Positions 1 through 64,000 of a stretch of DNA of 64,000 nucleotides are shown one piece after another. The notes under the pieces are model-generated. The model did no database searches and was not told the origin of the DNA. It saw only the letters and a list, made by a program, of their open reading frames with translations. Both the position numbers and the translations under genes were made by a program. The DNA lies in NCBI GenBank assembly GCA_003298465.1, contig QNGA01000009.1:62001-126000 (forward strand), read 5' to 3'. Each line of letters begins with the position of its first letter. Position 1 is the stretch's first letter. This DNA is from a halophilic archaeon. GTDB lineage: Archaea > Halobacteriota > Halobacteria > Halobacteriales > Haladaptataceae.

Positions 1-331
1 CGGCTGGATACAAAGTGGGTGGTTCAGCGATAGGGCTGTGTTGGACGAGTTTCGCACGTTCTGGCAGCGTAACGGTAAATTCACCTTGCGGCGACTCACT
101 TACGATGGAGAGGCCGCAGAAGCGGGCGACGGACTCACTGACCACCAGCGCGAGGCACTCCGAATCGCCTACGAGATGGGCTACTTCGACATTCCGCGAA
201 CGGCAACGCTCGATGAAATCGCTGCCGAAATCGGGATCACCGCCTCGTCGCTCTCCGAGCGTCTCCGTCGAGCACAAACCCACCTCATCGAAACAACTGT
301 TGCCTCGACGTGGCCGCCGCTACCTGAGTGA
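1..331 (+). CDS. Bat-type HTH_10 transcription regulator, C-terminal part (cut by window edge)
   Basis: The reading frame is already open at base 2 and ends at 331, so only the last ~109 residues are present and the start lies outside the window. The visible part is the bacterio-opsin-activator HTH (HTH_10): a block rich in Leu-Arg leads into LTDHQREALRIAYEMGYFDI, then TLDEIAAEIGITASSLSERL, the recognition-helix region. Members of this haloarchaeal family usually carry PAS or GAF sensor domains in front of this HTH. Nothing shows what this one senses. It ends 90 bp before the ABC exporter genes on the same strand, so it may regulate them, but that is only a guess from position. Confidence 0.8.
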   Translation, partial: GWIQSGWFSDRAVLDEFRTFWQRNGKFTLRRLTYDGEAAEAGDGLTDHQREALRIAYEMGYFDIPRTATLDEIAAEIGITASSLSERLRRAQTHLIETTVASTWPPLPE

Positions 332-420
332 GATTGCGGTTTCTTCGTCAAGCCATATAAACTGCCGCACAAATGAGAGACAGGCTTAGCGGACACCCCT
401 CCTAAGTATGGCATCCCCCT

Positions 421-1491
421 ATGGAGTCGCAACCACACCGAATGCAGGCCGATAACTCATGCCAGCCAAACGAAGAGCAACTTGCCATTAATGCGGCCGA
501 TATACATGTCACTTATGACGATGGTACGGAAGCCGTTCGCGGTGTCAATCTCACTGTTGAGAAAGGCGAATTCTTCGGCTTTCTGGGTCCGAATGGTGCC
601 GGAAAGACGACCACTATCAAGACCCTCGTGACACTGCTCCATCCGAATCAAGGTTCAGTGATAATCAACGGACATGACGTCGAAAAGGAACCACAAGCAG
701 TGTCTGAATCCATCGGCTACATGGCTCAAGAGACCAGCGTGGATGAGGAACTCACCGCCCGTGAAAACATTCGATTTGCCTGTAAAGTCTACGGCATTCC
801 GGCTTCCGAACAAGATGAACGTATCGAGGAACTCCTCGATTTGGCCGGTCTCACCGACGTCGCCGACAAACGAGCGGAGAGCTTCTCCGGTGGAATGAAA
901 AAACGACTGGACGCTGCCACCGTCCTCGTGCATCGACCGCCGCTGGTGTTCCTCGATGAACCGACGACCGGTCTCGACCCCGAAGCCAGAATGCGCCTTT
1001 GGAACTACTTCGAGCGGCTCAACGAACACGGAATGACGGTGTTTCTCACGACACAATATCTCGAAGAAGTGGACCAGCTCTGCGACCGCCTGTCCGTGAT
1101 TCAGGACGGTAAAATCATAGCAACTGATACCCCGGGAGCGCTCAAATCGGCTGTCGGGGGCGACATTCTCGATCTGACACTGGAAGACTCGTCCGAACAG
1201 GAGACAGAACGTGCAATAGAAGTAGTGCGTGAATCGGATGCCCTCGAAACCGCGACTATTGAAACAACGGACGATGGATTCACCATCACAGCCGAGGACG
1301 CTCGGGAGGCTGTGAGTGAAGTCTTCGTCGCGCTGCATGAAGCTGACGTTGTAGTCACTGGATTCGATGTCCGATCGCCCACGCTCGATGACGTGTTCCT
1401 TGAGCTCACTGGTGAGAGTCCGGAGGCTTCCAACCAAGACGGGGCGAACGAACAGAGGGCTACTGTCTCTGGACGGGGGGTGGCCGAATGA
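421..1491 (+). CDS. ABC exporter ATP-binding protein, DrrA-like
   Basis: ATPase subunit of an ABC-2 type exporter, 356 residues. Walker A (GPNGAGKT) lies at about 56-63, the signature SGGMK at 156-160, Walker B (LVFLDEP) at 175-181. The switch region reads LTTQYLEEVDQL, with Gln where most ABC proteins have His. This is typical of the DrrA (daunorubicin resistance) branch rather than a defect. After about residue 235 comes the C-terminal domain of this branch. An alternative start is Met8 (442). The permease gene overlaps its end by 4 bp (ATGA), so the two form an operon and a complex at the cytoplasmic membrane. The substrate cannot be inferred. Confidence 0.92.
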   Translation: MESQPHRMQADNSCQPNEEQLAINAADIHVTYDDGTEAVRGVNLTVEKGEFFGFLGPNGAGKTTTIKTLVTLLHPNQGSVIINGHDVEKEPQAVSESIGYMAQETSVDEELTARENIRFACKVYGIPASEQDERIEELLDLAGLTDVADKRAESFSGGMKKRLDAATVLVHRPPLVFLDEPTTGLDPEARMRLWNYFERLNEHGMTVFLTTQYLEEVDQLCDRLSVIQDGKIIATDTPGALKSAVGGDILDLTLEDSSEQETERAIEVVRESDALETATIETTDDGFTITAEDAREAVSEVFVALHEADVVVTGFDVRSPTLDDVFLELTGESPEASNQDGANEQRATVSGRGVAE

Positions 1492-2405
1492 GCAATATCA
1501 CGGATGAGGGCGATGTCTCAGGAAGCGACACCGCGCAGAAAGCTCCTGGGAATAGATTCCTGTCAGACATGCAGATTAGTGTCAAAAGGTGGCTCGTCAA
1601 GACTTCCCGGAATCCCTTTGTGACGTTCTCATCGCTAATCCAGCCGGTCATGTTCTTCGTGTTGATGGCTGAAGTTCTCGGCGCTATTGTCGGCGGCGCA
1701 CTCGCTCAGACAGTCGGTAGTGACATCAACTACATCACGTACCTCACCCCAGCTATCGTGATACAGTCCGCGCTCGCTGCGGCTGCAGTCTCCGGTATCG
1801 GATTAGTCGACGATATGGACACGGGAATGTTCGAGAAACTCCTCGCTTCACCGATGGACCGGGGCGCAATGTTCCTCGGCAAGGTCCTGTCGGAAGTGGT
1901 CCGAATTGCTGTCCAGACCACAATCATCCTCTTGCTTGGCTACGTAATGCTGTACCTCCAGTCAGGCGCGTCGATCGGGAGCTACCTCCAGACGGGGCTA
2001 CTGGGTTTTATTGGCGTCATCGCGGTTGCAGTGATATTCGGTGGCGCGTTCATGGCATTCTCGAATATCGTCGCGCTCGTAACGCATGATCAAGAGGCGA
2101 CGACCTTGATCGCCAACCTTCTGACGTTCCCGCTGTTGTTCATCTCCAGTGCGTTTGTCCCGCTTGAGGTTCTTCCAAGATGGATTCAGTCAGTTGCAGT
2201 GGTCAATCCTATCACCTACGGTGTCGACGGTGTCCGAGCGTTCATGCTTGGTCAGAATGTGATGAAAGTGTTCGACGTAACGGCCTTCTCAGGTCTCTGG
2301 AATACGGTAATTCCCGCTGTCGCCGTTCTCATCGGTTTCAACATCGTTCTCGGTGGGATCGCTGTCCACTTGTTCAACCGAGCTTCCAAAGCCAAAGTCC
2401 AGTGA
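1488..2405 (+). CDS. ABC-2 type exporter permease, DrrB-like
   Basis: Membrane subunit partnering the preceding ATPase, 305 residues. A cytoplasmic N-terminus of about 45 residues is followed by about six hydrophobic segments (roughly 48-70, 85-108, 135-158, 168-195, 205-228 and 278-300). The MFEKLLASPMDR stretch and the FPLLFISSAFVP stretch followed by the NPITYGVDGVR motif are hallmarks of the ABC-2 (DrrB/NodJ) permease family. It starts inside the ATPase stop (4 bp overlap), so the two are translationally coupled. Its role is export of an unknown hydrophobic compound or lipid. No regulator target site is visible. Confidence 0.9.
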   Translation: MSNITDEGDVSGSDTAQKAPGNRFLSDMQISVKRWLVKTSRNPFVTFSSLIQPVMFFVLMAEVLGAIVGGALAQTVGSDINYITYLTPAIVIQSALAAAAVSGIGLVDDMDTGMFEKLLASPMDRGAMFLGKVLSEVVRIAVQTTIILLLGYVMLYLQSGASIGSYLQTGLLGFIGVIAVAVIFGGAFMAFSNIVALVTHDQEATTLIANLLTFPLLFISSAFVPLEVLPRWIQSVAVVNPITYGVDGVRAFMLGQNVMKVFDVTAFSGLWNTVIPAVAVLIGFNIVLGGIAVHLFNRASKAKVQ

Positions 2406-2519
2406 ATCATATCACACATTCCATTATCACCAAAGGGAATCCCATGAAAATATCAAACGAACAGCCAGGGTGAGTACTGAAGTGAATGAATTCGGCTATT
2501 CTACGAGGGGATTCATCCA

Positions 2520-3476
2520 TTGAGGTGTTTTTCGACGTTGTAGAGACGGAGACACTCACACTGTTCGAGCATCTTCAATTCGAGTTCCTGACCGAGTTCG
2601 ATGTGTTCGCCCCATTCCTGAGGGGAGAATACGAGAACACCACCCGCCGGAGCTGTTTCGTGGCTTTCTGCACTGCTACAACAAGGACATCTACGGTATC
2701 CGCCCGATTGCACGCGAACTCAACAACGACCTCGTCTGGCTCGGATGCGGCTTCAATCGACCACCCTCACGAGACGCGGTCGACCGCTTTCTCACCGACC
2801 TCGAATACGTCGTCGAGAAGGTTTTCGAGCGCCTCGTCGAACAGACCGCTCGACGGGGTCTGCTCGACTCCACGTTTTGTATCGATTCGCCGGACATCCG
2901 GGCTATGCCCACCGATCCCGACGCCTCGAAGAACTACGACCCGACTACCGAGGAATACTACTACGGCTACGGCTGCACGGTGGTCTCGACCGGCGCAAAG
3001 ATCCCGATTGCGGCAGAATTCACCCAGAGCAAGCAGGCGTCCCAAGAGACGGCGATGCATGTCACCCGTGACGCGCTCGCCCTCAAGCAACCGATCTGGA
3101 TGCTCGTCGACAGCGCCTACGACATCCTCGACTGACACAATCATTTGCTAAGTACAGGGGTGGTGCCGGTCGACCCGTACAACCCGCGCAATACTGATGA
3201 CCCGCTCGACATCGAGTACAGGGTCGAAGACTGCATCGAAAATCACATCGAGGGTGTTCAGCTCAAGCAATCAATTTTAGACGAGACGTACAATCGCAGG
3301 TCACAGGCCGAACGAACGCTCGGAACCTGCAAGGACTGCGGCCTCGGATGCTACGCGTCAGAGGCTGCGTCCACGCGCGAGCACAGGTCTTCCTTGCGCT
3401 CAGTCTCCGTCTAGTCGTCGCAATCGTAAACCACGAGCGCGGGGATGCCTCGGGAAGCACCACCATCAGGGTATGA
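2520..3476 (+). pseudogene. DDE transposase remnant, IS5-like ISH type
   Basis: A haloarchaeal insertion-sequence transposase broken in at least three places. Its N-terminal part (VVETETLTLFEHLQFEFL) reads in frame 2 up to about 2640. The core from about 2650 reads in frame 1 (YNKDIYGIRPIARELNN, then TTEEYYYGYGCTVVSTGAKI). A TGA at 3133-3135 interrupts it where the neighbouring sequence suggests a Trp codon once stood (ILD-stop-HNHLLSTGVVPV). After about 3350 the tail shifts to frame 3 (HARAQVFLALSLRLVVAIVN) and stops at 3474-3476. No terminal inverted repeats or target duplication were recognised. The element is dead. The exact IS subgroup is not certain. Confidence 0.8.
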
Positions 3477-3486
3477 AACAGTTCTG

Positions 3487-3530
3487 TGACATCCTCCCCG
3501 GCGTAAACGCCGGGGCTTCCCGTACCGCAG
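3487..3530 (-). mobile_element. IS200/IS605-type right-end hairpin remnant
   Basis: Positions 3496-3515 form a perfect hairpin, CCCCGGCG-TAAA-CGCCGGGG, followed by GCTTCCCGT. Read on the minus strand, the flanking sequence (GGAAGCCCCGGCGTTTACG and then GGGGAGGATGTCAC) is the sequence that follows tnpB genes at the right end of haloarchaeal IS200/IS605-family (IS1341-type) elements. It is also the guide-scaffold (omega RNA) end of TnpB systems. No intact TnpB reading frame with its zinc finger is seen next to it, so this is a leftover end. Assignment rests on recall of the family end and on the hairpin. Confidence 0.5.
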
Positions 3531-3765
3531 ATGGGATATTTGCCGGTCTACGACACGACTCGTTCTCTCGTGTGAAACATCCCGCTCTCGCGGTCGAACA
3601 AGTATTTGCTGGACCTGTGAACCAATGGTAGCAGTCTTCTCCGCTCCTATTCACACCATGCTAACCGTTGTATGACACCCTCGAAGGTAGTAGCTACGAA
3701 ATACTGAACAAGGTAGTCTCATAAGAACCAACACGGAGCTCCCGAACTCGACTGGATAGAGCGGG

Positions 3766-4047
3766 ATCTGGGAGGTACTCGGCTACAAATGGACGTTCCA
3801 CATCCTGCGGTTGTTAGTCCGCGACAACGCGCAGTTCAACCAGATCAAAAGCAGTATCGACGGGGTGTCGGCCAGCACGCTCTCGACACAGCTCAAATGC
3901 CTGCAAGAAGAGGATGTCGTTGTCCGCTTAGCAGACGGGGCAGCCACGCCACCAACTGTCTCTTACTCGCTGACTGCAAAGGGTGATGAACTCGCCGAGA
4001 TCATTACACAGATCGAGCAACTTGAACAGCGGTACGAACATGGTTAA
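3766..4047 (+). pseudogene. HxlR-family winged-helix regulator, N-terminally truncated
   Basis: The frame reads from WEVLGYKWTFHILRLL through the winged helix (FNQIKSSIDGVSASTLSTQL) to PPTVSYSLTAKGDELAEII and a coiled end, the pattern of a short haloarchaeal HxlR protein. Upstream in frame there is a TAG at 3757-3759 and no ATG or GTG before the conserved part, so the normal start and first residues are lost. A TTG at 3811 could start a 78-residue product without the first helix. Lying just past decayed mobile DNA, it is probably a broken gene, though use of the TTG cannot be excluded. Confidence 0.6.
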
Positions 4048-4055
4048 ATAACGTA

Positions 4056-4490
4056 CTACAGTTGTTCAGCGATGTGCTCTTTAAGGAGCGTTCGATGACA
4101 TCGTTTCTGGTCGGTGTTCTCGAAACAGACTAAGACAAGCTGTTCCTCGGCACGAAGCCGGTCTGCGAGTTCAATGGTTGCTTTGTGGGAATCTGTATCT
4201 TCGGTGATATGTGATCGGTACTGATCTTCGAACTCGACCTCGTCCCAGGCAGCATTATGCGCTCCTTCGTCACACAGTCCCTGCATTTTGAAATCCTCGT
4301 GACGCTGTTTGAATTCATCGAGAAGCTCTGTCGGGGGGCCAAGTGTAGAAATGTTCTCGTCGATCGTTGTTCTGAACCAGCCGGTTGGCCGTCGGACTAC
4401 ACCCACGAGCGTGGCCTCCGCGGGAACGTCCACAAGATTGTGCTGAAGAGCCGCGACGTACGTATCTTGTAGGAGGTCAGTCATGCTCAT
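4056..4490 (-). CDS. DUF488 family protein
   Basis: A 144-residue cytoplasmic protein of the haloarchaeal DUF488 type. It begins MTDLLQDTYVAALQHNL and carries the internal GLCDEGAHNAAWDEVEFE block. The C-terminal VLVCFENTDQKRCHRTLL contains the CHR motif shared by DUF488 proteins. The biochemical role of the family is unknown; Cys and His in that motif are the conserved polar residues. The initiator could be Met1 or Met3. It faces the HxlR remnant tail to tail with 8 bp between the stops, and is followed by about 190 bp of non-coding DNA before the next gene. Confidence 0.8.
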   Translation of the reverse strand: MSMTDLLQDTYVAALQHNLVDVPAEATLVGVVRRPTGWFRTTIDENISTLGPPTELLDEFKQRHEDFKMQGLCDEGAHNAAWDEVEFEDQYRSHITEDTDSHKATIELADRLRAEEQLVLVCFENTDQKRCHRTLLKEHIAEQL

Positions 4491-4683
4491 GATCTCTGTC
4501 TTGGCCGTTCAACGCCGAGAGTAGTCAACCTCCTGGCAGCCGTCTACACTTTCGGTCTAGTATGTTTCTGTGATAATTCGAAAGTAGATGAGTGGCCTGC
4601 CTATTCCTACAGTGTCGAGGTAATTCGCCATAATTTCGACTGAATCAGTCAGATAGAAGTAGCTTGTCAGCTAAGGGTCGATA

Positions 4684-5880
4684 ATGATACCGGGCCGGTC
4701 TCGGAGAACGGATTGGGACTCTGGTGAACAGTCGCCTCATCTCGGTTGTTTCCGTCTATTCTCCAATCTTCTCATCGCCGTCGTTGTCATCACACAAGTT
4801 CCTGTTGCAGCTGCCCATGGCGCAACGGCCACTGGAGGTCTCTCCCAGGGGCATGGCCTCTTTTTCGCTGCGATTGGCATTATATTTCTCGTGGGTGCGA
4901 GCATCCTCAAGCGAACAGATCGTCTCTCACCAACAGTGGCACTCTACGGCGTGTTCGTTGGAATCGTCCTCACGGCACTTGGAGCAATTCTCTTTGAAGG
5001 CCTATCGCCAGACCCCACATATACCGCGAAATCGATCCCGTTCCCCCGATCGTGGTATCCGCTACTGTCGCTGTCGATCGGCTTTCTGATCATGGTGGCG
5101 AGTTTAGTTGTCGGGTGGCTTCGATGGCTGACTCGTCCTCGCTACACGTTCCTCGGCATACTCATGGGACTCTGGATTGCCTATCCATATCTCATTCCCG
5201 GCCCAGCGAGTGACTCGCATCCCCTCGGATATGCCATCGTCTTGGGGACGCCAATCCTTGTCGGGTATATAATCTGGAAAGATGCGGGAAGCGTGCTTCG
5301 GGCAATTCTTCATGATCCAGTTGCGCGGCGATTTGGCATCGGAATCGGCGTTGTTCTGGCATTCTTCTTCGTCTCCGTGACCGGCTATCTCTCGTTTTTC
5401 CCGGAGGATGGCCTGCCACATGAGCGGGTGATCGTTGTCCTGCCTGCGGTTTATCAACTCGTGACGTGGCCAGTCCTCGAAATCTATCTCCCGCATATCC
5501 CCCTCTTCATAGCGATTTCACCAGCTCAACTCATCATCGTCGGACTCTTGAGCACTCTCATCGGATTGAATGCTGCCCTCATCGCTCGTCACTGGCGGGT
5601 AGAAGAGCGTGCAAGGTTGACAGAAGGAACTGCTGGAAGCGCTGCAGTTGTGGGTTCGTGCACCTGTGGATGTTGTGGGCCGCTCGTCGCCAAAATCGCA
5701 CTGCTCGCAGCAGGCCCCTCGATTGCCGCTCCCCTGTACTGGGTGTTCGTCGACTTCGCGTCTCCACTCAGTGCACTTTTTATCATCGGGAGTATCGTTC
5801 TATTTGTAGGTAGCCTGATTTATTCCGTTGAAGCCGCACAGGAGACAGGACAGTCGACTTCGATTGTCCCAGCGAATTAA
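4684..5880 (+). CDS. polytopic membrane protein with CTCGCC cysteine motif, function unknown
   Basis: A 398-residue membrane protein that I do not recognise. The N-terminus (about residues 24-45, ending VPVAAAHGATATGG) looks like a signal peptide or first anchor. About nine further hydrophobic segments follow. Between the last segments sits VGSCTCGCCGPLVAK (about residues 326-340), four Cys within five positions except for one Gly, then a further hydrophobic pair. Such a cluster could bind a metal or form disulfides near the membrane surface. There is no pump, symporter or cytochrome signature. Neighbours give no clue. A start further in cannot be excluded because the first 20 residues are polar and atypical. 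Confidence 0.6.
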   Translation: MIPGRSRRTDWDSGEQSPHLGCFRLFSNLLIAVVVITQVPVAAAHGATATGGLSQGHGLFFAAIGIIFLVGASILKRTDRLSPTVALYGVFVGIVLTALGAILFEGLSPDPTYTAKSIPFPRSWYPLLSLSIGFLIMVASLVVGWLRWLTRPRYTFLGILMGLWIAYPYLIPGPASDSHPLGYAIVLGTPILVGYIIWKDAGSVLRAILHDPVARRFGIGIGVVLAFFFVSVTGYLSFFPEDGLPHERVIVVLPAVYQLVTWPVLEIYLPHIPLFIAISPAQLIIVGLLSTLIGLNAALIARHWRVEERARLTEGTAGSAAVVGSCTCGCCGPLVAKIALLAAGPSIAAPLYWVFVDFASPLSALFIIGSIVLFVGSLIYSVEAAQETGQSTSIVPAN

Positions 5881-6135
5881 TCCACGCTACGCTGACTCAG
5901 TCCATATGGAAGCCACCCATACAGCGGAGACGAGAATTGGATGATACCTTTTGACATTAAAACTTGGGCGGTCGATTGTACGTCAGTTCTGTTGCAATCC
6001 TTTCTTCAAATACTATTCAGCGTGAACTACCCGCTCGATAGGTGTGCAATTGAACTTGGAAGATCCCTCTTCAATTAGTGGTATAACCTCTGTTGGATTT
6101 CTTCAATCTTATTCTATAATTTCAACCGTATAAGT

Positions 6136-6543
6136 CTATAGAGCCGTCATATTAAGTAGAATTTCCTGGACTGGGCCGAAGGTGACCCGCATCGTGGCTG
6201 CACCGAACCCGAAAGCGATCAGGCTCATCAGGATAACAAACTCGGCATTTGCGTCATTCGCGCCGATAATCAGTGTTAAAAGAGTGAAAGAACCGGACGC
6301 ACCACATATAAAACACCCCGTAAGGAAGCTTACTATAGTAAAAATTGGATCTGAAAAACTCATGACCGGGAACGGGGGCGTATAGAATCCGGCAATATAC
6401 AGGCTGCCTCCGATGAAAAGGTAGCCAACGAAGCCGGTGGTCGCAGCTGCGATACCAATAGACGACAGACGGAACAACCGATATAACCCCCGTTCAAGTG
6501 GAGTAGATGGCTGTCGCGCCCGCGGGGAAGAGGGTTGGTCCAT
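6136..6543 (-). CDS. small membrane protein, function unknown
   Basis: A 135-residue protein with a charged N-terminus (about residues 1-25, rich in Pro, Arg and Ser) and four probable membrane helices (roughly 28-50, 63-85, 86-100 and 105-128). No family is recognised. It starts 3 bp after the stop of glutamate dehydrogenase on the same strand, so the two are probably co-transcribed. Codon use and start are plausible for a haloarchaeal gene. Function cannot be given. Confidence 0.55.
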   Translation of the reverse strand: MDQPSSPRARQPSTPLERGLYRLFRLSSIGIAAATTGFVGYLFIGGSLYIAGFYTPPFPVMSFSDPIFTIVSFLTGCFICGASGSFTLLTLIIGANDANAEFVILMSLIAFGFGAATMRVTFGPVQEILLNMTAL

Positions 6544-6546
6544 ACC

Positions 6547-7854
6547 TTATGGCCAGAGCCCTCGTACTTCATGCGCTTCCCCGATCCGTGAGAGCGCAAC
6601 GATATAGGCAGCATCACGCCAGGTGACATCACGACGTTCGAACTCGGTTTTGACCGCACACCATGCAGCCCGCATCTCTGTTTCGAGTTCGTCGTTAACC
6701 CGTTCGAGGGACCACGACCGGCGGTTGATGTCTTGGAGCCACTCGAAGTAGCTCACTGTGACCCCGCCAGCATTGGCGAGAATATCAGGAATCACTGCAA
6801 CATCTCGGTCGGCAAGTATCGAATCTGCCGTTGAAGTAGTCGGCCCGTTCGCGCCTTCTACTACGAGGTCGGCAGCGATCGCCTCGGCATTCTCCTTAGT
6901 GATCACGTTCCCCAGTGCGGCTGGGATGAGCACGTCGACGTCAAGCGTGAGTAGCTCGTCATTCGAGATCACGTCGTCCGCATACTCCGTGACGGCTTCC
7001 GGCTCTTCGTCGTGGGACGGCACAGCGGCCGTGTCGATTCCGTTTGGTTCGTACATGGCACCGTTCACATCGCTGATCGCGACGACGGTCGCGTCCCAGT
7101 CGTCGAGCAGGCGGGCCGCATTCGCTCCGACACTTCCAAAACCCTGGACGGCAACCGTCGTTTCCTCGAGCTGGCGGTCGTAGTATTCACACGCCAGCTG
7201 AGTGATGATTGCAGCGCTTCGTCCAGGTGCTTCTGCACGTCCCTCGCTACCACCGACGACCGGCGGCTTTCCGGTGACAACACCCGGTGTTGTCTCCCCT
7301 TTCTGCATCGAATACGCGTCCATTAACCATGCCATCGTCTCGGGATCGGTCCCCATGTCTGGGGCTGGGATGTCTTGGTTGGGGCCGATAACGTCGCGTA
7401 GTTCCTGTGCGAACCGGCGGGTAAGTCGCTCTTTTTCAGTCGAGCTCAGCTCCTTGGGGTTGACAGCAACACCTCCCTTGGCACCCCCAAATGGGAGATC
7501 CATGACTGCACACTTCCAAGTCATCCACATGCCGAGCCCGACACATTCATCCCGGGTCACCTCAGGGTGGTATCGGAGTCCGCCCTTAAATGGCCCTCTG
7601 ACACTATCATGTTGTGCCCGATAGCCCGTGAACACCTCAACCGTGCCGTCGTCTCGTTTAATGGGAATCGTTACCTCATGCACTTTCTTCGGATACTTGA
7701 GTCGTTCGACGATGCTGGAGTCGATATCGAGATGATTAGCAGCATGATACAGCTGTCGGCGGGCCGTTTCGAGCGCTGATTCAGGTTCCGATGATTCCGC
7801 CGATGCATCTCCGGACTCATCGCGGCTGCTATTGGATGTTGATACCATGGTCAT
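6547..7854 (-). CDS. gdhB: glutamate dehydrogenase (Glu/Leu/Phe/Val dehydrogenase family)
   Basis: Converts glutamate to 2-oxoglutarate and ammonium, or the reverse, with NAD(P). The 435 residues match the usual length. The catalytic block is intact: [14 protein letters not shown] (about 87-100), [17 protein letters not shown] with the catalytic Lys at about 126, and [14 protein letters not shown]. The nucleotide-binding GFGSVG is at about 238-243, and [15 protein letters not shown] lies near the end. The first ~28 residues are a Ser/Glu-rich haloarchaeal extension. Its ATG overlaps the stop of the small zinc protein upstream, and a small membrane protein follows after 3 bp. In this window it is the natural exit for glutamate made from proline, although it lies 28 kb from the proline genes. 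Confidence 0.93.
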
Positions 7855-7994
7855 TCAAGCGGCGTTTGTCGATTTCGCATTGGACCGCTGCAGTCTGGAC
7901 ACGTGACTGGATTGCTATCGGTGATGATGATATTCCCACACTCGAAGCACTCATATGGACGTTCCGCGTCTGGATCAGTTTCGACATCTCTCAT
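7851..7994 (-). CDS. 47-residue rubrerythrin-like zinc-ribbon protein
   Basis: A short gene easily missed by length filters. Translation gives 47 residues beginning [20 protein letters not shown], with two CxxC knuckles (CFEC and CPDC, 16 residues between the outer pairs) and ending MRNRQTPLE. This is the haloarchaeal rubrerythrin-like small zinc protein pattern. The stop TGA overlaps the ATG of glutamate dehydrogenase (ATGA), so translation is coupled. It probably binds one zinc. Whether it serves glutamate dehydrogenase or redox control is not known. The family-like ends (MRDV and RNRQTPLE) support the chosen frame and start. Confidence 0.8.
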
Positions 7995-8106
7995 TGTTTA
8001 TCACAAGTGCCGACAGGCAATCCTTGGCACTCTACAATGCCGTAATAAGTGTATTAGGGAATATCCGGCTGTTAATTATTAAACTCCTGTCTTCGAACAT
8101 GGTTAG

Positions 8107-10989
8107 TTATTTAACCATCCCAGCAGAAGCAGCGACAGTAAGGTTATTCTCTTCGAAGAGTGTCGTGAACAGTTTGCGCTGGACGGTCCGAGCGTGCTTA
8201 TAGAATGCCGGTGGGGAGATCCCAAGTGTTTTCGCAACATCCTCTCCAGTGCTCTCACGTGGCGACTCAAAGAATCCGCTGTAGTACGCTGTCTGAATCA
8301 CCTCAAGCTGTCGCTCAGTCAGCTTTTCAAGGAACTTCGAGTAGAAGTCGTGTTCTATTGCCTGATTAATTGTCTGCTTGGAACGGAGTTCGACATTGGA
8401 GAATGATTCACGGACGAGTTGTGTGATCGTTCTGACGTCGATACTATCCGGGATATCGATGGCGAGTGTTGTAGTGGTCGGACTAGCAGTCGCCTCTCGG
8501 AAGACAGCACCGTGATCGGCTAATTCTAATGCAAGAAACGGTTGTGTGAGTCGCAACCGTAGGACGCCACCCTCACCATCTGCACTGATTCGCTGTACGT
8601 CGTCGATTGCGACCAGCTGTGATGCAGCTTCAGAGACATCCTCCAGAGGCGCGTCTTCGACCGTGACGAACACATAACTCCCCTCAGTGGATTGCTGGAC
8701 ACCACCTTGATACGAGAGTGTGCATGCTGCATCCTGCGCAAGCCGTGACAGGATGAACGTTGAGTCGTCGATCGCGAACTCGACGCGGGTCATCGACGTC
8801 GTGAGCAGTGCATTCTTCCGTTCAATCGCACTCAGTGCCGACGCGATGGTTCCGCCGAGTTCGGCCAGGACAGCCTTCGCCGTGTCGTTGAATGCATCTT
8901 GTGTCGGTGCATAGACCGTCAATATGCCGTGAGTGAGATCGTTGTATACGAGCGGAATACTCAATACGGAGAGATAGTCGCGGGCGAGAGCGTCCTTTCG
9001 CCATGCTTCGTCGCGAAGGCCGGCAGCGACGTTAGATATCATCGTCACGTCGCCAGTGGCTGCGGTTTGTCCGGCGGGGTCTGTCCCTGACGCGGCGACG
9101 GTGAACGACCGGCTATCCAGATACCCCTGGTCAGTTCCTGCCCAGGCTCGAGGGTCGACGGTGTCAGTCGTTGGATCGACCGTCCCGATCCAGGCGAACC
9201 GGAACCGGTCGTCGGCGGTCAACAGCTCACAGACAGTATGATCAATTTCTTCCCGCGTCTCGGCTTGGACGAGGGCTTGATCGATCTCTCGGATCGTCTC
9301 GTTGATGCGATTCAGGGCGGTTAGCTGCTCATTTTGTTCTTGGAGCGTTCGGTCTTGCTCCCGGAGTCGCGATTCTCGTGTGACGCGGTCGAGGGCTGCC
9401 TCAGCGGTTGCCGCGAGTAGGTCGGCTAGTTCCCGCGTCACGTCGTCAAAGGCTCCGACTTGGTTCGAGCCCGTGATGAATACACCGTGGTTGCCGAGTG
9501 GAATGTAGGTTACACTCCGGAGGTCAGTCGCCCTGTTTTCGAGCCTGTCTGCGTTGTGGACATCGTCAAAGAACAGCGCCTCGTCCTCGACGAAACTGTA
9601 GCTCGGGAGGGTTTCGCCGTCCGCGTGCACAGTCGGAAGCGGGCCATTCAGTTCTCTCATTGTCGCAGAGTGGGCCGCAGGTCGGAGGTCGTTGACATCA
9701 GTGTCGAAGAGGTAGACTGCACTCGCATCCAGATTGAGCACACTGGGTGTATCGTCGACGATGTGTTGGGCGATTTCCTGGTGGGTTTCAGCGTACAGGA
9801 AATCGCGGGCGGTCTCATGGAGGGTTGCTAGCGCTTCCTCGCGTTGTTTGCGTTTCGTGATATCCCGGCAGCTAAAGAGGAGCGTTCCGTCCTGAATCGA
9901 GACTTCACGAACGTTGACGAGGAGCGTGTGCTCGCGCCCGGCTTTGTCGGTGGCCGTGATTTCGATGTTCTTGAGGACGCCGTCTTCCGCGAGTTCGGCA
10001 CGGTCAAAAAGATCTTCACCGAGAAGTTCGTCGATAGTCCCTAATTCATGAATTTCCGCAGCTGTGTAGCCGAAGATGAAGTGGACGTTGGGACAGACGT
10101 AGGTGTATTCGCCTGCTTCGTCCGTGATGAGGACGGTATCGGTCATGTTGTTGAGCGTAACGCGATGGAGTTCCTCAGATTGGCGGAGATTCTGTTCAAG
10201 ATCGACCCGTTCGGTGATGTCGACACCATCAACGACAATTGAAACGAGATCGTCGCGTTCGTTCTTGACCGGGCGCACAGAGAGGTCGATAACGCGCGGA
10301 TTTCCGAGGTGTGGCGGCTGTGGGACAACAACCTTACCGAACTTGCCGTCGATTGCGTTCTCTACGATCTGCTGTACTTCTGCTTCAGTCGCATCGGCCT
10401 TTGTCCACCAGGGGAGCGTCCAGAATGGCTCACCAATGATGGATTCGACGTTCTTATCGATCATCTCCTGTGCCGTCTGATTCACACGAGCGAGTGATCC
10501 ATCCGGATCGAGTACCCACGTCGCAGTCCGGGAATCGTTGAAGATCGCATCGAACTGTCTGGCTCGCTCTCGCTGGGTCGCCGCTCGCTGTGCGGACCGA
10601 ACTGCCCGTTCAGTTCGATCTAACAGCTTCTCTACCAGCTGTTCAGTCGATTCCGTCAATGCAATGTAATCAGTAACTCCTGCCCCGATCGCCTCACTAG
10701 CAATGGCTTCGCTTCCAGAAGCCGCACCAATTATTACTGGGAGTGTAGTGGTTTCGTTTCGGATCTCCCGGAGCAGATCAAGCCCGGTTGTTTCGTCGAT
10801 CTTATATCCGCTGATAAGACAGTCTATGGTCTGCTTCCGAAAGGCGTCAAGTGCTTCTGTTTTGGTTTGAAACCTCTGTATAGTTGCACCAGTCCGTGTT
10901 TCGAGCGTCGTTGCGAATTGCATGATCCATTCACTTGTCCCGACGAGCAGGACCGTCGACGAATCAAGAAAGGGCAGGGGGGACACCAT
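8107..10989 (-). CDS. Bat-type multi-sensor regulator (receiver-like, PAS-PAS, GAF-GAF, HTH_10)
   Basis: A 960-residue cytoplasmic one-component regulator. Domain order by sequence: receiver-like fold (about 10-130), PAS (about 145-265), PAS with its PAC stretch (about 270-395), GAF (about 400-550), GAF (about 575-725), the Bat-specific GAF-HTH linker domain (about 735-890), and HTH_10 (about 900-950, FLEKLTERQLEVIQTAYYSG followed by VAKTLGISPPAFYKH). In the receiver-like part the usual phospho-acceptor Asp is replaced: the segment reads DCLISGYKIDETTG, with Gly where SDY is expected. So it probably does not take phosphate. No cognate kinase is nearby. It may sense light, oxygen or redox through PAS/GAF domains; the ligand is unknown. 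Confidence 0.9.
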   Translation of the reverse strand: MVSPLPFLDSSTVLLVGTSEWIMQFATTLETRTGATIQRFQTKTEALDAFRKQTIDCLISGYKIDETTGLDLLREIRNETTTLPVIIGAASGSEAIASEAIGAGVTDYIALTESTEQLVEKLLDRTERAVRSAQRAATQRERARQFDAIFNDSRTATWVLDPDGSLARVNQTAQEMIDKNVESIIGEPFWTLPWWTKADATEAEVQQIVENAIDGKFGKVVVPQPPHLGNPRVIDLSVRPVKNERDDLVSIVVDGVDITERVDLEQNLRQSEELHRVTLNNMTDTVLITDEAGEYTYVCPNVHFIFGYTAAEIHELGTIDELLGEDLFDRAELAEDGVLKNIEITATDKAGREHTLLVNVREVSIQDGTLLFSCRDITKRKQREEALATLHETARDFLYAETHQEIAQHIVDDTPSVLNLDASAVYLFDTDVNDLRPAAHSATMRELNGPLPTVHADGETLPSYSFVEDEALFFDDVHNADRLENRATDLRSVTYIPLGNHGVFITGSNQVGAFDDVTRELADLLAATAEAALDRVTRESRLREQDRTLQEQNEQLTALNRINETIREIDQALVQAETREEIDHTVCELLTADDRFRFAWIGTVDPTTDTVDPRAWAGTDQGYLDSRSFTVAASGTDPAGQTAATGDVTMISNVAAGLRDEAWRKDALARDYLSVLSIPLVYNDLTHGILTVYAPTQDAFNDTAKAVLAELGGTIASALSAIERKNALLTTSMTRVEFAIDDSTFILSRLAQDAACTLSYQGGVQQSTEGSYVFVTVEDAPLEDVSEAASQLVAIDDVQRISADGEGGVLRLRLTQPFLALELADHGAVFREATASPTTTTLAIDIPDSIDVRTITQLVRESFSNVELRSKQTINQAIEHDFYSKFLEKLTERQLEVIQTAYYSGFFESPRESTGEDVAKTLGISPPAFYKHARTVQRKLFTTLFEENNLTVAASAGMVK

Positions 10990-11261
10990 TATTCGATCGT
11001 CAAGAGGAAGCAGGAAGATAACTTAATATCTGTTCGAACCCAGTTTTGTTGCAGTACTGATGCAAGGTTCATGTCCATCACTAGTTGATTATTAAACCAG
11101 CCAGAGTCAAAGGTGTTTGCTATTTAACCCGAAGGCCAAATGGTACGATACGTAACGTAGAGATGCGGCTCGGGATTCTCTTGGTCAAGCATCTATCCCC
11201 ATTTCCACGTACCATCCCCGTCCTCTCTCTTGAGTACTGACTATCCGAACTACCGACACTA

Positions 11262-11668
11262 ATCCAGAAGAACCAGTCGGCGTGGGGGTTCGTCGCCGGG
11301 GTGAGTCCTATCTTGACAGGGCTAGTTGGCTATGCGATCGCTGGGGTGGTTCTCGACCGGACAGATTCCAGAACTGCGATAGCACTCGCGGTTTTCACAC
11401 TATTTATCGCCGGGACGTAGGGCTGGATCGCTGGCCAACGTGGTGACTACAGATTTGTAATCACATCGCGGGCACTCGATGGAGTCGCGTACATTGTCGT
11501 GTGGACCGCTGGCATCGATCCAGTAAGCCAGGCTGTGAACAGCGCGAATCGGGCAACAGCTGTCGGTATTTTACTTCAAGTGGTCCGATCGGATTCGTAG
11601 TTGGCCAAGGGACTGGTCCACCCTCAAACGCAACGACTACTGATTGTGAGTCCGCTGGATACTCTTGA
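11262..11668 (+). pseudogene. major facilitator (MFS) transporter fragment, decayed
   Basis: Translation in one frame gives hydrophobic sequence typical of the first half of a drug-type MFS protein: WGFVAGVSPILTGLVGYAIA, then VVLDRTDSRTAIALAVFTLF, an in-frame TAG at 11418-11420, and SRALDGVAYIVVWTAGIDPV. A second TAG lies at 11598-11600. The continuation moves to another frame (GPIGFVVGQGTGP, an MFS helix 5-like piece) and ends at 11668. No start and no second half remain. It is a dead gene with two stops and at least one frameshift. Confidence 0.55.
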
Positions 11669-12020
11669 TTAGTCTTCACTGTAGTCGTTGTTCTCTTGCT
11701 TGTCTGCAATCCCCAGCAATAATTGTCTTCTCCGTCAGGCGCTATACGACAACTGCCTGGCTTGGACCGTTACTAGTCTGCGACAACCTCTACGAGATTG
11801 ACGGAGTCCACTGTCTCACCTGTACAATAGAGTGTAGATTGGTTGTTGACATGCAACTATCAGAAGTATCGACCTGTGTTAATTACCTATTAGTAAAGGC
11901 TAGAAGTAAATTGCTGTACAGTACCCATTATGGCTTCGAAATATCCCTGTATTCTACTGCTTCGAAAGTGTTCAGCCTTGTGCTTGGTCTTCAATTTTAG
12001 ACTGGTCTATCTGACAAACA
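11669..12020. other. intergenic stretch, no gene recognised
   Basis: AT-rich sequence between the MFS remnant and the small HTH gene. Short frames here show no domain and no haloarchaeal codon pattern. Nothing was identified except the promoter at its right end. Confidence 0.5.
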
Positions 12021-12030
12021 GTTTTATACT
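12021..12030 (+). promoter_or_regulatory. TATA box of the HTH gene at 12053
   Basis: GTTTTATACT lies 23-32 nt before the ATG at 12053, the spacing expected for an archaeal promoter driving a leaderless mRNA. Confidence 0.5.
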
Positions 12031-12052
12031 ATGGTGGATCTCACAAACGGAT

Positions 12053-12349
12053 ATGGTAGCTGCCGACGCTGAGCGTGATACTCGATCCAGTACTATGACT
12101 GAGTCGCTATTTGATCAGTCTGAGTTTCGGTCACGATTAATTGATCTACCCCCGAGTGCCAAACTCGTCGCGAAAGTACTGGATGCTGAAGCTCCGCTTG
12201 ATCAAGCAGAGCTCGCTGAGGAAACCCTCTTACCGAATCGAACAGTCCGATCTGCACTGAAGCAGCTCCATGAAGTTAACCTCATCTCAGCACACGTGAA
12301 GATACGTGACGCTCGCAAGCAGATCTACAAGCTGCGTCCTCCCCGCTGA
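12053..12349 (+). CDS. small winged-helix (MarR/TrmB-like) transcription regulator
   Basis: A 98-residue DNA-binding protein. The winged helix runs from about residue 27: PPSAKLVAKVLDAEAPLDQA, ETLLPNRTVRSALKQLHEVN (recognition helix), LISAHVKIRDARKQIYKL (wing). It is the same kind of protein as the one at 20023, with the shared pattern LLPxxTVxxAxxxLxExxLI and a D-x-R-x-x-x-Y-x-L wing. Such small regulators are common in haloarchaea. The start at 12053 is preferred over longer frames because a TATA box sits at the leaderless distance. Met15 (12095) is an alternative. Confidence 0.78.
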   Translation: MVAADAERDTRSSTMTESLFDQSEFRSRLIDLPPSAKLVAKVLDAEAPLDQAELAEETLLPNRTVRSALKQLHEVNLISAHVKIRDARKQIYKLRPPR

Positions 12350-12484
12350 CCTACCGTATACTGTATTAGAATCGGTTACCTTCGGCGCTCGGACCGATGA
12401 TATGCCGTTTGCTAATGAGATTCTCACGTACTGAGAGGTCTTCGACAACTACAATACTAGCGGTCTCCCTACTTTCAGCATTCA

Positions 12485-13900
12485 ATGGATTCCGATGCTT
12501 CTCCTCCAGACGTGGCTGTTCAGTCGTTTCTAGCCGCTGTAATCGGGAGCGTAGGTTTTCTATTGTTTGTTGGCGTTAGTGTTGCAAGCAATGCGGCTGT
12601 TGGTCTCTCAAACGCCTCACGCGATACACTTGCCGTTCCACAGTGGCTGTATCTAGCGACAGGTGGTGCCACAATCGGCGCGTCTGCGCTCTTAGCAAGC
12701 GTTGTTACTGACCGGGCTTTCGTCCGATCGCTCCACAATTGGCATGCCCGTGTATCCGTACAGCCGACATTCCGACAAGCGGCGGTCACTGCCACCCGTA
12801 TTCTCGGTATCGCCGGACTTGCAATTATCTTCTATCGCGGCGTTGTCGGCCCACAGATCCCCACCGTCAACGTCGCCGTTATTCTCGTATTCGCGGGTGT
12901 TCGTGCCGGTCTCACGATGGTCGTCTATCTCGTTGGAAACATCTGGCCCCTATTGAATCCGTGGCGAACGATCGCCAACCTCCTTCCTACCCTTAATCGC
13001 CGATATCCTTCTTGTTTCAGACGATGGCCGGCTGTCGTGGGACTACTCCTGCTCGTGTGGCTTGAGACAGTCACACCAATTAACAAAGAGCCGGCTCTAC
13101 TTGCAGCAGCAGTCGGCGGCTACACCGTCGTGACGCTCGTCGGTGCTATCGTTTTTACTCCTGCAGTCTGGTTCGAACATGCAGATCCACTAGCAGTAAC
13201 ATTTCGGTTCTACGGTTACGTAGCACCTTTCCGATGGTCTGGCGACGGCCTCACCTTTCACCCTCCAGGATTCAATCTTCCTGAATCGAACTTTGTCAAA
13301 GATACGTCCGATATCGCGTTCATCATCGCTCTAATATGGGAACTCACCTTCAGCGGATTCGTGACGACTACCATCGGCGTTGATGCTATCACGACAGTGG
13401 TGAACCATAGCGCCCCACCACTTGTTGTCTATGCGCTATTGTTCGTCAGTGGCTATCTCCTCTTTGTCGGCGCTTTTCAGCTGGCAGCACGCACAGCACG
13501 AACGAGAGGCGACACCTATCTTACATCTCGAACGATCGGCATCCGATTTGCACCACCACTCCTTGCTATCGCTGCCGGATACCATCTCGCCCACTACTTC
13601 GGGTTCTTCATTTCCCTGCTTCCTGCATTCATCACGGCCGTCGTCTCACCGCTCTCCCCACCCGTAAACCCGATCGTATTGACGCTTCCAAATTGGTTTG
13701 GCGGACTCACTATCGGGTTTATTCTCATCGGACACGTACTTGCCGTCTGGGTCGCTCATGCGGAAGCATACGCGACGTTTCCAAGCCGACTCCAAGCCAT
13801 CCGCAGCCAGCACTCGTTCGTCCTCGTGATGATTGCATACACCATTATCAGCCTCTGGCTCGTTTCCCTCTCAACAGCAACCCCGGCGTTCGTCTCGTAG
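12485..13900 (+). CDS. polytopic membrane protein, function unknown
   Basis: A 471-residue integral membrane protein with about eleven hydrophobic segments. It resembles a haloarchaeal conserved membrane protein family with no assigned role. Features that stand out are the loop LLNPWRTIANLLPTLN, a soluble loop rich in Pro and Phe around FRWSGDGLTFHPPGFNLPES, paired His in AAGYHLAHYFGFF, and GHVLAVWVAHAEAYATF, where His and Glu lie inside membrane segments and could bind metal or heme. Its stop codon (13898-13900) directly abuts the stop of the Tat lipoprotein gene on the other strand. The pairing hints at a joint role, perhaps in metal handling, but this is inference. Confidence 0.75.
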   Translation: MDSDASPPDVAVQSFLAAVIGSVGFLLFVGVSVASNAAVGLSNASRDTLAVPQWLYLATGGATIGASALLASVVTDRAFVRSLHNWHARVSVQPTFRQAAVTATRILGIAGLAIIFYRGVVGPQIPTVNVAVILVFAGVRAGLTMVVYLVGNIWPLLNPWRTIANLLPTLNRRYPSCFRRWPAVVGLLLLVWLETVTPINKEPALLAAAVGGYTVVTLVGAIVFTPAVWFEHADPLAVTFRFYGYVAPFRWSGDGLTFHPPGFNLPESNFVKDTSDIAFIIALIWELTFSGFVTTTIGVDAITTVVNHSAPPLVVYALLFVSGYLLFVGAFQLAARTARTRGDTYLTSRTIGIRFAPPLLAIAAGYHLAHYFGFFISLLPAFITAVVSPLSPPVNPIVLTLPNWFGGLTIGFILIGHVLAVWVAHAEAYATFPSRLQAIRSQHSFVLVMIAYTIISLWLVSLSTATPAFVS

Positions 13901-14965
13901 CTATACCGTGAACTCTATCGGGGATATCTGCATGAACGCCGTCTCATACCCATCGTGGCGAGCAAGTTGCGGTGGCGACCCGACTGTGAGCCGAAGCGTA
14001 TCGTCAGCCTGGACTTTCTTGACCGCGCCGCCATAATGATTATCGAGCTCTGAATCGAGAGCATAGGTGAGTGGTGTCTTCGACACCACTGATCCATTTC
14101 GGAGGAGTTCTAGTGACATCGCCATCCGTGGCAGTACAATCTGATTGTACGGCGTCCGTGGGGAGACGGCGATATAGGATTGTTTCTTGTCAATGAATTG
14201 ATTGGGGCCATTAATCATTGTTACAGCAATCTTCGCGTCATCAGATGATTGCACCCCGAGAAGCCTTCCTGGTAGCGCCTTCGGGTCAGGTGCACGCCCT
14301 ACTGGCACTTTCCTCATTGTTGGATTAATCGCGCCTCGAGTTCCGCCTTTCTCAGGCAATTCTTTATATTCAAGTTTATATACTTGGCTTGTATCGAACT
14401 CGAAGTTGATCTCTACTGACGCAGTTTCTGATAATCGAGACTCAAACTCTCCTGCCTGACGGACTCCTAATGGCGGTGTCTCGATTGTCGCAGTGTATGA
14501 ACCTTCCCCGTCGAGGCTCATGTTATCCCCGTAGTGAAACCCCATATTCTGTGAAAGCATCGGCCACAGCGTACGGTTAGTCACGGTCGACCCATCCTTC
14601 ATAATCGTCAGCTGTATGTCCGCCGGCAGAACAGTCTGTGTCTTCGCATCCCAGAGCGATACCATCAAATGAAGCGAGTCGTCAGGCTGCACGACGATCT
14701 TATTTTTTGTTTGGCCGGTTAGGTTCCAGAAGCGATGGGGATAAGAATACATTAACGCAACTCGGTATTCACCGTCCTTTGCCATCCCATACATCCCCAT
14801 CCCCTCTATATAAGCTGGATAGTAAACACCATCAGGACGATCATCAACCATTGGCGGATCACGCCACGCCGACTGCTTTTGAAACCCCAGCGTTTTGAGA
14901 CAGCCAGTTGTCGTCACACTGCCCGCAACCACCGCTCCCGTCTGAAGGAACTCTCGTCGCTGCAT
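13901..14965 (-). CDS. Tat-exported lipoprotein, P19/DUF7350-like
   Basis: From the Met at 14965 the product is 354 residues. It starts MQRREFLQTGAVVAGSVTTTGC, a twin-arginine signal followed by a lipobox with Cys22. Another Met nine residues earlier gives a longer frame (14992) that would bury the signal, so it is rejected. The mature part begins with a block rich in Met and Tyr (YIEGMGMYGMAKDGEYRVAL, then YSYPHRFWNLTG). It resembles P19/FtrA-like periplasmic iron or copper binding proteins and the haloarchaeal DUF7350 family, with two such beta-sandwich repeats possible (GDNMSLDGEGSYTATIETPP; later VQADDTLRLTVGSPP). Met and His are candidate metal ligands. It converges with the membrane protein gene without a gap. 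Confidence 0.7.
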   Translation of the reverse strand: MQRREFLQTGAVVAGSVTTTGCLKTLGFQKQSAWRDPPMVDDRPDGVYYPAYIEGMGMYGMAKDGEYRVALMYSYPHRFWNLTGQTKNKIVVQPDDSLHLMVSLWDAKTQTVLPADIQLTIMKDGSTVTNRTLWPMLSQNMGFHYGDNMSLDGEGSYTATIETPPLGVRQAGEFESRLSETASVEINFEFDTSQVYKLEYKELPEKGGTRGAINPTMRKVPVGRAPDPKALPGRLLGVQSSDDAKIAVTMINGPNQFIDKKQSYIAVSPRTPYNQIVLPRMAMSLELLRNGSVVSKTPLTYALDSELDNHYGGAVKKVQADDTLRLTVGSPPQLARHDGYETAFMQISPIEFTV

Positions 14966-14992
14966 CACTGACTCATTACAAGAGCACATCAA

Positions 14993-16335
14993 TGAGAACT
15001 CTGGTACAGACCTCGAATCTCTCTTACTCTAATAGCGGAACCCCCCTCCCGTTTCCCGAGCGATGAAGTGACTCAATTTGCCGGTGTCAGAGTGATATTA
15101 CAATCCCAGGTGTTCTTGTTGTCTCACTAACACCTATAATACTTCTGAGCGGGGGTGAAGCTCACTGCTAACCGTAGTGGGTCATAACAGTGCTGAGAGA
15201 ACTCCTTCAACTATTCAAGTCAACACCATACTGAGGATCATGCTTATCCCCAATTTCGGTATAAGTCATACGTCGGGGCAAGAGTTGTTTTACGCAAGGG
15301 GGGGGAGATGGTCAGAGTAATGGCAATCTAGGTTGGCACAGGCAACCTATAGGGTGATTCTCGCCCCCGAAAACAGTGTTTTTCACACTTGTTGATATAC
15401 TTTCCTATTCTCTTGTGTCGATGGGAACCAACTTCAGATACTCCAAATAACATAATAGTAAACTAACCATCATGTATGGGGTGACATCTATCAGATCATA
15501 GGATGACAGGAGCTTACTAACCTCCGATCTTGTGACCGAGGGGTTTCAGGCAGACGAATTCGGCCTGTTCAACACTCCAAGCGTAGGAGGATCTGATTCG
15601 ACTCGTCCACGCCTCGAAGTATCGTAGACGACGAAATGCACTGCGCAACCGATTAGTGCGTTTCGGAGGCCAATGGGAGACGTTTTGAGTCTCGCAGGGA
15701 GGTGATTGCCCGCAACGCTACCGCTTGTTCCGGTTATCCCGGGCATCGGTGCGGGCGAGCTTATGTCGACCATGTTCTCGACTATGGGTATGTCGGGTCT
15801 GCGTCAACTGCAGTGGTCGACTGGGTAGGTCTGTGGCCGTCTCGCATGCCACATCATTACTTCCAACTCGACCAATATATATCTTTCTCTCAAGAAATAT
15901 GAAAATGCTAGTAGAGAGGTTTACTGAGGACAACGAAAAGTCAGTAAGCAATGATTTCTTGGAGTAAAAGGGACAGATTAGTTGTATTTCTTAGGTAATT
16001 GTTATTGCATAGAAAGCGTCCAGTAGATGGTTGACGTCTGCAAGGCAACGAAGTAACGCTGGTAACGGCGTATCAGCTACAAGTTGAGCCTGCCCTGTTT
16101 CGCTCACGCGAAGTAATCGCAGATGGCCGTATCAGAAAACCGCCCAGATCTACAGTGCATTCGCCTCACAGCTCTTTGAAAACGCGGGGTTGATACAAAG
16201 CATCTTAATTACAAACCTGCAGCTAGCGGCGTTTTGATCGACTTGCGGGTTATTAGAAACGCACCTCGATAGCTGCTTATCCGTGAGTCAGTAGCAGTTC
16301 GAGGAGAACTCACCTTGAATCATGAGTGGATTAGC
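14993..16335. other. 1.3 kb without a convincing gene
   Basis: Contains a run of nine G at 15298-15307 or so, several AT-rich tracts and only short frames. The longest minus-strand frames near 15546-15951 show no recognisable domain. Sequence decay of an old gene or mobile element is possible, but no family could be named. Confidence 0.4.
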
Positions 16336-16947
16336 TCAGTAGCTGAACAAGGAATACCCATAAGGAGTCGATTGATGGCTTTTTTGCTTTGTCGGAGCGG
16401 ACGTCTGGAATGACTGGTTTTCGACTCCAGTGATTGTGACGGTGTCGCTACCGCTAAGGCCGTGATGGGCGCCTTTCTTGCCTTGCTCCCAATGGAGATG
16501 TCCTATACTTTCATTGCCATCGAATCCTGTATCCTCTATTGGGAAGTGAAGCAGAAGGTCGCATTTTCCGTTGTCAGTTACATCTATAACATGGCCGTCG
16601 TGGAGTGGGCGAGCGCCACCGCCGTTTTCGACGACGTTCTGCGCACCGAAGCGGTAGTTTCTATTCCTGGATGTTGGGTCGAACTCTTCTGTATGGAGGA
16701 CGGCAACCGGAACGTCACCGTCACTCGTTGGATTGATCGTATTGTCGTTACTATCCGGCTTGATATCGATATTGAGGGTATCTTTGTTAGGCCCGTGGAA
16801 GTGCGCAACTGCAACGCCACTCACTGCTGGGAATGAAACTGCGGTCGTCGCTGCACCGCCGCTAAGCTTCAAGAGTCGACGACGGGATATGGTAGTTGGT
16901 TCTCCAACAGCACTCTCAGTCGATGTGTCTCGGTTGATCGGTGACAT
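16336..16947 (-). CDS. Tat-exported protein of unknown function with IDIKP...INP...PVAVL module
   Basis: A 203-residue secreted protein. The N-terminus carries a twin-arginine signal (ISRRRLLKLSGGAATTAVSF) ending near SGVAVAHFHG. The mature part holds a module known from many secreted bacterial and archaeal proteins: NIDIKPDSNDNTINPTSDGD, VPVAVLHTEEFDPTS, FGAQNVVENGGGARP, then LLLHFPIEDTGFDG and GSDTVTITGV. The module has no assigned function. The Asp- and Asn-rich strands suggest calcium binding or adhesion, which is inference. The last ~20 residues are low complexity. The gene stands alone between long non-coding stretches. Confidence 0.7.
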   Translation of the reverse strand: MSPINRDTSTESAVGEPTTISRRRLLKLSGGAATTAVSFPAVSGVAVAHFHGPNKDTLNIDIKPDSNDNTINPTSDGDVPVAVLHTEEFDPTSRNRNYRFGAQNVVENGGGARPLHDGHVIDVTDNGKCDLLLHFPIEDTGFDGNESIGHLHWEQGKKGAHHGLSGSDTVTITGVENQSFQTSAPTKQKSHQSTPYGYSLFSY

Positions 16948-17309
16948 ACATCATCCTCTTTATTCTTCAAAACAATATTTTCTCTGGTACGATACTCGAA
17001 AAGTGAGGCCGTTCCGTCTCTGAGAACGGATAGCCCCTAGAATTACTGTAAATTAAATTACATCCTCTGGGTCAACCATAGATACTGTGTTTCCGCTAAT
17101 TTACTCTTAGCTACGCAGTACTGGACCTAGTTCTGACGGTTCTACCGATCATGATCTTAGACAGTTCTTTCAATATAGTTCTCAACTTCTGCCTATTACG
17201 CTAAGTAAGTGTGTTTCCACAGAGTGCTGGCAATGGAATTCACGGTAGTGTACCGCAGAGTTCCTACAGATATCCGCCAAAAATTGCTATCGAAGATTGT
17301 CTGTAGTTA
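16948..17309. other. intergenic stretch, nothing recognised
   Basis: AT-rich, with no frame or repeat worth naming. It probably carries the promoter of the secreted protein gene at 16947 (AT-rich block near 16975). Confidence 0.4.
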
Positions 17310-19520
17310 TTAGTAGGTGCTAAGATCGTATTCTGTAGGTGGTTGAGTATTGTGGAGATGTTTAACAAAATAATCCCATCGAGAACGGATGAAGTACGGA
17401 TGCTCGCCAAGCCAGTGATGTTCATTAGGTATTATGAGCATGTCGAAATCTTTGTTGGCATCCATAAGTGCATTCGCGAAACGGAGTGTAGCGGCCGGAT
17501 GGACGTTCTGATCTAGTTCTCCATGGACTAAGAGCAATTCACCTTCAAGCTGGTCAGCAATAGTGATGTTTGATTGCTCACGGTAGTGTTCCTCAACAGG
17601 ATAGCCCATCCACATTTCGTTCCAAGAAGCTTTGTCTAACCGGTGGTCATGATTTCCGCTTGAGGATACAGCAACGTCGTAGAAATCTGGGTGTTGGAGA
17701 AGTGCTCGAGCAGAATCATAGCCTCCGGCAGAGTGACCATAGATTCCCACCTGTGAACAATCAATATAGGAGTATTCCTCGGCTAATTGTTGAAGCGCGG
17801 CTTTATGATCCTCTACTCCAGTTCGACTCAAGTTTTTATATGAGTAGTCGCGAAATGCTTTCGAACGACGACCAGTTCCACGGCCATCAACCATGACAAC
17901 GATAAAGCCAAGTTCAGCAATTGATTGAGCACCAGATCGATATGCTTCGAACTTTTTTGGCACATGTTGGTCGTGTGGCCCTGTGTAGATGTGTTCTATT
18001 ACGGGGTAATCGTTTGAGGGATCGAAATTAGATGGGCGCCACATCACCCCATAGAGATCAGTCTCGTCATCAGCCGCAGTTACCTCAAACGACTTTGGGG
18101 ATACCCAGCCCGTATCACGAAGTTGGTCAATATTCGCACTCTCTAATTCACATATCTCGTCGCCGGTAGTGCTGTGTCGCAAGACGGTAACTGGAGGTGA
18201 GTCGACTCGCGAATAGGTATCAATAATATATTCACCAGACGGTGAGACAGTGATCGTATGATCAGCCGGTTCAGGTGTGAGAAGTGTAAGATCTGATCCG
18301 TCGAAGTTCACCCGATAGAGATGCCGGAGATAGGGATCGCAGTCTGGTTCTCGACCACTGGCAGTGAAATAGATTTGCCTTGTATCCTCGTCAACATGCT
18401 TGATATCCCGTACAACCCACTCACCAGTTGTGATAGCCTGTTTATTTTCTCCAGATTGAGCATCGATAAGATACAGATGATGCCACCCACTTTTTTCCGA
18501 GGACCAAATAATCTCATCACTGGTGTCGATAACTCGTGCATGTGACATCCGGGGATCGACTAATGTATCTGATTCATCCTCGATCACAGTCCGAGATTCG
18601 CCCGTTCGTGAATCGATCTTGAAGAACGTTGCAGTGTCAAAGCCGCGAGACCGACGAACATAATGGAGACAGTCGCTATCGCCATACCAGTTAAATTGCG
18701 GTCCATCCCCAAAGTAGAGAAGCGGGATGGGATCAATATCCAGTTCAACTTTTGTTCGCCTTTCAATGTCGAAAACAATGGGTTCTGCGACGGGTAGACC
18801 CTTCTCTCCAGGAAGTGGATAATCATAGAGAAAGTGCCTCGGTCGTAATTGATCGTCAGGTGAAGATTGTATAAGGGCAAGCTGATTAGCAGAACGTCGA
18901 TCTAACCGAAAAGTCGCCAGTTGTGTCGAGTCGGGGGACCAGCTAACTTCAACTGATTGGTCGAGGTCTTGTTTTCCTTCCTCTACCATATCGACGGGGG
19001 AAGGATAGGATGTTGCGTAGGGATACTGTTTTTCACCGTTTGATGTTAGTTGAATCACTTCGTGATTGCTTGTATCGCGTACATAGAGATCGTGATCTTC
19101 AACGAACGCTATCCATTGTCCGTCAGGAGATATTCCCGGTGGCTCCTCCGTGACAGAGATTGGTCTGCAGTCATATGTAGACAAGTTACACTCGTACGTC
19201 GTCTCTTGAATACGGAACTGAATGGCTGTCTTATTATTGGCATATTCGATCTTGTCGAACGGTAGATCCCATTTATCCTGCGCCGCATTCATCTCACTTG
19301 ATAGCGCATTAGCGAGTCGTTCGTGATCGAATGCATATGAGGAGGTGTTCGTGTCTGGGTCAACTTGGATGAATTCTTTGCCGTTATGACGCTCACGTCG
19401 ATACCAGAATTGATCAGTGTCATTGATCCAGTGCACCGTAATATCGTCATTTAGGACGTTGTGTTTGATATTCTGGGGAAGGAATTGTTCAGCCCGCTCA
19501 TAATCTTCAGAGGATACCAT
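17310..19520 (-). CDS. S9 family peptidase (dipeptidyl-peptidase IV / prolyl oligopeptidase type)
   Basis: A 736-residue serine peptidase of clan SC. The N-terminal ~470 residues form a DPP-IV-type beta-propeller (GISPDGQWIAFVEDHDLYVR; VEVSWSPDSTQLATFRLDRR; SGEYIIDTYSRVDSPP). The catalytic domain carries the nucleophile in GIYGHSAGGY (Ser about 597), Asp in HGELDQNV (about 670) and His in PNEHHW (about 701-702). No signal peptide is seen, so it should act in the cytoplasm on imported peptides, releasing Xaa-Pro or cutting after Pro. Together with the glycine cleavage operon and the two peptide importers this suits breakdown of proline-rich peptides. Exact specificity (DPP-IV or acylaminoacyl) cannot be told from sequence alone. 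Confidence 0.85.
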   Translation of the reverse strand: MVSSEDYERAEQFLPQNIKHNVLNDDITVHWINDTDQFWYRRERHNGKEFIQVDPDTNTSSYAFDHERLANALSSEMNAAQDKWDLPFDKIEYANNKTAIQFRIQETTYECNLSTYDCRPISVTEEPPGISPDGQWIAFVEDHDLYVRDTSNHEVIQLTSNGEKQYPYATSYPSPVDMVEEGKQDLDQSVEVSWSPDSTQLATFRLDRRSANQLALIQSSPDDQLRPRHFLYDYPLPGEKGLPVAEPIVFDIERRTKVELDIDPIPLLYFGDGPQFNWYGDSDCLHYVRRSRGFDTATFFKIDSRTGESRTVIEDESDTLVDPRMSHARVIDTSDEIIWSSEKSGWHHLYLIDAQSGENKQAITTGEWVVRDIKHVDEDTRQIYFTASGREPDCDPYLRHLYRVNFDGSDLTLLTPEPADHTITVSPSGEYIIDTYSRVDSPPVTVLRHSTTGDEICELESANIDQLRDTGWVSPKSFEVTAADDETDLYGVMWRPSNFDPSNDYPVIEHIYTGPHDQHVPKKFEAYRSGAQSIAELGFIVVMVDGRGTGRRSKAFRDYSYKNLSRTGVEDHKAALQQLAEEYSYIDCSQVGIYGHSAGGYDSARALLQHPDFYDVAVSSSGNHDHRLDKASWNEMWMGYPVEEHYREQSNITIADQLEGELLLVHGELDQNVHPAATLRFANALMDANKDFDMLIIPNEHHWLGEHPYFIRSRWDYFVKHLHNTQPPTEYDLSTY

Positions 19521-20022
19521 CAGTGATCTCCAGTTGGGACGAGTCCGTCATAGGCCTGTACCGAGCGATTCGCAACTATTGAGAAGGATTGAAGCTGGTT
19601 TAGGTTCATGGCTGGGAAGCAATGGTGAAGTGGAATCTCCATAGCAATCGATATTAGCTGCGAAATATTAAGTATTGGCCAATTCCCAACTTGCGCGAGC
19701 AGAGAGAAAACCTAAAGATTTGAGTTTGACAGACAACCCCATACATAACGGATAGTTGTCTTATTTCTCAAGCTGTAGTTTACTACTCAACGCAACCGGC
19801 AAAAGTATACTACTATTGTCCTTCTTTGGATTACTATCTAATACTATAATTAAATTTATGCGAAAGTATAAGTAGAAGCGTGGAAACTCCGCCATTAGTA
19901 GAGCGATACAGCCAGTCCAATATGCCCGCTAGCAATTTAATTGATCAACATAAAACCATGAATAGGAGCGGAAGAGAACGCAGAGTGGCAGTGACCTATG
20001 TTACGTTTACTCCTTCGAAATT
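19521..20022. other. intergenic stretch, AT-rich
   Basis: Divergent region between the S9 peptidase and the small HTH gene. It is strongly AT-rich from 19780 to 19880 (TATA-like tracts), with no frame or clear palindrome identified. It probably holds the promoters of both genes. Confidence 0.4.
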
Positions 20023-20280
20023 ATGGAGAGACACAAAATGACTGGAACACAAGACAACTTAATCATTAATTGTTCTCCCAGTCAAAAGCTAGTATACTTG
20101 GTGATCTCTCAAGAAGGAGCGCTAACAACGTCAGAAATCACTCATAGAACCCTACTTCCGAAGGAAACTGTGCAATATGCAGTAACCGAATTATGCGAAG
20201 AAGGTCTCATAGAACAAACCTATGACTTTAGTGATATCCGAAACAGAAAATATCGGCTTCCGGATGAAGAGAGAGTCTAG
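20023..20280 (+). CDS. small winged-helix transcription regulator
   Basis: An 85-residue protein, 80 residues if it starts at Met6 (20038). The helix-turn-helix runs through SPSQKLVYLVISQEGALTTS, RTLLPKETVQYAVTELCEEG and a wing, LIEQTYDFSDIRNRKYRL. It is a relative of the protein at 12053. It is transcribed away from the S9 peptidase and towards the glycine cleavage operon (tail to tail with gcvPB), so it could act on the peptidase promoter in the shared 500 bp region. That link is only positional. Confidence 0.7.
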   Translation: MERHKMTGTQDNLIINCSPSQKLVYLVISQEGALTTSEITHRTLLPKETVQYAVTELCEEGLIEQTYDFSDIRNRKYRLPDEERV

Positions 20281-20420
20281 CAAATAATAAAGAATTGACT
20301 CCAAAAGCACTGCTCACTAACGCTACTGCGGAGTTTGACCATATATTTTCAATATAATAACCGACGCTTAGAAAAATATTCACGGACAAAGTATTGAGAT
20401 AGCGTCTTCTGAGCTATCTC

Positions 20421-21848
20421 TTAGTTATCTAGCTGATGCCAGGAGAGTCGTGGGTTTCGAGCAGCCTTTGTCTGGTTAATTCGGTATGAAGAGGTTCGGC
20501 CAGGCGCTTGTTTGAGTGTCTCTGGTTTTTCGCTATCGACTGCGTTGAACGCAGCTGCTAACTGCTCAAGTGTTTGTTTACTCTCTGACTCGGTTGGCTC
20601 AGTCATGAGCGCTTCAGAGACAGTTTCTGGCCATTTTGTTGTTGGGGGGTGGACCCCGTAATCTAGCATTCTCTTTGCAAAGTCAGCTGCATCCTTATCA
20701 CCTGCACTTGCGACGAACTCGTGATGGAATGGCTGGTACGGAATGTCAAGATCAAGTTGAGAGGCAAGGTAGTTGGCGTTGAGGACTGCTTTAGCACTAG
20801 TATCCCGAAGGCCGGCATCACCCAGTCGGTTGATATACGCATACGCTTTCAATAGAACCAGCCAGTTCCCCATCACACCGTGAACCTTGCCGATAGAATC
20901 GTCAGGTTCGAATAATTCAAAGTTATCATCTGTTTTTCGGACTTGCGGTGACGGAAGGAATTCTGCTAAATATTGCTTTACACCAATTGGGCCTGCACCG
21001 GGGCCTCCTCCGCCATGGGGGGTCGCGAACGTCTTGTGCACATTGTAATGCATAATATCGAATCCCATATCGCCAGGCCGAGCACGGCCCAGCAGTGCAT
21101 TCAAATTAGCACCGTCGTAGTAGAGAAGCCCACCTGCATCATGGACAACCTTCGCGATCTCCTCAATTTTGCGTTCAAACAACCCAAGTGTATTCGGATT
21201 AGTAAGCATGAGAGCAGCTGTGGACTCTCCAACAGCAGACGACAGCGCATCAAGATCAACACGCCCGTCTGAATTCGCTGGCAATTCAACAACATTATAG
21301 CCAGCCAATGCAGCGCTTGCGAAGTTAGTTCCGTGAGCACTAGATGGAATAATAACTTCATCCCGTTGTGCTGCTTCATCATTTGTACTGTGATATGCTT
21401 TCGCGATAAGAATTCCAGTAAATTCACCAGCAGCACCAGCAGGCGGCTGCAATGTCACTGCATCCATTCCACCAATCTGGCAAAGTGAATCTTGGAGACT
21501 GTGATAGACCTCTAGAGTTCCTTGGATTGTTTCGCTGTTTCGATCCGGATGGACTGCTGCTGTTGGTAGCGAAGCGATGTCTTCGGTAAATTTGGGATTA
21601 TACTTCATCGTGCAGGACCCGAGCGGATACGGACCACTGTCGATGCCATAATTCATCTGCGAGAGCCGTGTGTAATGCCGAGCAAGCTCTGGTTCCGATA
21701 CGTCAGGGAGTTCCAGTGATTCTCTGGTAAGATCCTCTGGAAGGTCAGTTTCGTCGATAGTGACTTCTTCAAGTCCCTTCTCTGAAAGCAATGGTTCATA
21801 CCCATCTGTTGCCTGTTCGTCCCACACTGCCTGGTTGTAAAATTGCAT
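20421..21848 (-). CDS. gcvPB: glycine dehydrogenase (decarboxylating) subunit 2
   Basis: P-protein beta half of the glycine cleavage system, 475 residues. It decarboxylates glycine on pyridoxal phosphate and hands the aminomethyl group to lipoyl GcvH. The PLP lysine sits in HYNVHKTFATPHGGGGPGAG (Lys about 272). Other family blocks are YPLGSCTMKYNPK, LQPPAGAAGEFTG and SAHGTNFASA. Its ATG shares a base with the stop of gcvPA, so the two subunits are coupled. It is the last gene of the gcvT-gcvH-gcvPA-gcvPB operon. Length and motifs look intact. Confidence 0.95.
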   Translation of the reverse strand: MQFYNQAVWDEQATDGYEPLLSEKGLEEVTIDETDLPEDLTRESLELPDVSEPELARHYTRLSQMNYGIDSGPYPLGSCTMKYNPKFTEDIASLPTAAVHPDRNSETIQGTLEVYHSLQDSLCQIGGMDAVTLQPPAGAAGEFTGILIAKAYHSTNDEAAQRDEVIIPSSAHGTNFASAALAGYNVVELPANSDGRVDLDALSSAVGESTAALMLTNPNTLGLFERKIEEIAKVVHDAGGLLYYDGANLNALLGRARPGDMGFDIMHYNVHKTFATPHGGGGPGAGPIGVKQYLAEFLPSPQVRKTDDNFELFEPDDSIGKVHGVMGNWLVLLKAYAYINRLGDAGLRDTSAKAVLNANYLASQLDLDIPYQPFHHEFVASAGDKDAADFAKRMLDYGVHPPTTKWPETVSEALMTEPTESESKQTLEQLAAAFNAVDSEKPETLKQAPGRTSSYRINQTKAARNPRLSWHQLDN

Positions 21849-23224
21849 TATTTGAGGGCCTCCTGAATCGACTGGATTAATTCCTCTACTTGATTTTCAT
21901 TCGTTTCATCAACACAAATTTGGATTTCATCAGTATTGAGTGCATGGACAGCAAAGCCCATTTCTAGCAATTCATCAGCAACTTCTCGAGCATCTGGTTC
22001 AATACGCGCTTTGAATTCCCGGAAATGATAGCAATCATGCACTGGTGCTGAAATACCATCAATAGCATCGAGAGCCTGTGCTACATTCTCAGGTAACTGA
22101 TGACATTTCTTGGCAAGAGAAATGAGGCCAGACGGTCCGAGCGAGGCAGCGTGAATAGCTGTTCGAAGAGCGACCCACGCTTGGTTTGTACAAATATTAC
22201 TGGTGGCTCGTTCACGACGGATGTGTTGCTCCCGCGTCTGGAGTGTTAATGTAAATGCACGTGATCCATGAGCATCTTCTGACGCTCCGACCAATCGTCC
22301 TGGAACCTGCCGAAGGTAGTTTTCACGGCAGGCAAAGATTCCCAGGCCCATTCCATACGCGGGGGGGAGTCCAAGAACGCTAGCATCACCGACAACAATG
22401 TCAGCACCGACACTCGCTGGCGATTGAAGCAAAGAGAGAGCGACAAGGTCAGAGCCAAGACAGAATAGTGCCTCATGCTTCTTAGTGAGTTCCCCAATCT
22501 CATTGAGCTGTTCTTCGATTACACCTTCGGGAGTTGGGTTCTCAATGTGAACCATCACAACGTCGTCAGCAAGTTCTTGGCTGAGCCCCTTTGAAGTCGC
22601 CAGACCATTATCTGTTCGGAATTCATCAACAGTTAGATCCGTGCCGGCGACATAGTTTTCAAGAACGGCTCGTCGTTCCTTACGGAGGTAATCAGGTACC
22701 AAGACGCGTGAACCGTCCACTTGACGAGCACGAGCAGCCAAGGTCGCTGCTTCTCCTAGTGCTGTTGCCGCATCATACATTGAGCAGTTTGCGACTTTCA
22801 AGCCAGTGAGTTCAACAAGCAATGACTGGTATTCGAAGAGGGCCTGAAGAAATCCTTGCGTCACTTCGGGTTGATACTGGGTATAGGAGGTGATGAATTC
22901 AGACCGGAGCGAAAGATGGTCAACAATTGAGGGGATATAATGGGAATAATGACCTCGGCCAAGGAATTCAGTGAGATTATTGTTTTGGTCTAAAGTATGA
23001 GTGAGTTGTTGCGTTACCTGCTGTTCTGGTGTCTTTTTGAGATCAGTCGTATTGTCAAAGCGGATTGATTCAGGAATGTCGAAAAGGCTCTCGATAGACT
23101 CAGCGCCAACTGAGTTCAACATTGCCTGAACTTCTAATTCTGTATGTGGCGTGAATGGGCTCCCATGACGTATGTTTTCTAGATTTTCTGTCCTATCTTC
23201 TCGTTGATCAGGATTTTCAGTCAT
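21848..23224 (-). CDS. gcvPA: glycine dehydrogenase (decarboxylating) subunit 1
   Basis: P-protein alpha half, 458 residues, forming the P-protein with GcvPB. Family blocks seen are GSPFTPHTELEVQAML near residue 20-35, FLGRGHYSHYIPSIVDHL, TSYTQYQPEVTQGFLQALFE, SMYDAATALGEAA and ERATSNICTNQAWVALRTAI. It starts 6 bp after gcvH ends. The first ~18 residues are a charged extension. There is no sign of damage. It works on glycine, which in this setting may come from Gly-rich (collagen-like) peptides. Confidence 0.95.
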   Translation of the reverse strand: MTENPDQREDRTENLENIRHGSPFTPHTELEVQAMLNSVGAESIESLFDIPESIRFDNTTDLKKTPEQQVTQQLTHTLDQNNNLTEFLGRGHYSHYIPSIVDHLSLRSEFITSYTQYQPEVTQGFLQALFEYQSLLVELTGLKVANCSMYDAATALGEAATLAARARQVDGSRVLVPDYLRKERRAVLENYVAGTDLTVDEFRTDNGLATSKGLSQELADDVVMVHIENPTPEGVIEEQLNEIGELTKKHEALFCLGSDLVALSLLQSPASVGADIVVGDASVLGLPPAYGMGLGIFACRENYLRQVPGRLVGASEDAHGSRAFTLTLQTREQHIRRERATSNICTNQAWVALRTAIHAASLGPSGLISLAKKCHQLPENVAQALDAIDGISAPVHDCYHFREFKARIEPDAREVADELLEMGFAVHALNTDEIQICVDETNENQVEELIQSIQEALK

Positions 23225-23230
23225 ATGAGT

Positions 23231-23605
23231 TCAAATCTGATCGCGGTATTCTGCCGGACTGTATAGGCAATCCAAGTCGTCGTCTGTTTCGATCTCAACC
23301 ATCCATCCGCGCTGAAATGGTTCATTATTGACAAGCTCCGGCTTATCCAGAGCTTCATCGTTGATAGCTATGACTTCACCTGAGACCGGAGCATAGATGT
23401 CTGAGACGGCTTTAATACTCTCGATAACACCGATTTCATCACCTTCATCGACTGTATCACCTTCTGCTGGAAGTTCTAAGAAGACTATATCGCCTAGTTC
23501 GTCTTGAGCAAAATCAGTGATTCCAATACGCACGACACCATCTCTGTCTTCAATCCATTCGTGCGACTCTGTGTACTGTAGTCCATCAGGTACTTTGAAT
23601 TTCAT
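23231..23605 (-). CDS. gcvH: glycine cleavage system H protein
   Basis: Lipoyl carrier of the glycine cleavage system, 124 residues, the usual length. The lipoylation site is the Lys in [20 protein letters not shown] (Lys about 65). TESHEWIE near residue 12-19 and [14 protein letters not shown] are family hallmarks. It starts 15 bp after gcvT. It shuttles the aminomethyl group from GcvP to GcvT and needs a lipoylating enzyme and dihydrolipoamide dehydrogenase encoded elsewhere. Confidence 0.96.
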
Positions 23606-23620
23606 GTTTCTATGAGCTCC

Positions 23621-24721
23621 TCAGTTTGTTTCGAGGGTACTGAGAAAACGTTGATCAACGACTGTAGCGTTAACGAGTTGATCGCGGATTTCAATATTAA
23701 CGTCCGTTCCATTGTCTGCATAGTCCGAGCGGATATAGCCAAGTGCCAGTGGTATATCGAATGTAGGACTGAGCGTGCCACTTGTAACGTGGCCGATCTC
23801 CTCATCGTTGTCAACAATCGAGTACCCATGGCGGGCGATTCCACGATCTTCTATTTTGATTCCTACTAGCTGTTCGCTGAGATCCGTGTTTTTATACTTT
23901 TGTAAGGCATCCTGACCGATGAAGGTCTGTTTCGAAAAATCGACAACGAAGTCGAGGCCAGCCTCAAGGGGAGTCCGAGGCTCATCGATTGGATCAAAGT
24001 CCTGTCCTGATAGCAACAGCCCGGCCTCCAACCGAAGTGTGTCTCGTGCGCCGAGGCCACATGACTGGATTGTTTCAAAGGCATTCCAAATCTCTACGGC
24101 ATCATCTGACGCAAAGAAAATCTCGAATCCGTCTTCCCCCGTATATCCAGTTCTTGCAATCAAACATTCGCGGCCAGCTATTTCATTGCGTTTCAGACTG
24201 AATTGCGACAGATCATCAACGGGTTCGGTTGAGACAGAATGAACGATATCTTCCGAATCTGGCCCCTGGACGGCAATCATTCCAGTCTCAGTAGTCTTAT
24301 TCTCAATACTAACTGTAAGTCCGTATTTCCAGGCAAATTCAGACCACCGATTGGCCATTTGCTCCCCATGGCCTGCATTGGGGACGAATAAATAGCCTGT
24401 TTGCTCTGGATACTGATACACGACGGTATCATCTAGAATCACACCATCGCTGTTTAGAATACACGAATAGTGGGCGTCACCTGGAGATAATTCCTTGATG
24501 TTGTTAGTTGTAAGTCGATTCATGAGCTCCGTGGCATCCGGACCTTTCACCACTACTTCGCCCATATGGCTGACATCAAAAACTCCGGCTGAATTTCTCA
24601 CGGCGGAGTGTTCGGACTGTATACTATCGAACGTAACAGGCATCTCCCAACCACCGAAGTCAGTGAAATCTGCTCCAGCATCTTGGTGTGCCTGGTAAAG
24701 GGGTGGCTTACGCGATGACAC
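23621..24721 (-). CDS. gcvT: glycine cleavage system T protein (aminomethyltransferase)
   Basis: Transfers the methylene group from aminomethyl-lipoyl GcvH to tetrahydrofolate and frees ammonia. Domains seen are KFTDFGGWEMP-like DFGGWEMPVTF near the start, GVFDVSHMGEVVVKGPDA, RTGYTGEDGFEIFF and the C-terminal barrel. The longest frame begins at an ATG at 24763. The conserved start (RKPPLYQAH) follows a GTG at 24721, and a TATA box at 24744-24751 lies inside the longer frame at the right distance for a leaderless mRNA from that GTG. I therefore choose 24721 (366 residues). First gene of the operon. Confidence 0.93.
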   Translation of the reverse strand: MSSRKPPLYQAHQDAGADFTDFGGWEMPVTFDSIQSEHSAVRNSAGVFDVSHMGEVVVKGPDATELMNRLTTNNIKELSPGDAHYSCILNSDGVILDDTVVYQYPEQTGYLFVPNAGHGEQMANRWSEFAWKYGLTVSIENKTTETGMIAVQGPDSEDIVHSVSTEPVDDLSQFSLKRNEIAGRECLIARTGYTGEDGFEIFFASDDAVEIWNAFETIQSCGLGARDTLRLEAGLLLSGQDFDPIDEPRTPLEAGLDFVVDFSKQTFIGQDALQKYKNTDLSEQLVGIKIEDRGIARHGYSIVDNDEEIGHVTSGTLSPTFDIPLALGYIRSDYADNGTDVNIEIRDQLVNATVVDQRFLSTLETN

Positions 24722-24743
24722 GTCATACCAATTCTGATGGTTG

Positions 24744-24751
24744 AATAAATA
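24744..24751 (-). promoter_or_regulatory. TATA box of the gcv operon
   Basis: On the minus strand TATTTATT is centred about 26 nt before the GTG at 24721. It decides between the two possible gcvT starts. Confidence 0.6.
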
Positions 24752-24792
24752 GCTTTCTCTCAAGTGGGATTATTAGACTAGCAGGATCAGGT

Positions 24793-25074
24793 TCAAACCT
24801 CGCTACCACGATCAACGGAGTAGCCCACGTTGCGGATTGAGTTTACGATCAAGTCGGATGGATCGAGTCCACTGGACTTAATATAGAAGTGTAGATAGGC
24901 TTCTCCAATGTTGAGTTCGTCACTGGATCATTCGTGACTTACCTCACGGATGTTTGCTCCATGGTTAGTGATTATTTTCTTGATTTGGTTCCTTTGTCCG
25001 GGTTTGTCTATAATCTGGACTTGGAGTCGAATATGCTGCTCTAAGGTGATCAATCCATGGATGAGGAGTGCTTG
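24793..25074 (-). pseudogene. ACT-domain C-terminal stump of threonine dehydratase
   Basis: Read on the minus strand the frame gives LLIHGLITLEQHIRLQVQII, then DKPGQRNQIKKIITNHGANI and, after an in-frame TGA (HE-stop-SSDELNIGEAYLHFYI), KSSGLDPSDLIVNSIRNVGY. This is the regulatory ACT domain at the end of haloarchaeal threonine ammonia-lyase (ilvA/tdcB type). The catalytic domain is missing and a stop closes the frame upstream at about 25075. So only the tail of a former threonine or serine deaminase gene remains, next to the gcv operon. Confidence 0.65.
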
Positions 25075-25295
25075 GAAGTTTTATATTTAATTATTAGTTA
25101 AAAGTTTTGGAATAACATACTATCGATTTAGAGGTAGTCGCTTCGTACTGGGAAATTGATATTGCACTGATGTCTTCAATTACCTAGTTAGTCCGTTCAA
25201 CCATCTACGGCAAGCTTTCGGTAATCTCGGCATCTGAAATGCTATAAAATCAAAAAGAGCCGATATTTCGCTGCTGCTCTGTCGCTAACGGTCTA

Positions 25296-26423
25296 TCAGT
25301 TATTCTGTGAATTGACTCCAACTGCCGCAGCAACATCCAGTAATCCGTTGCCTTGTTGATAGCTCGGCATTCCTAAGTCCTCTGCGGTACTATTGAGCGT
25401 GCCTCGTGCATCCGTGTTCGAGTACCCAAAGTCACTCATGAGGATACCAGCTGCGCCAGCGACATGGGGTGTGGCCATCGACGTCCCCGACATAGTGGTA
25501 TAAGTGTCGTTATAATATGTTGAATTGACGTTGCTTCCCGGAGCCACGAGTTCGACTTCAGACCCGGTGTTCGAGAAGCTAGAAAGATTGTCAGAGCTAT
25601 TTGTCGATCCAACAGCGACACATTCCGAGTTTGCTGCAGGATACTCTACGCAGTCGTAGCAGCCATCGTTCCCAGTAGCGGCCGGGAGGAAAACTCCACG
25701 GTTGTACGCGTATGTGCATGCGTCTTTAACAACCGATGAGTATGGACCGCCGATGCTCATACTACCAACATCCCAGCCTTGGTCGGCAACGTACTCGATC
25801 CCAGCGGCAATATCAGAATTATATCCACTGCCACTATCACTCAGCACCTTAACAGAGTGCAACGTTGCACCAGGAGCGACGCCGACGACACCTTGTGAAT
25901 TATTAACGGCAGCCGCGATACCTGCACAGTGCGTGCCGTGTCCATTGCGGTCATACCAGCTAGAGCCAGTAAAGGATGCTCCACTACCGAGGTTACTGTA
26001 GAGATCTGGATGGTTCGGATCGATACCAGTATCCAGAATGGCGATATCCGCACTGCTACCATTATACCCATTGAGTTGTGCTTGTTCGGCATCAACCCGG
26101 TCCACACCCCAGGAAAGGCTTTCTGCGAGCGCGTGCATTTTGCCATCCACCTCGGCATATCGAATTTCACTCCGGTTTTGGAGTGCCGTCAAAGCCTGTT
26201 TGGGGATATCCAGTGAGAGCGCGTCGAACGAGTAGTCTCGATGAACTGATTTCGATGAATTCAGTGCTAGTTTTCGTCCCTTAGTGTTCTTATAGCCGAC
26301 GTTGATTCGCACGTGCTCACTTGGCTTTGCCGTGGTTAGGCCTGTAACTGCGAGACCGCTTGTTGCTGCACCGGTTACTTTGAGCAGGCTACGCCGTGAC
26401 TTCCTAATTTCAGTGCCTTTCAT
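25296..26423 (-). CDS. Tat-exported subtilisin-like serine protease (halolysin type)
   Basis: Extracellular endopeptidase of family S8, 375 residues. The twin-arginine signal (KSRRSLLKVTG, about 8-18) is followed by an I9-type propeptide to about 105. The catalytic triad is intact: Asp131 in IAILDTGID, His162 in GHGTHCAGIA and Ser315 in SGTSMATPHVAGAAG. The oxyanion Asn is about 252 in ATGND. Cys pairs at GNDGCYDC and elsewhere may form disulfides. The C-terminal extension of the classic halolysins is absent. Export through Tat means it folds before secretion. Beside a peptide importer it would supply oligopeptides from proteins such as gelatin, an inference. Confidence 0.92.
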   Translation of the reverse strand: MKGTEIRKSRRSLLKVTGAATSGLAVTGLTTAKPSEHVRINVGYKNTKGRKLALNSSKSVHRDYSFDALSLDIPKQALTALQNRSEIRYAEVDGKMHALAESLSWGVDRVDAEQAQLNGYNGSSADIAILDTGIDPNHPDLYSNLGSGASFTGSSWYDRNGHGTHCAGIAAAVNNSQGVVGVAPGATLHSVKVLSDSGSGYNSDIAAGIEYVADQGWDVGSMSIGGPYSSVVKDACTYAYNRGVFLPAATGNDGCYDCVEYPAANSECVAVGSTNSSDNLSSFSNTGSEVELVAPGSNVNSTYYNDTYTTMSGTSMATPHVAGAAGILMSDFGYSNTDARGTLNSTAEDLGMPSYQQGNGLLDVAAAVGVNSQNN

Positions 26424-26534
26424 GGCGATTTAACAGTACATTTATTCACTATTAAGTCTTTATTCTAGATGATGCTAAGTTAAATCCTAGTAAAATATAG
26501 GATATATTATATCTAACTAGAGATAATTAAATCG

Positions 26535-27881
26535 TTAGAGGTTAGTGTTTTTCGTATCCTGAGAAGAAAGTTCGTTTTCGGTGTTTTCTAAATTTCCAGG
26601 ATGGTTCTCACCTTCCCCCTGATAGAGAAGACAGGCTACGTCACGATCCTGCTCAACAGAACGGAGAGTAGGCTGGTTTCGTTCACACTCAGTACTGAAC
26701 TCATTACGTAACGTAGTCAGGGCTTTTTCCTGATGTCCCTCAACTATAGATTCGAGTGCTTGATCGAGAATACGGTTCGCCGCTGGATCATCTACTTGAT
26801 CCGGAATACCGAACTCCTCTCTAATTGCATTCTTCATTTCATCTATGGGGACCTCATCATGTGAATAATCATCCTTACCCAGGAACTCCAGTATCACTTC
26901 TCGGTCAATCCCGGATTCCCGGAGATGGATTCGGAGATCAAGGACTGCACGCCAAGCAGACTGTTCAAATTCATAGTCGGCTGGTTGAATTACAGCTGGA
27001 CAACGGGTGTGAAACCGACAGCCACTCGGAGGACTTGATGGATCCGGGACTTCGCCACTAAGCTGAACAGATTCCGTTCGATGATCAGGGTCAGGGTCCG
27101 GAATGGAGTCAAGAAGTGCTGATGTATACGGATGGTGGGGATTGCGAAACAGTTCTTCGGTAGGACCTGACTCTACGATTTCGCCCAGATACATCACATT
27201 CACACGGTCACAAACTTCTCGAACGACACCCATATCATGGCTGATCATGAGCACGCCAATATTAAATTCTGATTGCAGATCATCTAATAGGGAGAGAATA
27301 TTGGCTTGGATAGAGACGTCGAGTGCAGAAACGGGCTCGTCCGCCACTATGAGGCTAGGATTTGTCGCAAGAGCTCTGGCGATGGCAATTCGCTGTTTTT
27401 GCCCACCAGAGAATTCATGAGGATATCTATCAATATCACCAGCCTCTAAACCCACTCGCTCTAAGAGATTCATTGCGATCGATCGTTGTTTATGTTTATT
27501 TCGCATCCCATGAATTGTAAGCGGTTCTGTGATCGACTCGCCGATGGACATGCGTGGATCAAATGAGGAATCTGGATCTTGGAAGATCATCTGCACATTC
27601 CGTCGGAAATCTTTCATTTCCGAGTCGGTAAAGGACTCGACTGACTCTCCGTTAAACATGACTGTGCCGTCAGTTGGCTCCTCTAAATGAAGAAGACTCC
27701 TCACGGCAGTTGATTTCCCGCATCCCGATTCACCGACAATACCCACAGTCTCACCAGCGTTGACTGTTAAATCAATACCGTCGACTGCCTTGACTGTACC
27801 TGTCTGGCGGTTGAAGATACCTTTTGTGATAGGGTAGTGCTTCTTCAACTCTTGGACATCTAAGAGAGCTTCATCAGTCAT
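26535..27881 (-). CDS. peptide ABC transporter ATP-binding protein (DppF/OppF type), system 1
   Basis: Second ATPase of the first peptide importer, 448 residues. Walker A GESGCGKST, signature EFSGGQKQRI and Walker B LIVADEPVSALDV are intact. The oligopeptide-family C-terminal region with its Cys motif (SGCRFHTRCPAVIQPADYEF) is present. It is then followed by about 130 extra residues with a helical, acidic character before the final Cys (DVACLLYQGEGE), so the usual Cys cluster is split by a long insert. It starts 4 bp inside the end of dppD (27878-27881 overlap). Last gene of a dppABCDF operon. Confidence 0.92.
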   Translation of the reverse strand: MTDEALLDVQELKKHYPITKGIFNRQTGTVKAVDGIDLTVNAGETVGIVGESGCGKSTAVRSLLHLEEPTDGTVMFNGESVESFTDSEMKDFRRNVQMIFQDPDSSFDPRMSIGESITEPLTIHGMRNKHKQRSIAMNLLERVGLEAGDIDRYPHEFSGGQKQRIAIARALATNPSLIVADEPVSALDVSIQANILSLLDDLQSEFNIGVLMISHDMGVVREVCDRVNVMYLGEIVESGPTEELFRNPHHPYTSALLDSIPDPDPDHRTESVQLSGEVPDPSSPPSGCRFHTRCPAVIQPADYEFEQSAWRAVLDLRIHLRESGIDREVILEFLGKDDYSHDEVPIDEMKNAIREEFGIPDQVDDPAANRILDQALESIVEGHQEKALTTLRNEFSTECERNQPTLRSVEQDRDVACLLYQGEGENHPGNLENTENELSSQDTKNTNL

Positions 27882-28930
27882 TCTTCTGCCCTCCTATCAT
27901 CAGTTTGCTCTTGAAGGGCAACATTTGAATCGTCAGACATCGGCTCATCATTAAGTTCAAGCTCATTATCTTGATAATATATACATGAGACAACATGATC
28001 ATCACTTAAGTCGACAAGTGGTGGTTGCTGACCCTGCGAGCAGTCATCGATTGCTTTCGGACATCGGGAATGGAACCGACAACCACTTGGTGGATCATAC
28101 GAGCTTGGAAGAGAGCCCTCTATCGTTTCCATTGCTTTTCCACGGCCAGGAAGGCAGCGTAACATCGCCTGAGTGTAAGGATGAGCGGGTGACTTCAGAA
28201 CATCGCGGACATTGCCTCTCTCCATTACCTTGCCTGCATACATCACGACAACTCGATCAGCCATTTGCGCTACAACCCCGAGGTCGTGAGTAACGAGCAA
28301 GATGCTCATATCAAACTCCGATTGGAGATCTCGCAGAAGGTCCAAGATCTGAGATTGAATGGTGACGTCAAGCGCAGTCGTTGGTTCGTCTGCAATCAAT
28401 AAATCAGGCTGACAAGCAAGAGCCATCGCGATCACAACCCGTTGTTTCATTCCGCCCGAGAACTCATGTGGATAATCGTCCACACGTGTCGTTGCTTCAG
28501 GAATTCCGACTCGATCTAACAAGTCTATTGCCCGGTCTCGAGCCGCTGATTTTGATACATCCCGGTGTAGTTTGACTGCCTCCATGATTTGCGTACCTAC
28601 TGTATATACTGGGTTGAGTGCTCCCTGTGGGTTCTGGAAGACATATCCGATACGACCACCACGAACGTCTTGAAGTTCTTTGTCAGTCATTGTCGTTACG
28701 TCTTGTCCTTCAAGTTGAATTTCGCCGTGAGTGATCTCCCCTGGTGGCGAAGGGAACAAGCGTGTGATTGATTCACCAGTTACGGACTTTCCAGATCCGG
28801 ATTCACCGACAATACAGACGGTTTCTCCGTGATGGACATCGAAACTAACGCCGTCGACAGCAAAGACTGTACCATTATCTGTATCGAAGCTTGTGTGTAG
28901 GTCGTTTACTGAGAGTAGTGGATTTGTCAT
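27878..28930 (-). CDS. peptide ABC transporter ATP-binding protein (DppD/OppD type), system 1
   Basis: First ATPase of the importer, 350 residues. Walker A GESGSGKS, signature EFSGGMKQRV, Walker B LLIADEPTTALDV and the switch His in LLVTHDLGVVAQMADR are present. The oligopeptide C-terminal motif with Cys residues (GCRFHSRCPKAIDDCSQGQQ) may bind an iron-sulfur cluster, as proposed for this family. It begins 2 bp after the permease gene at 28933 ends. The partner ATPase follows with a 4 bp overlap. Confidence 0.94.
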   Translation of the reverse strand: MTNPLLSVNDLHTSFDTDNGTVFAVDGVSFDVHHGETVCIVGESGSGKSVTGESITRLFPSPPGEITHGEIQLEGQDVTTMTDKELQDVRGGRIGYVFQNPQGALNPVYTVGTQIMEAVKLHRDVSKSAARDRAIDLLDRVGIPEATTRVDDYPHEFSGGMKQRVVIAMALACQPDLLIADEPTTALDVTIQSQILDLLRDLQSEFDMSILLVTHDLGVVAQMADRVVVMYAGKVMERGNVRDVLKSPAHPYTQAMLRCLPGRGKAMETIEGSLPSSYDPPSGCRFHSRCPKAIDDCSQGQQPPLVDLSDDHVVSCIYYQDNELELNDEPMSDDSNVALQEQTDDRRAEE

Positions 28931-28932
28931 CG

Positions 28933-30093
28933 TTAATCACCCTGCCGTGGATCAATTGCATCACGTGCTGCGTCGCCGACGAAGTTGAACGCGAGAACCG
29001 TGAAAAAGAGGAAAAAACCAGGTATTGTTGCTACCCAAGGGGCCGTAGCAAGTTGAGATCGGCCACTGGCTATGACTTGACCCCATGAGAAGACGTCTGG
29101 ATCTCCGAGTCCGATGAACGATAAGGCTGCTTCACCAAGAATGAATCCTGGGATTGTGAGGGTTGCAGCGGTGATTACCGTGCTTGAGACGTTGGGGATA
29201 AGATGACGTGTGATTATCCATCTTTCATTTGCTCCGAAGCTTTCTGCTGCTTCTATATATGGTTCTTCACGCCGTTGTAGGGCTTCACTCCGGACAAGCC
29301 GGGCAGTTCCTTCCCAGCTTAAGAAACCATATAATAGAATGATAATGAAGAGGCTGCTACCGAACATATAGACGGTTAGGAGCAGCAGCATGAAGGCTGG
29401 GAACGTCATTTGGAGGTCTACATATCTCATCAGAAGTTCATCAACAAACCCGCCGAAATACGCTGCGACGGTCCCGACCGTTGTACCGATGGTGATCATG
29501 ACGAACATTCCGATGAGTCCAACTTCAAGACTCACACGTGCTCCAAAGATCATGAGTTTCAGAATATCCATTCCCTGTTGGTTGGTTCCAAGTGGATGTT
29601 CCCAAGTCCCAGTGATGGGTTGACCTTGTGGTGCGGCTGTGAATCCAACAGGTGGCATAATCGCGTCTGAGAAGGTCAATTTCGGTTCTGAAAGTACGAG
29701 AGGTCCAACAATCCCCACAATGAGGAGAACGAAGAGATATCCTAGTGAGACCACTGCAATCTTATTTTTCCTGAACTGAGACCAGTAATATTTCGTCATT
29801 CTTTTATTCTGGTAAAGTGGTGAGACGATGTTGAACCCTAGAATGATTAGAGTGAGTATAAACATCCAGTCCATTCCGCTTGCATCCCAGGTAAAGGGAG
29901 TAGTGAAAGTAGGTTGCTTAGGTGGGACAATAACTAAATCATAGAGGAAAAGAAGGAAATAGGTTCCAAGGACAGCAATTTGAGCCCGAGACCGGAGTGA
30001 AAAATTGAACCGTCCCGTTTGCAAGTCAGACCAATCAACGTCGTCAAAGGTGAAATCAACCGGTCGGTCCACGGTTTCATCCTCAGAAGTCAT
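28933..30093 (-). CDS. peptide ABC transporter permease (DppC/OppC type), system 1
   Basis: Inner permease subunit, 386 residues. An N-terminal pair of membrane segments (about 35-55 and 70-90) precedes the OppC-N helix (about 108-130) and the BPD_transp_1 domain with the EAA loop (RREEPYIEAAESFGANERWI). The conserved PLGTNQQGMDILKLMIFGAR block is present. The extra N-terminal hydrophobic region makes it longer than typical DppC (about 300 residues). It overlaps dppB by 4 bp. Confidence 0.93.
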   Translation of the reverse strand: MTSEDETVDRPVDFTFDDVDWSDLQTGRFNFSLRSRAQIAVLGTYFLLFLYDLVIVPPKQPTFTTPFTWDASGMDWMFILTLIILGFNIVSPLYQNKRMTKYYWSQFRKNKIAVVSLGYLFVLLIVGIVGPLVLSEPKLTFSDAIMPPVGFTAAPQGQPITGTWEHPLGTNQQGMDILKLMIFGARVSLEVGLIGMFVMITIGTTVGTVAAYFGGFVDELLMRYVDLQMTFPAFMLLLLTVYMFGSSLFIIILLYGFLSWEGTARLVRSEALQRREEPYIEAAESFGANERWIITRHLIPNVSSTVITAATLTIPGFILGEAALSFIGLGDPDVFSWGQVIASGRSQLATAPWVATIPGFFLFFTVLAFNFVGDAARDAIDPRQGD

Positions 30094-31097
30094 GCACGAT
30101 CACCGTAGTCGATACGAGGATCCAGCCAAACATATGCTAAGTCTTGCAGAAGGTTCCCTAACAACGCGATGAAGACGGGGATCAAAGTCACACCCATAAT
30201 AAGTGCTGTATCTTGGTTGATGATTGCTTTATATCCAAGAAGTCCGATTCCAGGAATTTGGAAGACTATCTCGACAAGTGTTGCCCCTGCCCAGAGTAAT
30301 GCGAGGGCGTCACTAACAAGGATTGTAGACAACGGAATTAACGCGACCCGAAGGATATGTTTAATAAGAAGCCGCCATTCGCTGGCTCCTTTTGCACGAG
30401 CTGCTTTCACGAACTGTGATTCTGCGTATTCAAGTGCCTGGCTGCGTGAGTACCGCATTTGTCCGGCTACAGCTGCTGTTGAGGTGACTGCTACAGGTAG
30501 AATGATCTGTTGAAGATTCTTGAGACTAATAAAATCGATGCCAGAATGGTAGTACACCGGTGGAACGTAGGGTTCTAGAGGAATACCAAACACCACTAAG
30601 TCTTTCATCCACACGGATACAACTAGTATGAGTACAATCGCAAACCAGAAATTTGGTATGCTGATTCCGAAGAAAGCAATGAAAGTAGCTAGATAATCTA
30701 CTGAAGTGTGTTGGTGCATCGCTGAGTAAAGACCGAGACCGAACCCGATGAAGACTGCTAAGATGATAGCAGGGATCATGATTTGGGCAGAATAGGGCCA
30801 AGCTGTGGCAATTGCGGTCGTCACTGGCTGACTTCGAGTTGTTGACCATCCCCAGTTTAGTGTTGCAATATTAGTCATGTAATCAACATATCGTTTTGTA
30901 ATTGGCTCATCTAATCCTTTGCGTTCACGATACGCTTCCTTTGCTTCTTGAGGGTCCCCACCCTTAGCTGCTGCCTGAAATGAGGCCTCCATTTGTCCTG
31001 TATTGGGCGAGAGCGATAGGATCCCAAAGACTATCGAAAGGGCGAATACGGTCGCAACGATAGTCCAAGCGAGACGTTTAGCGATATACAGTTTCAT
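30090..31097 (-). CDS. peptide ABC transporter permease (DppB/OppB type), system 1
   Basis: Permease subunit of 335 residues with the DppB pattern. The first helix near residues 10-28 is followed by a loop containing GLDEPITKRYVDYMTNIATL. Then come the BPD_transp_1 domain and its EAA loop (YAESQFVKAARAKGASEWRL). It overlaps dppA by 4 bp upstream and dppC by 4 bp downstream, so all five genes are one transcription unit. Confidence 0.94.
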   Translation of the reverse strand: MKLYIAKRLAWTIVATVFALSIVFGILSLSPNTGQMEASFQAAAKGGDPQEAKEAYRERKGLDEPITKRYVDYMTNIATLNWGWSTTRSQPVTTAIATAWPYSAQIMIPAIILAVFIGFGLGLYSAMHQHTSVDYLATFIAFFGISIPNFWFAIVLILVVSVWMKDLVVFGIPLEPYVPPVYYHSGIDFISLKNLQQIILPVAVTSTAAVAGQMRYSRSQALEYAESQFVKAARAKGASEWRLLIKHILRVALIPLSTILVSDALALLWAGATLVEIVFQIPGIGLLGYKAIINQDTALIMGVTLIPVFIALLGNLLQDLAYVWLDPRIDYGDRA

Positions 31098-32947
31098 TTG
31101 TTGCTATTTTTGAAGTATAGTTCACGTGCGGCATCATTACTTGTGTATTGGTTTTTCGGCTGCTCAAGACCTGCAACCTTCTTCCGATAACCGTCGATCA
31201 CTGCACCGCAATCTGTAAAGACAACAGGCTGTTCTCTACTGAGATAGCCTAGCAGTTTAGAAACGATCTTCTGGGACTCTTTCTTTGAAGATGCCGACGC
31301 TGCAGCGTTAATTTGTTTATTTAGGTTATCGCGTGATGGCACATAGCCGGATGAGTTGAAACTAGCTTTCTTTGGGAACAACATCCCCATCACGTCCCAA
31401 GGGGTGTATGCTGCATGATCAAACCCTGTTGGTATGAGATCCCAGGATTTCTTGCTTGTAGATACATCACGCGGTCCTCCGTTCCATGGGCCTGCATTCC
31501 ATTCTGAGTTCTTTGCGGAGTTCTGTAAATAATTGCCGTAGAGGTTTGTAAGAGAAGTTCCTTGTGAGTTGATTTTGATTCCGAGCTTGCTGTATTGCTG
31601 TGTGAGATAGTCTTTTAGGATTCGAGTACTTTTCCAACCGGTGGAATAGACAAGTTTGAGCTGGACCTGACTTCCATTTTGGTCAACTAATTTACCGCCT
31701 TTGTATTTGTGATTCGGAAGAGCATTGTCTATTTTCCGTTTTGCTTTTTGGATCTTAGGACCATTAGGAATCCAGACTTTGTCTTTATCATAGAATGGAC
31801 CCCATTTTGGGGACCAAGTATGAGCTTTTGTGCCGTAACCTTTCTGGACTTTGTTGAGAATGATGTCCTTGTTGATGGCCAAGGCGAAGGCTTGCCGGAC
31901 TTCTTTTTTCCGGAATGGTTTCCACCCATTCGCTCGTTGATTCATGGCAATGTAGTCGATCGAGGACCCGAATTTACTGCTTAGGACATTCACATTAGGG
32001 TCCTGTTTAAATTGGCCTGCTTTGAATACGCTCAATCCTGCTCGAGTCACATCACCACTTTTGAGCGCTGATAGAGTGGTGCTTGATTCATTGAAGATTT
32101 GTCGGACATACTTGTTGACGTATGGGGCGTTTTTGTACTTCTCTGTTTCAGCGAGATAGTAGTCTTTGTTTCTCGTGAATTCAATTTTTGACTGTCGTTG
32201 CCATTTCTTTAAATTAAATGGCCCTAAATTACCCGTCCATGTCGCGTTGACGATCTCATCCGACTTCTTGAGTCCCTCCAAATTTTTATTTTTCACATAA
32301 GGCTTGAGCAGCTTTTTAGGAAGCGGTTTCATCCACTTAGTTGGATCTGTAAATAGCCAATATGGGCGTTTTTCAGGGAGTTCGGCTCGAAGTTTATACT
32401 TTCCTGTTTTCCTATATTTTATGGGTTCGTCGTTGATAAAGAAGGAAGAAACATAGGGATAGCCATGCCAGCTATCTTTGTCATTCTGATTTATCTTATT
32501 TATTTGATATATGTAATCTTCTGCGGTCAGTTTCCCGTATGGGTCGCTATACCGAAGATTTTCTCGGATCTTAATAGTGAGAACATCCTTGCTATCACTA
32601 AGTTCCCAACTTTCAAAGAGCAAGGGTTCAATTTCGAGATTCTCATTAATGACACCACCCCAATCCATAAGAAGCCCAATCGCATCCTGGGTTGACTGAT
32701 CGCTAGCAAGGTAGGGAACAAGATGACTTGCATCAGCAGTAGACCCTTCAACCCACGTTCCACCGATTGGTTTTGACTTAGCCGCTACCGTAGCTTGGTT
32801 AGATTGTGTACCATTTTCCCCTCTCTTCGTCCCTTCGCCTTCCGGGCCGTCTTGTTGAAAACTGCATCCAGCAAGTCCGGCAGTTCCTGCAACGGTAAGT
32901 GTTTTTATAACTGAGCGCCGGTCAACATTTTTCTTGCCCACTGGCAT
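31094..32947 (-). CDS. peptide ABC transporter substrate-binding lipoprotein (SBP_bac_5), system 1
   Basis: Solute receptor of the first importer, 617 residues from the Met at 32947. It begins MPVGKKNVDRRSVIKTLTVA with a twin-arginine signal and lipobox LAGC (Cys28). A longer frame reaches 32971, but the promoter TATA at 32973-32981 favours the later Met. The mature protein matches the dipeptide/oligopeptide receptor family (LTIKIRENLRYSDPYGKLTA; VRQAFALAINKDIILNKV). It is unusually rich in Lys for a haloarchaeal protein. It captures peptides outside the cell and delivers them to DppBC. Confidence 0.92.
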   Translation of the reverse strand: MPVGKKNVDRRSVIKTLTVAGTAGLAGCSFQQDGPEGEGTKRGENGTQSNQATVAAKSKPIGGTWVEGSTADASHLVPYLASDQSTQDAIGLLMDWGGVINENLEIEPLLFESWELSDSKDVLTIKIRENLRYSDPYGKLTAEDYIYQINKINQNDKDSWHGYPYVSSFFINDEPIKYRKTGKYKLRAELPEKRPYWLFTDPTKWMKPLPKKLLKPYVKNKNLEGLKKSDEIVNATWTGNLGPFNLKKWQRQSKIEFTRNKDYYLAETEKYKNAPYVNKYVRQIFNESSTTLSALKSGDVTRAGLSVFKAGQFKQDPNVNVLSSKFGSSIDYIAMNQRANGWKPFRKKEVRQAFALAINKDIILNKVQKGYGTKAHTWSPKWGPFYDKDKVWIPNGPKIQKAKRKIDNALPNHKYKGGKLVDQNGSQVQLKLVYSTGWKSTRILKDYLTQQYSKLGIKINSQGTSLTNLYGNYLQNSAKNSEWNAGPWNGGPRDVSTSKKSWDLIPTGFDHAAYTPWDVMGMLFPKKASFNSSGYVPSRDNLNKQINAAASASSKKESQKIVSKLLGYLSREQPVVFTDCGAVIDGYRKKVAGLEQPKNQYTSNDAARELYFKNSNK

Positions 32948-32972
32948 CATGTACCAGTGAGCAACCCGCATA

Positions 32973-32981
32973 CTTATACTT
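32973..32981 (-). promoter_or_regulatory. TATA box of the dpp1 operon
   Basis: On the minus strand AAGTATAAG stands 26-34 nt before the ATG at 32947, supporting a short or absent leader and the chosen start of the binding protein. Confidence 0.5.
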
Positions 32982-34443
32982 TTCTAACAGACCAAAGTTA
33001 AGACGGCAATATAGTTATTGAGAATAGCCTGCTCAGGACCAAATTTATTTGATTTTTCCTAATTCCCAGCAGTTTCTTTGAGGAATCGTCATTTCTCAAA
33101 TAGATTGATGAATCTTCGAGCAGAACAAGATTAAGCTTCTAGCTCCGAATTTCGGCATCTACGGTTTTCTGAACAGCCAAGCTTTGATCACTGTTGAGTT
33201 CCAGTCTCTCCACCGATTTTCTCTACGATTAACTGAAGTGGTTCCCCACTACCGAACGGAAAATTCCTTCTAGCCAGGTATGGAGATCCCCTAGAATTCC
33301 CTGAGATTAACTAGGCCACTTTTCTTGAAGCGAATAAGCTGGATACGGCATTGAGGCTTGAAAGGGCCCATTCTCCACTGTTAGAGGTGTTCAAACAAAC
33401 TGTTGTTCCCCTTTATCGATCGTTCATTAAGATTGTTGAATAATGTTACCTGCAATCCCATCACAGCAGTAGTATTGTAACACCAAGCTTTGACTAGAAA
33501 CCCAGCCATTACATTTGTAGTTCTGTAATCGTGAGTCATGCCGCTCACTACTAGACAGTACTCGGATTGAGAACTGTTGTAAGCGGTAGATAGTAGCGAT
33601 AAACACCAATCTCAAGAGGATTCTAGGAGTCAAACTCATTGTAGTGTTTTGTTGATCAACGGACGCAACCCATCTGAGTTCGGCTCTGCAGAACAGCTTT
33701 CAGTCATTCTAGCGAATCCTACGCCAATTCTCTTTGCAGTTTCTAACCAAGAAGGCATTAGTGGCCGGTATATTCCACTATATTAGATCATTTTACAAGA
33801 ATCTTCATCATTTAGGACTAATGATTTAAATCCTTGACTATACTTAGAACTCGCCCACCGTTCTGCTGTGAGGAACAGGTATGTTTTTTCTATGGTCAAA
33901 TAATCCACTGGGGTGAATACGGAATTCCGTGAACAAGGCTAATAGTATAGTAGAAATCATTAGAGATGGGTTTAGACATATTTAATTAATCCCTGCTAGT
34001 GTGCGCACTTGTAGCCAGTTAAAATGATTAATGGAGAGGAAACGATATTAATTATGATCTATAAATACTAATACTATTTGGTATATTGCTATCGTAATGG
34101 GTTAAGATTGCAGCAATAATACCAATGTCTATTGTGTTTAGAACAGGAATCATGAATTGGAATAGTAGCCAGGGCAGGCCATTGAGGGTGAGGGCGTTAT
34201 GGGGACAGCCACGATTCCACCACCAAGTCGACAAGGGTGCCTAGCTACATCCTTAGTCCTTTGAGTTAAAGGACAGTTCAATTTCAAAACCGCTATTGTT
34301 TAAATCTGTCGGTTTTCTCCTCGATTCTGAGTAAATGCCAATTTATAAGAGCAATACTTTCGCTAAGGTGGACATTTGTGGTAAAATCAGAAGAGATAGC
34401 TCACTACTCATTCGGGATACGATTATGTAGCGCCTAGTTTTAT
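32982..34443. other. 1.4 kb non-coding stretch
   Basis: AT-rich DNA between the dpp1 operon and the first Xaa-Pro peptidase. Short minus-strand frames (33427-33639, 34052-34234) have no recognised domain and poor codon character. No tRNA or clear repeat was seen. It separates the glycine half of the window from the proline half. Confidence 0.45.
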
Positions 34444-35631
34444 TTAGATTGATCGCTCACAGGGCATGGAAGAACAAGGATAGTCAACAAGGTTTTCAGC
34501 ACCATCTTTGGTGATTAATACTAAATCTTCCAGACGTACGCCTCCACGATCTGGATCATATATTCCTGGTTCTATTGTTACAACATGGCCTGGCTCAAGG
34601 ACAGTATCTCTTGAAAAGAAAGGCGGCTCGTGAAGAGACGTGCCTACTCCATGACCGGTGCCATGATACAGCCCTACATCTACATCACCAGTCTTGTAAC
34701 CATTAGCTTCTATTACCTCTACGATCTTTGTATGTACATCAGATCCAGTAATACTTGGAGCGTCATTCAGCTGTTCTAGTCCCGCTTGTAGAGCCTTCTG
34801 TACGGTCGCATATACATCCTGTTCCCATTCAGGCGGAGATCCAGGCACGAATGTCCGTGTTATATCTCCAAAATAGCCGCTTGGTCCCCGTGGCCCTAGG
34901 TCAATTAACACTGTTTCGTCGGGCCGAATATTGTCTTCGCCGTTGAAATGGAGATCGGCACAACTCTCTCCTGCGCCAATTACGGTATTTCCAGCATCGT
35001 TTGCACCATTACGTGCGAGTTTGACATTGATTTCCCGTCGAAGTCGTTTCGTGGTAAGCGGTTTACATTTCCAAATGAGTTTATCCTCCAAGATAGTGGC
35101 GTTGGCAAGAATTGTTTCGGCATATTGCATTGCCTTTTGGGCGATCAACTCTGTTTTTCGAATATTCTCGATTTCAGCAGGAGATTTTTGCATCTTCATC
35201 TTTTCTATATTGCTCGTAGTAACGGTGGTATAGCCGGCTTTTTCTAATTCACTATATACCCAGTATGATGTTGAGTCTGGTATTAGCACCCTCGATATTT
35301 CATTGGTATTTTTGAGGACGGTAATGCTTCGCTGCGCAGCAGAGGCTCGGTTGTTGTTTTTTGTTGTCGTTACTGTATCACCTGGGAATTCACGTTCTGC
35401 TTGCTCACTAAACAACGCGGGGGCGCAGAGGGTCGTTTCCGTATTCGTCAATACAAAGGCATAGTCCCGATCAGGGCCATTGAACTGGGTAAGGTACCAA
35501 AGTAACTGGTCTTGGTTATCGCCAATGTGGACATAGGCATCGGCATTTCGCTTATCGAGCTGATCTACAATATACTCATAGTTTGGTGTCGACTGGTCGG
35601 CGGGCAACATATAACCATAGTGGTGATGCAT
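34444..35631 (-). CDS. Xaa-Pro aminopeptidase/dipeptidase (M24 family), copy 1
   Basis: Cleaves the bond before proline in small peptides. It has 395 residues, or 388 if it starts at Met8 (35610). The creatinase-type N-domain (about 15-140) precedes the pita-bread catalytic domain. All five metal ligands are present: Asp about 244 (VLIDLGP), Asp about 256 (GYFGDITRT), His about 327 (GTGHGVG), Glu about 354 (TIEPG) and Glu about 368 (GVRLED). So it should be an active two-metal peptidase. It has no signal peptide and acts in the cytoplasm. It is divergent from a 34-residue zinc protein and close to proline dehydrogenase, which fits intracellular release of proline. Confidence 0.92.
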
Positions 35632-35720
35632 GAAAATGAAGTTATGGGTGAATTGGATCTGAATTTGGTTTATTCAATGGTATGGAGCATGGGCAGAGGT
35701 CGTCAATTGTCGAAAGCTAG

Positions 35721-35729
35721 TTTTATTAT
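35721..35729 (+). promoter_or_regulatory. TATA box of the 34-residue zinc protein gene
   Basis: TTTTATTAT lies 24-32 nt before the ATG at 35753, supporting that the very short frame is a real, leaderless gene. Confidence 0.45.
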
Positions 35730-35752
35730 CGACGAAGCAGTAGACAGAGTTG

Positions 35753-35857
35753 ATGGATTACAATTGCACAAACTGCGGGAGGAGGAAATTGGTACAAAAG
35801 TCTGGAACGTGGATATGCAAAGGATGCGGATACGTTCCTCCGCATGGGTCAGATTAA
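35753..35857 (+). CDS. 34-residue zinc-ribbon micro-protein
   Basis: Translation gives 34 residues starting MDYNCTNCGRRKLVQKSGTW and continuing with CKGCGYVPPHGSD. Two CxxCG knuckles (Cys5/Cys8 and Cys22/Cys25) are spaced like a small zinc ribbon. Haloarchaea encode many such one-domain zinc proteins, some needed for swarming or biofilm, but this one cannot be matched to a studied member. A TATA box sits at the leaderless distance. It lies between the Xaa-Pro peptidase (divergent) and proline dehydrogenase (convergent, 33 bp between stops). A longer overlapping frame (35512-35862) runs in the other phase and has no domain. Confidence 0.7.
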   Translation: MDYNCTNCGRRKLVQKSGTWICKGCGYVPPHGSD

Positions 35858-35890
35858 TTTAAACAAGCTACATCGGCGCTCAGTACCGTA

Positions 35891-36727
35891 TTAGCCGTTT
35901 AAGATCGCTCGAAGAGCAAAGAGTGCGTTTTCTTTACGTTCCATTAGTCGACGGTAAAAGTAAGAAAACCATTTAGGTCCATAAGGAACATACTGCCACA
36001 CCTCATATTGCTTTGCAAGTTCGATTTGTGCCTGTTCACGCACACCCATCAACATTTGAATCTCAAACGAAGTCCCATATTCTTGATAAAGGGATGTCGC
36101 ATGTGAAATCATCGCTGGATCATGGCTCCCAACTGCTATCCCTCCATCAAATTGCTCAAACATAAATGTCAAATGAGACCGATATGCTTCGTCAACTTCT
36201 GATTTGTCCTGTAATGCAATGTTGGACGGCTCATCGTATGCACCTTTGACAAGACGGACTTTTCCCGGCAAATCTGCTAATTTCCTTAAATCATCTCTCG
36301 TACGCTTTAGGTTAGACTGAACACAAACCCCAACTGAACCACCGTACTTATTAGAAAATAACTCAAAAGCACGGAGGGTAGCATCCGTCGTTTCATGATC
36401 TTCCATATCAATCCAAACAAATTGGTTATTACTATGCGCTCGCTCAACGATCGTAGTTAAATTTTCCTGGAATTGTACTTCATCAATATCTAATCCAATT
36501 TGCGACGGTTTAATGGAGATACATGCATTCACATTAGAAGTCGAAACTTTATCTAGAAGATTGAGGTAATTTTGAGTATCGGTCTCCGCGTCTGCGGGAT
36601 TGCTATAGTGCTCACCGAGACGGTTGAGAATACACCCAATACCGTCATGATTGAGACTTTGAGTATGCGCTATTGCTGTCTCTGCTGATTCACCAGCAAC
36701 AAACCGATCAGCTATCGGTAGGATCAT
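35891..36727 (-). CDS. proline dehydrogenase (monofunctional)
   Basis: FAD enzyme oxidising L-proline to 1-pyrroline-5-carboxylate, 278 residues from the Met at 36727. This is the usual size of the archaeal/Bacillus-type monofunctional enzyme. It starts MILPIADRFVAGESAETA. Barrel motifs are GCILNRLGEHY, NACISIKPSQIGLDID, FVWIDMEDHETTDAT, RLVKGAYDEP, GSHDPAMI, EIQMLMGVRE and YVPYGPKWFSYFYRRLMERK, including the Arg-Arg pair that holds the carboxylate. A longer frame to 36886 would run into dppF2 and has a TATA box inside it, so it is rejected. It may also accept hydroxyproline. Electrons probably go to EtfBA or quinone. Confidence 0.92.
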   Translation of the reverse strand: MILPIADRFVAGESAETAIAHTQSLNHDGIGCILNRLGEHYSNPADAETDTQNYLNLLDKVSTSNVNACISIKPSQIGLDIDEVQFQENLTTIVERAHSNNQFVWIDMEDHETTDATLRAFELFSNKYGGSVGVCVQSNLKRTRDDLRKLADLPGKVRLVKGAYDEPSNIALQDKSEVDEAYRSHLTFMFEQFDGGIAVGSHDPAMISHATSLYQEYGTSFEIQMLMGVREQAQIELAKQYEVWQYVPYGPKWFSYFYRRLMERKENALFALRAILNG

Positions 36728-36751
36728 CAATTCAATAGAGAAGTGGGAGTC

Positions 36752-36760
36752 AATATAAAT
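36752..36760 (-). promoter_or_regulatory. TATA box of the proline dehydrogenase gene
   Basis: On the minus strand AATTTATAT lies 26-33 nt before the ATG at 36727, so the gene has its own promoter downstream of the dppCDF2 genes. Confidence 0.5.
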
Positions 36761-36818
36761 TGTGTGAACTCCCCTCGCCCATCCCCCATGGTAAAAGTTA
36801 GCTTCCGAAGAGTAGACG

Positions 36819-37904
36819 CTACTCCTCGGAAGGAGAAACCTCTGCACTATCTGTGTAATGATGGCATGCACAGCTACTGCCACCATTAACTTCCTCTAAG
36901 TCCGGATCAGCTTGTTCACAAATTGGACCGATGTATTCTTGACAGCGAGTATGATAGCGGCACCCAGATGGCGGATTCTGGGGACTAGGTACGTCACCGT
37001 CAAGAATTATTCGGTCAGACTGTGGCTGCTCTGAGGCTTCAGGCACGGCTGACAGCAGTGCTCTTGTGTAGGGGTGCTTTGGATCCTTAAAAAGTTCAGT
37101 TGTATTGGACAGCTCAGCTAGCTCACCTAAGTACATGACTGCAACTCGATCACAAATGTGGTGTACAACGCTTAGATCATGGCTAATGAAGAGATAGGTA
37201 AGGTTGTACTCATCTTGGAGGCGATCAAGTAAGTTGAGGATTTTCGCCTGCACACTTACATCCAGCGCACTGGTCGGTTCATCTGCTATTATAAGTTTAG
37301 GATTGACAGCGAGTGCACGAGCAATAGCGATACGCTGTTGTTGACCGCCACTAAAAGCGTGAGGAGCCCGTGTTAGGTGGCTTTCGTTGAGACCGACTTC
37401 TTCAATCAGTTCGAATGTCCGATTTTCCCGTTTTTTAGCGGACCAATCGGTCAAGCATTTCATTGGCTCCTGAATGAGCTCAGCAACGCTCATACGAGGA
37501 TTCAACGACGAGGCTGGATCCTGAAAGATGAACTGCAGATTCTGCCGGATCTCCCGTAATTCTGAACGAGAGGTACTAGTTATGTCGTTGCCGTCAAACC
37601 AGATTGTCCCGTCCGTGGGTTCGATGAGTCGCATTACGGTTTTACCGAGGGTTGACTTCCCACAGCCAGATTCACCCACAAGACCAAGTGTCTCGCCTTC
37701 TGCGATGTCTAGGCTCACTCCATCAACTGCTTTTACATGGTCGATAGTACGGTTGAAAACTCCCCCACGCACGGGATAGTACTTTTTTAGCTTATCAAGT
37801 GCAAGGATGGGCTCCTTTGCGCTCTGTCGGTGTGTGGATTGGTTTAGTTGTTTATCGCCGAGATCCTGCTGGCTGTTTGTATGTTGTTTTTGTCGAGAGT
37901 TCAT
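36819..37904 (-). CDS. peptide ABC transporter ATP-binding protein (DppF type), system 2
   Basis: ATPase of the second peptide importer, 361 residues. Walker A GESGCGKST, signature AFSGGQQQRI, Walker B LIIADEPTSALDV and the C-terminal oligopeptide motif (GCRYHTRCQEYIGPICEQAD) are all present. Unlike its counterpart in system 1 it has no long C-terminal insert. It overlaps dppD2 by 4 bp. Proline dehydrogenase follows on the same strand, linking uptake with proline oxidation. Confidence 0.94.
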   Translation of the reverse strand: MNSRQKQHTNSQQDLGDKQLNQSTHRQSAKEPILALDKLKKYYPVRGGVFNRTIDHVKAVDGVSLDIAEGETLGLVGESGCGKSTLGKTVMRLIEPTDGTIWFDGNDITSTSRSELREIRQNLQFIFQDPASSLNPRMSVAELIQEPMKCLTDWSAKKRENRTFELIEEVGLNESHLTRAPHAFSGGQQQRIAIARALAVNPKLIIADEPTSALDVSVQAKILNLLDRLQDEYNLTYLFISHDLSVVHHICDRVAVMYLGELAELSNTTELFKDPKHPYTRALLSAVPEASEQPQSDRIILDGDVPSPQNPPSGCRYHTRCQEYIGPICEQADPDLEEVNGGSSCACHHYTDSAEVSPSEE

Positions 37905-38974
37905 TGTGTATCACCAGATTCAGCGTGACGGGGTGATTGCTCCGTTGACGGACGTGACGGCAGGTTCCAATGGGAGGGTGGTGTTTCTTCAGCAGCGTCT
38001 GTGTAGAGGTGACAGGCGACTTCATGATCTGGTTGTTCATTACTTGATGTAAGAGACGGGTCAGTCGCATCGCAAACATCACCAATGTACTGAGGACATC
38101 GGGACGCAAACCGACAGCCAGACGGTGGGTTACGAAGGTCAGGGACTACGCCCTCAATTGTTGGAAGACGGTCTGTCTTCTCATCAAGAGAGGGGATGCT
38201 TTCTGAAAGTGCACGAGTATATGGGTGGAGTGGGGCATCGAAAAGTTGTGCTATGGTACAACTCTCGACGACGTTTCCCGCATACATGACTGCGATGCGG
38301 TCAGCAATTTCACTCACCACACCTAAATCGTGCGAGATAAACAGAATACTCATCCCAAACTCCTTTTGCAAATCCCTCAATAAATCCATTATTTGAGCTT
38401 GTATGGTGACGTCAAGCGCAGTAGTCGGTTCATCTGCAAGCAACAGTTTTGGTTCGGTGATGAGCGCCATCGCGATGACAACCCGTTGCCGCATCCCACC
38501 ACTGAGTTCATTTGGGTACTGGTCCATAATACGCTCAGCATCAGCCAATCCACAAGCTTCGAGCATTTCGATGGCCCGGTTGCGGGCCTCAGCTTTTGAG
38601 ACATCCCGATGAGTACGGAGCGGCTCCGAGACCTGTTTTCCGATAGTGAGAACCGGATTAAGGGAAGACATTGGATCCTGATATACCATAGTAATGTCAT
38701 TACCTCGGATAGCATTAAGTTCACGCTGTGAGAAGTCAAGAAGATTCTTCCCATTGTACTGAATACTACCGCTAACAGTCTCGGCCGGTGGAGACTGGAG
38801 TAATCCAATAGTAGAGAGGGCAGTGACACTCTTACCACAACCGCTTTCACCGATAATACCAAGAACTTCATCTTGGTGGATTTCGAGGTTTACGCCGTCC
38901 AGTGCCTCGACTGTTCCTTCCTCAGTATGGAAGTGCACATGCAAGTCGTCAATTTTGAGAATTGGTTCCGTCAT
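37901..38974 (-). CDS. peptide ABC transporter ATP-binding protein (DppD type), system 2
   Basis: ATPase of 357 residues. Walker A GESGCGKS, signature ELSGGMRQRV, Walker B LLLADEPTTALDV, switch ILFISHDLGVVSEIADR and the Cys-containing C-terminal motif (GCRFASRCPQYIGDVCDATD) are intact. It begins 1 bp after dppC2 ends and overlaps dppF2 by 4 bp. Confidence 0.94.
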   Translation of the reverse strand: MTEPILKIDDLHVHFHTEEGTVEALDGVNLEIHQDEVLGIIGESGCGKSVTALSTIGLLQSPPAETVSGSIQYNGKNLLDFSQRELNAIRGNDITMVYQDPMSSLNPVLTIGKQVSEPLRTHRDVSKAEARNRAIEMLEACGLADAERIMDQYPNELSGGMRQRVVIAMALITEPKLLLADEPTTALDVTIQAQIMDLLRDLQKEFGMSILFISHDLGVVSEIADRIAVMYAGNVVESCTIAQLFDAPLHPYTRALSESIPSLDEKTDRLPTIEGVVPDLRNPPSGCRFASRCPQYIGDVCDATDPSLTSSNEQPDHEVACHLYTDAAEETPPSHWNLPSRPSTEQSPRHAESGDTQ

Positions 38975-38975
38975 G

Positions 38976-39890
38976 TTATTCTGATTGTTTTGGATCTAAC
39001 GCATCTCGAAGGCCATCACCAAGCGCGTTGAAACCGATGACTGTCAGCATGATCGCGACTCCAGGGAATGTCGCAATCCACCAAGCACGATCTATCTCAC
39101 CACGTCCAGCTGCGATAAGCGCGCCCCATTCAGGTTTCGGCGGTTGTACGCCCATGCCAAGAAACGATAGGGCCGCACTCCAAAGTATCACAGTTGGAAT
39201 TGTGAGCGTAGCATAGACGATAATGCTCGAGGCAGCATTTGGAAGGATATACCGTGTGATGATGCGAAAATCAGTTGCGCCAGCGGTTTTAGCTGATTCA
39301 ATATATTCTTCTTCCATTACGGACTTCACATCGCCGCGTACTAAACGAGCGAACCCACGCCACCCGACAAGACTCACAGCCACGACGAGTGGCATGAGGC
39401 CTCCTCCAAGCATCCCCGCGATTGCAAGTGCAAGTACGATTGCAGGGATTGAGAGGCTAATATCGACTAACCGCATGATAAAGGATTCTGTCCAACCGCC
39501 ATAGTAGCCTGCGATAAGGCCAAGTGAGACTCCAATAACCATTTGCAGGCCGACAATGGCGATACCGAGAAACACTGTATACCTTGCACCAAAAACTACC
39601 CGAGAAAAGATATCTCGACCATAGGTGTCTGTTCCAAAAGGATGCTCAAGACTAGGTGATTCTTTGATTGCATTATAGCTCTGGGCAGTTGGATCCGATG
39701 ATGCAATGATCGGGGCGAACACAGCGGTTATTATGAGAGCTAAAACAATTCCCAGACCGAAAACGGCGAATGAATTCCGTTTGAGTCGGCGAATAATCAA
39801 TTTCGATCGGGAACGGAAGCTTGTATCTACCCGCTGCTTGGCTATATCGCTTTGTCTTCCCTGCTCCTGCGCCATCATTACCACCAACAT
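38976..39890 (-). CDS. peptide ABC transporter permease (DppC type), system 2
   Basis: Permease subunit of 304 residues, or 299 if it starts at Met6 (39875). It has the DppC layout: N-terminal helix around 45-68, PFGTDTYGRDIFSRVVFGAR, BPD_transp_1 domain with EAA loop (MEEEYIESAKTAGATDFRII), and SFLGMGVQPPKPEWGALI near the end. It begins a dppCDF2 unit with its own promoter. The dppA2 and dppB2 genes lie 1 kb upstream, cut off by an aldolase gene on the other strand. Confidence 0.94.
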   Translation of the reverse strand: MLVVMMAQEQGRQSDIAKQRVDTSFRSRSKLIIRRLKRNSFAVFGLGIVLALIITAVFAPIIASSDPTAQSYNAIKESPSLEHPFGTDTYGRDIFSRVVFGARYTVFLGIAIVGLQMVIGVSLGLIAGYYGGWTESFIMRLVDISLSIPAIVLALAIAGMLGGGLMPLVVAVSLVGWRGFARLVRGDVKSVMEEEYIESAKTAGATDFRIITRYILPNAASSIIVYATLTIPTVILWSAALSFLGMGVQPPKPEWGALIAAGRGEIDRAWWIATFPGVAIMLTVIGFNALGDGLRDALDPKQSE

Positions 39891-39929
39891 GGGTGTCCTT
39901 TGTTAATCTTCCGCATAGAAGTGGATGGT

Positions 39930-39940
39930 GAACTATATTA
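39930..39940. promoter_or_regulatory. shared AT-rich promoter element between dppC2 and the aldolase gene
   Basis: AACTATATTAG reads as a TATA-like box on both strands. On the minus strand it would start transcription about 20 nt before dppC2. On the plus strand it would give the aldolase mRNA a leader of about 60 nt. This makes the two genes a divergent pair. Confidence 0.4.
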
Positions 39941-40021
39941 GTGGTATCATTCAGTCACCTTAGAGAGCAAAGTCTACCCAAGCCGGAACATCTTAGAGGG
40001 AACACCACAGGTAGTAAGATG

Positions 40022-40804
40022 ATGTCAGTTGGAATCGACGCACGGCTTGATCGAATTGGAACGGGAGACAAAATCCTTAATGTCCCAATGGACCACGGAA
40101 TTACACTTGGTGCAACCCCAGGACTCAAACAGATTGAGGATACAATTGACGCAGTAACACGAGGAGGCGCAGACAGTATTTTAACACAGAAAGGACTCGC
40201 TTCCCGTGTCCACCCAAACAAAAATGGAAAGGGATACATCATTCATCTCAACGCTTCAACAACAATTGGGCCAGACACAAATGATAAGCGAATCACAGGG
40301 ACTGTTGCAGAAGCTACACGGCTAGGCGCCGACGCTGTCTCACTACACATGAATATTGGCAGTGATCACGAGCCAAACCAAATAGAGCAGCTTGCCAATA
40401 TTACGAGAGAAGCAGCAGAGTATGGCATGCCTGTGTTAGCAATGACATACGCCCGTGGTCCCGGCATAGACGAAGACGACACCGAACACGCAAGTCATGC
40501 AGTAAGATTAGCCGAAGAAGTAGGGGCAGATGTCGCAAAAACCGGGTACACAGGTGATGCGGAGAGTTTCAGTGAGGTAGTAACGTCGACGAGTTTGCCA
40601 GTCATAATGGCAGGCGGAAATCCGAAAGATGACCAAGCAATGCTAGAAAATGTGCGTGGGGCAATGGATGGTGGTGCGGCCGGTGTTTCGATGGGACGGA
40701 GTATCTTTCAGCATGAGCAACCAGAAGCAATGACTTGTGCTGTTTCGAGTATCGTTCATGACGACTACAGCGTTGAAGAAGCACTTGACCGAGCCGAGTT
40801 GTAA
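40022..40804 (+). CDS. class I (Schiff-base) aldolase, DhnA/ADTH-synthase family
   Basis: A 260-residue TIM-barrel aldolase (start 40022; ATG at 40019 gives one residue more; a GTG-started frame to 39941 is unlikely). It closely follows the archaeal 2-amino-3,7-dideoxy-D-threo-hept-6-ulosonate synthase / fructose-bisphosphate aldolase family. Active-site residues are in place: Asp24 and His25 in VPMDHGITLG, Tyr143 in MTYARGPG, and the Schiff-base Lys173 in DVAKTGYTGDAE. The phosphate-binding end AGGNPKD and SMGRSIFQ is also present. The setting is odd, since it lies inside the second dpp cluster on the opposite strand. In this neighbourhood a role on 4-hydroxy-2-oxoglutarate from hydroxyproline is possible, but the aromatic pre-pathway or sugar aldolase role is equally allowed by sequence. 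Confidence 0.9.
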   Translation: MSVGIDARLDRIGTGDKILNVPMDHGITLGATPGLKQIEDTIDAVTRGGADSILTQKGLASRVHPNKNGKGYIIHLNASTTIGPDTNDKRITGTVAEATRLGADAVSLHMNIGSDHEPNQIEQLANITREAAEYGMPVLAMTYARGPGIDEDDTEHASHAVRLAEEVGADVAKTGYTGDAESFSEVVTSTSLPVIMAGGNPKDDQAMLENVRGAMDGGAAGVSMGRSIFQHEQPEAMTCAVSSIVHDDYSVEEALDRAEL

Positions 40805-40861
40805 TTGATAGTATACTAAAGGCGATTTTAATTTCAATGATAGAATAAGAGTTAGAAGATT

Positions 40862-41803
40862 TCAGTCGTAGGTGATTCGAGGGTCGAAGTAACTGTAAGC
40901 AATGTCCACGAAGAGATTAGAAATAATGACTATAATTGAATAAATGAGCACCGTTCCTTGAATCACAGGATAATTTCTAGCGAGTACTGAGTCAACTAGT
41001 AGTCGTCCCATTCCGGGCCAAGAAAAGACGGTCTCAATGATGACTGTCCCAGAGAAAATTAGTGGGATTTGAAGGCCGATAAGCGTGATTATTGGGATCA
41101 TCGCGTTCTTCATTGCGTGTGTATAGATGACACTTTTTTCACCGATGCCTTTCCCGCGTGCTGTTCGGATATAGTCTTCATTAAGTACCTCTAGCATAGA
41201 TGAACGCGTCATCCGTGTGAGAAGGCCAGCACGGCGTGTCCCGGTTGCAATTGCTGGGAGAGCAATATACGTAAGCCATGTTAGCGAAAATATGGCTCCG
41301 TTCCGACCAGAGATTGGGAACATATCCAAATTCACTGAGAAGACTAAGATAAGCAGTAAACCAAGCCAGAACGATGGCATTGAAATCCAAAAGATTGCAA
41401 ATAACATAGAAATATTATCTACCCAACTGTACTGCTGTACAGCACTAACAACCCCAAGTGGAAGTGCAATGATAAATGTAATAATCATTGCTACAAGTGC
41501 TAGCTCTAATGTCGGAAGTAACCGTTCACTAATCATATCTGAAACGTCTCTTCCTCCTCGAATGGATTCGCCAAGATCGCCCTGAACAACGCCAGAAACC
41601 CAATCAAGATAACGAATATGCGGTGGTTGATTTAAACCCATATCTCGTTCTAACTCTTCGACCGCTTGCGCGTCTGCATTCGTCCCAAGAGCGATTCTGG
41701 CAGGATTTCCTGGAGCCATATATACGATTGAAGAGATGACGATAGTGACGCCAATAATCACCGGGATGGTTACGAGGAGACGCCGGACTATGTACTTATA
41801 CAT
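40862..41803 (-). CDS. peptide ABC transporter permease (DppB type), system 2
   Basis: Permease subunit of 313 residues with first helix at 10-30, the loop ERDMGLNQPPHIRYLDWVSG, and the BPD_transp_1 domain carrying LNEDYIRTARGKGIGEKSVI as EAA loop. It follows dppA2 after 10 bp. Downstream comes the aldolase gene on the opposite strand (57 bp between stops), so dppAB2 is a separate transcript from dppCDF2. Confidence 0.94.
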   Translation of the reverse strand: MYKYIVRRLLVTIPVIIGVTIVISSIVYMAPGNPARIALGTNADAQAVEELERDMGLNQPPHIRYLDWVSGVVQGDLGESIRGGRDVSDMISERLLPTLELALVAMIITFIIALPLGVVSAVQQYSWVDNISMLFAIFWISMPSFWLGLLLILVFSVNLDMFPISGRNGAIFSLTWLTYIALPAIATGTRRAGLLTRMTRSSMLEVLNEDYIRTARGKGIGEKSVIYTHAMKNAMIPIITLIGLQIPLIFSGTVIIETVFSWPGMGRLLVDSVLARNYPVIQGTVLIYSIIVIISNLFVDIAYSYFDPRITYD

Positions 41804-41813
41804 ATTAATATTA

Positions 41814-43499
41814 TTAGAGACCCAGCTCCAGATGACGGAGGTACTCTTTAACCGGCCACCAGGGATGGTCGTTGACCATTGTCTCTATACCTTTAACGGA
41901 TTTTTTATGGCCGAGAATCTTATTATATCCTAAGACGGGTACAATAGGAGCCCGTTTTTGCATTAGTAGCTGGGCATCGATGATAGCCTGGTGTCGCTCG
42001 GCATCGCTTGTTGTCGTACGTGCCTTGTTTAGATAGTTGTCAAATTTCTTGTTTTCCCAGAGCGAGAAATTCGTGCCTCCTTTCTTGGCACTTTGGCTAC
42101 TCTCAAGTGTGGCAGAGAGTGTCTGCAACGAGTATTGGCCGCCGTATCCCATTACCACTAGGTCGTGTTCACCTGCCTCTAATTTTTTGTATAGAGTTCC
42201 GGCCTCGAGGATGTTTAGATTTGTTTTGAATCCCACATCTTCTAGCATCGGCTGGATAGTCGTTCCAACTTTCTTCTCTCTCGGGATCGTGAACGTGAGG
42301 AAATTGAGAGTAAGCTTCTTACCATTCTTTGTCCGGACCTGGCCTTGTTTTGAGTTCGTCCAACCAGCTTTATCTAAAAGCTTACGTGCTTTCTGCGGGT
42401 TAAATGACTGTCCAGTGCTTTTTGCACGCTTTTCTGGAAGTGCATTCTTTGCCATTGGAGGCATAAGCGTCCAAATCTTATAGCCCTCTCCACCAAGTGC
42501 TGCCTCGATAACGGCGTCCTTTTTCACTGCGTGAACAGCTGCCTTCCGAACGTGCATATCATTCATCGGCGCTTTTTGCGTATTCGGACACAAGTATGCC
42601 TGCCGAGTGAACCTTTTCCGTTTGAGATCGGTACTCGAATTTTGCTCCACTTTGCTGGCGTCTGAGAGGATTATAGACTTCGAAAGATGAACCCCACCAT
42701 CTGTGAGCTCATTGAGAAGAGTCGTCGGTTCGGGATGCGATTCGAACCGGAATTTCTTCACCTTCCCAGGACCTTTATTCTTCACCCAATCCGGTCCCCA
42801 GTTGTACTCCTCAAAGCGTTCTGTCTCGATGAACGAACCTCGAGACCATTTTTTGAACTTGTAAGGCCCAGTTCCGACGATAACATCCTGGCCGTACTTA
42901 TCACCGGCTTGGTCCAGTGCCTTTTTCGAGATGAGTGCTGAGTTCCAAGTCGAAAGTCCCCGCGGAAGCAGCGGGAATGGATTTTTGTACTGCACAGTGA
43001 CTTCCCGATTACCGGTGACTTTTATTTTCGATATATCACCAGCTAAATATCCCATCGGAGATTCTTTGGCAAATCTGTCGAGGTTCCATTTCACTACCTC
43101 CCCAGTCAGCTCCTCACCATTATGAAACTTGATTCCCTCTTCGAGTTTGATGGTATATTTAGTCGCGTCATCGTTCATTGAGTAGTCCTTTGCTAGGTGA
43201 GGTACTGGTTTCAGGTCAGGATTGACCCGGAAGAGTGGTTCATTAATGGCGAAAAGGACTTCCTGGGTCCCAATACGTGTGGCAAGATGCGGATCGAGTG
43301 GTTCGTCACCAGACATTTTTGTATTCTGGCCAACAATTAGCGTATTGCCACCGCTATTGCCATTTTTAGACCCATCACTACTAGAATCGTTGCTGAAGGA
43401 GGCACAACCCGAAACTGCTGTTCCTGCACCAACGATACTTAATGTTGAAAGGTATGTCCGACGGTCTATCCACTTGTCGTCCGATGGCTTACTAGCCAT
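41814..43499 (-). CDS. peptide ABC transporter substrate-binding lipoprotein (SBP_bac_5), system 2
   Basis: Receptor of the second importer, 561 residues from the Met at 43499. The N-terminus has a twin-arginine signal (WIDRRTYLSTLSIVGAGTAV) and lipobox VSGC (Cys32). A longer frame to 43532 overlaps the promoter. Family motifs are YTIKLEEGIKFHNGEELTGE, VVKWNLDRFA, VIVGTGPYKFKKW and HVRKAAVHAVKKDAVIEAAL. It is Lys-rich like its counterpart in system 1. It is divergent from the creatinase-like gene, with a perfect palindrome between them at 43552-43567. Confidence 0.92.
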   Translation of the reverse strand: MASKPSDDKWIDRRTYLSTLSIVGAGTAVSGCASFSNDSSSDGSKNGNSGGNTLIVGQNTKMSGDEPLDPHLATRIGTQEVLFAINEPLFRVNPDLKPVPHLAKDYSMNDDATKYTIKLEEGIKFHNGEELTGEVVKWNLDRFAKESPMGYLAGDISKIKVTGNREVTVQYKNPFPLLPRGLSTWNSALISKKALDQAGDKYGQDVIVGTGPYKFKKWSRGSFIETERFEEYNWGPDWVKNKGPGKVKKFRFESHPEPTTLLNELTDGGVHLSKSIILSDASKVEQNSSTDLKRKRFTRQAYLCPNTQKAPMNDMHVRKAAVHAVKKDAVIEAALGGEGYKIWTLMPPMAKNALPEKRAKSTGQSFNPQKARKLLDKAGWTNSKQGQVRTKNGKKLTLNFLTFTIPREKKVGTTIQPMLEDVGFKTNLNILEAGTLYKKLEAGEHDLVVMGYGGQYSLQTLSATLESSQSAKKGGTNFSLWENKKFDNYLNKARTTTSDAERHQAIIDAQLLMQKRAPIVPVLGYNKILGHKKSVKGIETMVNDHPWWPVKEYLRHLELGL

Positions 43500-43521
43500 G
43501 ATACACGATGACAAACCCAGA

Positions 43522-43530
43522 AGATATAAC
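43522..43530 (-). promoter_or_regulatory. TATA box of dppA2
   Basis: On the minus strand GTTATATCT lies 23-31 nt before the ATG at 43499. Confidence 0.5.
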
Positions 43531-43551
43531 ACTTATGATCACTATTTGATA

Positions 43552-43567
43552 TTATTTCGTGAAATAA
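43552..43567. promoter_or_regulatory. perfect palindrome in the dppA2 / creatinase-like divergent promoter
   Basis: TTATTTC-GT-GAAATAA, two 7-nt arms with a 2-nt centre. It lies between the TATA box of dppA2 (43522-43530) and that of the plus-strand gene (about 43581-43590), a good place for an operator acting on both. The regulator is not known. Confidence 0.45.
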
Positions 43568-43580
43568 AGGGCCCAACATT

Positions 43581-43590
43581 TATTATATTA
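43581..43590 (+). promoter_or_regulatory. TATA box of the creatinase-like gene
   Basis: TATTATATTA lies 18-27 nt before the ATG at 43608. Confidence 0.45.
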
Positions 43591-43607
43591 CCTGCCAGAC
43601 TTTCCAT

Positions 43608-44825
43608 ATGGCTCCAACGAGAGTCCCATCAGCAGAGTATAGCAATCGCATCTCACGGGTTCGCGACGACCTCGCGGCTAACAACTTCGACACACTATGT
43701 CTATTCTCGGCGGTAGACATCGGTTGGGTAAGTGGATTTCACCATCTCCAAACCGAACGACCTGTTTGTCTCGCTATTACCCAAGAACAAGTTGCTCTCA
43801 CAGTACCGCGACTGGAACTGGACCGCGCTGAATTAGATGAATTCCCTGCGATCGACGAAGTCTACTGGTACTATGACTATCCCGGAGGGGAGAGTACAAA
43901 TGCAACGTACTATGAACATCCATCTGCAACCCCGGAGGAGAAAATCGCTGAAATGCTTTCTGACCTCAATGCTGATCAAGTGGCTGCAGACATGAACGGT
44001 GCTCCCGGTTACTGGGGATATTCTGGCCCAAGTCTTGACGAATTTGCTGATGTCACGGTCGACACCGTAGAGTGGATCAAAGAATACCGGAAATCTAAAT
44101 CGGCCGTTGAGCAGGAATTAATGCGCGAATCAGCAAAATGGGGCAACCTTGCACACAGAAAGCTCGAGGATTATGCTGAACCTGGAAAGCATGAATTCTG
44201 GGTGGCAAAACAAGCGAGTCTTGATGCGTCAATGGCGATGTTTGATACACTCGGCGAGCGGTATCAATCGAGACTTCGAGGCGGATTCCCTGCTTCGTGT
44301 GGATTCCTTTCCGGTCCGAATACAGCACTACCGCATGGCTTGACAGAGAATCGGCGACTGAAGCATGGTGATATCCTCATCACTGGTGCAACAGCCAACG
44401 TAGACGGGTATATCAGTGAGCTAGAGCGGACTATGTTCGTTGGTGAAGTAAGCGATGATCATCGGCACTACTTTGATCATATGCTTGAAATGCAGACACT
44501 CGCTATTGAAGCATGCGGTCCCAATGTTCCCGTCGCTGAGGTCGACCAGGCTGTCCACGATTACTGTAAAGAGCAAGGACTTCTTCAGTATACTCAGCAT
44601 CACACGGGCCACAATATCGGTCTCGGTGTCCATGAGCGTGGCTTTCTCGACAGGGGAAGTGAAGAGATCATTCAGCCCGGACATGCTTACACTATTGAGC
44701 CTGCGCTGTTCGTCCCAGACGTAGGTGGCTACCGTCATTCCGATACTATCCTCATCACCGACTCAGGTGTCGAAACGATCACGTACTATCCCAGAGACCT
44801 AGAGAGCAATATCATCTCGTACTAA
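43608..44825 (+). CDS. creatinase-like M24 hydrolase with altered metal site
   Basis: A 405-residue pita-bread protein. It keeps the family frame (SGPNTALPHGLTENRRLKHG; HHTGHNIGLGVHE; YTIEPALFVP) but loses metal ligands. The first Asp position is Thr259 (LITGATANVDG), the second is Glu271 (GYISELERTMF), and the last Glu is Ser378 (GGYRHSDTILIT). His335 and Glu364 remain. The pattern LERT...F, GGYRxxD and the NII end resembles creatinase and related metal-free hydrolases rather than Xaa-Pro peptidases. So it probably splits a C-N bond in a small amidino, cyclic or modified amino acid without metals. In this cluster the substrate could be a proline-like compound or creatine/ectoine-like osmolyte. 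It precedes etfBA by about 170 bp. Confidence 0.85.
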   Translation: MAPTRVPSAEYSNRISRVRDDLAANNFDTLCLFSAVDIGWVSGFHHLQTERPVCLAITQEQVALTVPRLELDRAELDEFPAIDEVYWYYDYPGGESTNATYYEHPSATPEEKIAEMLSDLNADQVAADMNGAPGYWGYSGPSLDEFADVTVDTVEWIKEYRKSKSAVEQELMRESAKWGNLAHRKLEDYAEPGKHEFWVAKQASLDASMAMFDTLGERYQSRLRGGFPASCGFLSGPNTALPHGLTENRRLKHGDILITGATANVDGYISELERTMFVGEVSDDHRHYFDHMLEMQTLAIEACGPNVPVAEVDQAVHDYCKEQGLLQYTQHHTGHNIGLGVHERGFLDRGSEEIIQPGHAYTIEPALFVPDVGGYRHSDTILITDSGVETITYYPRDLESNIISY

Positions 44826-44969
44826 AGCGAATTTCGCTCGTGTCGTTAGTCTAGCGTAGAAAGTGAATATTCTTCCACCTTCGCTTGAGGGCAGGCGGGT
44901 CCAGACGTCTCGCGACAATGTAGAGAGATACAAGATTTTCAACTTATTCTACAGATACCAACAGTACTT

Positions 44970-44979
44970 TTTTATATTT
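44970..44979 (+). promoter_or_regulatory. TATA box of etfBA
   Basis: TTTTATATTT lies 20-28 nt before the ATG at 44998 and falls inside the longer open frame, so it decides the start of etfB. Confidence 0.5.
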
Positions 44980-44997
44980 CCAAATCCATGTGTAGCA

Positions 44998-45792
44998 ATG
45001 CCACGAATGAAGGTACTAATCTTAGTTAAAGAAGTCACCGAGTTAGCCGATGATTTCGAAGTATCAGGTATGACGATTAGCGACCAATACAAGGAAAAAG
45101 CTCTGAACGAATGGGATGAGTACGCAATTGAGACTGCAGTCCAAATTAGTGAAGACCGAGAAAGCGACGTCGAAACAGTGAGTGTAACAATCGGTCCCGA
45201 AGCTAGCGAAGAAACAATCAGACTCGCATTAGCAAAGGATGTAGATCGAGCAATTCGCATCTGGGACGACCAATTCACTCAGGATCACGTTGACGCGCAT
45301 ATTCGAGCACGAGTGCTCGAAGCCATTGTTGACCGCGAAGACCCAGATCTAGTGCTGACTGGAGTTCAATCGGAGGACGATGGTTTTGGAGTGACTGGCG
45401 TGCTCCTCGCTGAACGAATTGGATATCATTGGGCTGCAGTAGTCAATCATCTAGAACTCGAGGAAAATAGAGCCCACGTCCGTCGAGAGCTTGAAGGAGG
45501 AATAGAAGAAATGGCAACACTCCCGCTCCCAGCGGTTCTAACCATTCAAACCGGAATTAACGAACCACGGTATGCTAGTCTTCGAGGGATTCGGCAAGCG
45601 AAGCAGAAACAAATAGAAGAACTCTCCCTAGCCGACTTAGAGATTGATTTAGCGGACTACTCGACCCAATTAGAGCGTCACTCTCTTTCAAAGCCGAAGA
45701 GTGAAAGTGATATGTTCCGCCTCAAGGGAGATTCCGACCAAACAGCATCCGAGCTCGCTGAATTGCTCCAGGACAAGGGAGTGGATGCCTAA
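44998..45792 (+). CDS. etfB: electron transfer flavoprotein beta subunit
   Basis: Beta subunit of an ETF, 264 residues, starting MPRMKVLILVKEVTELADDF. Family signs are NEWDEYAIETAVQI, VTIGPEASEETIRLALAKDV, DLVLTGVQSEDDGFGVTGVL and the LPAVLTIQTGINEPRYASLR stretch. The open frame extends upstream to 44863, but a TATA box at 44970-44979 fits a leaderless start at 44998. Its stop overlaps the ATG of etfA by one base. It would accept electrons from a flavin dehydrogenase in the cluster (proline dehydrogenase or the DAO-type oxidoreductase) and pass them to an ETF:quinone oxidoreductase encoded elsewhere. Confidence 0.92.
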   Translation: MPRMKVLILVKEVTELADDFEVSGMTISDQYKEKALNEWDEYAIETAVQISEDRESDVETVSVTIGPEASEETIRLALAKDVDRAIRIWDDQFTQDHVDAHIRARVLEAIVDREDPDLVLTGVQSEDDGFGVTGVLLAERIGYHWAAVVNHLELEENRAHVRRELEGGIEEMATLPLPAVLTIQTGINEPRYASLRGIRQAKQKQIEELSLADLEIDLADYSTQLERHSLSKPKSESDMFRLKGDSDQTASELAELLQDKGVDA

Positions 45793-46739
45793 TGGCTGAG
45801 ATACTGGTAGTTAGCGAACATCGCAGGGGAGAGATTCGTGATGTGAGTTTTGAAGCCATCACAGCCGGACGAGAGCTTGCGAACGACCTAGATGCCTCCC
45901 TCTCAGTCGTGACTATCGGAGGGGATTCGGACCAACACACAGATGCGCTACAATGTGAAGGTGTAGATACTATCTACAGCGTTCCGAACGGCGATGAATT
46001 CAATCACGAACTCTATCACCAAAGTGTTGTCTCGATAGCGGAAAAGCAAGACATAACAGCCATCGTCATTCCTCATAGCGCAAATGGGCTTGACTTCGCC
46101 CCTGCTGTTGCAGGCAGTCTCAATGCACCAATTGTTACGGATGTGATTGGGTTTAGGGCCGAAAATGAGCTTCTCATTACTCGTGAGCAACACGGGTCGA
46201 AAGTAGAGACCGAGCTTGAAGTAACAGGGAACTCTCCAGTCATCACGATCCGGAGTACAGAATGGGAGATGGCAAACTCGACGGGATCAGCTTCAGTTCA
46301 TGAGTTTCCGGTAGCTATTGATGAAACGGGTGTGACAGTCGAGGGATATGAGGATGTTATGGATGGTGACGTCGATATCTCCCAAGCAGATGTGCTAGTT
46401 AGCATTGGCCGCGGGATCGAAGAAGAAGAAAATCTCCCACTTATTCAGGAACTCGTAGAGGCGATGGATGCTACCTTATCCGCTTCTCGTCCAGTGGTAG
46501 ATAATGGGTGGCTTTCGGATAGTCGCCAAGTCGGTCAATCAGGTAAGGTAGTTACGCCAGACGTCTACTTGGCGATTGGGATCTCTGGGGCCGTTCAGCA
46601 CGTCGCAGGGATGAAGGGATCAGATACGATCGTTGCGATCAATACTGATCCGAACGCCCCAATCTTTGATATCGCTGACTATGGGATCGTTGATGACCTC
46701 TTTGAGGTTGTCCCGTCGCTCATTGAGCAGTATCAATAA
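45792..46739 (+). CDS. etfA: electron transfer flavoprotein alpha subunit
   Basis: Alpha subunit, 315 residues. The C-terminal FAD-binding domain is clear: LVSIGRGIEEEENLPLIQEL, SASRPVVDNGWL, RQVGQSGKVVTPDVYLAIGI, SGAVQHVAGMKGSDTIVAIN, and the end NAPIFDIADYGIVDDLFEVV. It pairs with EtfB (shared base in the stop/start). Haloarchaea usually have another ETF for fatty acid or general use. A copy inside a proline cluster suggests a dedicated partner. Confidence 0.93.
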   Translation: MAEILVVSEHRRGEIRDVSFEAITAGRELANDLDASLSVVTIGGDSDQHTDALQCEGVDTIYSVPNGDEFNHELYHQSVVSIAEKQDITAIVIPHSANGLDFAPAVAGSLNAPIVTDVIGFRAENELLITREQHGSKVETELEVTGNSPVITIRSTEWEMANSTGSASVHEFPVAIDETGVTVEGYEDVMDGDVDISQADVLVSIGRGIEEEENLPLIQELVEAMDATLSASRPVVDNGWLSDSRQVGQSGKVVTPDVYLAIGISGAVQHVAGMKGSDTIVAINTDPNAPIFDIADYGIVDDLFEVVPSLIEQYQ

Positions 46740-46772
46740 AAGCAACTGGTCGTCTCGTTTTTATCGAGACCG

Positions 46773-47123
46773 CTATTCGTCTTCTCGATCGGTCCAGAAA
46801 TCGAATCCTCGACCAGGAGAGAACACGTCAATCGCGACAGCCCGTTCATCACCGGTGTTTTCAACACGGTGTGATTCCCATGCATCTAGCCAAACGGAAT
46901 CGAACCGCTCGATAGTAGTTTGATCGTCTTCAGTGTGGATGGTGAGCTCACCTTGAAGCGCGATGCAGACCTGCTCATTCTCGTGTTCATGCATCGGCGA
47001 CGAGTGACCTGGCGGCTTTTCAAACCATTCGAACGTGAATCGGTCGCTACCAGCCAGGGAAACGCGCTGCCAACCTTCGTCCGGTTCGTACGTGGTCGCT
47101 TCACTAAAGCTTACAGTCTTCAT
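46773..47123 (-). CDS. small cupin-domain protein
   Basis: A 116-residue single-domain cupin. The first metal motif reads GHSSPMHEHENEQVCIALQG (His, His and Glu as probable ligands) and the second region is DSVWLDAWESHRVENTGDER with its His. Such proteins bind a divalent metal and can be sugar isomerases, dioxygenases or ligand sensors. No specific reaction can be assigned. It faces etfA tail to tail (33 bp). Confidence 0.8.
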   Translation of the reverse strand: MKTVSFSEATTYEPDEGWQRVSLAGSDRFTFEWFEKPPGHSSPMHEHENEQVCIALQGELTIHTEDDQTTIERFDSVWLDAWESHRVENTGDERAVAIDVFSPGRGFDFWTDREDE

Positions 47124-47215
47124 CTATTTCGTCTATTAGATAGGGAAGGCGCTATTTGAATATTGTGGAGACCAGTCGATGATTTGAAGCGGGGTTTTAT
47201 TCCACCGCTAGTTAA

Positions 47216-48007
47216 TCAGAGGTTTGAGGCACCAGCACCGCCATCAATCGGAATCGCGACTCCGTTTAGATAGCTCGATCGAGGGGAAGAGAGGAATGCA
47301 ACAACTTCCCCCAGTTCGCCTGGTTCTCCAATCCGACCGAGCGGAATTCCTTCACCACGTGCATTTAAGCCGTCCTCATAGGAGTCATACTCACCTCTTT
47401 CAACGGATTGTTCTACAAGTTCTTGGATTCGACTCGTTTCGTGAGGGCCAGGGAGTACTGCATTTGCTCGGATCTCAGGTGCAAGTTCCTTTGAAAGTGT
47501 TTTTTCTAGCCCAATCACACTCATCCGTACTGAGTTCGAAAGCACAAGGGAGTCAATCGCCTCTTTGACGCTTCTAGACGTGATATTCACGATCGTTCCA
47601 CCTTGTCCATCCTGAAGATGGGGGGTTGCTTCGCGAACAAGACGAACAACACTCATCACCAGTAAGTCAAAAGCATGGTACCAGTCTTCATCAGTAGTTT
47701 CAGTGAACGGGCCACTTGGTGGGCCACCTGCGCTCGTCACGAGATGATCCAATTGGCCGAATTCGTCGATAGTCGTTTGTACGAGGTTCTGAATATCGTC
47801 TTTCTTGGTTAGATCGCCTTCCACACCAATGATGGAGCCACTCCCGAGATCTTCGAGTGAATTCACGGCTTCGGTGAGATTCGCCTCATCCCGTCCGTTG
47901 AGTACGACATTCGCGTTTTCTCGGGCAAGTACTTTAGCAGACGCTTGACCAAGACCACTGCTTGATGCAGTTACTAACGCCACATTGTCCTCAATTCCGA
48001 GGGTCAT
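47216..48007 (-). CDS. short-chain dehydrogenase/reductase with atypical active site
   Basis: Rossmann-fold SDR of 263 residues. The NAD(P) site TASSSGLGQA is at about 13-22, the LNGRDE and VEGDLTKKDD turns and a SAGGPPSGPF loop follow. The catalytic Ser is in NITSRS, but the usual Tyr-xxx-Lys is missing. The aligned stretch reads LVLSNSVRMSVIGLEKTLSK, with Leu for Tyr and Arg for Lys. The same LSNSVR pattern occurs in a known FabG-like branch, so the gene is not simply broken. The C-terminal IDGGAGASNL is normal. Its role in the cluster is open; a reductase for pyrroline-2-carboxylate is a wish rather than evidence. Confidence 0.85.
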   Translation of the reverse strand: MTLGIEDNVALVTASSSGLGQASAKVLARENANVVLNGRDEANLTEAVNSLEDLGSGSIIGVEGDLTKKDDIQNLVQTTIDEFGQLDHLVTSAGGPPSGPFTETTDEDWYHAFDLLVMSVVRLVREATPHLQDGQGGTIVNITSRSVKEAIDSLVLSNSVRMSVIGLEKTLSKELAPEIRANAVLPGPHETSRIQELVEQSVERGEYDSYEDGLNARGEGIPLGRIGEPGELGEVVAFLSSPRSSYLNGVAIPIDGGAGASNL

Positions 48008-48168
48008 AGCAACTAGAGTGGTGTTCTCACACTATTTAGTAGTTAGGTTGTACTATCCTCCTACAGCTACAAACGCTAGTACTAGGCTGAAGTAATCATG
48101 GACAATAAATACCGCTTCGAATCTTCAAAAAGAGGGCCGAAGTGTGGGCTCAGGGAGACAGCGTAACG

Positions 48169-49773
48169 TTATTGCTGATCTCGACCAACGTCACCAACGA
48201 CTGTCCGACTCTGCTGACGCATGAACTGCGGCAGGTACCAGTAGCCACCAGCAAATTTGCCGGTTGTACCAGAGAACTTCCATCCTCCGAAGGGCTGGGC
48301 TTGGACCAGCGCACCTGTTGTTGCACTCTGGGATCGGTTGACGTAGCACATTCCAGATTCAATCCGGTCAAACCACGTATCGATCTCCTCTTCATCCTCG
48401 GAGAAGAGTCCAGCACAGAGGGCATAGTCACTATCATTAGCCTTGGTGATACCTTCGTCAAGGCTCGAGATAGGATGAATAGTTACGAATGGAACAAAAT
48501 GCTCCTCCGTCGCCAGTTCATGGCTATGTGGAATATCCGTAACAACGGTCGGCTTCACGTATCGCCCGTCAGGCACCTCTGAGCTAGAAACTTCCTCACC
48601 GCCCGTACGCACGGTGCCGTCTTCCTCCGCTTGTTCACAGATGTCCAAGTAATGAGACAAGGCACTATCGTCGATCAAAGGTGAGACAACAGTCTCCTCG
48701 TTTTCTGGCCGTCCGATGGCCAGCTGTTCCGTTTCCGAGACCAATTGCTCGGTGAACGTATCAATGAGATCCTCGTGGACATAGACGCGAGACGTTGCTG
48801 AACACTTCTGACCACTGAAGGAGAATGCGCCCATTTTCACCCCAGAGACTGCTTTCGACACGTCAGCAGTGTCAGTGACGATAACAGGGTTTTTCCCTCC
48901 TAACTCTGCAACTACTGGGCCTCGTTTGCCCATCTCTTGGAACGTTTCCTGGATGTTGAGACCGACCTTTCGTGATCCAGTGAAGGCAAAGCCGGCAACA
49001 TCTTCATGTTCGATCAGAGGTTGGCCGACGGAGCTCCCCCCGCCGGTGACCAGATTAACGACGCCATCAGGAATGCCTGCTGCATTCAGTGCTTCAAGGA
49101 ATTTGTGCGCGATCAGTGGAGTTGTGCTTGCTGGCTTGACCACGGCCGTATTGCCAGTGATGACCGCACCGGTAGTCATCCCTGCAAGAATCGCTAACGG
49201 GAAATTGAATGGAGTGACAACACCAAAGACACCGTATGGACGGAGTTCGTTCGTACAGTATTGGTCTGGTGTCGGCTCACCCCGGTCAAATGTATAGCCC
49301 TCGTTTTGTTCAAGTTCTTGACTGTAGAACCGGAGGAAGTCAATCGCTTCGTCAACTTCAGCAATTGCTTCTGAACGGTTTTTCCCATTTTCAAACGCCA
49401 TCGTCGCGACAAACTCGTGTTTCCGATCGCGAATATTGTCGGCAGTCTGGCGGAAGATTTCGGCTCGGTCTTCCCACGACGTGTGGCGCCAGTCATCAAA
49501 CGCTTCGGATGCCGCTTCAACTGCTTGGTCGACATGTGCTGGTGTGCCAGAGGCGAACTCACCGATCAGATGGTCAAGGTCACCGGGGTCGGAAACTTTG
49601 AAAGTTTCATCAGTTTCGACAGCTTCACCGGAAATCCAAAGCGGATATTCCTGGCCTAATTCATCTCTAACAGCTTCCACTGCGTCTTCATACGCTTGGT
49701 GGAATTCATCTTCTGTTCCATTCTGTTGGTGAGCTAGAACCGTTAGCTCATTCTCAAAGGTATCGGACTTCAT
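48169..49773 (-). CDS. 1-pyrroline-5-carboxylate dehydrogenase (ALDH superfamily, RocA/PruA type)
   Basis: Oxidises P5C (glutamate semialdehyde) to glutamate with NAD(P), the second step of proline breakdown. It has 534 residues from the ATG at 49773 (a GTG directly before it gives one more). Catalytic Glu about 291 (VAELGGKNPVI) and Cys about 325 (FSGQKCSATSRVYVHE) are present. The ending is diagnostic of P5CDH: NRSQSATTGALVQAQPFGGW and GGYWYLPQFMRQQSRTV. It is probably also active on 3-hydroxy-P5C from 4-hydroxyproline, as in this family. It lies 135 bp downstream of putP on the same strand and has its own AT-rich promoter region near 49800. Confidence 0.93.
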   Translation of the reverse strand: MKSDTFENELTVLAHQQNGTEDEFHQAYEDAVEAVRDELGQEYPLWISGEAVETDETFKVSDPGDLDHLIGEFASGTPAHVDQAVEAASEAFDDWRHTSWEDRAEIFRQTADNIRDRKHEFVATMAFENGKNRSEAIAEVDEAIDFLRFYSQELEQNEGYTFDRGEPTPDQYCTNELRPYGVFGVVTPFNFPLAILAGMTTGAVITGNTAVVKPASTTPLIAHKFLEALNAAGIPDGVVNLVTGGGSSVGQPLIEHEDVAGFAFTGSRKVGLNIQETFQEMGKRGPVVAELGGKNPVIVTDTADVSKAVSGVKMGAFSFSGQKCSATSRVYVHEDLIDTFTEQLVSETEQLAIGRPENEETVVSPLIDDSALSHYLDICEQAEEDGTVRTGGEEVSSSEVPDGRYVKPTVVTDIPHSHELATEEHFVPFVTIHPISSLDEGITKANDSDYALCAGLFSEDEEEIDTWFDRIESGMCYVNRSQSATTGALVQAQPFGGWKFSGTTGKFAGGYWYLPQFMRQQSRTVVGDVGRDQQ

Positions 49774-49911
49774 CACGTCATATTTCGCACTAACTCATCA
49801 TAAAGATGCCGAACTCAGATACGACCTCTCGTGTAATAGTGTGATCGAGATCATCGGATCCCGCTAGCAACGGCCTCAAGACGACAAAAAGATCCGTACT
49901 GTTAGACGTGT

Positions 49912-51408
49912 TTAGTCCTGGGTGACTGTTGCTTCTGGTTGCTCAACCTCACTCGGTTCCCTCCGTGGCCAAATTATCGACGCTAGGATTGCGGCCAAGA
50001 AACCAATAGGAGGCGCTACAAGTCGAACCGTTACAATGGAAGTGAATCCCATCGTGATCCATAAGATCGTGACCGTTGGACCGACGAGGAAAGCCGCAAT
50101 AACTCCTGCTCTGGAGAGATTGTCTTGCCAGAAGAATAGGAGTGTAAATACTGGCCCGAATGCCGAAAATAGTCCTGTCGCGGAATAGCTTACGAGTGTA
50201 TAGACGAGGTCTTTAACTGAAAGCGCGATGCCTAAGCCGACGAAGCCGACAACTAACGTTGCGACACGAGAAATTCGAAGGCTCGTTTTTTCGCTGAACT
50301 TGCGCTCCTTGGCAACCACCTTGTTGTAGACGTCCTGAGCAGCTGCAGAACTGGCGACTACCAGTTGGGAGTCTGCAGTGGACATCATTGCAGCTAATGC
50401 GCCAGCGAGCATGATGCCCCCGACGAGACCAGGCGTATGTTCGAGAACCATGAATGGTAAAACCATTTCACGGTCAGCTTGGATCGTCGCTGGTGTACCA
50501 TGGATAGTTCGAGTGAGAAGCCCAAGAAGGACTGCTCCGATGGCAGTCAAGATTCCCCAAGCCGTAGCAACAATAACCGCTGTTTTTCGTTCTTCATTGC
50601 TCGGGAGCGCCATCATCCGTACGTCCAGATGGGGGTAGCCACCTAAGTCGGCAAAGATCCAGCTCAAGTTTGCCCCGAGGAGTAGCAAGGCTGCCCCGCC
50701 GGATTTTCCGCCAAACCATGAGGCCCTTCCTCCTCCTGCCGCTTCCAGACTCCCCATGATTGAGAGTGACGGGTTCGAGACTACATCTACTAGCAGAATT
50801 GCTGGTAAAACAATCAGGGTGAACACCATCAAGATGGCTTGGAGTGCGTCAGTCCAAACCACTGCGAGAAATCCTCCGGCAAGGGAGTAGACAATGATGA
50901 GAAGTGCGACGATGAGCAGGCCGATGATCGGTGATAATCCAAAAATTTGCTCGAGGATTTTACCTCCGGCAAGGAATTGGGAGCCGACGTATCCCATATA
51001 GAATACGAATGTAACTAGTGCAGGGAGTAATCGGAGGATGGGGGAGTTGCCTGGGAGTTTTTCGGCGATCAGGCCTGTAGGCGTTATTGCTCCTGTTTCT
51101 TTTTGTCCTTCCATGAATGGTCTGGAGTAGATCACCCATTGGATGATTGCACCGCCGGCTGCGCCAACTAAAACCCAGACGGAGGATAATCCAGTAGCCC
51201 ATGCAAGTCCTGGCATTCCTAAGAGGAGCCAGCCGGACATCCCGGAACTGCGTTCGGAAAGTGCTAGTGCCCAACCTGGTAGCTGGCCTCCTCCAAGGAA
51301 GAAGTCTTCCTCTGAACCTACATTTTTTGAGCCCCAATAACCGATTGCAGCAACTATCAGTAAGTATCCAACTAACCCGATGACGGTATTTGTGCCTGCT
51401 TGTACCAT
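49912..51408 (-). CDS. putP: sodium:solute symporter, PutP (Na+/proline) type
   Basis: Membrane symporter of the SSS family, 498 residues from the Met at 51408. About 13 transmembrane segments are seen. Core motifs are EEDFFLGGGQLPGWALALSE, SSGMSGWLLLGMPG (sodium site helix), YSLAGGFLAVVWTDALQAIL and AMMSTADSQLVVASSAAAQD. The last is typical of the PutP/PanF group. A longer frame to 51447 contains the probable TATA (51446-51452), so the later Met is chosen. It stands between P5CDH and an aminotransferase and should import proline or a hydroxyproline with sodium. Confidence 0.88.
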   Translation of the reverse strand: MVQAGTNTVIGLVGYLLIVAAIGYWGSKNVGSEEDFFLGGGQLPGWALALSERSSGMSGWLLLGMPGLAWATGLSSVWVLVGAAGGAIIQWVIYSRPFMEGQKETGAITPTGLIAEKLPGNSPILRLLPALVTFVFYMGYVGSQFLAGGKILEQIFGLSPIIGLLIVALLIIVYSLAGGFLAVVWTDALQAILMVFTLIVLPAILLVDVVSNPSLSIMGSLEAAGGGRASWFGGKSGGAALLLLGANLSWIFADLGGYPHLDVRMMALPSNEERKTAVIVATAWGILTAIGAVLLGLLTRTIHGTPATIQADREMVLPFMVLEHTPGLVGGIMLAGALAAMMSTADSQLVVASSAAAQDVYNKVVAKERKFSEKTSLRISRVATLVVGFVGLGIALSVKDLVYTLVSYSATGLFSAFGPVFTLLFFWQDNLSRAGVIAAFLVGPTVTILWITMGFTSIVTVRLVAPPIGFLAAILASIIWPRREPSEVEQPEATVTQD

Positions 51409-51542
51409 GCTTACATTGCTCCGGCCAGCAATTCTGGTTGTTCCCATATATAGTTAATGATGGATGGATCTACGAGGCGCAGATAGTATAAGGGATGAAG
51501 AGCTTAAATTTATATTATCCGTCAAGATAAACGGCTAGGGCC

Positions 51543-52706
51543 CTAAAGCCAAGCTTCAATTCGATCGAAAGCCTCATCGATTCGGCCGAGAGAATTCGAG
51601 TAAGCAATCCGGAAACGACCCCTACCGGAATCACCAAACACCGACCCAGGAACAAGCGCAACACCTTCATCTTGCAATAGCGACCAAACAAACTCGCGCT
51701 CATCAGCTATCCCCTTGGGAGTAGTCGGGAACGCGTAGAATGCCCCAGTAGGAGTGGGACAAGACATCCCAGGAATCGCCTCAATCCGCTCCATAACCCT
51801 ATCACGTCGACGAGCAAATGCATCCACCATAGAAGTATGCAGATCACCTTCGAGAGCTCGAATCCCAGCGTATTGCGAGATCGAGGGAGCACATGTGGTT
51901 GTGTATTGGCGAACCCGAATAATCGGATCTATCAGTTCGGACGGTGCTGCGAGATATCCAAGTCGCCAGCCAGTCATTGAATAGGCTTTCGAAAAGCCGT
52001 TAATCGTAATTGTTCGCGGGAAAAGGTCATCTTCGGCCGCAGGACTCAGATGCTGATGAGAGTCATACCGAATTTTCTCGTAAATTTCGTCGGACATGAG
52101 TAGGAGATCGTTATCTACTACAAAATCCCGAATTTCATCGAGACTTTCCTGATCAATAACTCCCCCTGTTGGATTATGGGGACTGTTCAGGATCAATAGC
52201 TTAGTTCTATCCGAGACATTTTCCTTGATTGATGACATATCAGGGGTGAACCCATCCTCAGGGTCTAACTCATAGGTAATCGGGGTCCCTCCAGCCATTC
52301 TAATACTCGAGGGATACGTCCAGCAGGGATCAGGGGTCAAAACCTCATCACCCTCTTCAATGAGAGCGAGCAAGGTCACAAGGACGGCCTCTGTTGCACC
52401 TGTTGTTACGACAATCTCACTCTCAGGGTCATAATCAATATCATTCTCGTCTAAAAACTTATTTGAAAGGGCTGTTCGAAGAGGTTCAATTCCATAATTG
52501 GAGGTGTAGTGAACGTGGCCATCCGAAAGTGCTTGTCTACCTGCTTCTTTGATCTCGTCCGGAGTATCGAAATCAGGTCGACCAATTTCGAGGTGGACAA
52601 CATCAGTTCCGGTTTCTTCAATCCGGTCGCATTCCTCAAATATTTCTCGGATCCCTGAAAATGGAATCTGATTCATTCGGCTAGCAGCGTGGTCAATTTG
52701 GACCAT
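51543..52706 (-). CDS. pyridoxal-phosphate aminotransferase, class I (aspartate aminotransferase-like)
   Basis: Aminotransferase of 387 residues. The PLP Lys lies in TINGFSKAYSMTGWRLGYLA. Other marks are HYTSNYGIEPLR, TTGATEAVLVTLLALIEEGD, NSPHNPTGGVID, LLMSDEIYEKIRYD and the substrate Arg in GRGRFRIAYSNSLGRI. It belongs to the broad AspC/alanine type found in archaea. In this neighbourhood it could convert glutamate or 4-hydroxyglutamate to the 2-oxo acid, or move amino groups to glyoxylate; none of this is shown by sequence. It has its own promoter. Confidence 0.92.
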   Translation of the reverse strand: MVQIDHAASRMNQIPFSGIREIFEECDRIEETGTDVVHLEIGRPDFDTPDEIKEAGRQALSDGHVHYTSNYGIEPLRTALSNKFLDENDIDYDPESEIVVTTGATEAVLVTLLALIEEGDEVLTPDPCWTYPSSIRMAGGTPITYELDPEDGFTPDMSSIKENVSDRTKLLILNSPHNPTGGVIDQESLDEIRDFVVDNDLLLMSDEIYEKIRYDSHQHLSPAAEDDLFPRTITINGFSKAYSMTGWRLGYLAAPSELIDPIIRVRQYTTTCAPSISQYAGIRALEGDLHTSMVDAFARRRDRVMERIEAIPGMSCPTPTGAFYAFPTTPKGIADEREFVWSLLQDEGVALVPGSVFGDSGRGRFRIAYSNSLGRIDEAFDRIEAWL

Positions 52707-52728
52707 ACATACACTGTCTCATCCTGGG

Positions 52729-52738
52729 TTATAAATCT
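52729..52738 (-). promoter_or_regulatory. TATA box of the aminotransferase gene
   Basis: On the minus strand AGATTTATAA lies 23-32 nt before the ATG at 52706. Confidence 0.5.
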
Positions 52739-52961
52739 ATTATTTGGCGATACCGAAGACGATATTCCCAGAGTTACACCGAATTTCTCTCGGCGACGAA
52801 ATGGGGGGCAGTTGAAATCGACGAGGTCGACCGTTGTTGTCAGGGTTTCCCCCCATTATCCACCAGGCATAAAGAGGCATAAATAATTTAATGTTTTAGT
52901 GCGTTCTTTTTTCACCCAGGACCGCTCAGGGGGGAAAGACCGCCAAGTTACAAGACGGCAT

Positions 52962-54119
52962 TCAATTTATTACCGTTCCTTCTTCGAGATGGATTCCTCG
53001 GTCAAATCGATCTGCAGTTAATTGAGAGATGTCGAGGAGGGAAACCTCATCTTCATCAATGAGTTCAGCTACAATTTTACCCGTTGCAGGAGCCTGCATA
53101 AACCCGTGTCCAGAGAAACCAACTGCATTCACTAATCCAGGGAGTGATTCCTCGATAATGGGATGGTGATCCGGGGTCACAGCATATAGCCCAGCCCAGC
53201 CTCGTTTGATACGAGATTCTGGTCCAAAGTAGTCCGCACACTTCGACGCTTCCTCGATGGTTTCTGCCGCCCAGTCTAAATCCATTTTTTCTTTAAAAGC
53301 ATCGGGATCCTCTGCTGGATCTACTTCGGAAAAATGACCGCCAACAACAGCCGCTCCTTCGCGTTCAGGGCGGAAGTGAACACCTCGATCGAGATCAATC
53401 GTGAACGGGACTGAATCATCGACTGGTGTTTCTGGATCGACCACCATGAGTTGACGACGGCGAGGAGATATGGGGAGATCAAGCCCTACCATCTCTCCAA
53501 CTTTACTGGCCCATGCCCCAGTAGCATTTACTACGTAATCCGCGTCGAACTCTGAAGAGTCCGTTTGTACTCCAGTTACTCGTCGACTCGAATTTTCCTG
53601 TATCACATCCGTGACTTCGACATTAGTTCTGATATCCACTCCCGCTTCATTTGCGGCAATAGAAAACCCTTGCAAGCCAAGATGAGGATCAGCAAAGCCA
53701 TCAGTCGGACAGTACGTCGCTCCCTTAAACATGTCTGACTTCAATTTCGGGCACAGTTGCTCGGCCTCATCGGGTGAGAGGAATTTGCTATCGACACCAA
53801 GCTGGTTTTGTTGGCGAACGTTCTCTTGGAAACGCTCAACTGTTGATTCCGACTGGGCTAAAAAGAGATAGCCTGGTCTCCGATAGTCGATGTTGGTATC
53901 AAATTCCTCGTCGAATGTCTCCCAGACTTTGATGCTCTCTTGAGAGAGGGCCGCACTTACTGGTGAAGAAAATTGAGCTCGGATACCTCCATTTGCTCGA
54001 TCAGTACTCCCCGAGCCAATTGTTGATTTCTCGAGCACCGTAACGTCGGTATTGCGTTGCTGAAGGTAGTACGCGGACGCTAAGCCTATAATCCCGCCAC
54101 CAATGACAATCACACGCAT
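52962..54119 (-). CDS. FAD-dependent oxidoreductase, DAO family (amino acid / sarcosine / hydroxyproline dehydrogenase-like)
   Basis: A 385-residue flavoprotein from the Met at 54119 (MRVIVIGGGIIGLASAYYLQ is the dinucleotide site; the longer frame to 54167 crosses the promoter). DAO-family features are the RANGGIRAQFSSPVSAALSQ substrate loop, VVNATGAWASKVGEMVGLDL, and the C-terminal FAD loop AVTPDHHPIIEESLPGLVNA with VGFSGHGFMQAPATGK. It resembles sarcosine oxidase beta, the PDH-beta (dye-linked proline dehydrogenase) subunit and D-hydroxyproline dehydrogenase. Sequence does not separate these. It is divergent from the 3-hydroxyproline dehydratase. It probably oxidises a cyclic or N-methyl amino acid and may pass electrons to EtfBA. 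Confidence 0.88.
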   Translation of the reverse strand: MRVIVIGGGIIGLASAYYLQQRNTDVTVLEKSTIGSGSTDRANGGIRAQFSSPVSAALSQESIKVWETFDEEFDTNIDYRRPGYLFLAQSESTVERFQENVRQQNQLGVDSKFLSPDEAEQLCPKLKSDMFKGATYCPTDGFADPHLGLQGFSIAANEAGVDIRTNVEVTDVIQENSSRRVTGVQTDSSEFDADYVVNATGAWASKVGEMVGLDLPISPRRRQLMVVDPETPVDDSVPFTIDLDRGVHFRPEREGAAVVGGHFSEVDPAEDPDAFKEKMDLDWAAETIEEASKCADYFGPESRIKRGWAGLYAVTPDHHPIIEESLPGLVNAVGFSGHGFMQAPATGKIVAELIDEDEVSLLDISQLTADRFDRGIHLEEGTVIN

Positions 54120-54141
54120 AAGGAGTAGGTTACAATTCGAT

Positions 54142-54150
54142 ACTAATAAT
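54142..54150 (-). promoter_or_regulatory. TATA box of the DAO-type oxidoreductase gene
   Basis: On the minus strand ATTATTAGT lies 23-31 nt before the ATG at 54119. Confidence 0.4.
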
Positions 54151-54154
54151 TTGT

Positions 54155-54189
54155 CCGGTTCAAGCAACCCAGTAGCCGGTCAAGGTTGC
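54155..54189. promoter_or_regulatory. repeat cluster in the divergent hydroxyproline promoter
   Basis: Two near-direct repeats, CCGGTTCAAG (54155-54164) and CCGGTCAAGG (54176-54185), overlap an inverted pair GCAACC (54164-54169) and GGTTGC (54184-54189). They lie between the divergent DAO-type gene and the dehydratase gene and may be an operator. Confidence 0.3.
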
Positions 54190-54247
54190 CTACGGATATA
54201 AGTAGATAGCTGAGTGAGATGTACGTGAGTAACATGCCAAATGAATT

Positions 54248-54261
54248 CGGGAATTTTCCCG
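54248..54261. promoter_or_regulatory. CGGGAA-TT-TTCCCG inverted repeat before the dehydratase start
   Basis: Two 6-nt arms with a 2-nt centre, ending 10 nt before the ATG at 54272. It may be an operator in the leader or a small hairpin affecting translation. Confidence 0.3.
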
Positions 54262-54271
54262 GTGCTAAGAG

Positions 54272-55312
54272 ATGAAAAGCTCCAATTACACAGACAGCCC
54301 ACCAGAACGCTATAAGAAGATCGAAACAATTGACGCTCACACTGGCGGTGAGCCACTTAGGGTCATTGTCGATGGATTACCACCATTGGATGGCTCTACT
54401 GTATTGGCTAAGCGACGGTACTTTGAGCGAGAACTCGATGAGTATCGGAGAGCACTCATGTGGGAGCCCCGTGGACACGCGGATATGTATGGGGCTGTGC
54501 TTACCGAGCCCAATGATGAAAATGCCGACTTTGGGGTGGTATTCATGCATAATGAGGGGTACAGCACGATGTGTGGTCATGGTATTATCGCTCTGGCGAA
54601 AATAATTCACGAATCTGAATGTCTTGGTATCGGATCGCTCGACGATGAGATCACGATAGATACTCCAGCTGGCCGTGTTGTAGCAGAGGTTGAACAAAAT
54701 CATCACGGAATAGTAGAATCAGTTGAGTTCACGAATGTCCCTTCTTTCGTCTACGCTCGAAGTCAGAAAGTATCTGTTCCTTCCTGGGGAACGATCGAAG
54801 TCGATATTGCATTTGGCGGGGCATTCTACGCGTATTTCGATGCTGAACAAATCAACTTAGAATTGACTCCAGGAAACTTCGAAACACTGGTTGATGTCGG
54901 GCGGTCAGTAAAGACAGCAGTTGCAAACTCAGTCGAGTCCAAACACCCGTACGAAGACGATCTCGGGTTTCTTTACGGAACGATCATTACAAGCGATCCC
55001 CATACCGACAGTGCTGATAGTCGGAATGTCTGTGTCTTTGCTGACGGAGAGGTTGATCGATGTCCTACTGGCACCGGAGTAAGTGGTCGCGTTGCTCTCC
55101 AGGCAGAAAGGGATGCACTTTCGCCAAACGAATTATTCACAGTAGAAAGTATAGTGGGTTCAAAGTTTACTGGATCATATGAAAAAGCGCTCGAATTTGG
55201 GGGATATCAGGCTGTCCAGCCTAAAGTCAGTGGATCAGCATATATTATGGGTCGCCATGAGTTTTTGATTGATCCAGCTGACCCATTTGGGGAAGGGTTC
55301 TTTCTCCGGTAG
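54272..55312 (+). CDS. trans-3-hydroxy-L-proline dehydratase (proline racemase family)
   Basis: A 346-residue member of the proline racemase family. The first catalytic Cys is kept (Cys101 in GYSTMCGHG). The second, normally in PCGTG, is Thr266: the site reads VDRCPTGTGVSGR. A Cys-to-Thr change here is the known mark of trans-3-hydroxyproline dehydratase (L3HYPDH), which removes water from trans-3-hydroxyproline to give pyrroline-2-carboxylate, rather than racemising. Other L3HYPDH-like stretches are YRRALMWEPRGHADMYG, MHNEGYS and the end DPADPFGEGFFLR. The reductase that turns the product into proline is not obvious here. It is divergent from the DAO-type oxidoreductase. Confidence 0.88.
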   Translation: MKSSNYTDSPPERYKKIETIDAHTGGEPLRVIVDGLPPLDGSTVLAKRRYFERELDEYRRALMWEPRGHADMYGAVLTEPNDENADFGVVFMHNEGYSTMCGHGIIALAKIIHESECLGIGSLDDEITIDTPAGRVVAEVEQNHHGIVESVEFTNVPSFVYARSQKVSVPSWGTIEVDIAFGGAFYAYFDAEQINLELTPGNFETLVDVGRSVKTAVANSVESKHPYEDDLGFLYGTIITSDPHTDSADSRNVCVFADGEVDRCPTGTGVSGRVALQAERDALSPNELFTVESIVGSKFTGSYEKALEFGGYQAVQPKVSGSAYIMGRHEFLIDPADPFGEGFFLR

Positions 55313-55360
55313 ATGTCTTATTAATACGTCTAAGTGAAGTCACTGATCTCTCCGCTCAAT

Positions 55361-55381
55361 TTGTTCGGTAGACCGGAACAA
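55361..55381. promoter_or_regulatory. GTTC-N9-GAAC palindrome upstream of the IclR gene
   Basis: TTGTTC-ggtagaccg-GAACAA: six complementary bases in each arm, plus inner GG/CC. It directly precedes the TATA-like CTATATG at 55383-55389 of the IclR gene. Two further copies with the same spacing occur at 57528 and 57859. It is a strong candidate for the operator of the IclR protein encoded at 55418. Confidence 0.5.
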
Positions 55382-55382
55382 T

Positions 55383-55389
55383 CTATATG
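55383..55389 (+). promoter_or_regulatory. TATA box of the first IclR gene
   Basis: CTATATG about 30 nt before the ATG at 55418, adjoining the GTTC-N9-GAAC palindrome. Confidence 0.45.
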
Positions 55390-55417
55390 TATTTCCAACT
55401 AATACACCTTACCGACC

Positions 55418-56182
55418 ATGGGACAGGCACAGAAAGGGCATCTCAAAACAACCGAAAACACGATCCGCATAGTTGAGGCGCTCAGGGAATTAGACGGTGC
55501 AGGGGTAACTGAGCTCTCCAACCATCTCTCGATGTCAAAAAGCACAGTTCACGATCATCTTACGACGCTCCGACAGCATGACTACGTAACAAAAGATGAA
55601 GGTACGTATGTAGTTGGTCTCGGCTTCTTCGAAGTCGGTGAGTATGCAAGAAAGCGGAGAAAGATCTATGAGGTGGCTAGACCAGAAGTACAGGCATTAG
55701 CAGAGGAAACAGGTGAGCTCGCAAATCTGATGGTTGAAGAGCATGGCCGAGGTGTCTATCTCTATCGAGCACAGGGCGAGAAGGCAGTTACCCTTGATAC
55801 TCATACTGGAAAGCGCCGCTATCTCCATAATACAGCACTCGGTAAAGCAATCCTCGCACACCTCCCTGAGAAACGAGTCATCGAAATCTTGGATAACCAT
55901 GGGTTGCCTGCAGCCACTGAAAATACGATTACTGACCGCGAAGAACTCCACGATGAGCTGGAGAAAATACGGAGCTCCGGCATCGCATACTGTGGCCAAG
56001 AGAGAGTAGAAGGGCTACAGTGCGTCGCGGCCCCCGTCCTTGGAAAAGATCAGGAAGTATTAGGGGCAATTAGTGTAGCTGCTCCTACGACAAGAATGCA
56101 GGGAGAACGTTTTGAAGAGAAAATCCCAGAACTAGTTCTCCAAGCAGCAAATGTTGTAGAAATCAACGTAACTTATGGCTAG
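55418..56182 (+). CDS. IclR-family transcription regulator 1
   Basis: A 254-residue regulator. An N-terminal winged helix (about 8-70: NTIRIVEALRELDGAGVTEL, then LSMSKSTVHDHLTTLRQHDY) is followed by the IclR effector domain (VGEYARKRRKIYEVARPEVQ; LHNTALGKAILAHLPEKRVI; GIAYCGQERVEGLQCVAAPV; AISVAAPTTRMQGERFEEKI). Such proteins bind small acids or amino acid derivatives. It lies between the 3-hydroxyproline dehydratase and an Xaa-Pro peptidase on the same strand, so it probably controls the proline block. A palindrome at its promoter suggests autoregulation. Confidence 0.92.
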   Translation: MGQAQKGHLKTTENTIRIVEALRELDGAGVTELSNHLSMSKSTVHDHLTTLRQHDYVTKDEGTYVVGLGFFEVGEYARKRRKIYEVARPEVQALAEETGELANLMVEEHGRGVYLYRAQGEKAVTLDTHTGKRRYLHNTALGKAILAHLPEKRVIEILDNHGLPAATENTITDREELHDELEKIRSSGIAYCGQERVEGLQCVAAPVLGKDQEVLGAISVAAPTTRMQGERFEEKIPELVLQAANVVEINVTYG

Positions 56183-56191
56183 GTTTTGTTC

Positions 56192-56210
56192 GAGGTCTAT
56201 TACTGACCTC
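56192..56210. terminator. hairpin after the IclR gene
   Basis: GAGGTC-tattact-GACCTC, a perfect 6-bp stem 10 nt after the IclR stop, with no clear T-tract. It could be a terminator or an operator for the following peptidase gene. Confidence 0.3.
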
Positions 56211-56304
56211 TATCCAGCATAGGCATACAACGGGCATATCTTTATTTCTCTCACTGAATCTGAGACACGGAAATAGCGACATTCAAGGGAGAGGTAGATA
56301 ATAT

Positions 56305-57426
56305 ATGAGTATGGAAGGCCGTTTCCAAAAGAGAATGGAACAGTGCCAGGAGCTACTAGCTGAAAATGATGCTGATGCAGTGATCCTATCAATGAGCTCA
56401 AATTTATATTATCTGACTGGCTTTACCGACGAACCGATGGAGCGACATTTACTGTGCTTTGTTCCCCAAGAGAAGGATCCAGTGTTTATAGCTCCAGAGA
56501 TGTATGAAAGCCAAATCAAAAGCGCATCATGGGTTGAGGATATTCGATCCTGGACAGACGAGACCGGCCCTGGCGGAGTGTTAGAAGACACAATTGCTGA
56601 TCTAGATCTTCATGAGAGTCAGATATTGATTGATGATTCAATGCAAGGTCGATTTGTTCTTGATCTCCAGAAACGCATTAATAATGGATCCTTCGCGTGC
56701 GCGGAGGAAGTTATTTCGCCCCTCCGCATGGAAAAGGATTCCGAAGAGCTACGTCAAATCGAGCAAGCATCAAAGATTGCCGACGAAACCAGTGAGTATA
56801 TCCGGTCACTTGGGTCAGAGGCCATTGGACTAACCGAGCGAGAGTTGGCGAAACGAATTAGACAAGATCTCCTTGCGGAGAATGGTGAGGGACTCAGCTT
56901 CGGAACCATAGTCGGGTCAGGTCCAAATGGAGCACACCCTCATCATCGAGTGAGCGATCGGACAATCAGTATGGGTGATCCAGTCGTTCTAGATTTCGGG
57001 GTTCTCATTAATGGGTATCCGAGTGATCAAACACGGACGGTGGTTTTCGGGGGAGATCCCCCAAACGGGTTTATTGAAGCTTATAAGATAGTCAAAGCTG
57101 CGCTGGACGCTGGTGTTGACGCTGTCAAGCCGGGGGTTACAGCCAGTCAGGTAGACCGTGCTGTACGAAGTGTGTTTGAAGCGCATGACTATGAGGAGAA
57201 GTTCATTCATCGGACGGGGCATGGAGTTGGCTTGGATATTCATGAACCACCATATATCGTGAGCGGGAATGAGACAGTACTCAAGCCAGGGATGGTATTT
57301 AGTATTGAACCAGGAGCCTATCTTGAAGGGCAATTTGGTGTACGCCTTGAAGATCTCGTTGTTGTAACGAAGGATGGTTGTCGTCAATTAAATGAATCAT
57401 CCCACACTTGGCGTGCACTTGATTAG
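56305..57426 (+). CDS. Xaa-Pro aminopeptidase/dipeptidase (M24 family), copy 3
   Basis: A 373-residue cytoplasmic peptidase. The N-domain contains SSNLYYLTGFTDEPMERHLL. The catalytic domain keeps every ligand: Asp230 (VVLDFGVLING), Asp241 (GYPSDQTRTVVF), His306 (HRTGHGVGLDIHE), Glu335 (FSIEPGAYL) and Glu349 ([14 protein letters not shown]). HPHHR at about 211-215 supports a Xaa-Pro specificity. It probably shares control with the IclR gene before it, with 120 bp between them. It is the second intact Xaa-Pro peptidase of the block. Confidence 0.93.
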   Translation: MSMEGRFQKRMEQCQELLAENDADAVILSMSSNLYYLTGFTDEPMERHLLCFVPQEKDPVFIAPEMYESQIKSASWVEDIRSWTDETGPGGVLEDTIADLDLHESQILIDDSMQGRFVLDLQKRINNGSFACAEEVISPLRMEKDSEELRQIEQASKIADETSEYIRSLGSEAIGLTERELAKRIRQDLLAENGEGLSFGTIVGSGPNGAHPHHRVSDRTISMGDPVVLDFGVLINGYPSDQTRTVVFGGDPPNGFIEAYKIVKAALDAGVDAVKPGVTASQVDRAVRSVFEAHDYEEKFIHRTGHGVGLDIHEPPYIVSGNETVLKPGMVFSIEPGAYLEGQFGVRLEDLVVVTKDGCRQLNESSHTWRALD

Positions 57427-57527
57427 AGTTGTATAGGGGCCTGAGTCGAATAACACTCGTATTTTGTGGACATTTTATCTCGAATACTTCAAGGAGCAGA
57501 ATCGCTTTTGCGAGGGAGACCATTAGA

Positions 57528-57546
57528 TGTTCCGGAGAGAGGAACA
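57528..57546. promoter_or_regulatory. GTTC-N9-GAAC palindrome, copy 2
   Basis: TGTTCC-ggagaga-GGAACA, a perfect 6-nt inverted repeat, 100 bp after the Xaa-Pro peptidase stop. It has the same GTTC-N9-GAAC architecture as the site before the IclR gene. There is no annotated gene next to it. Confidence 0.4.
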
Positions 57547-57858
57547 TTTTGGATCCATCTGAGCTGCTGATTTTTCGGTCCAGTGGATGGGGGTATAGCC
57601 TCTATTACGGGTGTTGGTTAGGAGCTCTCGCGCTTCGAGAATAGATCAACTATGGTTGTGACCAATACAAGCAACCATCCTATCTCATATACAATACTAC
57701 AATTGTAGTATAGAAGCGGATGGCTATTACGATATTAGTTTTGTAATCTCTGGAGAGATAAGCAATAGTTCTCCGTCAATCGTACTGTATAAATACTATA
57801 CAGACATGAAGATATTCCATTAGCAATGGGATGGTTGAAAGACGAGAAGAATATCCCC

Positions 57859-57875
57859 GTTCCGGAGAGGGGAAC
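57859..57875. promoter_or_regulatory. GTTC-N9-GAAC palindrome, copy 3
   Basis: GTTCC-ggagagg-GGAAC. It is nearly identical to copy 2, 330 bp away, so the two look like a duplicated site. Confidence 0.4.
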
Positions 57876-58058
57876 AAATTAGAACTAAAAAAGGATAGAA
57901 ACCTCCTGGATATCTTTGTTGCACTTCTTCCATTTCTCATAACTACAAGGAAATCGAGGCTATGAAGCTACAAAGCGCTTTTAGGGAGAAATACTCCAGT
58001 TAACTGCAGTCGAGACGAAACACAGTTAGTAAGTTTTGTATCGCGAAGGGTCGTAATA

Positions 58059-58268
58059 GAAAACACACACACACACACCACTATGTCCTGAGCATTCGGC
58101 AAAAAGTTGCAGGTACCAGGTTTTTCGTCCTACACAGGTAATCTAATCCAGAAATTTGTTAGTACTACGGACCAATTAGCAGTAAGTACGTATAAGCCTT
58201 TCCGTCTATAAATTAGATTATTCTCCACCTTGTTTGATCGATGCTCAGGACATAGTGGGGGGTGTGGG
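58059..58268. other. putative replication origin with inverted ORB-like elements
   Basis: Two copies of an 18-nt sequence face each other: CCACTATGTCCTGAGCAT at 58078-58095 and its exact complement ATGCTCAGGACATAGTGG at 58241-58258. The right copy runs into a G-string (GGGGGGTGTGGG). The left copy is preceded by (AC)8 at 58063-58078, which is a TG-string on the other strand. Between them lies about 145 bp of AT-rich DNA. Inverted ORB elements with a G-string around an AT-rich unwinding region beside an orc1/cdc6 gene is the known design of haloarchaeal origins. A shorter relative, CTCAGGACA, occurs at 58302-58310. Confidence 0.65.
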
Positions 58269-58370
58269 TTTCTCTAAAACTGCTCGGGATGCGGTGGACA
58301 CCTCAGGACACTCCGGACACCGTGGTCTTTAATAGTCCGCGCCAGTGAGATAGTTCTGCCAAAGCCGCCG

Positions 58371-59573
58371 ATGAAAACCTTCGATCGCCCAACAGAGATA
58401 TTCGACGAGGAGGAAGCACTACGGGATGACTGGAAACCCGACGAGCTTCTCGAACGCAAGGATGAGCTTAGTTCATACCACTCGGCGCTCAGTCCCGTTA
58501 TTCGAGGTGCACCTCCAAAAAACATATTTATATATGGGAAGACAGGTGTTGGAAAAACCGTCGCAACTGATCTACTACTTACTCAACTGGAGAATGACGC
58601 CGAGCGATTTGACGACTTAGACGTTACATCGGTCACGCTTCGATGCAACTCACTAAACTCCAGTTACCAGGTCGCTACCCATCTTGTAAACGAGCTACGC
58701 CCCCCTAACGCGTCTATATCGACAACAGGATATCCACAGCAAACCGTGTTCAGTTTGCTATGGGATGAACTAGAACGGATCGGCGGAACAGTCCTAATTG
58801 TACTTGATGAAATAGATAATATTGGAGTTGACGATGATATTTTATATGAACTCCCTCGAGCGCGGGCTAATGGCTATGTGGAAGGTGTGAAACCCGGGGT
58901 CATAGGCATTAGCAATGATTTTGAATTCCGAGATAATTTATCTCCAAAAGTAAAAGATACTTTGTGTGATGAGGAAATAGAATTCCCTCCCTACAACGCT
59001 AATGAGCTCCATTCGATACTCGAACGTCGCGCAGAATACGCATTCCAATCAGACGTACTCGCAGCTGATACTATCCCCCTATGTGCGGCATTCGCAGCAC
59101 AAGATTCTGGAAGTGCCCGGCAAGCAATTCGCCTCCTCTACAAAGCTGGAGAAATAGCATTAGAAGAGGAGGACCAAACGGTCGACGAAAAGCACGTTCG
59201 AGAAGCAGAGACGGTTCTTCAGCGAAAGCAAATAGAGCGGGGAATCCAGAATCTCACAATCCATGGCCAAATCGTCCTTTCTGCTGTCACATCCATGCAG
59301 GCTAAAGACAATACGCCGGCACGAACACGAGAGATCTATCTTGAATATAAGCAGCTAGCCCAAAAAGTAGACGTTGATCCATTAGTTGAGCGTAGAGCAC
59401 GTGATCACCTAAGAGAGCTCTCTCTTTGCAGCATATTAGATCTTGAAGAGCGGAACGGAGGCTATAGAGAGGGAAGCTACTTCGAGTATCAATTAAATAT
59501 TTCAATAGATGCTGTAGTTGATGTTCTTTCAAATACAAGCCGTCTAGACCCGATTCCTAGGAGGTTTCAGTAG
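58371..59573 (+). CDS. orc: Orc1/Cdc6-type replication initiator
   Basis: AAA+ initiator of 400 residues. Walker A GKTGVGKT is at about 56-63, Walker B LIVLDEIDNIG at about 142-152, the sensor region GISNDFEFRDNLSPKVKDTL follows, and sensor 2 Arg sits in SGSARQAIRLLYKAGEIALE. The C-terminal ~120 residues form the winged-helix DNA-binding domain. It should recognise ORB sites and load the helicase. A pair of inverted repeats 100-300 bp upstream is the probable target. Haloarchaea carry many such genes, each often tied to its own origin on chromosome or megaplasmid. Confidence 0.93.
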   Translation: MKTFDRPTEIFDEEEALRDDWKPDELLERKDELSSYHSALSPVIRGAPPKNIFIYGKTGVGKTVATDLLLTQLENDAERFDDLDVTSVTLRCNSLNSSYQVATHLVNELRPPNASISTTGYPQQTVFSLLWDELERIGGTVLIVLDEIDNIGVDDDILYELPRARANGYVEGVKPGVIGISNDFEFRDNLSPKVKDTLCDEEIEFPPYNANELHSILERRAEYAFQSDVLAADTIPLCAAFAAQDSGSARQAIRLLYKAGEIALEEEDQTVDEKHVREAETVLQRKQIERGIQNLTIHGQIVLSAVTSMQAKDNTPARTREIYLEYKQLAQKVDVDPLVERRARDHLRELSLCSILDLEERNGGYREGSYFEYQLNISIDAVVDVLSNTSRLDPIPRRFQ

Positions 59574-59792
59574 CTCTGTCCAGGTTTTGTCCTAAGAGCC
59601 CTTAATCTTCAACTATTATCTTCATATCAGTAGTTGTACTTCTAATCCTTTCCTTTGGATCCCTCTGGATAACTTACTGCTGTAATAATGTTTTGATGGT
59701 TTGTTTAAGATATAATTAAAATTATAAACCAATTTCGACGGGGAGACGGTTACACAGAAATGCTTATTTCGGTATTCGAGAGATAATGGTCT

Positions 59793-60707
59793 GTGAAAGG
59801 TGCCAGATCCGTAATCGCATTTTTACTGCTTGGAATTCTCTGGGGAAGTTCGTTTGTTGCAATCGAAGTTGGAATTCCTTTTTTCCCGCCGATTTTATTT
59901 GCTGCCCTTCGATACTATATCGCTGGAATGGCGATATTGGTATATGCTTTATTCACAGTAGAGTACCAGCGTCCAAGGTCCTCAAAAGATTGGATTGTAA
60001 TCGCTATAACTGGGATTTTCCTCATCGGTGGTCATCATGCTCTCCTGTACATTGGACAACAGTATGTTTCTGGTGCAGTTGCAGCAATCGTAATAAGTCT
60101 AAGTCCGATACTGACAACGGCATTCGCTACGTTATTTTTAGATGACTCCCTCACGTTTTTTACAGCCCTAGGGTTACTCTTTGGGCTCAGTGGGGTTGTT
60201 CTCGTCACGAACCCCACCGGATCAACAGTACTGACTGTCAGTGTAATCGGCATTGGGTTTGTTTTTGCTTCGGCTGCGTGTTTTGGTTTAGGCTCGGTCC
60301 TTACCCGACCGTTTCGTACGTCAATGCCTGTTCAGAGTATGCAAGCGTATTCTATGCTATTTGGTGCATTGCTTCTGCATGGAGTAAGCTTTTGCATTGG
60401 GGAAGACTGGGATAAAATTATATGGACAATGTCGGCGGTAGCTTCTCTTGGGTATCTTGCGATTGTATCTGGGGCATTCGCATTTTTATTATATTTCCAA
60501 CTTTTAGACCATTATGGCCCTGTAGAAATTAATTTGATTGGGTATTTTGAGCCTGTTACTGCTGCCATTCTAAGCTGGATAATATTTGGTCAATTGATTA
60601 ATTTACCTACTATTGGAGGGTTTATCCTGATATTAGTTGGATTCATAACGATTAAAAGAAGGTCCATTAAAGGTATAATAGAGAGCTGTACTCTATGTTA
60701 TACGTAG
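59793..60707 (+). CDS. EamA (DMT superfamily) permease
   Basis: A 304-residue membrane protein with ten predicted segments in two EamA repeats (LLLGILWGSSFVAIEVGIPF in repeat 1; AYSMLFGALLLHGVSFC and LIGYFEPVTAAILSWIIFGQ in repeat 2). The start is a GTG at 59793. DMT permeases export amino acids or other metabolites, so it could be an overflow exporter of amino acids released from peptides. The substrate cannot be read from sequence. Confidence 0.88.
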   Translation: MKGARSVIAFLLLGILWGSSFVAIEVGIPFFPPILFAALRYYIAGMAILVYALFTVEYQRPRSSKDWIVIAITGIFLIGGHHALLYIGQQYVSGAVAAIVISLSPILTTAFATLFLDDSLTFFTALGLLFGLSGVVLVTNPTGSTVLTVSVIGIGFVFASAACFGLGSVLTRPFRTSMPVQSMQAYSMLFGALLLHGVSFCIGEDWDKIIWTMSAVASLGYLAIVSGAFAFLLYFQLLDHYGPVEINLIGYFEPVTAAILSWIIFGQLINLPTIGGFILILVGFITIKRRSIKGIIESCTLCYT

Positions 60708-60947
60708 AAAACCGGTCTCCAGAGGTAGTAAGTTCACAAACCTTCTTCACTCGCACGTTTCCTAGAGAAGTGACGCTGTATTCAGCATTTGCGTTGTGAG
60801 CGCATTCAATTTGAAATGCCGGGTATGAACTTTTCTTACACGTAAATATTGACACTATGGAAAATTCGTTCAATTTTGTATTCTCCTTTAACTTCATTAT
60901 ATTATCCCGAGGGTGAGGCGAGAGTGCTTCACATTAGCTAAACGTAT

Positions 60948-61766
60948 ATGGTGGAGGAGACCATTTCCTTAGGTATGAATGAATCGTCGGAGGTTCGGAA
61001 AATTAGTTCAGTCGACACCTCATGCAAAATTTTGAAAACACTCCAGAAGCAAAACGGTGCTACAGTATCAGCGATCAGTGAAAGCGTTGGTCTAAGCGTA
61101 GGGGCAGTTCATACTCATCTAGCCACGTTACGGGAACACGGGCTAGTTGCAAAAATGGACCAGAAATATTGGTTAGGTCCGCAACTGGTGCCATTTGGAG
61201 AATATGTTAAGCACCAGTCTGACCTTTACCGGGCTTCAAAAAAGGAAATAGAGCGCGTGGCTGAGGAAACTGGGGAATGTGTTCATCTGATTGTAGAAAA
61301 TAATGGACAAAGCATCATTCTCTATGATTCGTTTGGCGAGGATGCAGTTGGCACGAAATTCCACTCAGCTTCTCGGGAGAAGCCCTCTAATCACCTTCAC
61401 TACCATGCAGCCGGAAAAGCGATCTTAGCTCATCTGCCTTCAGAGCGGATTCATCAGATTATCGATGAACACGGGCTCGAACCGATGACGAAGAACACGA
61501 TTACCGACAAAGAGACTCTCTTTGAGCAGTTATCGGAAATTCGATCACGAGGGTTTGCGTATAATGATGAAGAAGAGTTGTTAGGTCTTCGATCGGTTGG
61601 GGTGCCAATTATAGCTAATGAGGAACTTCGTGGCGCGATTAGTTTTTCCGCGCCTGTAAGTCGATTACAGGATGAGTACTACCATGAAGAGATCCCGGAT
61701 CTCCTAAAAAAATCTGCCAACATTATAGAAATAAATTTACAGACTAATGATCTGAGTTTAGAATAA
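60948..61766 (+). CDS. IclR-family transcription regulator 2
   Basis: A 272-residue paralogue of the IclR protein at 55418. An ATG at 60972 gives 264 residues and may be the real start. Winged helix: SCKILKTLQKQNGATVSAIS then VGLSVGAVHTHLATLREHGL. Effector domain: FGEYVKHQSDLYRASKKEIE, LHYHAAGKAILAHLPSERIH, GFAYNDEEELLGLRSVGVPI, AISFSAPVSRLQDEYYHEEI. No palindrome of the GTTC-N9-GAAC type is seen before it. It precedes the DUF1152 gene and may control it. Confidence 0.9.
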   Translation: MVEETISLGMNESSEVRKISSVDTSCKILKTLQKQNGATVSAISESVGLSVGAVHTHLATLREHGLVAKMDQKYWLGPQLVPFGEYVKHQSDLYRASKKEIERVAEETGECVHLIVENNGQSIILYDSFGEDAVGTKFHSASREKPSNHLHYHAAGKAILAHLPSERIHQIIDEHGLEPMTKNTITDKETLFEQLSEIRSRGFAYNDEEELLGLRSVGVPIIANEELRGAISFSAPVSRLQDEYYHEEIPDLLKKSANIIEINLQTNDLSLE

Positions 61767-61983
61767 TCGTTACGGCGGTCATCTGTTTACGCCTTTGTTT
61801 AGAGGCCGGTAAAAGATTATCCCTGGTTTTGCCACCTATGAGACGAAAACATGAATAATATTAGCTCTATTGCCAATCTACCTCGATGAGGTGGGAAAGT
61901 CGGAATCCCCAATACCGTTGTGACATGATGGTGAGAGAGATCAGACGCTACATGGAGGAATTGGTATTGCGATAGTCAAAAAT

Positions 61984-62045
61984 AGGGCTAGTTTGTCCCC
62001 TAGCCCTCTAGAAAGAAAACCGCCATTACATTAGTAGTAATGTAA
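61984..62045. promoter_or_regulatory. two inverted repeats upstream of the DUF1152 gene
   Basis: AGGGCTAG-N8-CTAGCCCT (61984-62007) and TTACATTA-GTAG-TAATGTAA (62026-62045), both perfect 8-nt arms. They are candidate operators for the IclR protein just upstream, or a terminator hairpin for its gene. The 430 bp stretch from 61767 to 62195 has no other feature apart from a 14-codon frame at about 62111 after a TATA-like CTATAAA. Confidence 0.4.
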
Positions 62046-62195
62046 CAGCAAGGCAAATACTTTTGATGTACGCAAAACCAAGGCCCCTTCGAGAGATGTG
62101 AGATCTATAAATGACAGAACTCTCCAAATCATCCCCTTCTCCTATGGAAAAATGAAACCAAATGCTTAACCTCGAATGGCAAAATATGAACTTTC

Positions 62196-63125
62196 ATGAA
62201 AACAATCGAGGAAGCATTTGACTACGACCGTGCCCTCATCTTTGGTGTCGGTGGCTGCGGAGACATTGTTAGTACAATTCCCACAGCACAGTTCCTAGAA
62301 GCACACGGTGTCGAGGTAGTATTAGGGGGCGTCGCTTGGGAACGAGTAGTGGTCGATTCACAGCCTGGGCCACGTCATTTCTCCGAAATCCAGGAAATTG
62401 AAAGGCTCAATGAAACGGTCGCGCTAGCATCTGAAGCCACTCAAACAGAAGACGGAATAGAGTTCGCAGAAACTCAAATTGCTAAACATTACCAAGAGAG
62501 GGTGGTCCTAATCGATATTGCTGGTGGCGCACAAGGTGTGGCGAATGGAATTGATGATGCATGCAACAAACTCGACATTGATCTTGTTATAGGTACAGAT
62601 GCGGGGGGAGATGTTTTAGCAGCAGGAGAAGAGGAGGGAATAAAGAGTCCACTTACGGATGCAGTGATGCTTTCAGCACTTGCACAATTGACTACTAAGT
62701 CCTGTCTTGGCGTCTATGGCTATGGGAGTGACGGAGAACTCACTCATGAAGAGATCGGCAATGGAATTATGCGGGCTGCAAGGCGAGATGGATATCTAGG
62801 AGCATGGGGCCTTACTCCCCAAATCATTGAAGAGCTCACGGAAGTTCTTGAGATGGTCACCACAGAGGCAAGCCGACTTCCTGTGAGGGTGGCAAAGGGA
62901 GATGATAGCGAGATAATGATTCGCGATGGTGATCGATCAGTGAATCTTACACCCACAAGTACCGTTACATTCTATCTGAATCCGACGTCAGTCGCTGATA
63001 CTTCAGACTTAGCAGATTATGTCCGTCACACGGAGTCTTTTGAAGGTGCGCAGAAGGCGCTTTCCCAAGCGGGTTACAAAACCGAATTAGATTTCGAAAA
63101 ACAGTTCGCCGAAAACGAACCCTAG
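62196..63125 (+). CDS. DUF1152 domain protein
   Basis: A 309-residue cytoplasmic protein of the archaeal DUF1152 family. Features are RALIFGVGGCGDIVSTIPTA near the start (a Gly-rich phosphate or nucleotide loop), VVLIDIAGGAQGVANGIDDA, LVIGTDAGGDVLAAGEEEGI with SPLTDAVMLSALAQL, and RRDGYLGAWGLTP. The GTDAGGD loop and Asp pair suggest binding of a phosphorylated or metal-linked ligand. The reaction is unknown in this family. It stands after the second IclR gene. Confidence 0.88.
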   Translation: MKTIEEAFDYDRALIFGVGGCGDIVSTIPTAQFLEAHGVEVVLGGVAWERVVVDSQPGPRHFSEIQEIERLNETVALASEATQTEDGIEFAETQIAKHYQERVVLIDIAGGAQGVANGIDDACNKLDIDLVIGTDAGGDVLAAGEEEGIKSPLTDAVMLSALAQLTTKSCLGVYGYGSDGELTHEEIGNGIMRAARRDGYLGAWGLTPQIIEELTEVLEMVTTEASRLPVRVAKGDDSEIMIRDGDRSVNLTPTSTVTFYLNPTSVADTSDLADYVRHTESFEGAQKALSQAGYKTELDFEKQFAENEP

Positions 63126-63129
63126 CGAC

Positions 63130-63462
63130 CTACTTTTCGTGCTTTAATCCCAAGGAATCGAGCTCCGACTTCGTCCCCGAATTTAACCGTGTGAGCTTTT
63201 CCCGAACAGTACGGTTCCTTTCGTCGAATTCCTCAACAAACGTCTTTGCTTTCTCAGTCGTTACCGCGCCTTGTCTGGTTGGCACGATAAGGTTTTGCTC
63301 TTCTAGCTTTCGAAAAGAATACCGGACTTTATGTTGGCGGTACCCAGTTTTTTTGGACATTTTCAATATGCCAATCGGCTCTTTTTTGAGAACCCATTCA
63401 AGCACCGATATGTGGCGGTAAAGGATGTCCACTTCCTTCTCAAGGCGATCAATCATCGGCAT
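63130..63462 (-). CDS. winged-helix / coiled-coil regulator (phage-repressor-like)
   Basis: A 110-residue DNA-binding protein. The winged helix reads LEWVLKKEPIGILKMSKKTG, RQHKVRYSFRKLEEQNLIVP, TRQGAVTTEKAKTFVEEFDE, and a basic, helical C-terminus follows. The type resembles haloarchaeal PhiH1-like repressor or small MarR-like proteins. It starts at Met1 or Met3 and converges with DUF1152 (4 bp between the stops). Target unknown. Confidence 0.7.
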   Translation of the reverse strand: MPMIDRLEKEVDILYRHISVLEWVLKKEPIGILKMSKKTGYRQHKVRYSFRKLEEQNLIVPTRQGAVTTEKAKTFVEEFDERNRTVREKLTRLNSGTKSELDSLGLKHEK

Positions 63463-63690
63463 TTCTGATTAGGATGTCCACGAGTTAACTCTTGCTGTCC
63501 TCACGCCTTTGAGGAGAACCGTATCGCACCTACAGCAATAGATCAATATTTTTATCTGCAAATTATATTGGAAATCATACCGAACTGTTTATTTTGTTGG
63601 AACACGTTCCCACAGTCGACATGGAGTGCAAAGGCTGACTCCAAGTGGTCCACAAGCAACTACCAAATCACGCACCTCAAAGGAATCAAT

Positions 63691-63990
63691 ATGACTGATT
63701 ACAATACACCTCGAGCTACAGCAATCGGCCAGCACCCAATACGCTCGCAATCGGCTCACAACACGTCTACAATCACAAATAAGATCACAAAGACAGTCGC
63801 TGAGGCAGCTGATTGCCCGATTCATGAGCTCCCACCTCTCTACGAAGTGATCGATCCTGATGCATTAGCAAACTTATTTGCACCAACATTTGAGGGAGAA
63901 GAACGAACAACGGGACAGGTGACGTTCACGTACTTTGGCTACAAAGTTACTGTCAAAAGCACTGGGAACATAACGACAAACCCAATATAA
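63691..63990 (+). CDS. HalOD1 domain protein
   Basis: A 99-residue protein with the haloarchaeal output domain 1 (HalOD1): ITKTVAEAADCPIHELPPLY, EVIDPDALANLFA, and GQVTFTYFGYKVTVKSTGNI. The domain appears alone or fused to response regulators and is thought to act in signal output; its mechanism is unknown. The start at 63691 (MTDYNTPRATAIG) is preferred over longer frames that lack the family pattern. It ends 10 bp before the window edge. Confidence 0.8.
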   Translation: MTDYNTPRATAIGQHPIRSQSAHNTSTITNKITKTVAEAADCPIHELPPLYEVIDPDALANLFAPTFEGEERTTGQVTFTYFGYKVTVKSTGNITTNPI

Positions 63991-64000
63991 GGTTCAAAGT

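Follow-up and report, generated by a model that had tools for sequence, protein, structure and literature searches.

Described systems for collagen and hydroxyproline breakdown

The closest known system is the collagen-utilisation cluster of Colwellia BB5 which, in the accessible text of its report, combines extracellular proteolysis and uptake with proline/hydroxyproline dipeptidases and proline/hydroxyproline catabolism (PMC7883544). The earlier note on this DNA knew of no haloarchaeal collagen locus, and we likewise found no haloarchaeal collagen/hydroxyproline-utilisation cluster of this kind in print; the concept itself, however, is already known from Colwellia. As outlined in the available parts of two further reports, bacterial 4-hydroxyproline (4-Hyp) catabolism uses an epimerase, a D-amino-acid-type dehydrogenase, a deaminase and an alpha-ketoglutarate semialdehyde (KGSA) dehydrogenase (PMC4364671, PMC4113996). 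Among archaea, Thermococcus litoralis has a cluster linked to the metabolism of trans-3-hydroxyproline (trans-3-Hyp) as well as L-proline; its L-proline dehydrogenase genes include PH1364-like ones, and the same source mentions that haloarchaeal Cys-Cys genes are often clustered with a bacterial-type proline dehydrogenase (PMC4364671). Vertebrates degrade 4-Hyp by the PRODH2-P5CDH-AspAT-HOGA1 pathway; HOGA1 was formerly called DHDPSL (PMC8779045, accessible text).

Extent, setting and conservation of the island

A 40-kb gene island occupies positions 17310-57426 of the window (the whole 64,000-nucleotide stretch of haloarchaeal DNA analysed), and every gene family that the earlier note had named there was found with Pfam or NCBIfam profiles. 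We read it, with a probability of about 0.48, as a catabolic island, carried on an accessory replicon, that handles peptides rich in proline and hydroxyproline (e.g. gelatin fragments) and has a vertebrate-like 4-Hyp branch. The island adjoins an Orc1/Cdc6 replication initiator gene (58371-59573, forward strand), which recurs, at 77% identity, only in the closest relative found, a 113,850-bp contig matching Haladaptatus cibarius (G125). A pair of 29-nt inverted repeats resembling origin boxes lies at 58067-58269 with a spacing of 145 nt (144 nt in the G125 counterpart). Judged by these features, the region beside the island looks like a replication origin.

Among 391 genomes compared, 13 encode the DAO-family dehydrogenase of the island (DAO) at 63% identity or more, and 11 of the 13 also have the aldolase and the cupin in its neighbourhood. 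The island core is thus present in at least 11 of the 391 genomes (in G251 it is split over two short contigs, and in G210 the aldolase lies approximately 25 kb away), and partial clusters occur in G063 and G020. This conserved core consists of the DAO, a P5C-dehydrogenase-type aldehyde dehydrogenase (Aldedh), an aminotransferase, a DeoC/LacD aldolase, an SDR-like protein, a cupin and an IclR-family regulator, often with EtfBA, PutP and a Cys-Thr trans-3-hydroxyproline dehydratase (T3HypD). In the clusters of the 11 relatives, the DAO, aldolase and cupin are present in all, the SDR-like protein in 10, the aminotransferase in nine, T3HypD in eight, the regulator (at 72% identity or more) in seven and EtfBA in four. 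The aldolase, aminotransferase, SDR-like protein and cupin, although among the most conserved genes of the island, had been overlooked in the earlier note; with them the reading shifts from proline plus 3-Hyp towards a probable 4-Hyp branch. The idea of a single pathway is partly supported, in that synteny shows a conserved gene unit, but the core catabolic module had largely been missed.

Outside the core, conservation is narrower. Importer 2 and the peptidases M24a and M24b accompany the core in four of the 11 clusters, importer 1 and the S9 peptidase in two (Haladaptatus G125 and, with importer 1 on a plasmid, Natrononativus), and glycine cleavage and the S8 subtilase in G125 only, where the whole island is found in the same order with few genes inserted. 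The earlier note had allowed that the genes might be neighbours in this genome only, but the synteny search finds the island or its core in relatives. That the genes adjoin by chance, or by recent shared descent alone, without a common pathway, is hardly credible: glycine cleavage, the S8 subtilase and Orc are indeed shared only with the closest relative, but other genomes, named Halostella and Natrononativus plasmids among them, have the core genes in rearranged order, and for the core this synteny already largely refutes it.

Proposed genes for peptide release and uptake

The island begins with an S9 prolyl-oligopeptidase/DPP-IV-like peptidase (17310-19520, reverse strand; Pfam DPPIV_N and Peptidase_S9, nucleophile motif GHSAGG), which is 72% identical in G125 and 59-70% in Natrononativus; no export signal was seen when its N-terminus was inspected by eye. 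The S8 subtilase (25296-26423, reverse strand; profile match and catalytic motifs, 83% in G125) carries a twin-arginine-type signal, RRSLLK. Profile matches also identify two peptide ABC importers on the reverse strand: importer 1 (OppF, D, C, B and A; 26535-32971) and importer 2 (OppF, D and C, 36819-39890; OppB and OppA, 40862-43532). Both OppA proteins have Tat-lipoprotein-like N-termini (read, like RRSLLK, by eye and with no predictor). A PutP-type sodium:solute symporter is encoded at 49912-51447 (reverse strand; profile match).

Three proteins match the M24 profile. Judged by eye against what we take to be the M24 ligand motifs, M24a (34444-35631, reverse strand) and M24c (56305-57426, forward strand) keep their metal ligands, in agreement with the two intact Xaa-Pro peptidases reported earlier. 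M24b (43608-44825, forward strand), of the prolidase/creatinase fold, has lost several: the D, D, H, E, E set is incomplete, with ITGATANVDGYISELERT and GGYRHSDT replacing ligand motifs, and its relatives share this loss. As in the Colwellia-type cluster, prolidase-type peptidases adjoin proline/hydroxyproline catabolic genes.

Specificity for collagen, as first proposed, is unsupported: proline- and hydroxyproline-rich proteins have sources other than collagen, and a Pfam scan of 46 window proteins revealed no M9 collagenase. Collagen is nevertheless a plausible substrate, because H. cibarius, which originates from salt-fermented shellfish, can hydrolyse gelatin, as stated in the accessible part of its description (PMC4571117).

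Proline, 3-hydroxyproline and glycine genes

A proline dehydrogenase of the Thermus/PutA type (ProDH; profile match) is annotated at 35891-36886 on the reverse strand. Its true start is probably 36727 rather than 36886, since a relative's protein has 278 amino acids and the longer reading frame overlaps OppF of importer 2. ProDH matches lie outside the cluster in all 13 DAO-positive genomes, and two of the 11 relatives have one within the retrieved cluster stretch (in G243 a match lies approximately 14 kb from the cluster), which argues that plain proline can be handled without the core.

The proline-racemase-superfamily protein at 54272-55312 (forward strand) has the Cys-Thr pair (MCGHG, CPTGTG) that, according to the available text, marks trans-3-hydroxyproline dehydratases (PMC4113996), and the 3-Hyp dehydratase named earlier is supported by it. 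The T3HypD model ranks first of six, its 376 bits falling short of the cut-off (540), which makes this a type call and not a certified equivalog. All 23 strong haloarchaeal matches are Cys-Thr, and all seven weaker matches examined (of 10) are Cys-Cys. T3HypD tracks the DAO (9/13 versus 14/378 genomes, Fisher p 9.5e-10, the genomes not being independent), but is absent from three of the 11 core clusters. Ornithine-cyclodeaminase (OCD)-family genes lie adjacent to or one gene away from T3HypD in G130 and G001, and an MR/MLE gene is adjacent in G251.

Glycine cleavage genes, all on the reverse strand and identified by profile, encode GcvPB (20421-21848), GcvPA (21848-23224), GcvH (23231-23605; lipoyl-lysine motif ESIKA, by eye) and GcvT (23621-24763). 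The system had been called whole: P1, P2, H and T are present, but no L-protein is among the scanned island proteins. The L-protein is usually encoded at another locus. In G125 the island genes, GcvPB included, duplicate a second set located elsewhere in the genome, which favours a dedicated role.

Proposed oxidation and transamination enzymes

The DAO (52962-54167, reverse strand) is an FAD-dependent imino-acid dehydrogenase by family, and its closest solved chain is 1y56_B, followed by SoxB-type sarcosine oxidase beta chains (209 versus 127 bits). We take 1y56_B to be an L-proline dehydrogenase, and 1y56 is presumably PH1364. EtfB and EtfA are encoded at 44863-46739 (forward strand; profile matches), with the EtfB start probably near 45007.

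An alternative casts the core as a route for the breakdown of N-methylated or guanidino compounds (such as sarcosine, dimethylglycine or creatine), with M24b as a creatinase-like hydrolase, the DAO as a sarcosine dehydrogenase feeding the ETF, and glycine passing to glycine cleavage. The SoxB-type model does top the DAO model matches (168.5 bits, far below its cut-off of 529), 1y56_B was itself deposited as a sarcosine oxidase, and M24b, with its missing ligands, has creatinase 1chm among its matches. However, M24b is nearer to prolidases than to creatinase (154 versus 123 bits), the DAO prefers 1y56_B to the sarcosine oxidase beta chains, and the Aldedh, aminotransferase, aldolase, T3HypD and ProDH would have no role. 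We consider this alternative very unlikely.

The Aldedh (48169-49776, reverse strand; GQKC and ELGGK motifs) scores best as a GSA dehydrogenase (465 versus 398 bits, but below the 648-bit cut-off). This cluster type is single-copy in 10 of the 13 genomes and lies in or near the cluster in nine of those 10; with ProDH matches outside the cluster in all 13, this suggests that the substrate is not plain proline. G326 and G047 have a different aldehyde dehydrogenase in the cluster, and that of G326 scores best, below cut-off, as a dioxovalerate/alpha-ketoglutaric semialdehyde dehydrogenase. The class I aspartate/aromatic-type aminotransferase (51543-52706, reverse strand), the candidate 4-hydroxyglutamate transaminase, reaches 333 bits, short of the 550-bit cut-off; of the two solved chains closest to it, one carries the name aromatic aminotransferase. 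At the broad family level, the window therefore holds imino-acid dehydrogenase, P5CDH and aspartate aminotransferase types together. All three are found in nine of the 11 relatives (two with the other type of Aldedh, and Natrononativus with its Aldedh at 61.5 kb).

The DAO could also act at C2: related DAOs (58-61% identity) lie opposite OCD-family genes, a pairing that could indicate oxidation at C2 rather than C5. 4-Hyp would then yield pyrroline-4-hydroxy-2-carboxylate, the Schiff-base aldolase would serve as the deaminase, and the Aldedh would form 2-oxoglutarate. Routes of this type are known in bacteria (PMC4364671, PMC4113996, in the parts available), and G326 and G047 have the KGSA-like Aldedh in their clusters. 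Yet the clusters contain neither a Cys-Cys hydroxyproline epimerase nor a DapA-family deaminase of the bacterial HypE-HypO-HypD-HypH route (the sole racemase-family protein among the scanned window proteins is Cys-Thr, as are the copies of eight relatives), the window Aldedh favours the GSA model, and the aminotransferase is left without a role. We regard this route as improbable.

Cupin, SDR-like protein and regulator

The cupin (46773-47123) and the SDR-fold protein (47216-48007) are both encoded on the reverse strand, the former identified by profile. The YxxxK catalytic pair is missing from the SDR-like protein, in which LSNSVRM is found instead, and LSN(S/A)VRM is present in all 11 aligned rows. 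The SDR-like protein, the cupin and M24b have no step in the pathway proposed below. The IclR-family regulator (IclR1) is encoded at 55418-56182 (forward strand; profile match).

A cluster-linked aldolase

The DeoC/LacD class I aldolase (39941-40804, forward strand), our candidate 4-hydroxy-2-oxoglutarate (HOG) aldolase, is a cluster-linked paralogue of the shikimate-type ADH synthase. It scores 334 bits with TIGR01949 (cut-off 299.45) and keeps the Schiff-base lysine (K200, in KTGY). In a tree, the 14 cluster copies form one clade apart from 18 others (support 0.998); only three positions are group-specific, and the catalytic lysine and GG/GR motifs are unchanged. Ten of the 11 relatives have a second copy elsewhere, in eight of them no more than approximately 6 kb from a match to dehydroquinate synthase, while no cluster copy has such a neighbour, so in those eight the other copy is the probable shikimate-pathway enzyme. 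In G364 (the eleventh relative), G063 and G020, the cluster copy is the sole ADH-synthase-like gene above 35% identity; as dehydroquinate synthase is present, it may there serve aromatic synthesis also, or only. HOGA1 has a DapA-family fold, but the retrieved cluster stretches of the 13 genomes contain no match to this family (PF00701) and have the DeoC/LacD aldolase instead; DapA-family genes occur elsewhere in all 13.

These data bear on a simpler explanation, in which the island serves proline and trans-3-Hyp peptides only: the DAO and ProDH would be two proline dehydrogenases, the Aldedh would form glutamate, the aminotransferase would form 2-oxoglutarate, and the aldolase would be unrelated (e.g. 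aromatic amino-acid supply). ProDH, the P5CDH-type Aldedh, T3HypD and PutP are all in the island, and the aldolase score, its unaltered active site and the three genomes with a single copy are consistent with this. The presence of the aldolase, in its own clade, in all 11 clusters, the other copy in most relatives, and the distribution of ProDH argue against it, and we judge it unlikely.

Proposed pathway

Under the preferred reading of an island with a 4-Hyp branch, the secreted subtilase and other proteases would produce peptides, the two ABC importers would take these in, and PutP would take up free imino acids. The S9 and metal-bearing M24 peptidases would free glycine, proline and hydroxyprolines. 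Proline would pass to ProDH, and the Cys-Thr enzyme would turn trans-3-Hyp by dehydration into pyrroline-2-carboxylate, which a reductase encoded elsewhere would reduce to proline. Trans-4-Hyp would be oxidised by the DAO with electrons going to EtfBA, then converted by the P5CDH-type enzyme to 4-hydroxyglutamate, which would be transaminated. The resulting HOG would be cleaved by the DeoC/LacD aldolase; by analogy with the vertebrate pathway, a branch ending in pyruvate and glyoxylate is probable. The extra glycine cleavage system would dispose of glycine, and IclR1 is the likely regulator. From the gene families, synteny, aldolase clade, Cys-Thr pair and second glycine cleavage copy in Haladaptatus, we infer all substrates, the regulation, and the direction in which the 4-Hyp branch runs.

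More broadly, we tentatively suggest, at somewhat less than even odds, that haloarchaea degrade trans-4-Hyp much as vertebrates do, with 4-hydroxyglutamate and HOG as intermediates and an ADH-synthase paralogue recruited as the HOG aldolase, on plasmid-like replicons that also carry peptide importers and, in Haladaptatus and the window organism, glycine cleavage. If so, one step of 4-Hyp degradation uses an enzyme borrowed from amino-acid synthesis.

Comparison with known systems

As far as its accessible text extends, the Colwellia cluster has an M9 collagenase, a TonB receptor, an MFS transporter, a 4-hydroxyproline epimerase of the Cys-Cys type and the KGSA route (PMC7883544), whereas the island has the S8 subtilase, two ABC importers, the Cys-Thr 3-Hyp dehydratase, DAO with ETF, the aminotransferase, the DeoC/LacD aldolase and glycine cleavage. 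The T. litoralis cluster includes a Cys-Cys racemase/epimerase, and importers, a P5CDH-type Aldedh, an aldolase and glycine cleavage are not described in the available part of that report (PMC4364671). The cluster aldolase resembles archaeal ADH synthase (solved relative MJ0400, 2qjg) in score and catalytic lysine, but is set apart by its clade and by the ordinary copy that accompanies it in all relatives except G364. With respect to the vertebrate pathway, as given in the accessible text (PMC8779045), the conserved core has a candidate for each of the four reaction types, while the first and last enzymes differ in family: the DAO stands in place of PRODH2, and the DeoC/LacD aldolase in place of HOGA1.

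Gene content of the island

Profile searches of the window's proteins recovered every gene family named in the earlier note, which had interpreted positions 17310-57426 as an island for the use of collagen-like peptides, and placed all of them in this 40-kb stretch. The claim of two intact Xaa-Pro peptidases agrees with the retention of metal ligands in two of the three M24 proteins. The glycine cleavage system, described as whole, includes the P1, P2, H and T proteins, but no L-protein was seen in the island. Four genes are missing from the earlier account: a DeoC/LacD-type aldolase annotated as ADH synthase (39941-40804, forward strand) and, on the reverse strand, a cupin (46773-47123), an SDR-fold protein (47216-48007) and a class I aminotransferase (51543-52706).

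An Rfam search returned nothing above the gathering score, and a tRNA scan found 0 tRNAs. As for candidate sites for the regulator IclR1 (55418-56182), a simple scan for palindromes with perfect 6-nt arms found none common to the intergenic stretches. A 1.47-kb gap lies upstream of OppA1 (32972-34443) and contains no ORF of 90 amino acids; the equivalent position in a relative is also a gap, of 1.2 kb, and similarity between the two at the DNA level was not found. Between the subtilase (S8) and glycine cleavage genes, Haladaptatus encodes a PLP-dependent (PALP) protein with an ACT domain, of threonine/serine dehydratase type by eye (positions 9587-10813 of fetched locus L144 in H. cibarius). 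At the equivalent place in the window (24764-25295) there is just a 166-nt stretch with 69% identity, apparently a decayed remnant.

Conservation of the island in other genomes

The genome set comprised 391 genomes of the class to which Halostella pelagica belongs, drawn from a larger group, and neighbourhoods were mapped by BLAST of the window proteins onto the stretches around matches. The entire island, from DUF1152/Orc to the DPP-IV-like peptidase (S9), is found in unchanged order on a 113,850-bp contig of G125, matched to Haladaptatus cibarius, with 66-91% identity. The EamA and IclR2 genes of the window are absent from this copy, and additional genes are present between S8 and glycine cleavage and also before S9.

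An independent search with the FAD imino-acid dehydrogenase (DAO, 52962-54167) identified proteins of 63% identity or more in at least 13 of the 391 genomes among the matches listed. Both the aldolase and the cupin are near the DAO gene in 11 of these 13 genomes (hereafter the 11 relatives, not counting the window itself). In one relative, G251, the cluster is divided between two short contigs, and in another, G210, the aldolase is approximately 25 kb from the DAO neighbourhood. The two genomes excluded are G063, in which the M24 protein M24b adjoins DAO and the aldolase is on a different contig, and G149, in which the sole other cluster match in 20 kb is OppD (31%).

Among the 11 relatives, DAO, the aldolase and the cupin are present in 11, SDR in 10, the aminotransferase in nine and the 3-hydroxyproline (3-Hyp) dehydratase-type protein (T3HypD, 54272-55312) in eight. 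IclR1 (≥72% identity) is found in seven, PutP in six, EtfBA in four and proline dehydrogenase (ProDH) in two. Importer 2 (≥64% for B, D and F) occurs in four and importer 1 (≥49% for B, C, D and F) in two; of the M24 proteins, M24a (≥45%; window 34444) and M24b (≥70%) each occur in four and M24c (≥56%; window 56305) in two. S9 is present in two, and S8, glycine cleavage and Orc in one each. From these counts, the island has a nested structure: the catabolic core is the most widespread, peptide uptake forms a second layer found in four relatives, and only Haladaptatus adds S8 and glycine cleavage.

T3HypD-type proteins were found in 33 of the 391 genomes at an E value of 1e-60 or better. The 3-Hyp dehydratase co-occurs with the DAO group (9/13 genomes versus 14/378; Fisher p = 9.5e-10), a p value that serves as a guide only because related genomes are not independent. 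The earlier note had proposed a synteny search as a check: the genes are not neighbours in one genome only, and their order recurs in H. cibarius. A chance neighbourhood is rejected on this synteny, and the island is real, conserved and functionally coherent.

Three further genes were observed in these neighbourhoods. The DUF1152 protein (window 62196-63125) has a 74% match in H. cibarius and 51% matches in the neighbourhoods of G094 and G130; in G130 it sits between the aminotransferase and the aldehyde dehydrogenase, and is a possible partner not recognised before. A DUF1028 protein (L150:3337-4023, L149:16654-17343) is encoded between the importer 2 permease and M24b in Natrononativus and adjoins M24b in G243. 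The aldolase of G364 is followed by a gene for hydantoinase/5-oxoprolinase subunit A (L158:10867-13188), and importer genes lie a few kb beyond.

A proposed 4-hydroxyproline route

The DAO protein has 1y56_B as its nearest solved chain, followed by sarcosine oxidase beta chains. Enzymes of the DAO/sarcosine oxidase type oxidise secondary amines at the carbon without the carboxylate. The best model for the aldehyde dehydrogenase is GSA (P5C) dehydrogenase (465 bits, under the 648-bit cut-off), and P5C dehydrogenases are its nearest solved chains. For the aminotransferase, the closest solved chains are 1gd9 and 1dju, whose depositions name them aspartate and aromatic aminotransferase. DAO, the P5CDH-type aldehyde dehydrogenase, the aminotransferase and the Schiff-base aldolase would thus parallel the vertebrate breakdown of 4-hydroxyproline (4-Hyp), which has four steps: PRODH2, P5CDH, AspAT and HOGA1 (PMC8779045). 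Electrons from DAO may pass to EtfBA. In G130 a membrane Fe-S/CCG protein is encoded beside core genes (by Pfam), and G001 has a similar protein by eye.

If the pathway were for proline only, the aldolase would serve no purpose. A ProDH match is found outside the cluster in 13/13 genomes (in G050 the match to the chromosomal ProDH falls into two adjacent pieces). The window-type aldehyde dehydrogenase is single-copy in 10 of the 13, at or near the cluster in nine and on another contig in G063; it is within the fetched stretches of eight relatives and, in Natrononativus, just outside at 61.5 kb. No DapA-family gene was found in the fetched cluster stretches of the 13 genomes, and one is present elsewhere in all 13.

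Several observations count against the 4-Hyp scheme. The cluster stretches of G326 and G047 contain a different aldehyde dehydrogenase, 81-82% identical to one adjoining ProDH in G130; for the proteins of G130 and G326 the best model is alpha-ketoglutaric semialdehyde or dioxovalerate dehydrogenase, under cut-off. T3HypD is absent from 3/11 clusters, and the cupin, SDR and M24b fit no step. DAO proteins of a wider group (58-61% identity) are encoded opposite ornithine cyclodeaminase (OCD)-family genes in Haladaptatus caseinilyticus, H. salinisoli and Halomicrococcus gelatinilyticus, a pairing that could indicate oxidation at C2, contrary to the proposed scheme. The boldest part of our reading is that the cluster may degrade 4-Hyp much as vertebrates do, using an ADH synthase-type aldolase recruited to the route.

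The cluster aldolase

Among the matches listed, at least 384 of the 391 genomes have an aldolase copy at an E value of 1e-80 or better, and at least 11 have two or more: 10 relatives and G256, which is without the core. In a tree, 14 cluster copies split from 18 others with a local support of 0.998. The 14 are from the window, 10 relatives (Natrononativus gives two; the G210 copy was not included) and the partial clusters of G063 and G020, counted in the tree only. The other 18 were taken from the higher-scoring rows among the matches listed rather than at random; for 16 of them approximately 2.8 kb was fetched, so their non-cluster status was judged from the contig and from the DAO of the genome rather than from a gene map.

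A fuller search of 13 genomes identified a second aldolase (≥63%) outside the cluster in 10/11 relatives. Dehydroquinate synthase is the next shikimate enzyme, and a match to it is within approximately 6 kb of the non-cluster aldolase in eight of these 10 (G125, G001, G326, G047, G130, G251, G210 and G094); none was found within about 6 kb of the cluster copies. Against a change of function, just three positions (79, 86 and 264) are group-specific, and the lysine and GG/GR motifs of the cluster copies are the same as in MJ0400. In G364, G063 and G020, the cluster-type aldolase is the only copy above 35% identity and dehydroquinate synthase is present; here the cluster enzyme may serve aromatic synthesis as well, or be a replacement. 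The copy-number result (10/11 relatives yes, G364 no) cuts both ways for recruitment and does not alter its likelihood. Judged from sequence, the cluster aldolase is predicted not to be simply the ordinary ADH synthase.

3-Hydroxyproline and glycine

For T3HypD the 3-Hyp dehydratase model is best, with a score under cut-off, and the closest solved chain is 6r76, there called proline racemase. A Cys-Thr pair is present in 23/23 strong matches, and Cys-Cys in 7/7 of the weaker ones examined (of 10). The window protein has Cys-Thr, and hydroxyproline epimerase or proline racemase was rejected for it on that ground. The dehydratase product would need a reductase. Scanning of the window proteins revealed no OCD-family member; OCD genes occur somewhere in 13/13 cluster genomes, adjoining T3HypD in G130 and one gene off in G001. 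In G251, T3HypD adjoins an enolase-superfamily (MR/MLE) gene reminiscent of a cis-3-Hyp dehydratase, and an ORF in the corresponding position in G210 is alike by eye. GcvPB has two copies in H. cibarius (island and contig C1) and one in each of the other 12 genomes searched.

The SDR and M24b proteins

We considered the SDR as a candidate pyrroline-2-carboxylate reductase. Counting against it, YxxxK is absent (LSN(S/A)VRM replaces it in 11/11 aligned rows), the gene is present in clusters without T3HypD, and OCD genes are near T3HypD in G001 and G130. YxxxK is also absent, by eye in the printed alignment, from 2z1n, the best solved match. M24b (43608-44825) adjoins importer 2 and has an M24 fold with several metal ligands lost, a state that is conserved. 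Creatinase and ectoine hydrolase were considered as possible assignments, and prolidases score higher; M24b is perhaps a metal-free hydrolase.

Replicon and flanks

An Orc1/Cdc6 gene is approximately 1 kb from the island end, and the gap contains a 29-nt inverted repeat with a spacing of 145 nt (144 nt in H. cibarius) that looks like an origin. The cluster is plasmid-borne in Halostella pelagica and Natrononativus amylolyticus. The H. cibarius contig has a G+C content of 48-50%, and the value for the H. cibarius genome is 57.76% (PMC4571117). The island is likely an accessory-replicon trait. A megablast search of the right 24 kb of the window against plasmids gave no match. Along the window, G+C falls from 53.9% to 47.2% and then 44.6% (1-14000 compared with 17310-64000); the left flank encodes glutamate dehydrogenase (6547-7854) as well as ABC-2 export proteins and a BAT-type regulator.

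Collagen and comparison with known systems

The source of H. cibarius is salt-fermented shellfish, and the species can hydrolyse gelatin (PMC4571117), which fits collagen use. A scan of 46 window proteins detected no M9 collagenase, and on these data collagen cannot be told apart from other proline/hydroxyproline-rich proteins. If our reading is right, the island offers haloarchaea of salted foods and brines an almost complete route, open to testing, for the use of animal protein; hydroxyproline catabolism gains a new aldolase family; and there is an example of how a biosynthetic aldolase is taken into catabolism on an accessory replicon. With the core module, annotators also have a means to tell the cluster aldolase from ordinary ADH synthase.

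Among the open-licence papers listed (titles and abstract beginnings; subscription papers mostly outside this scope), we found no description of a haloarchaeal hydroxyproline or collagen-peptide cluster. The collagen-utilisation cluster of Colwellia includes an M9 collagenase, a 4-Hyp epimerase and the KGSA route (PMC7883544); it and the haloarchaeal island are systems of the same kind built from different parts.
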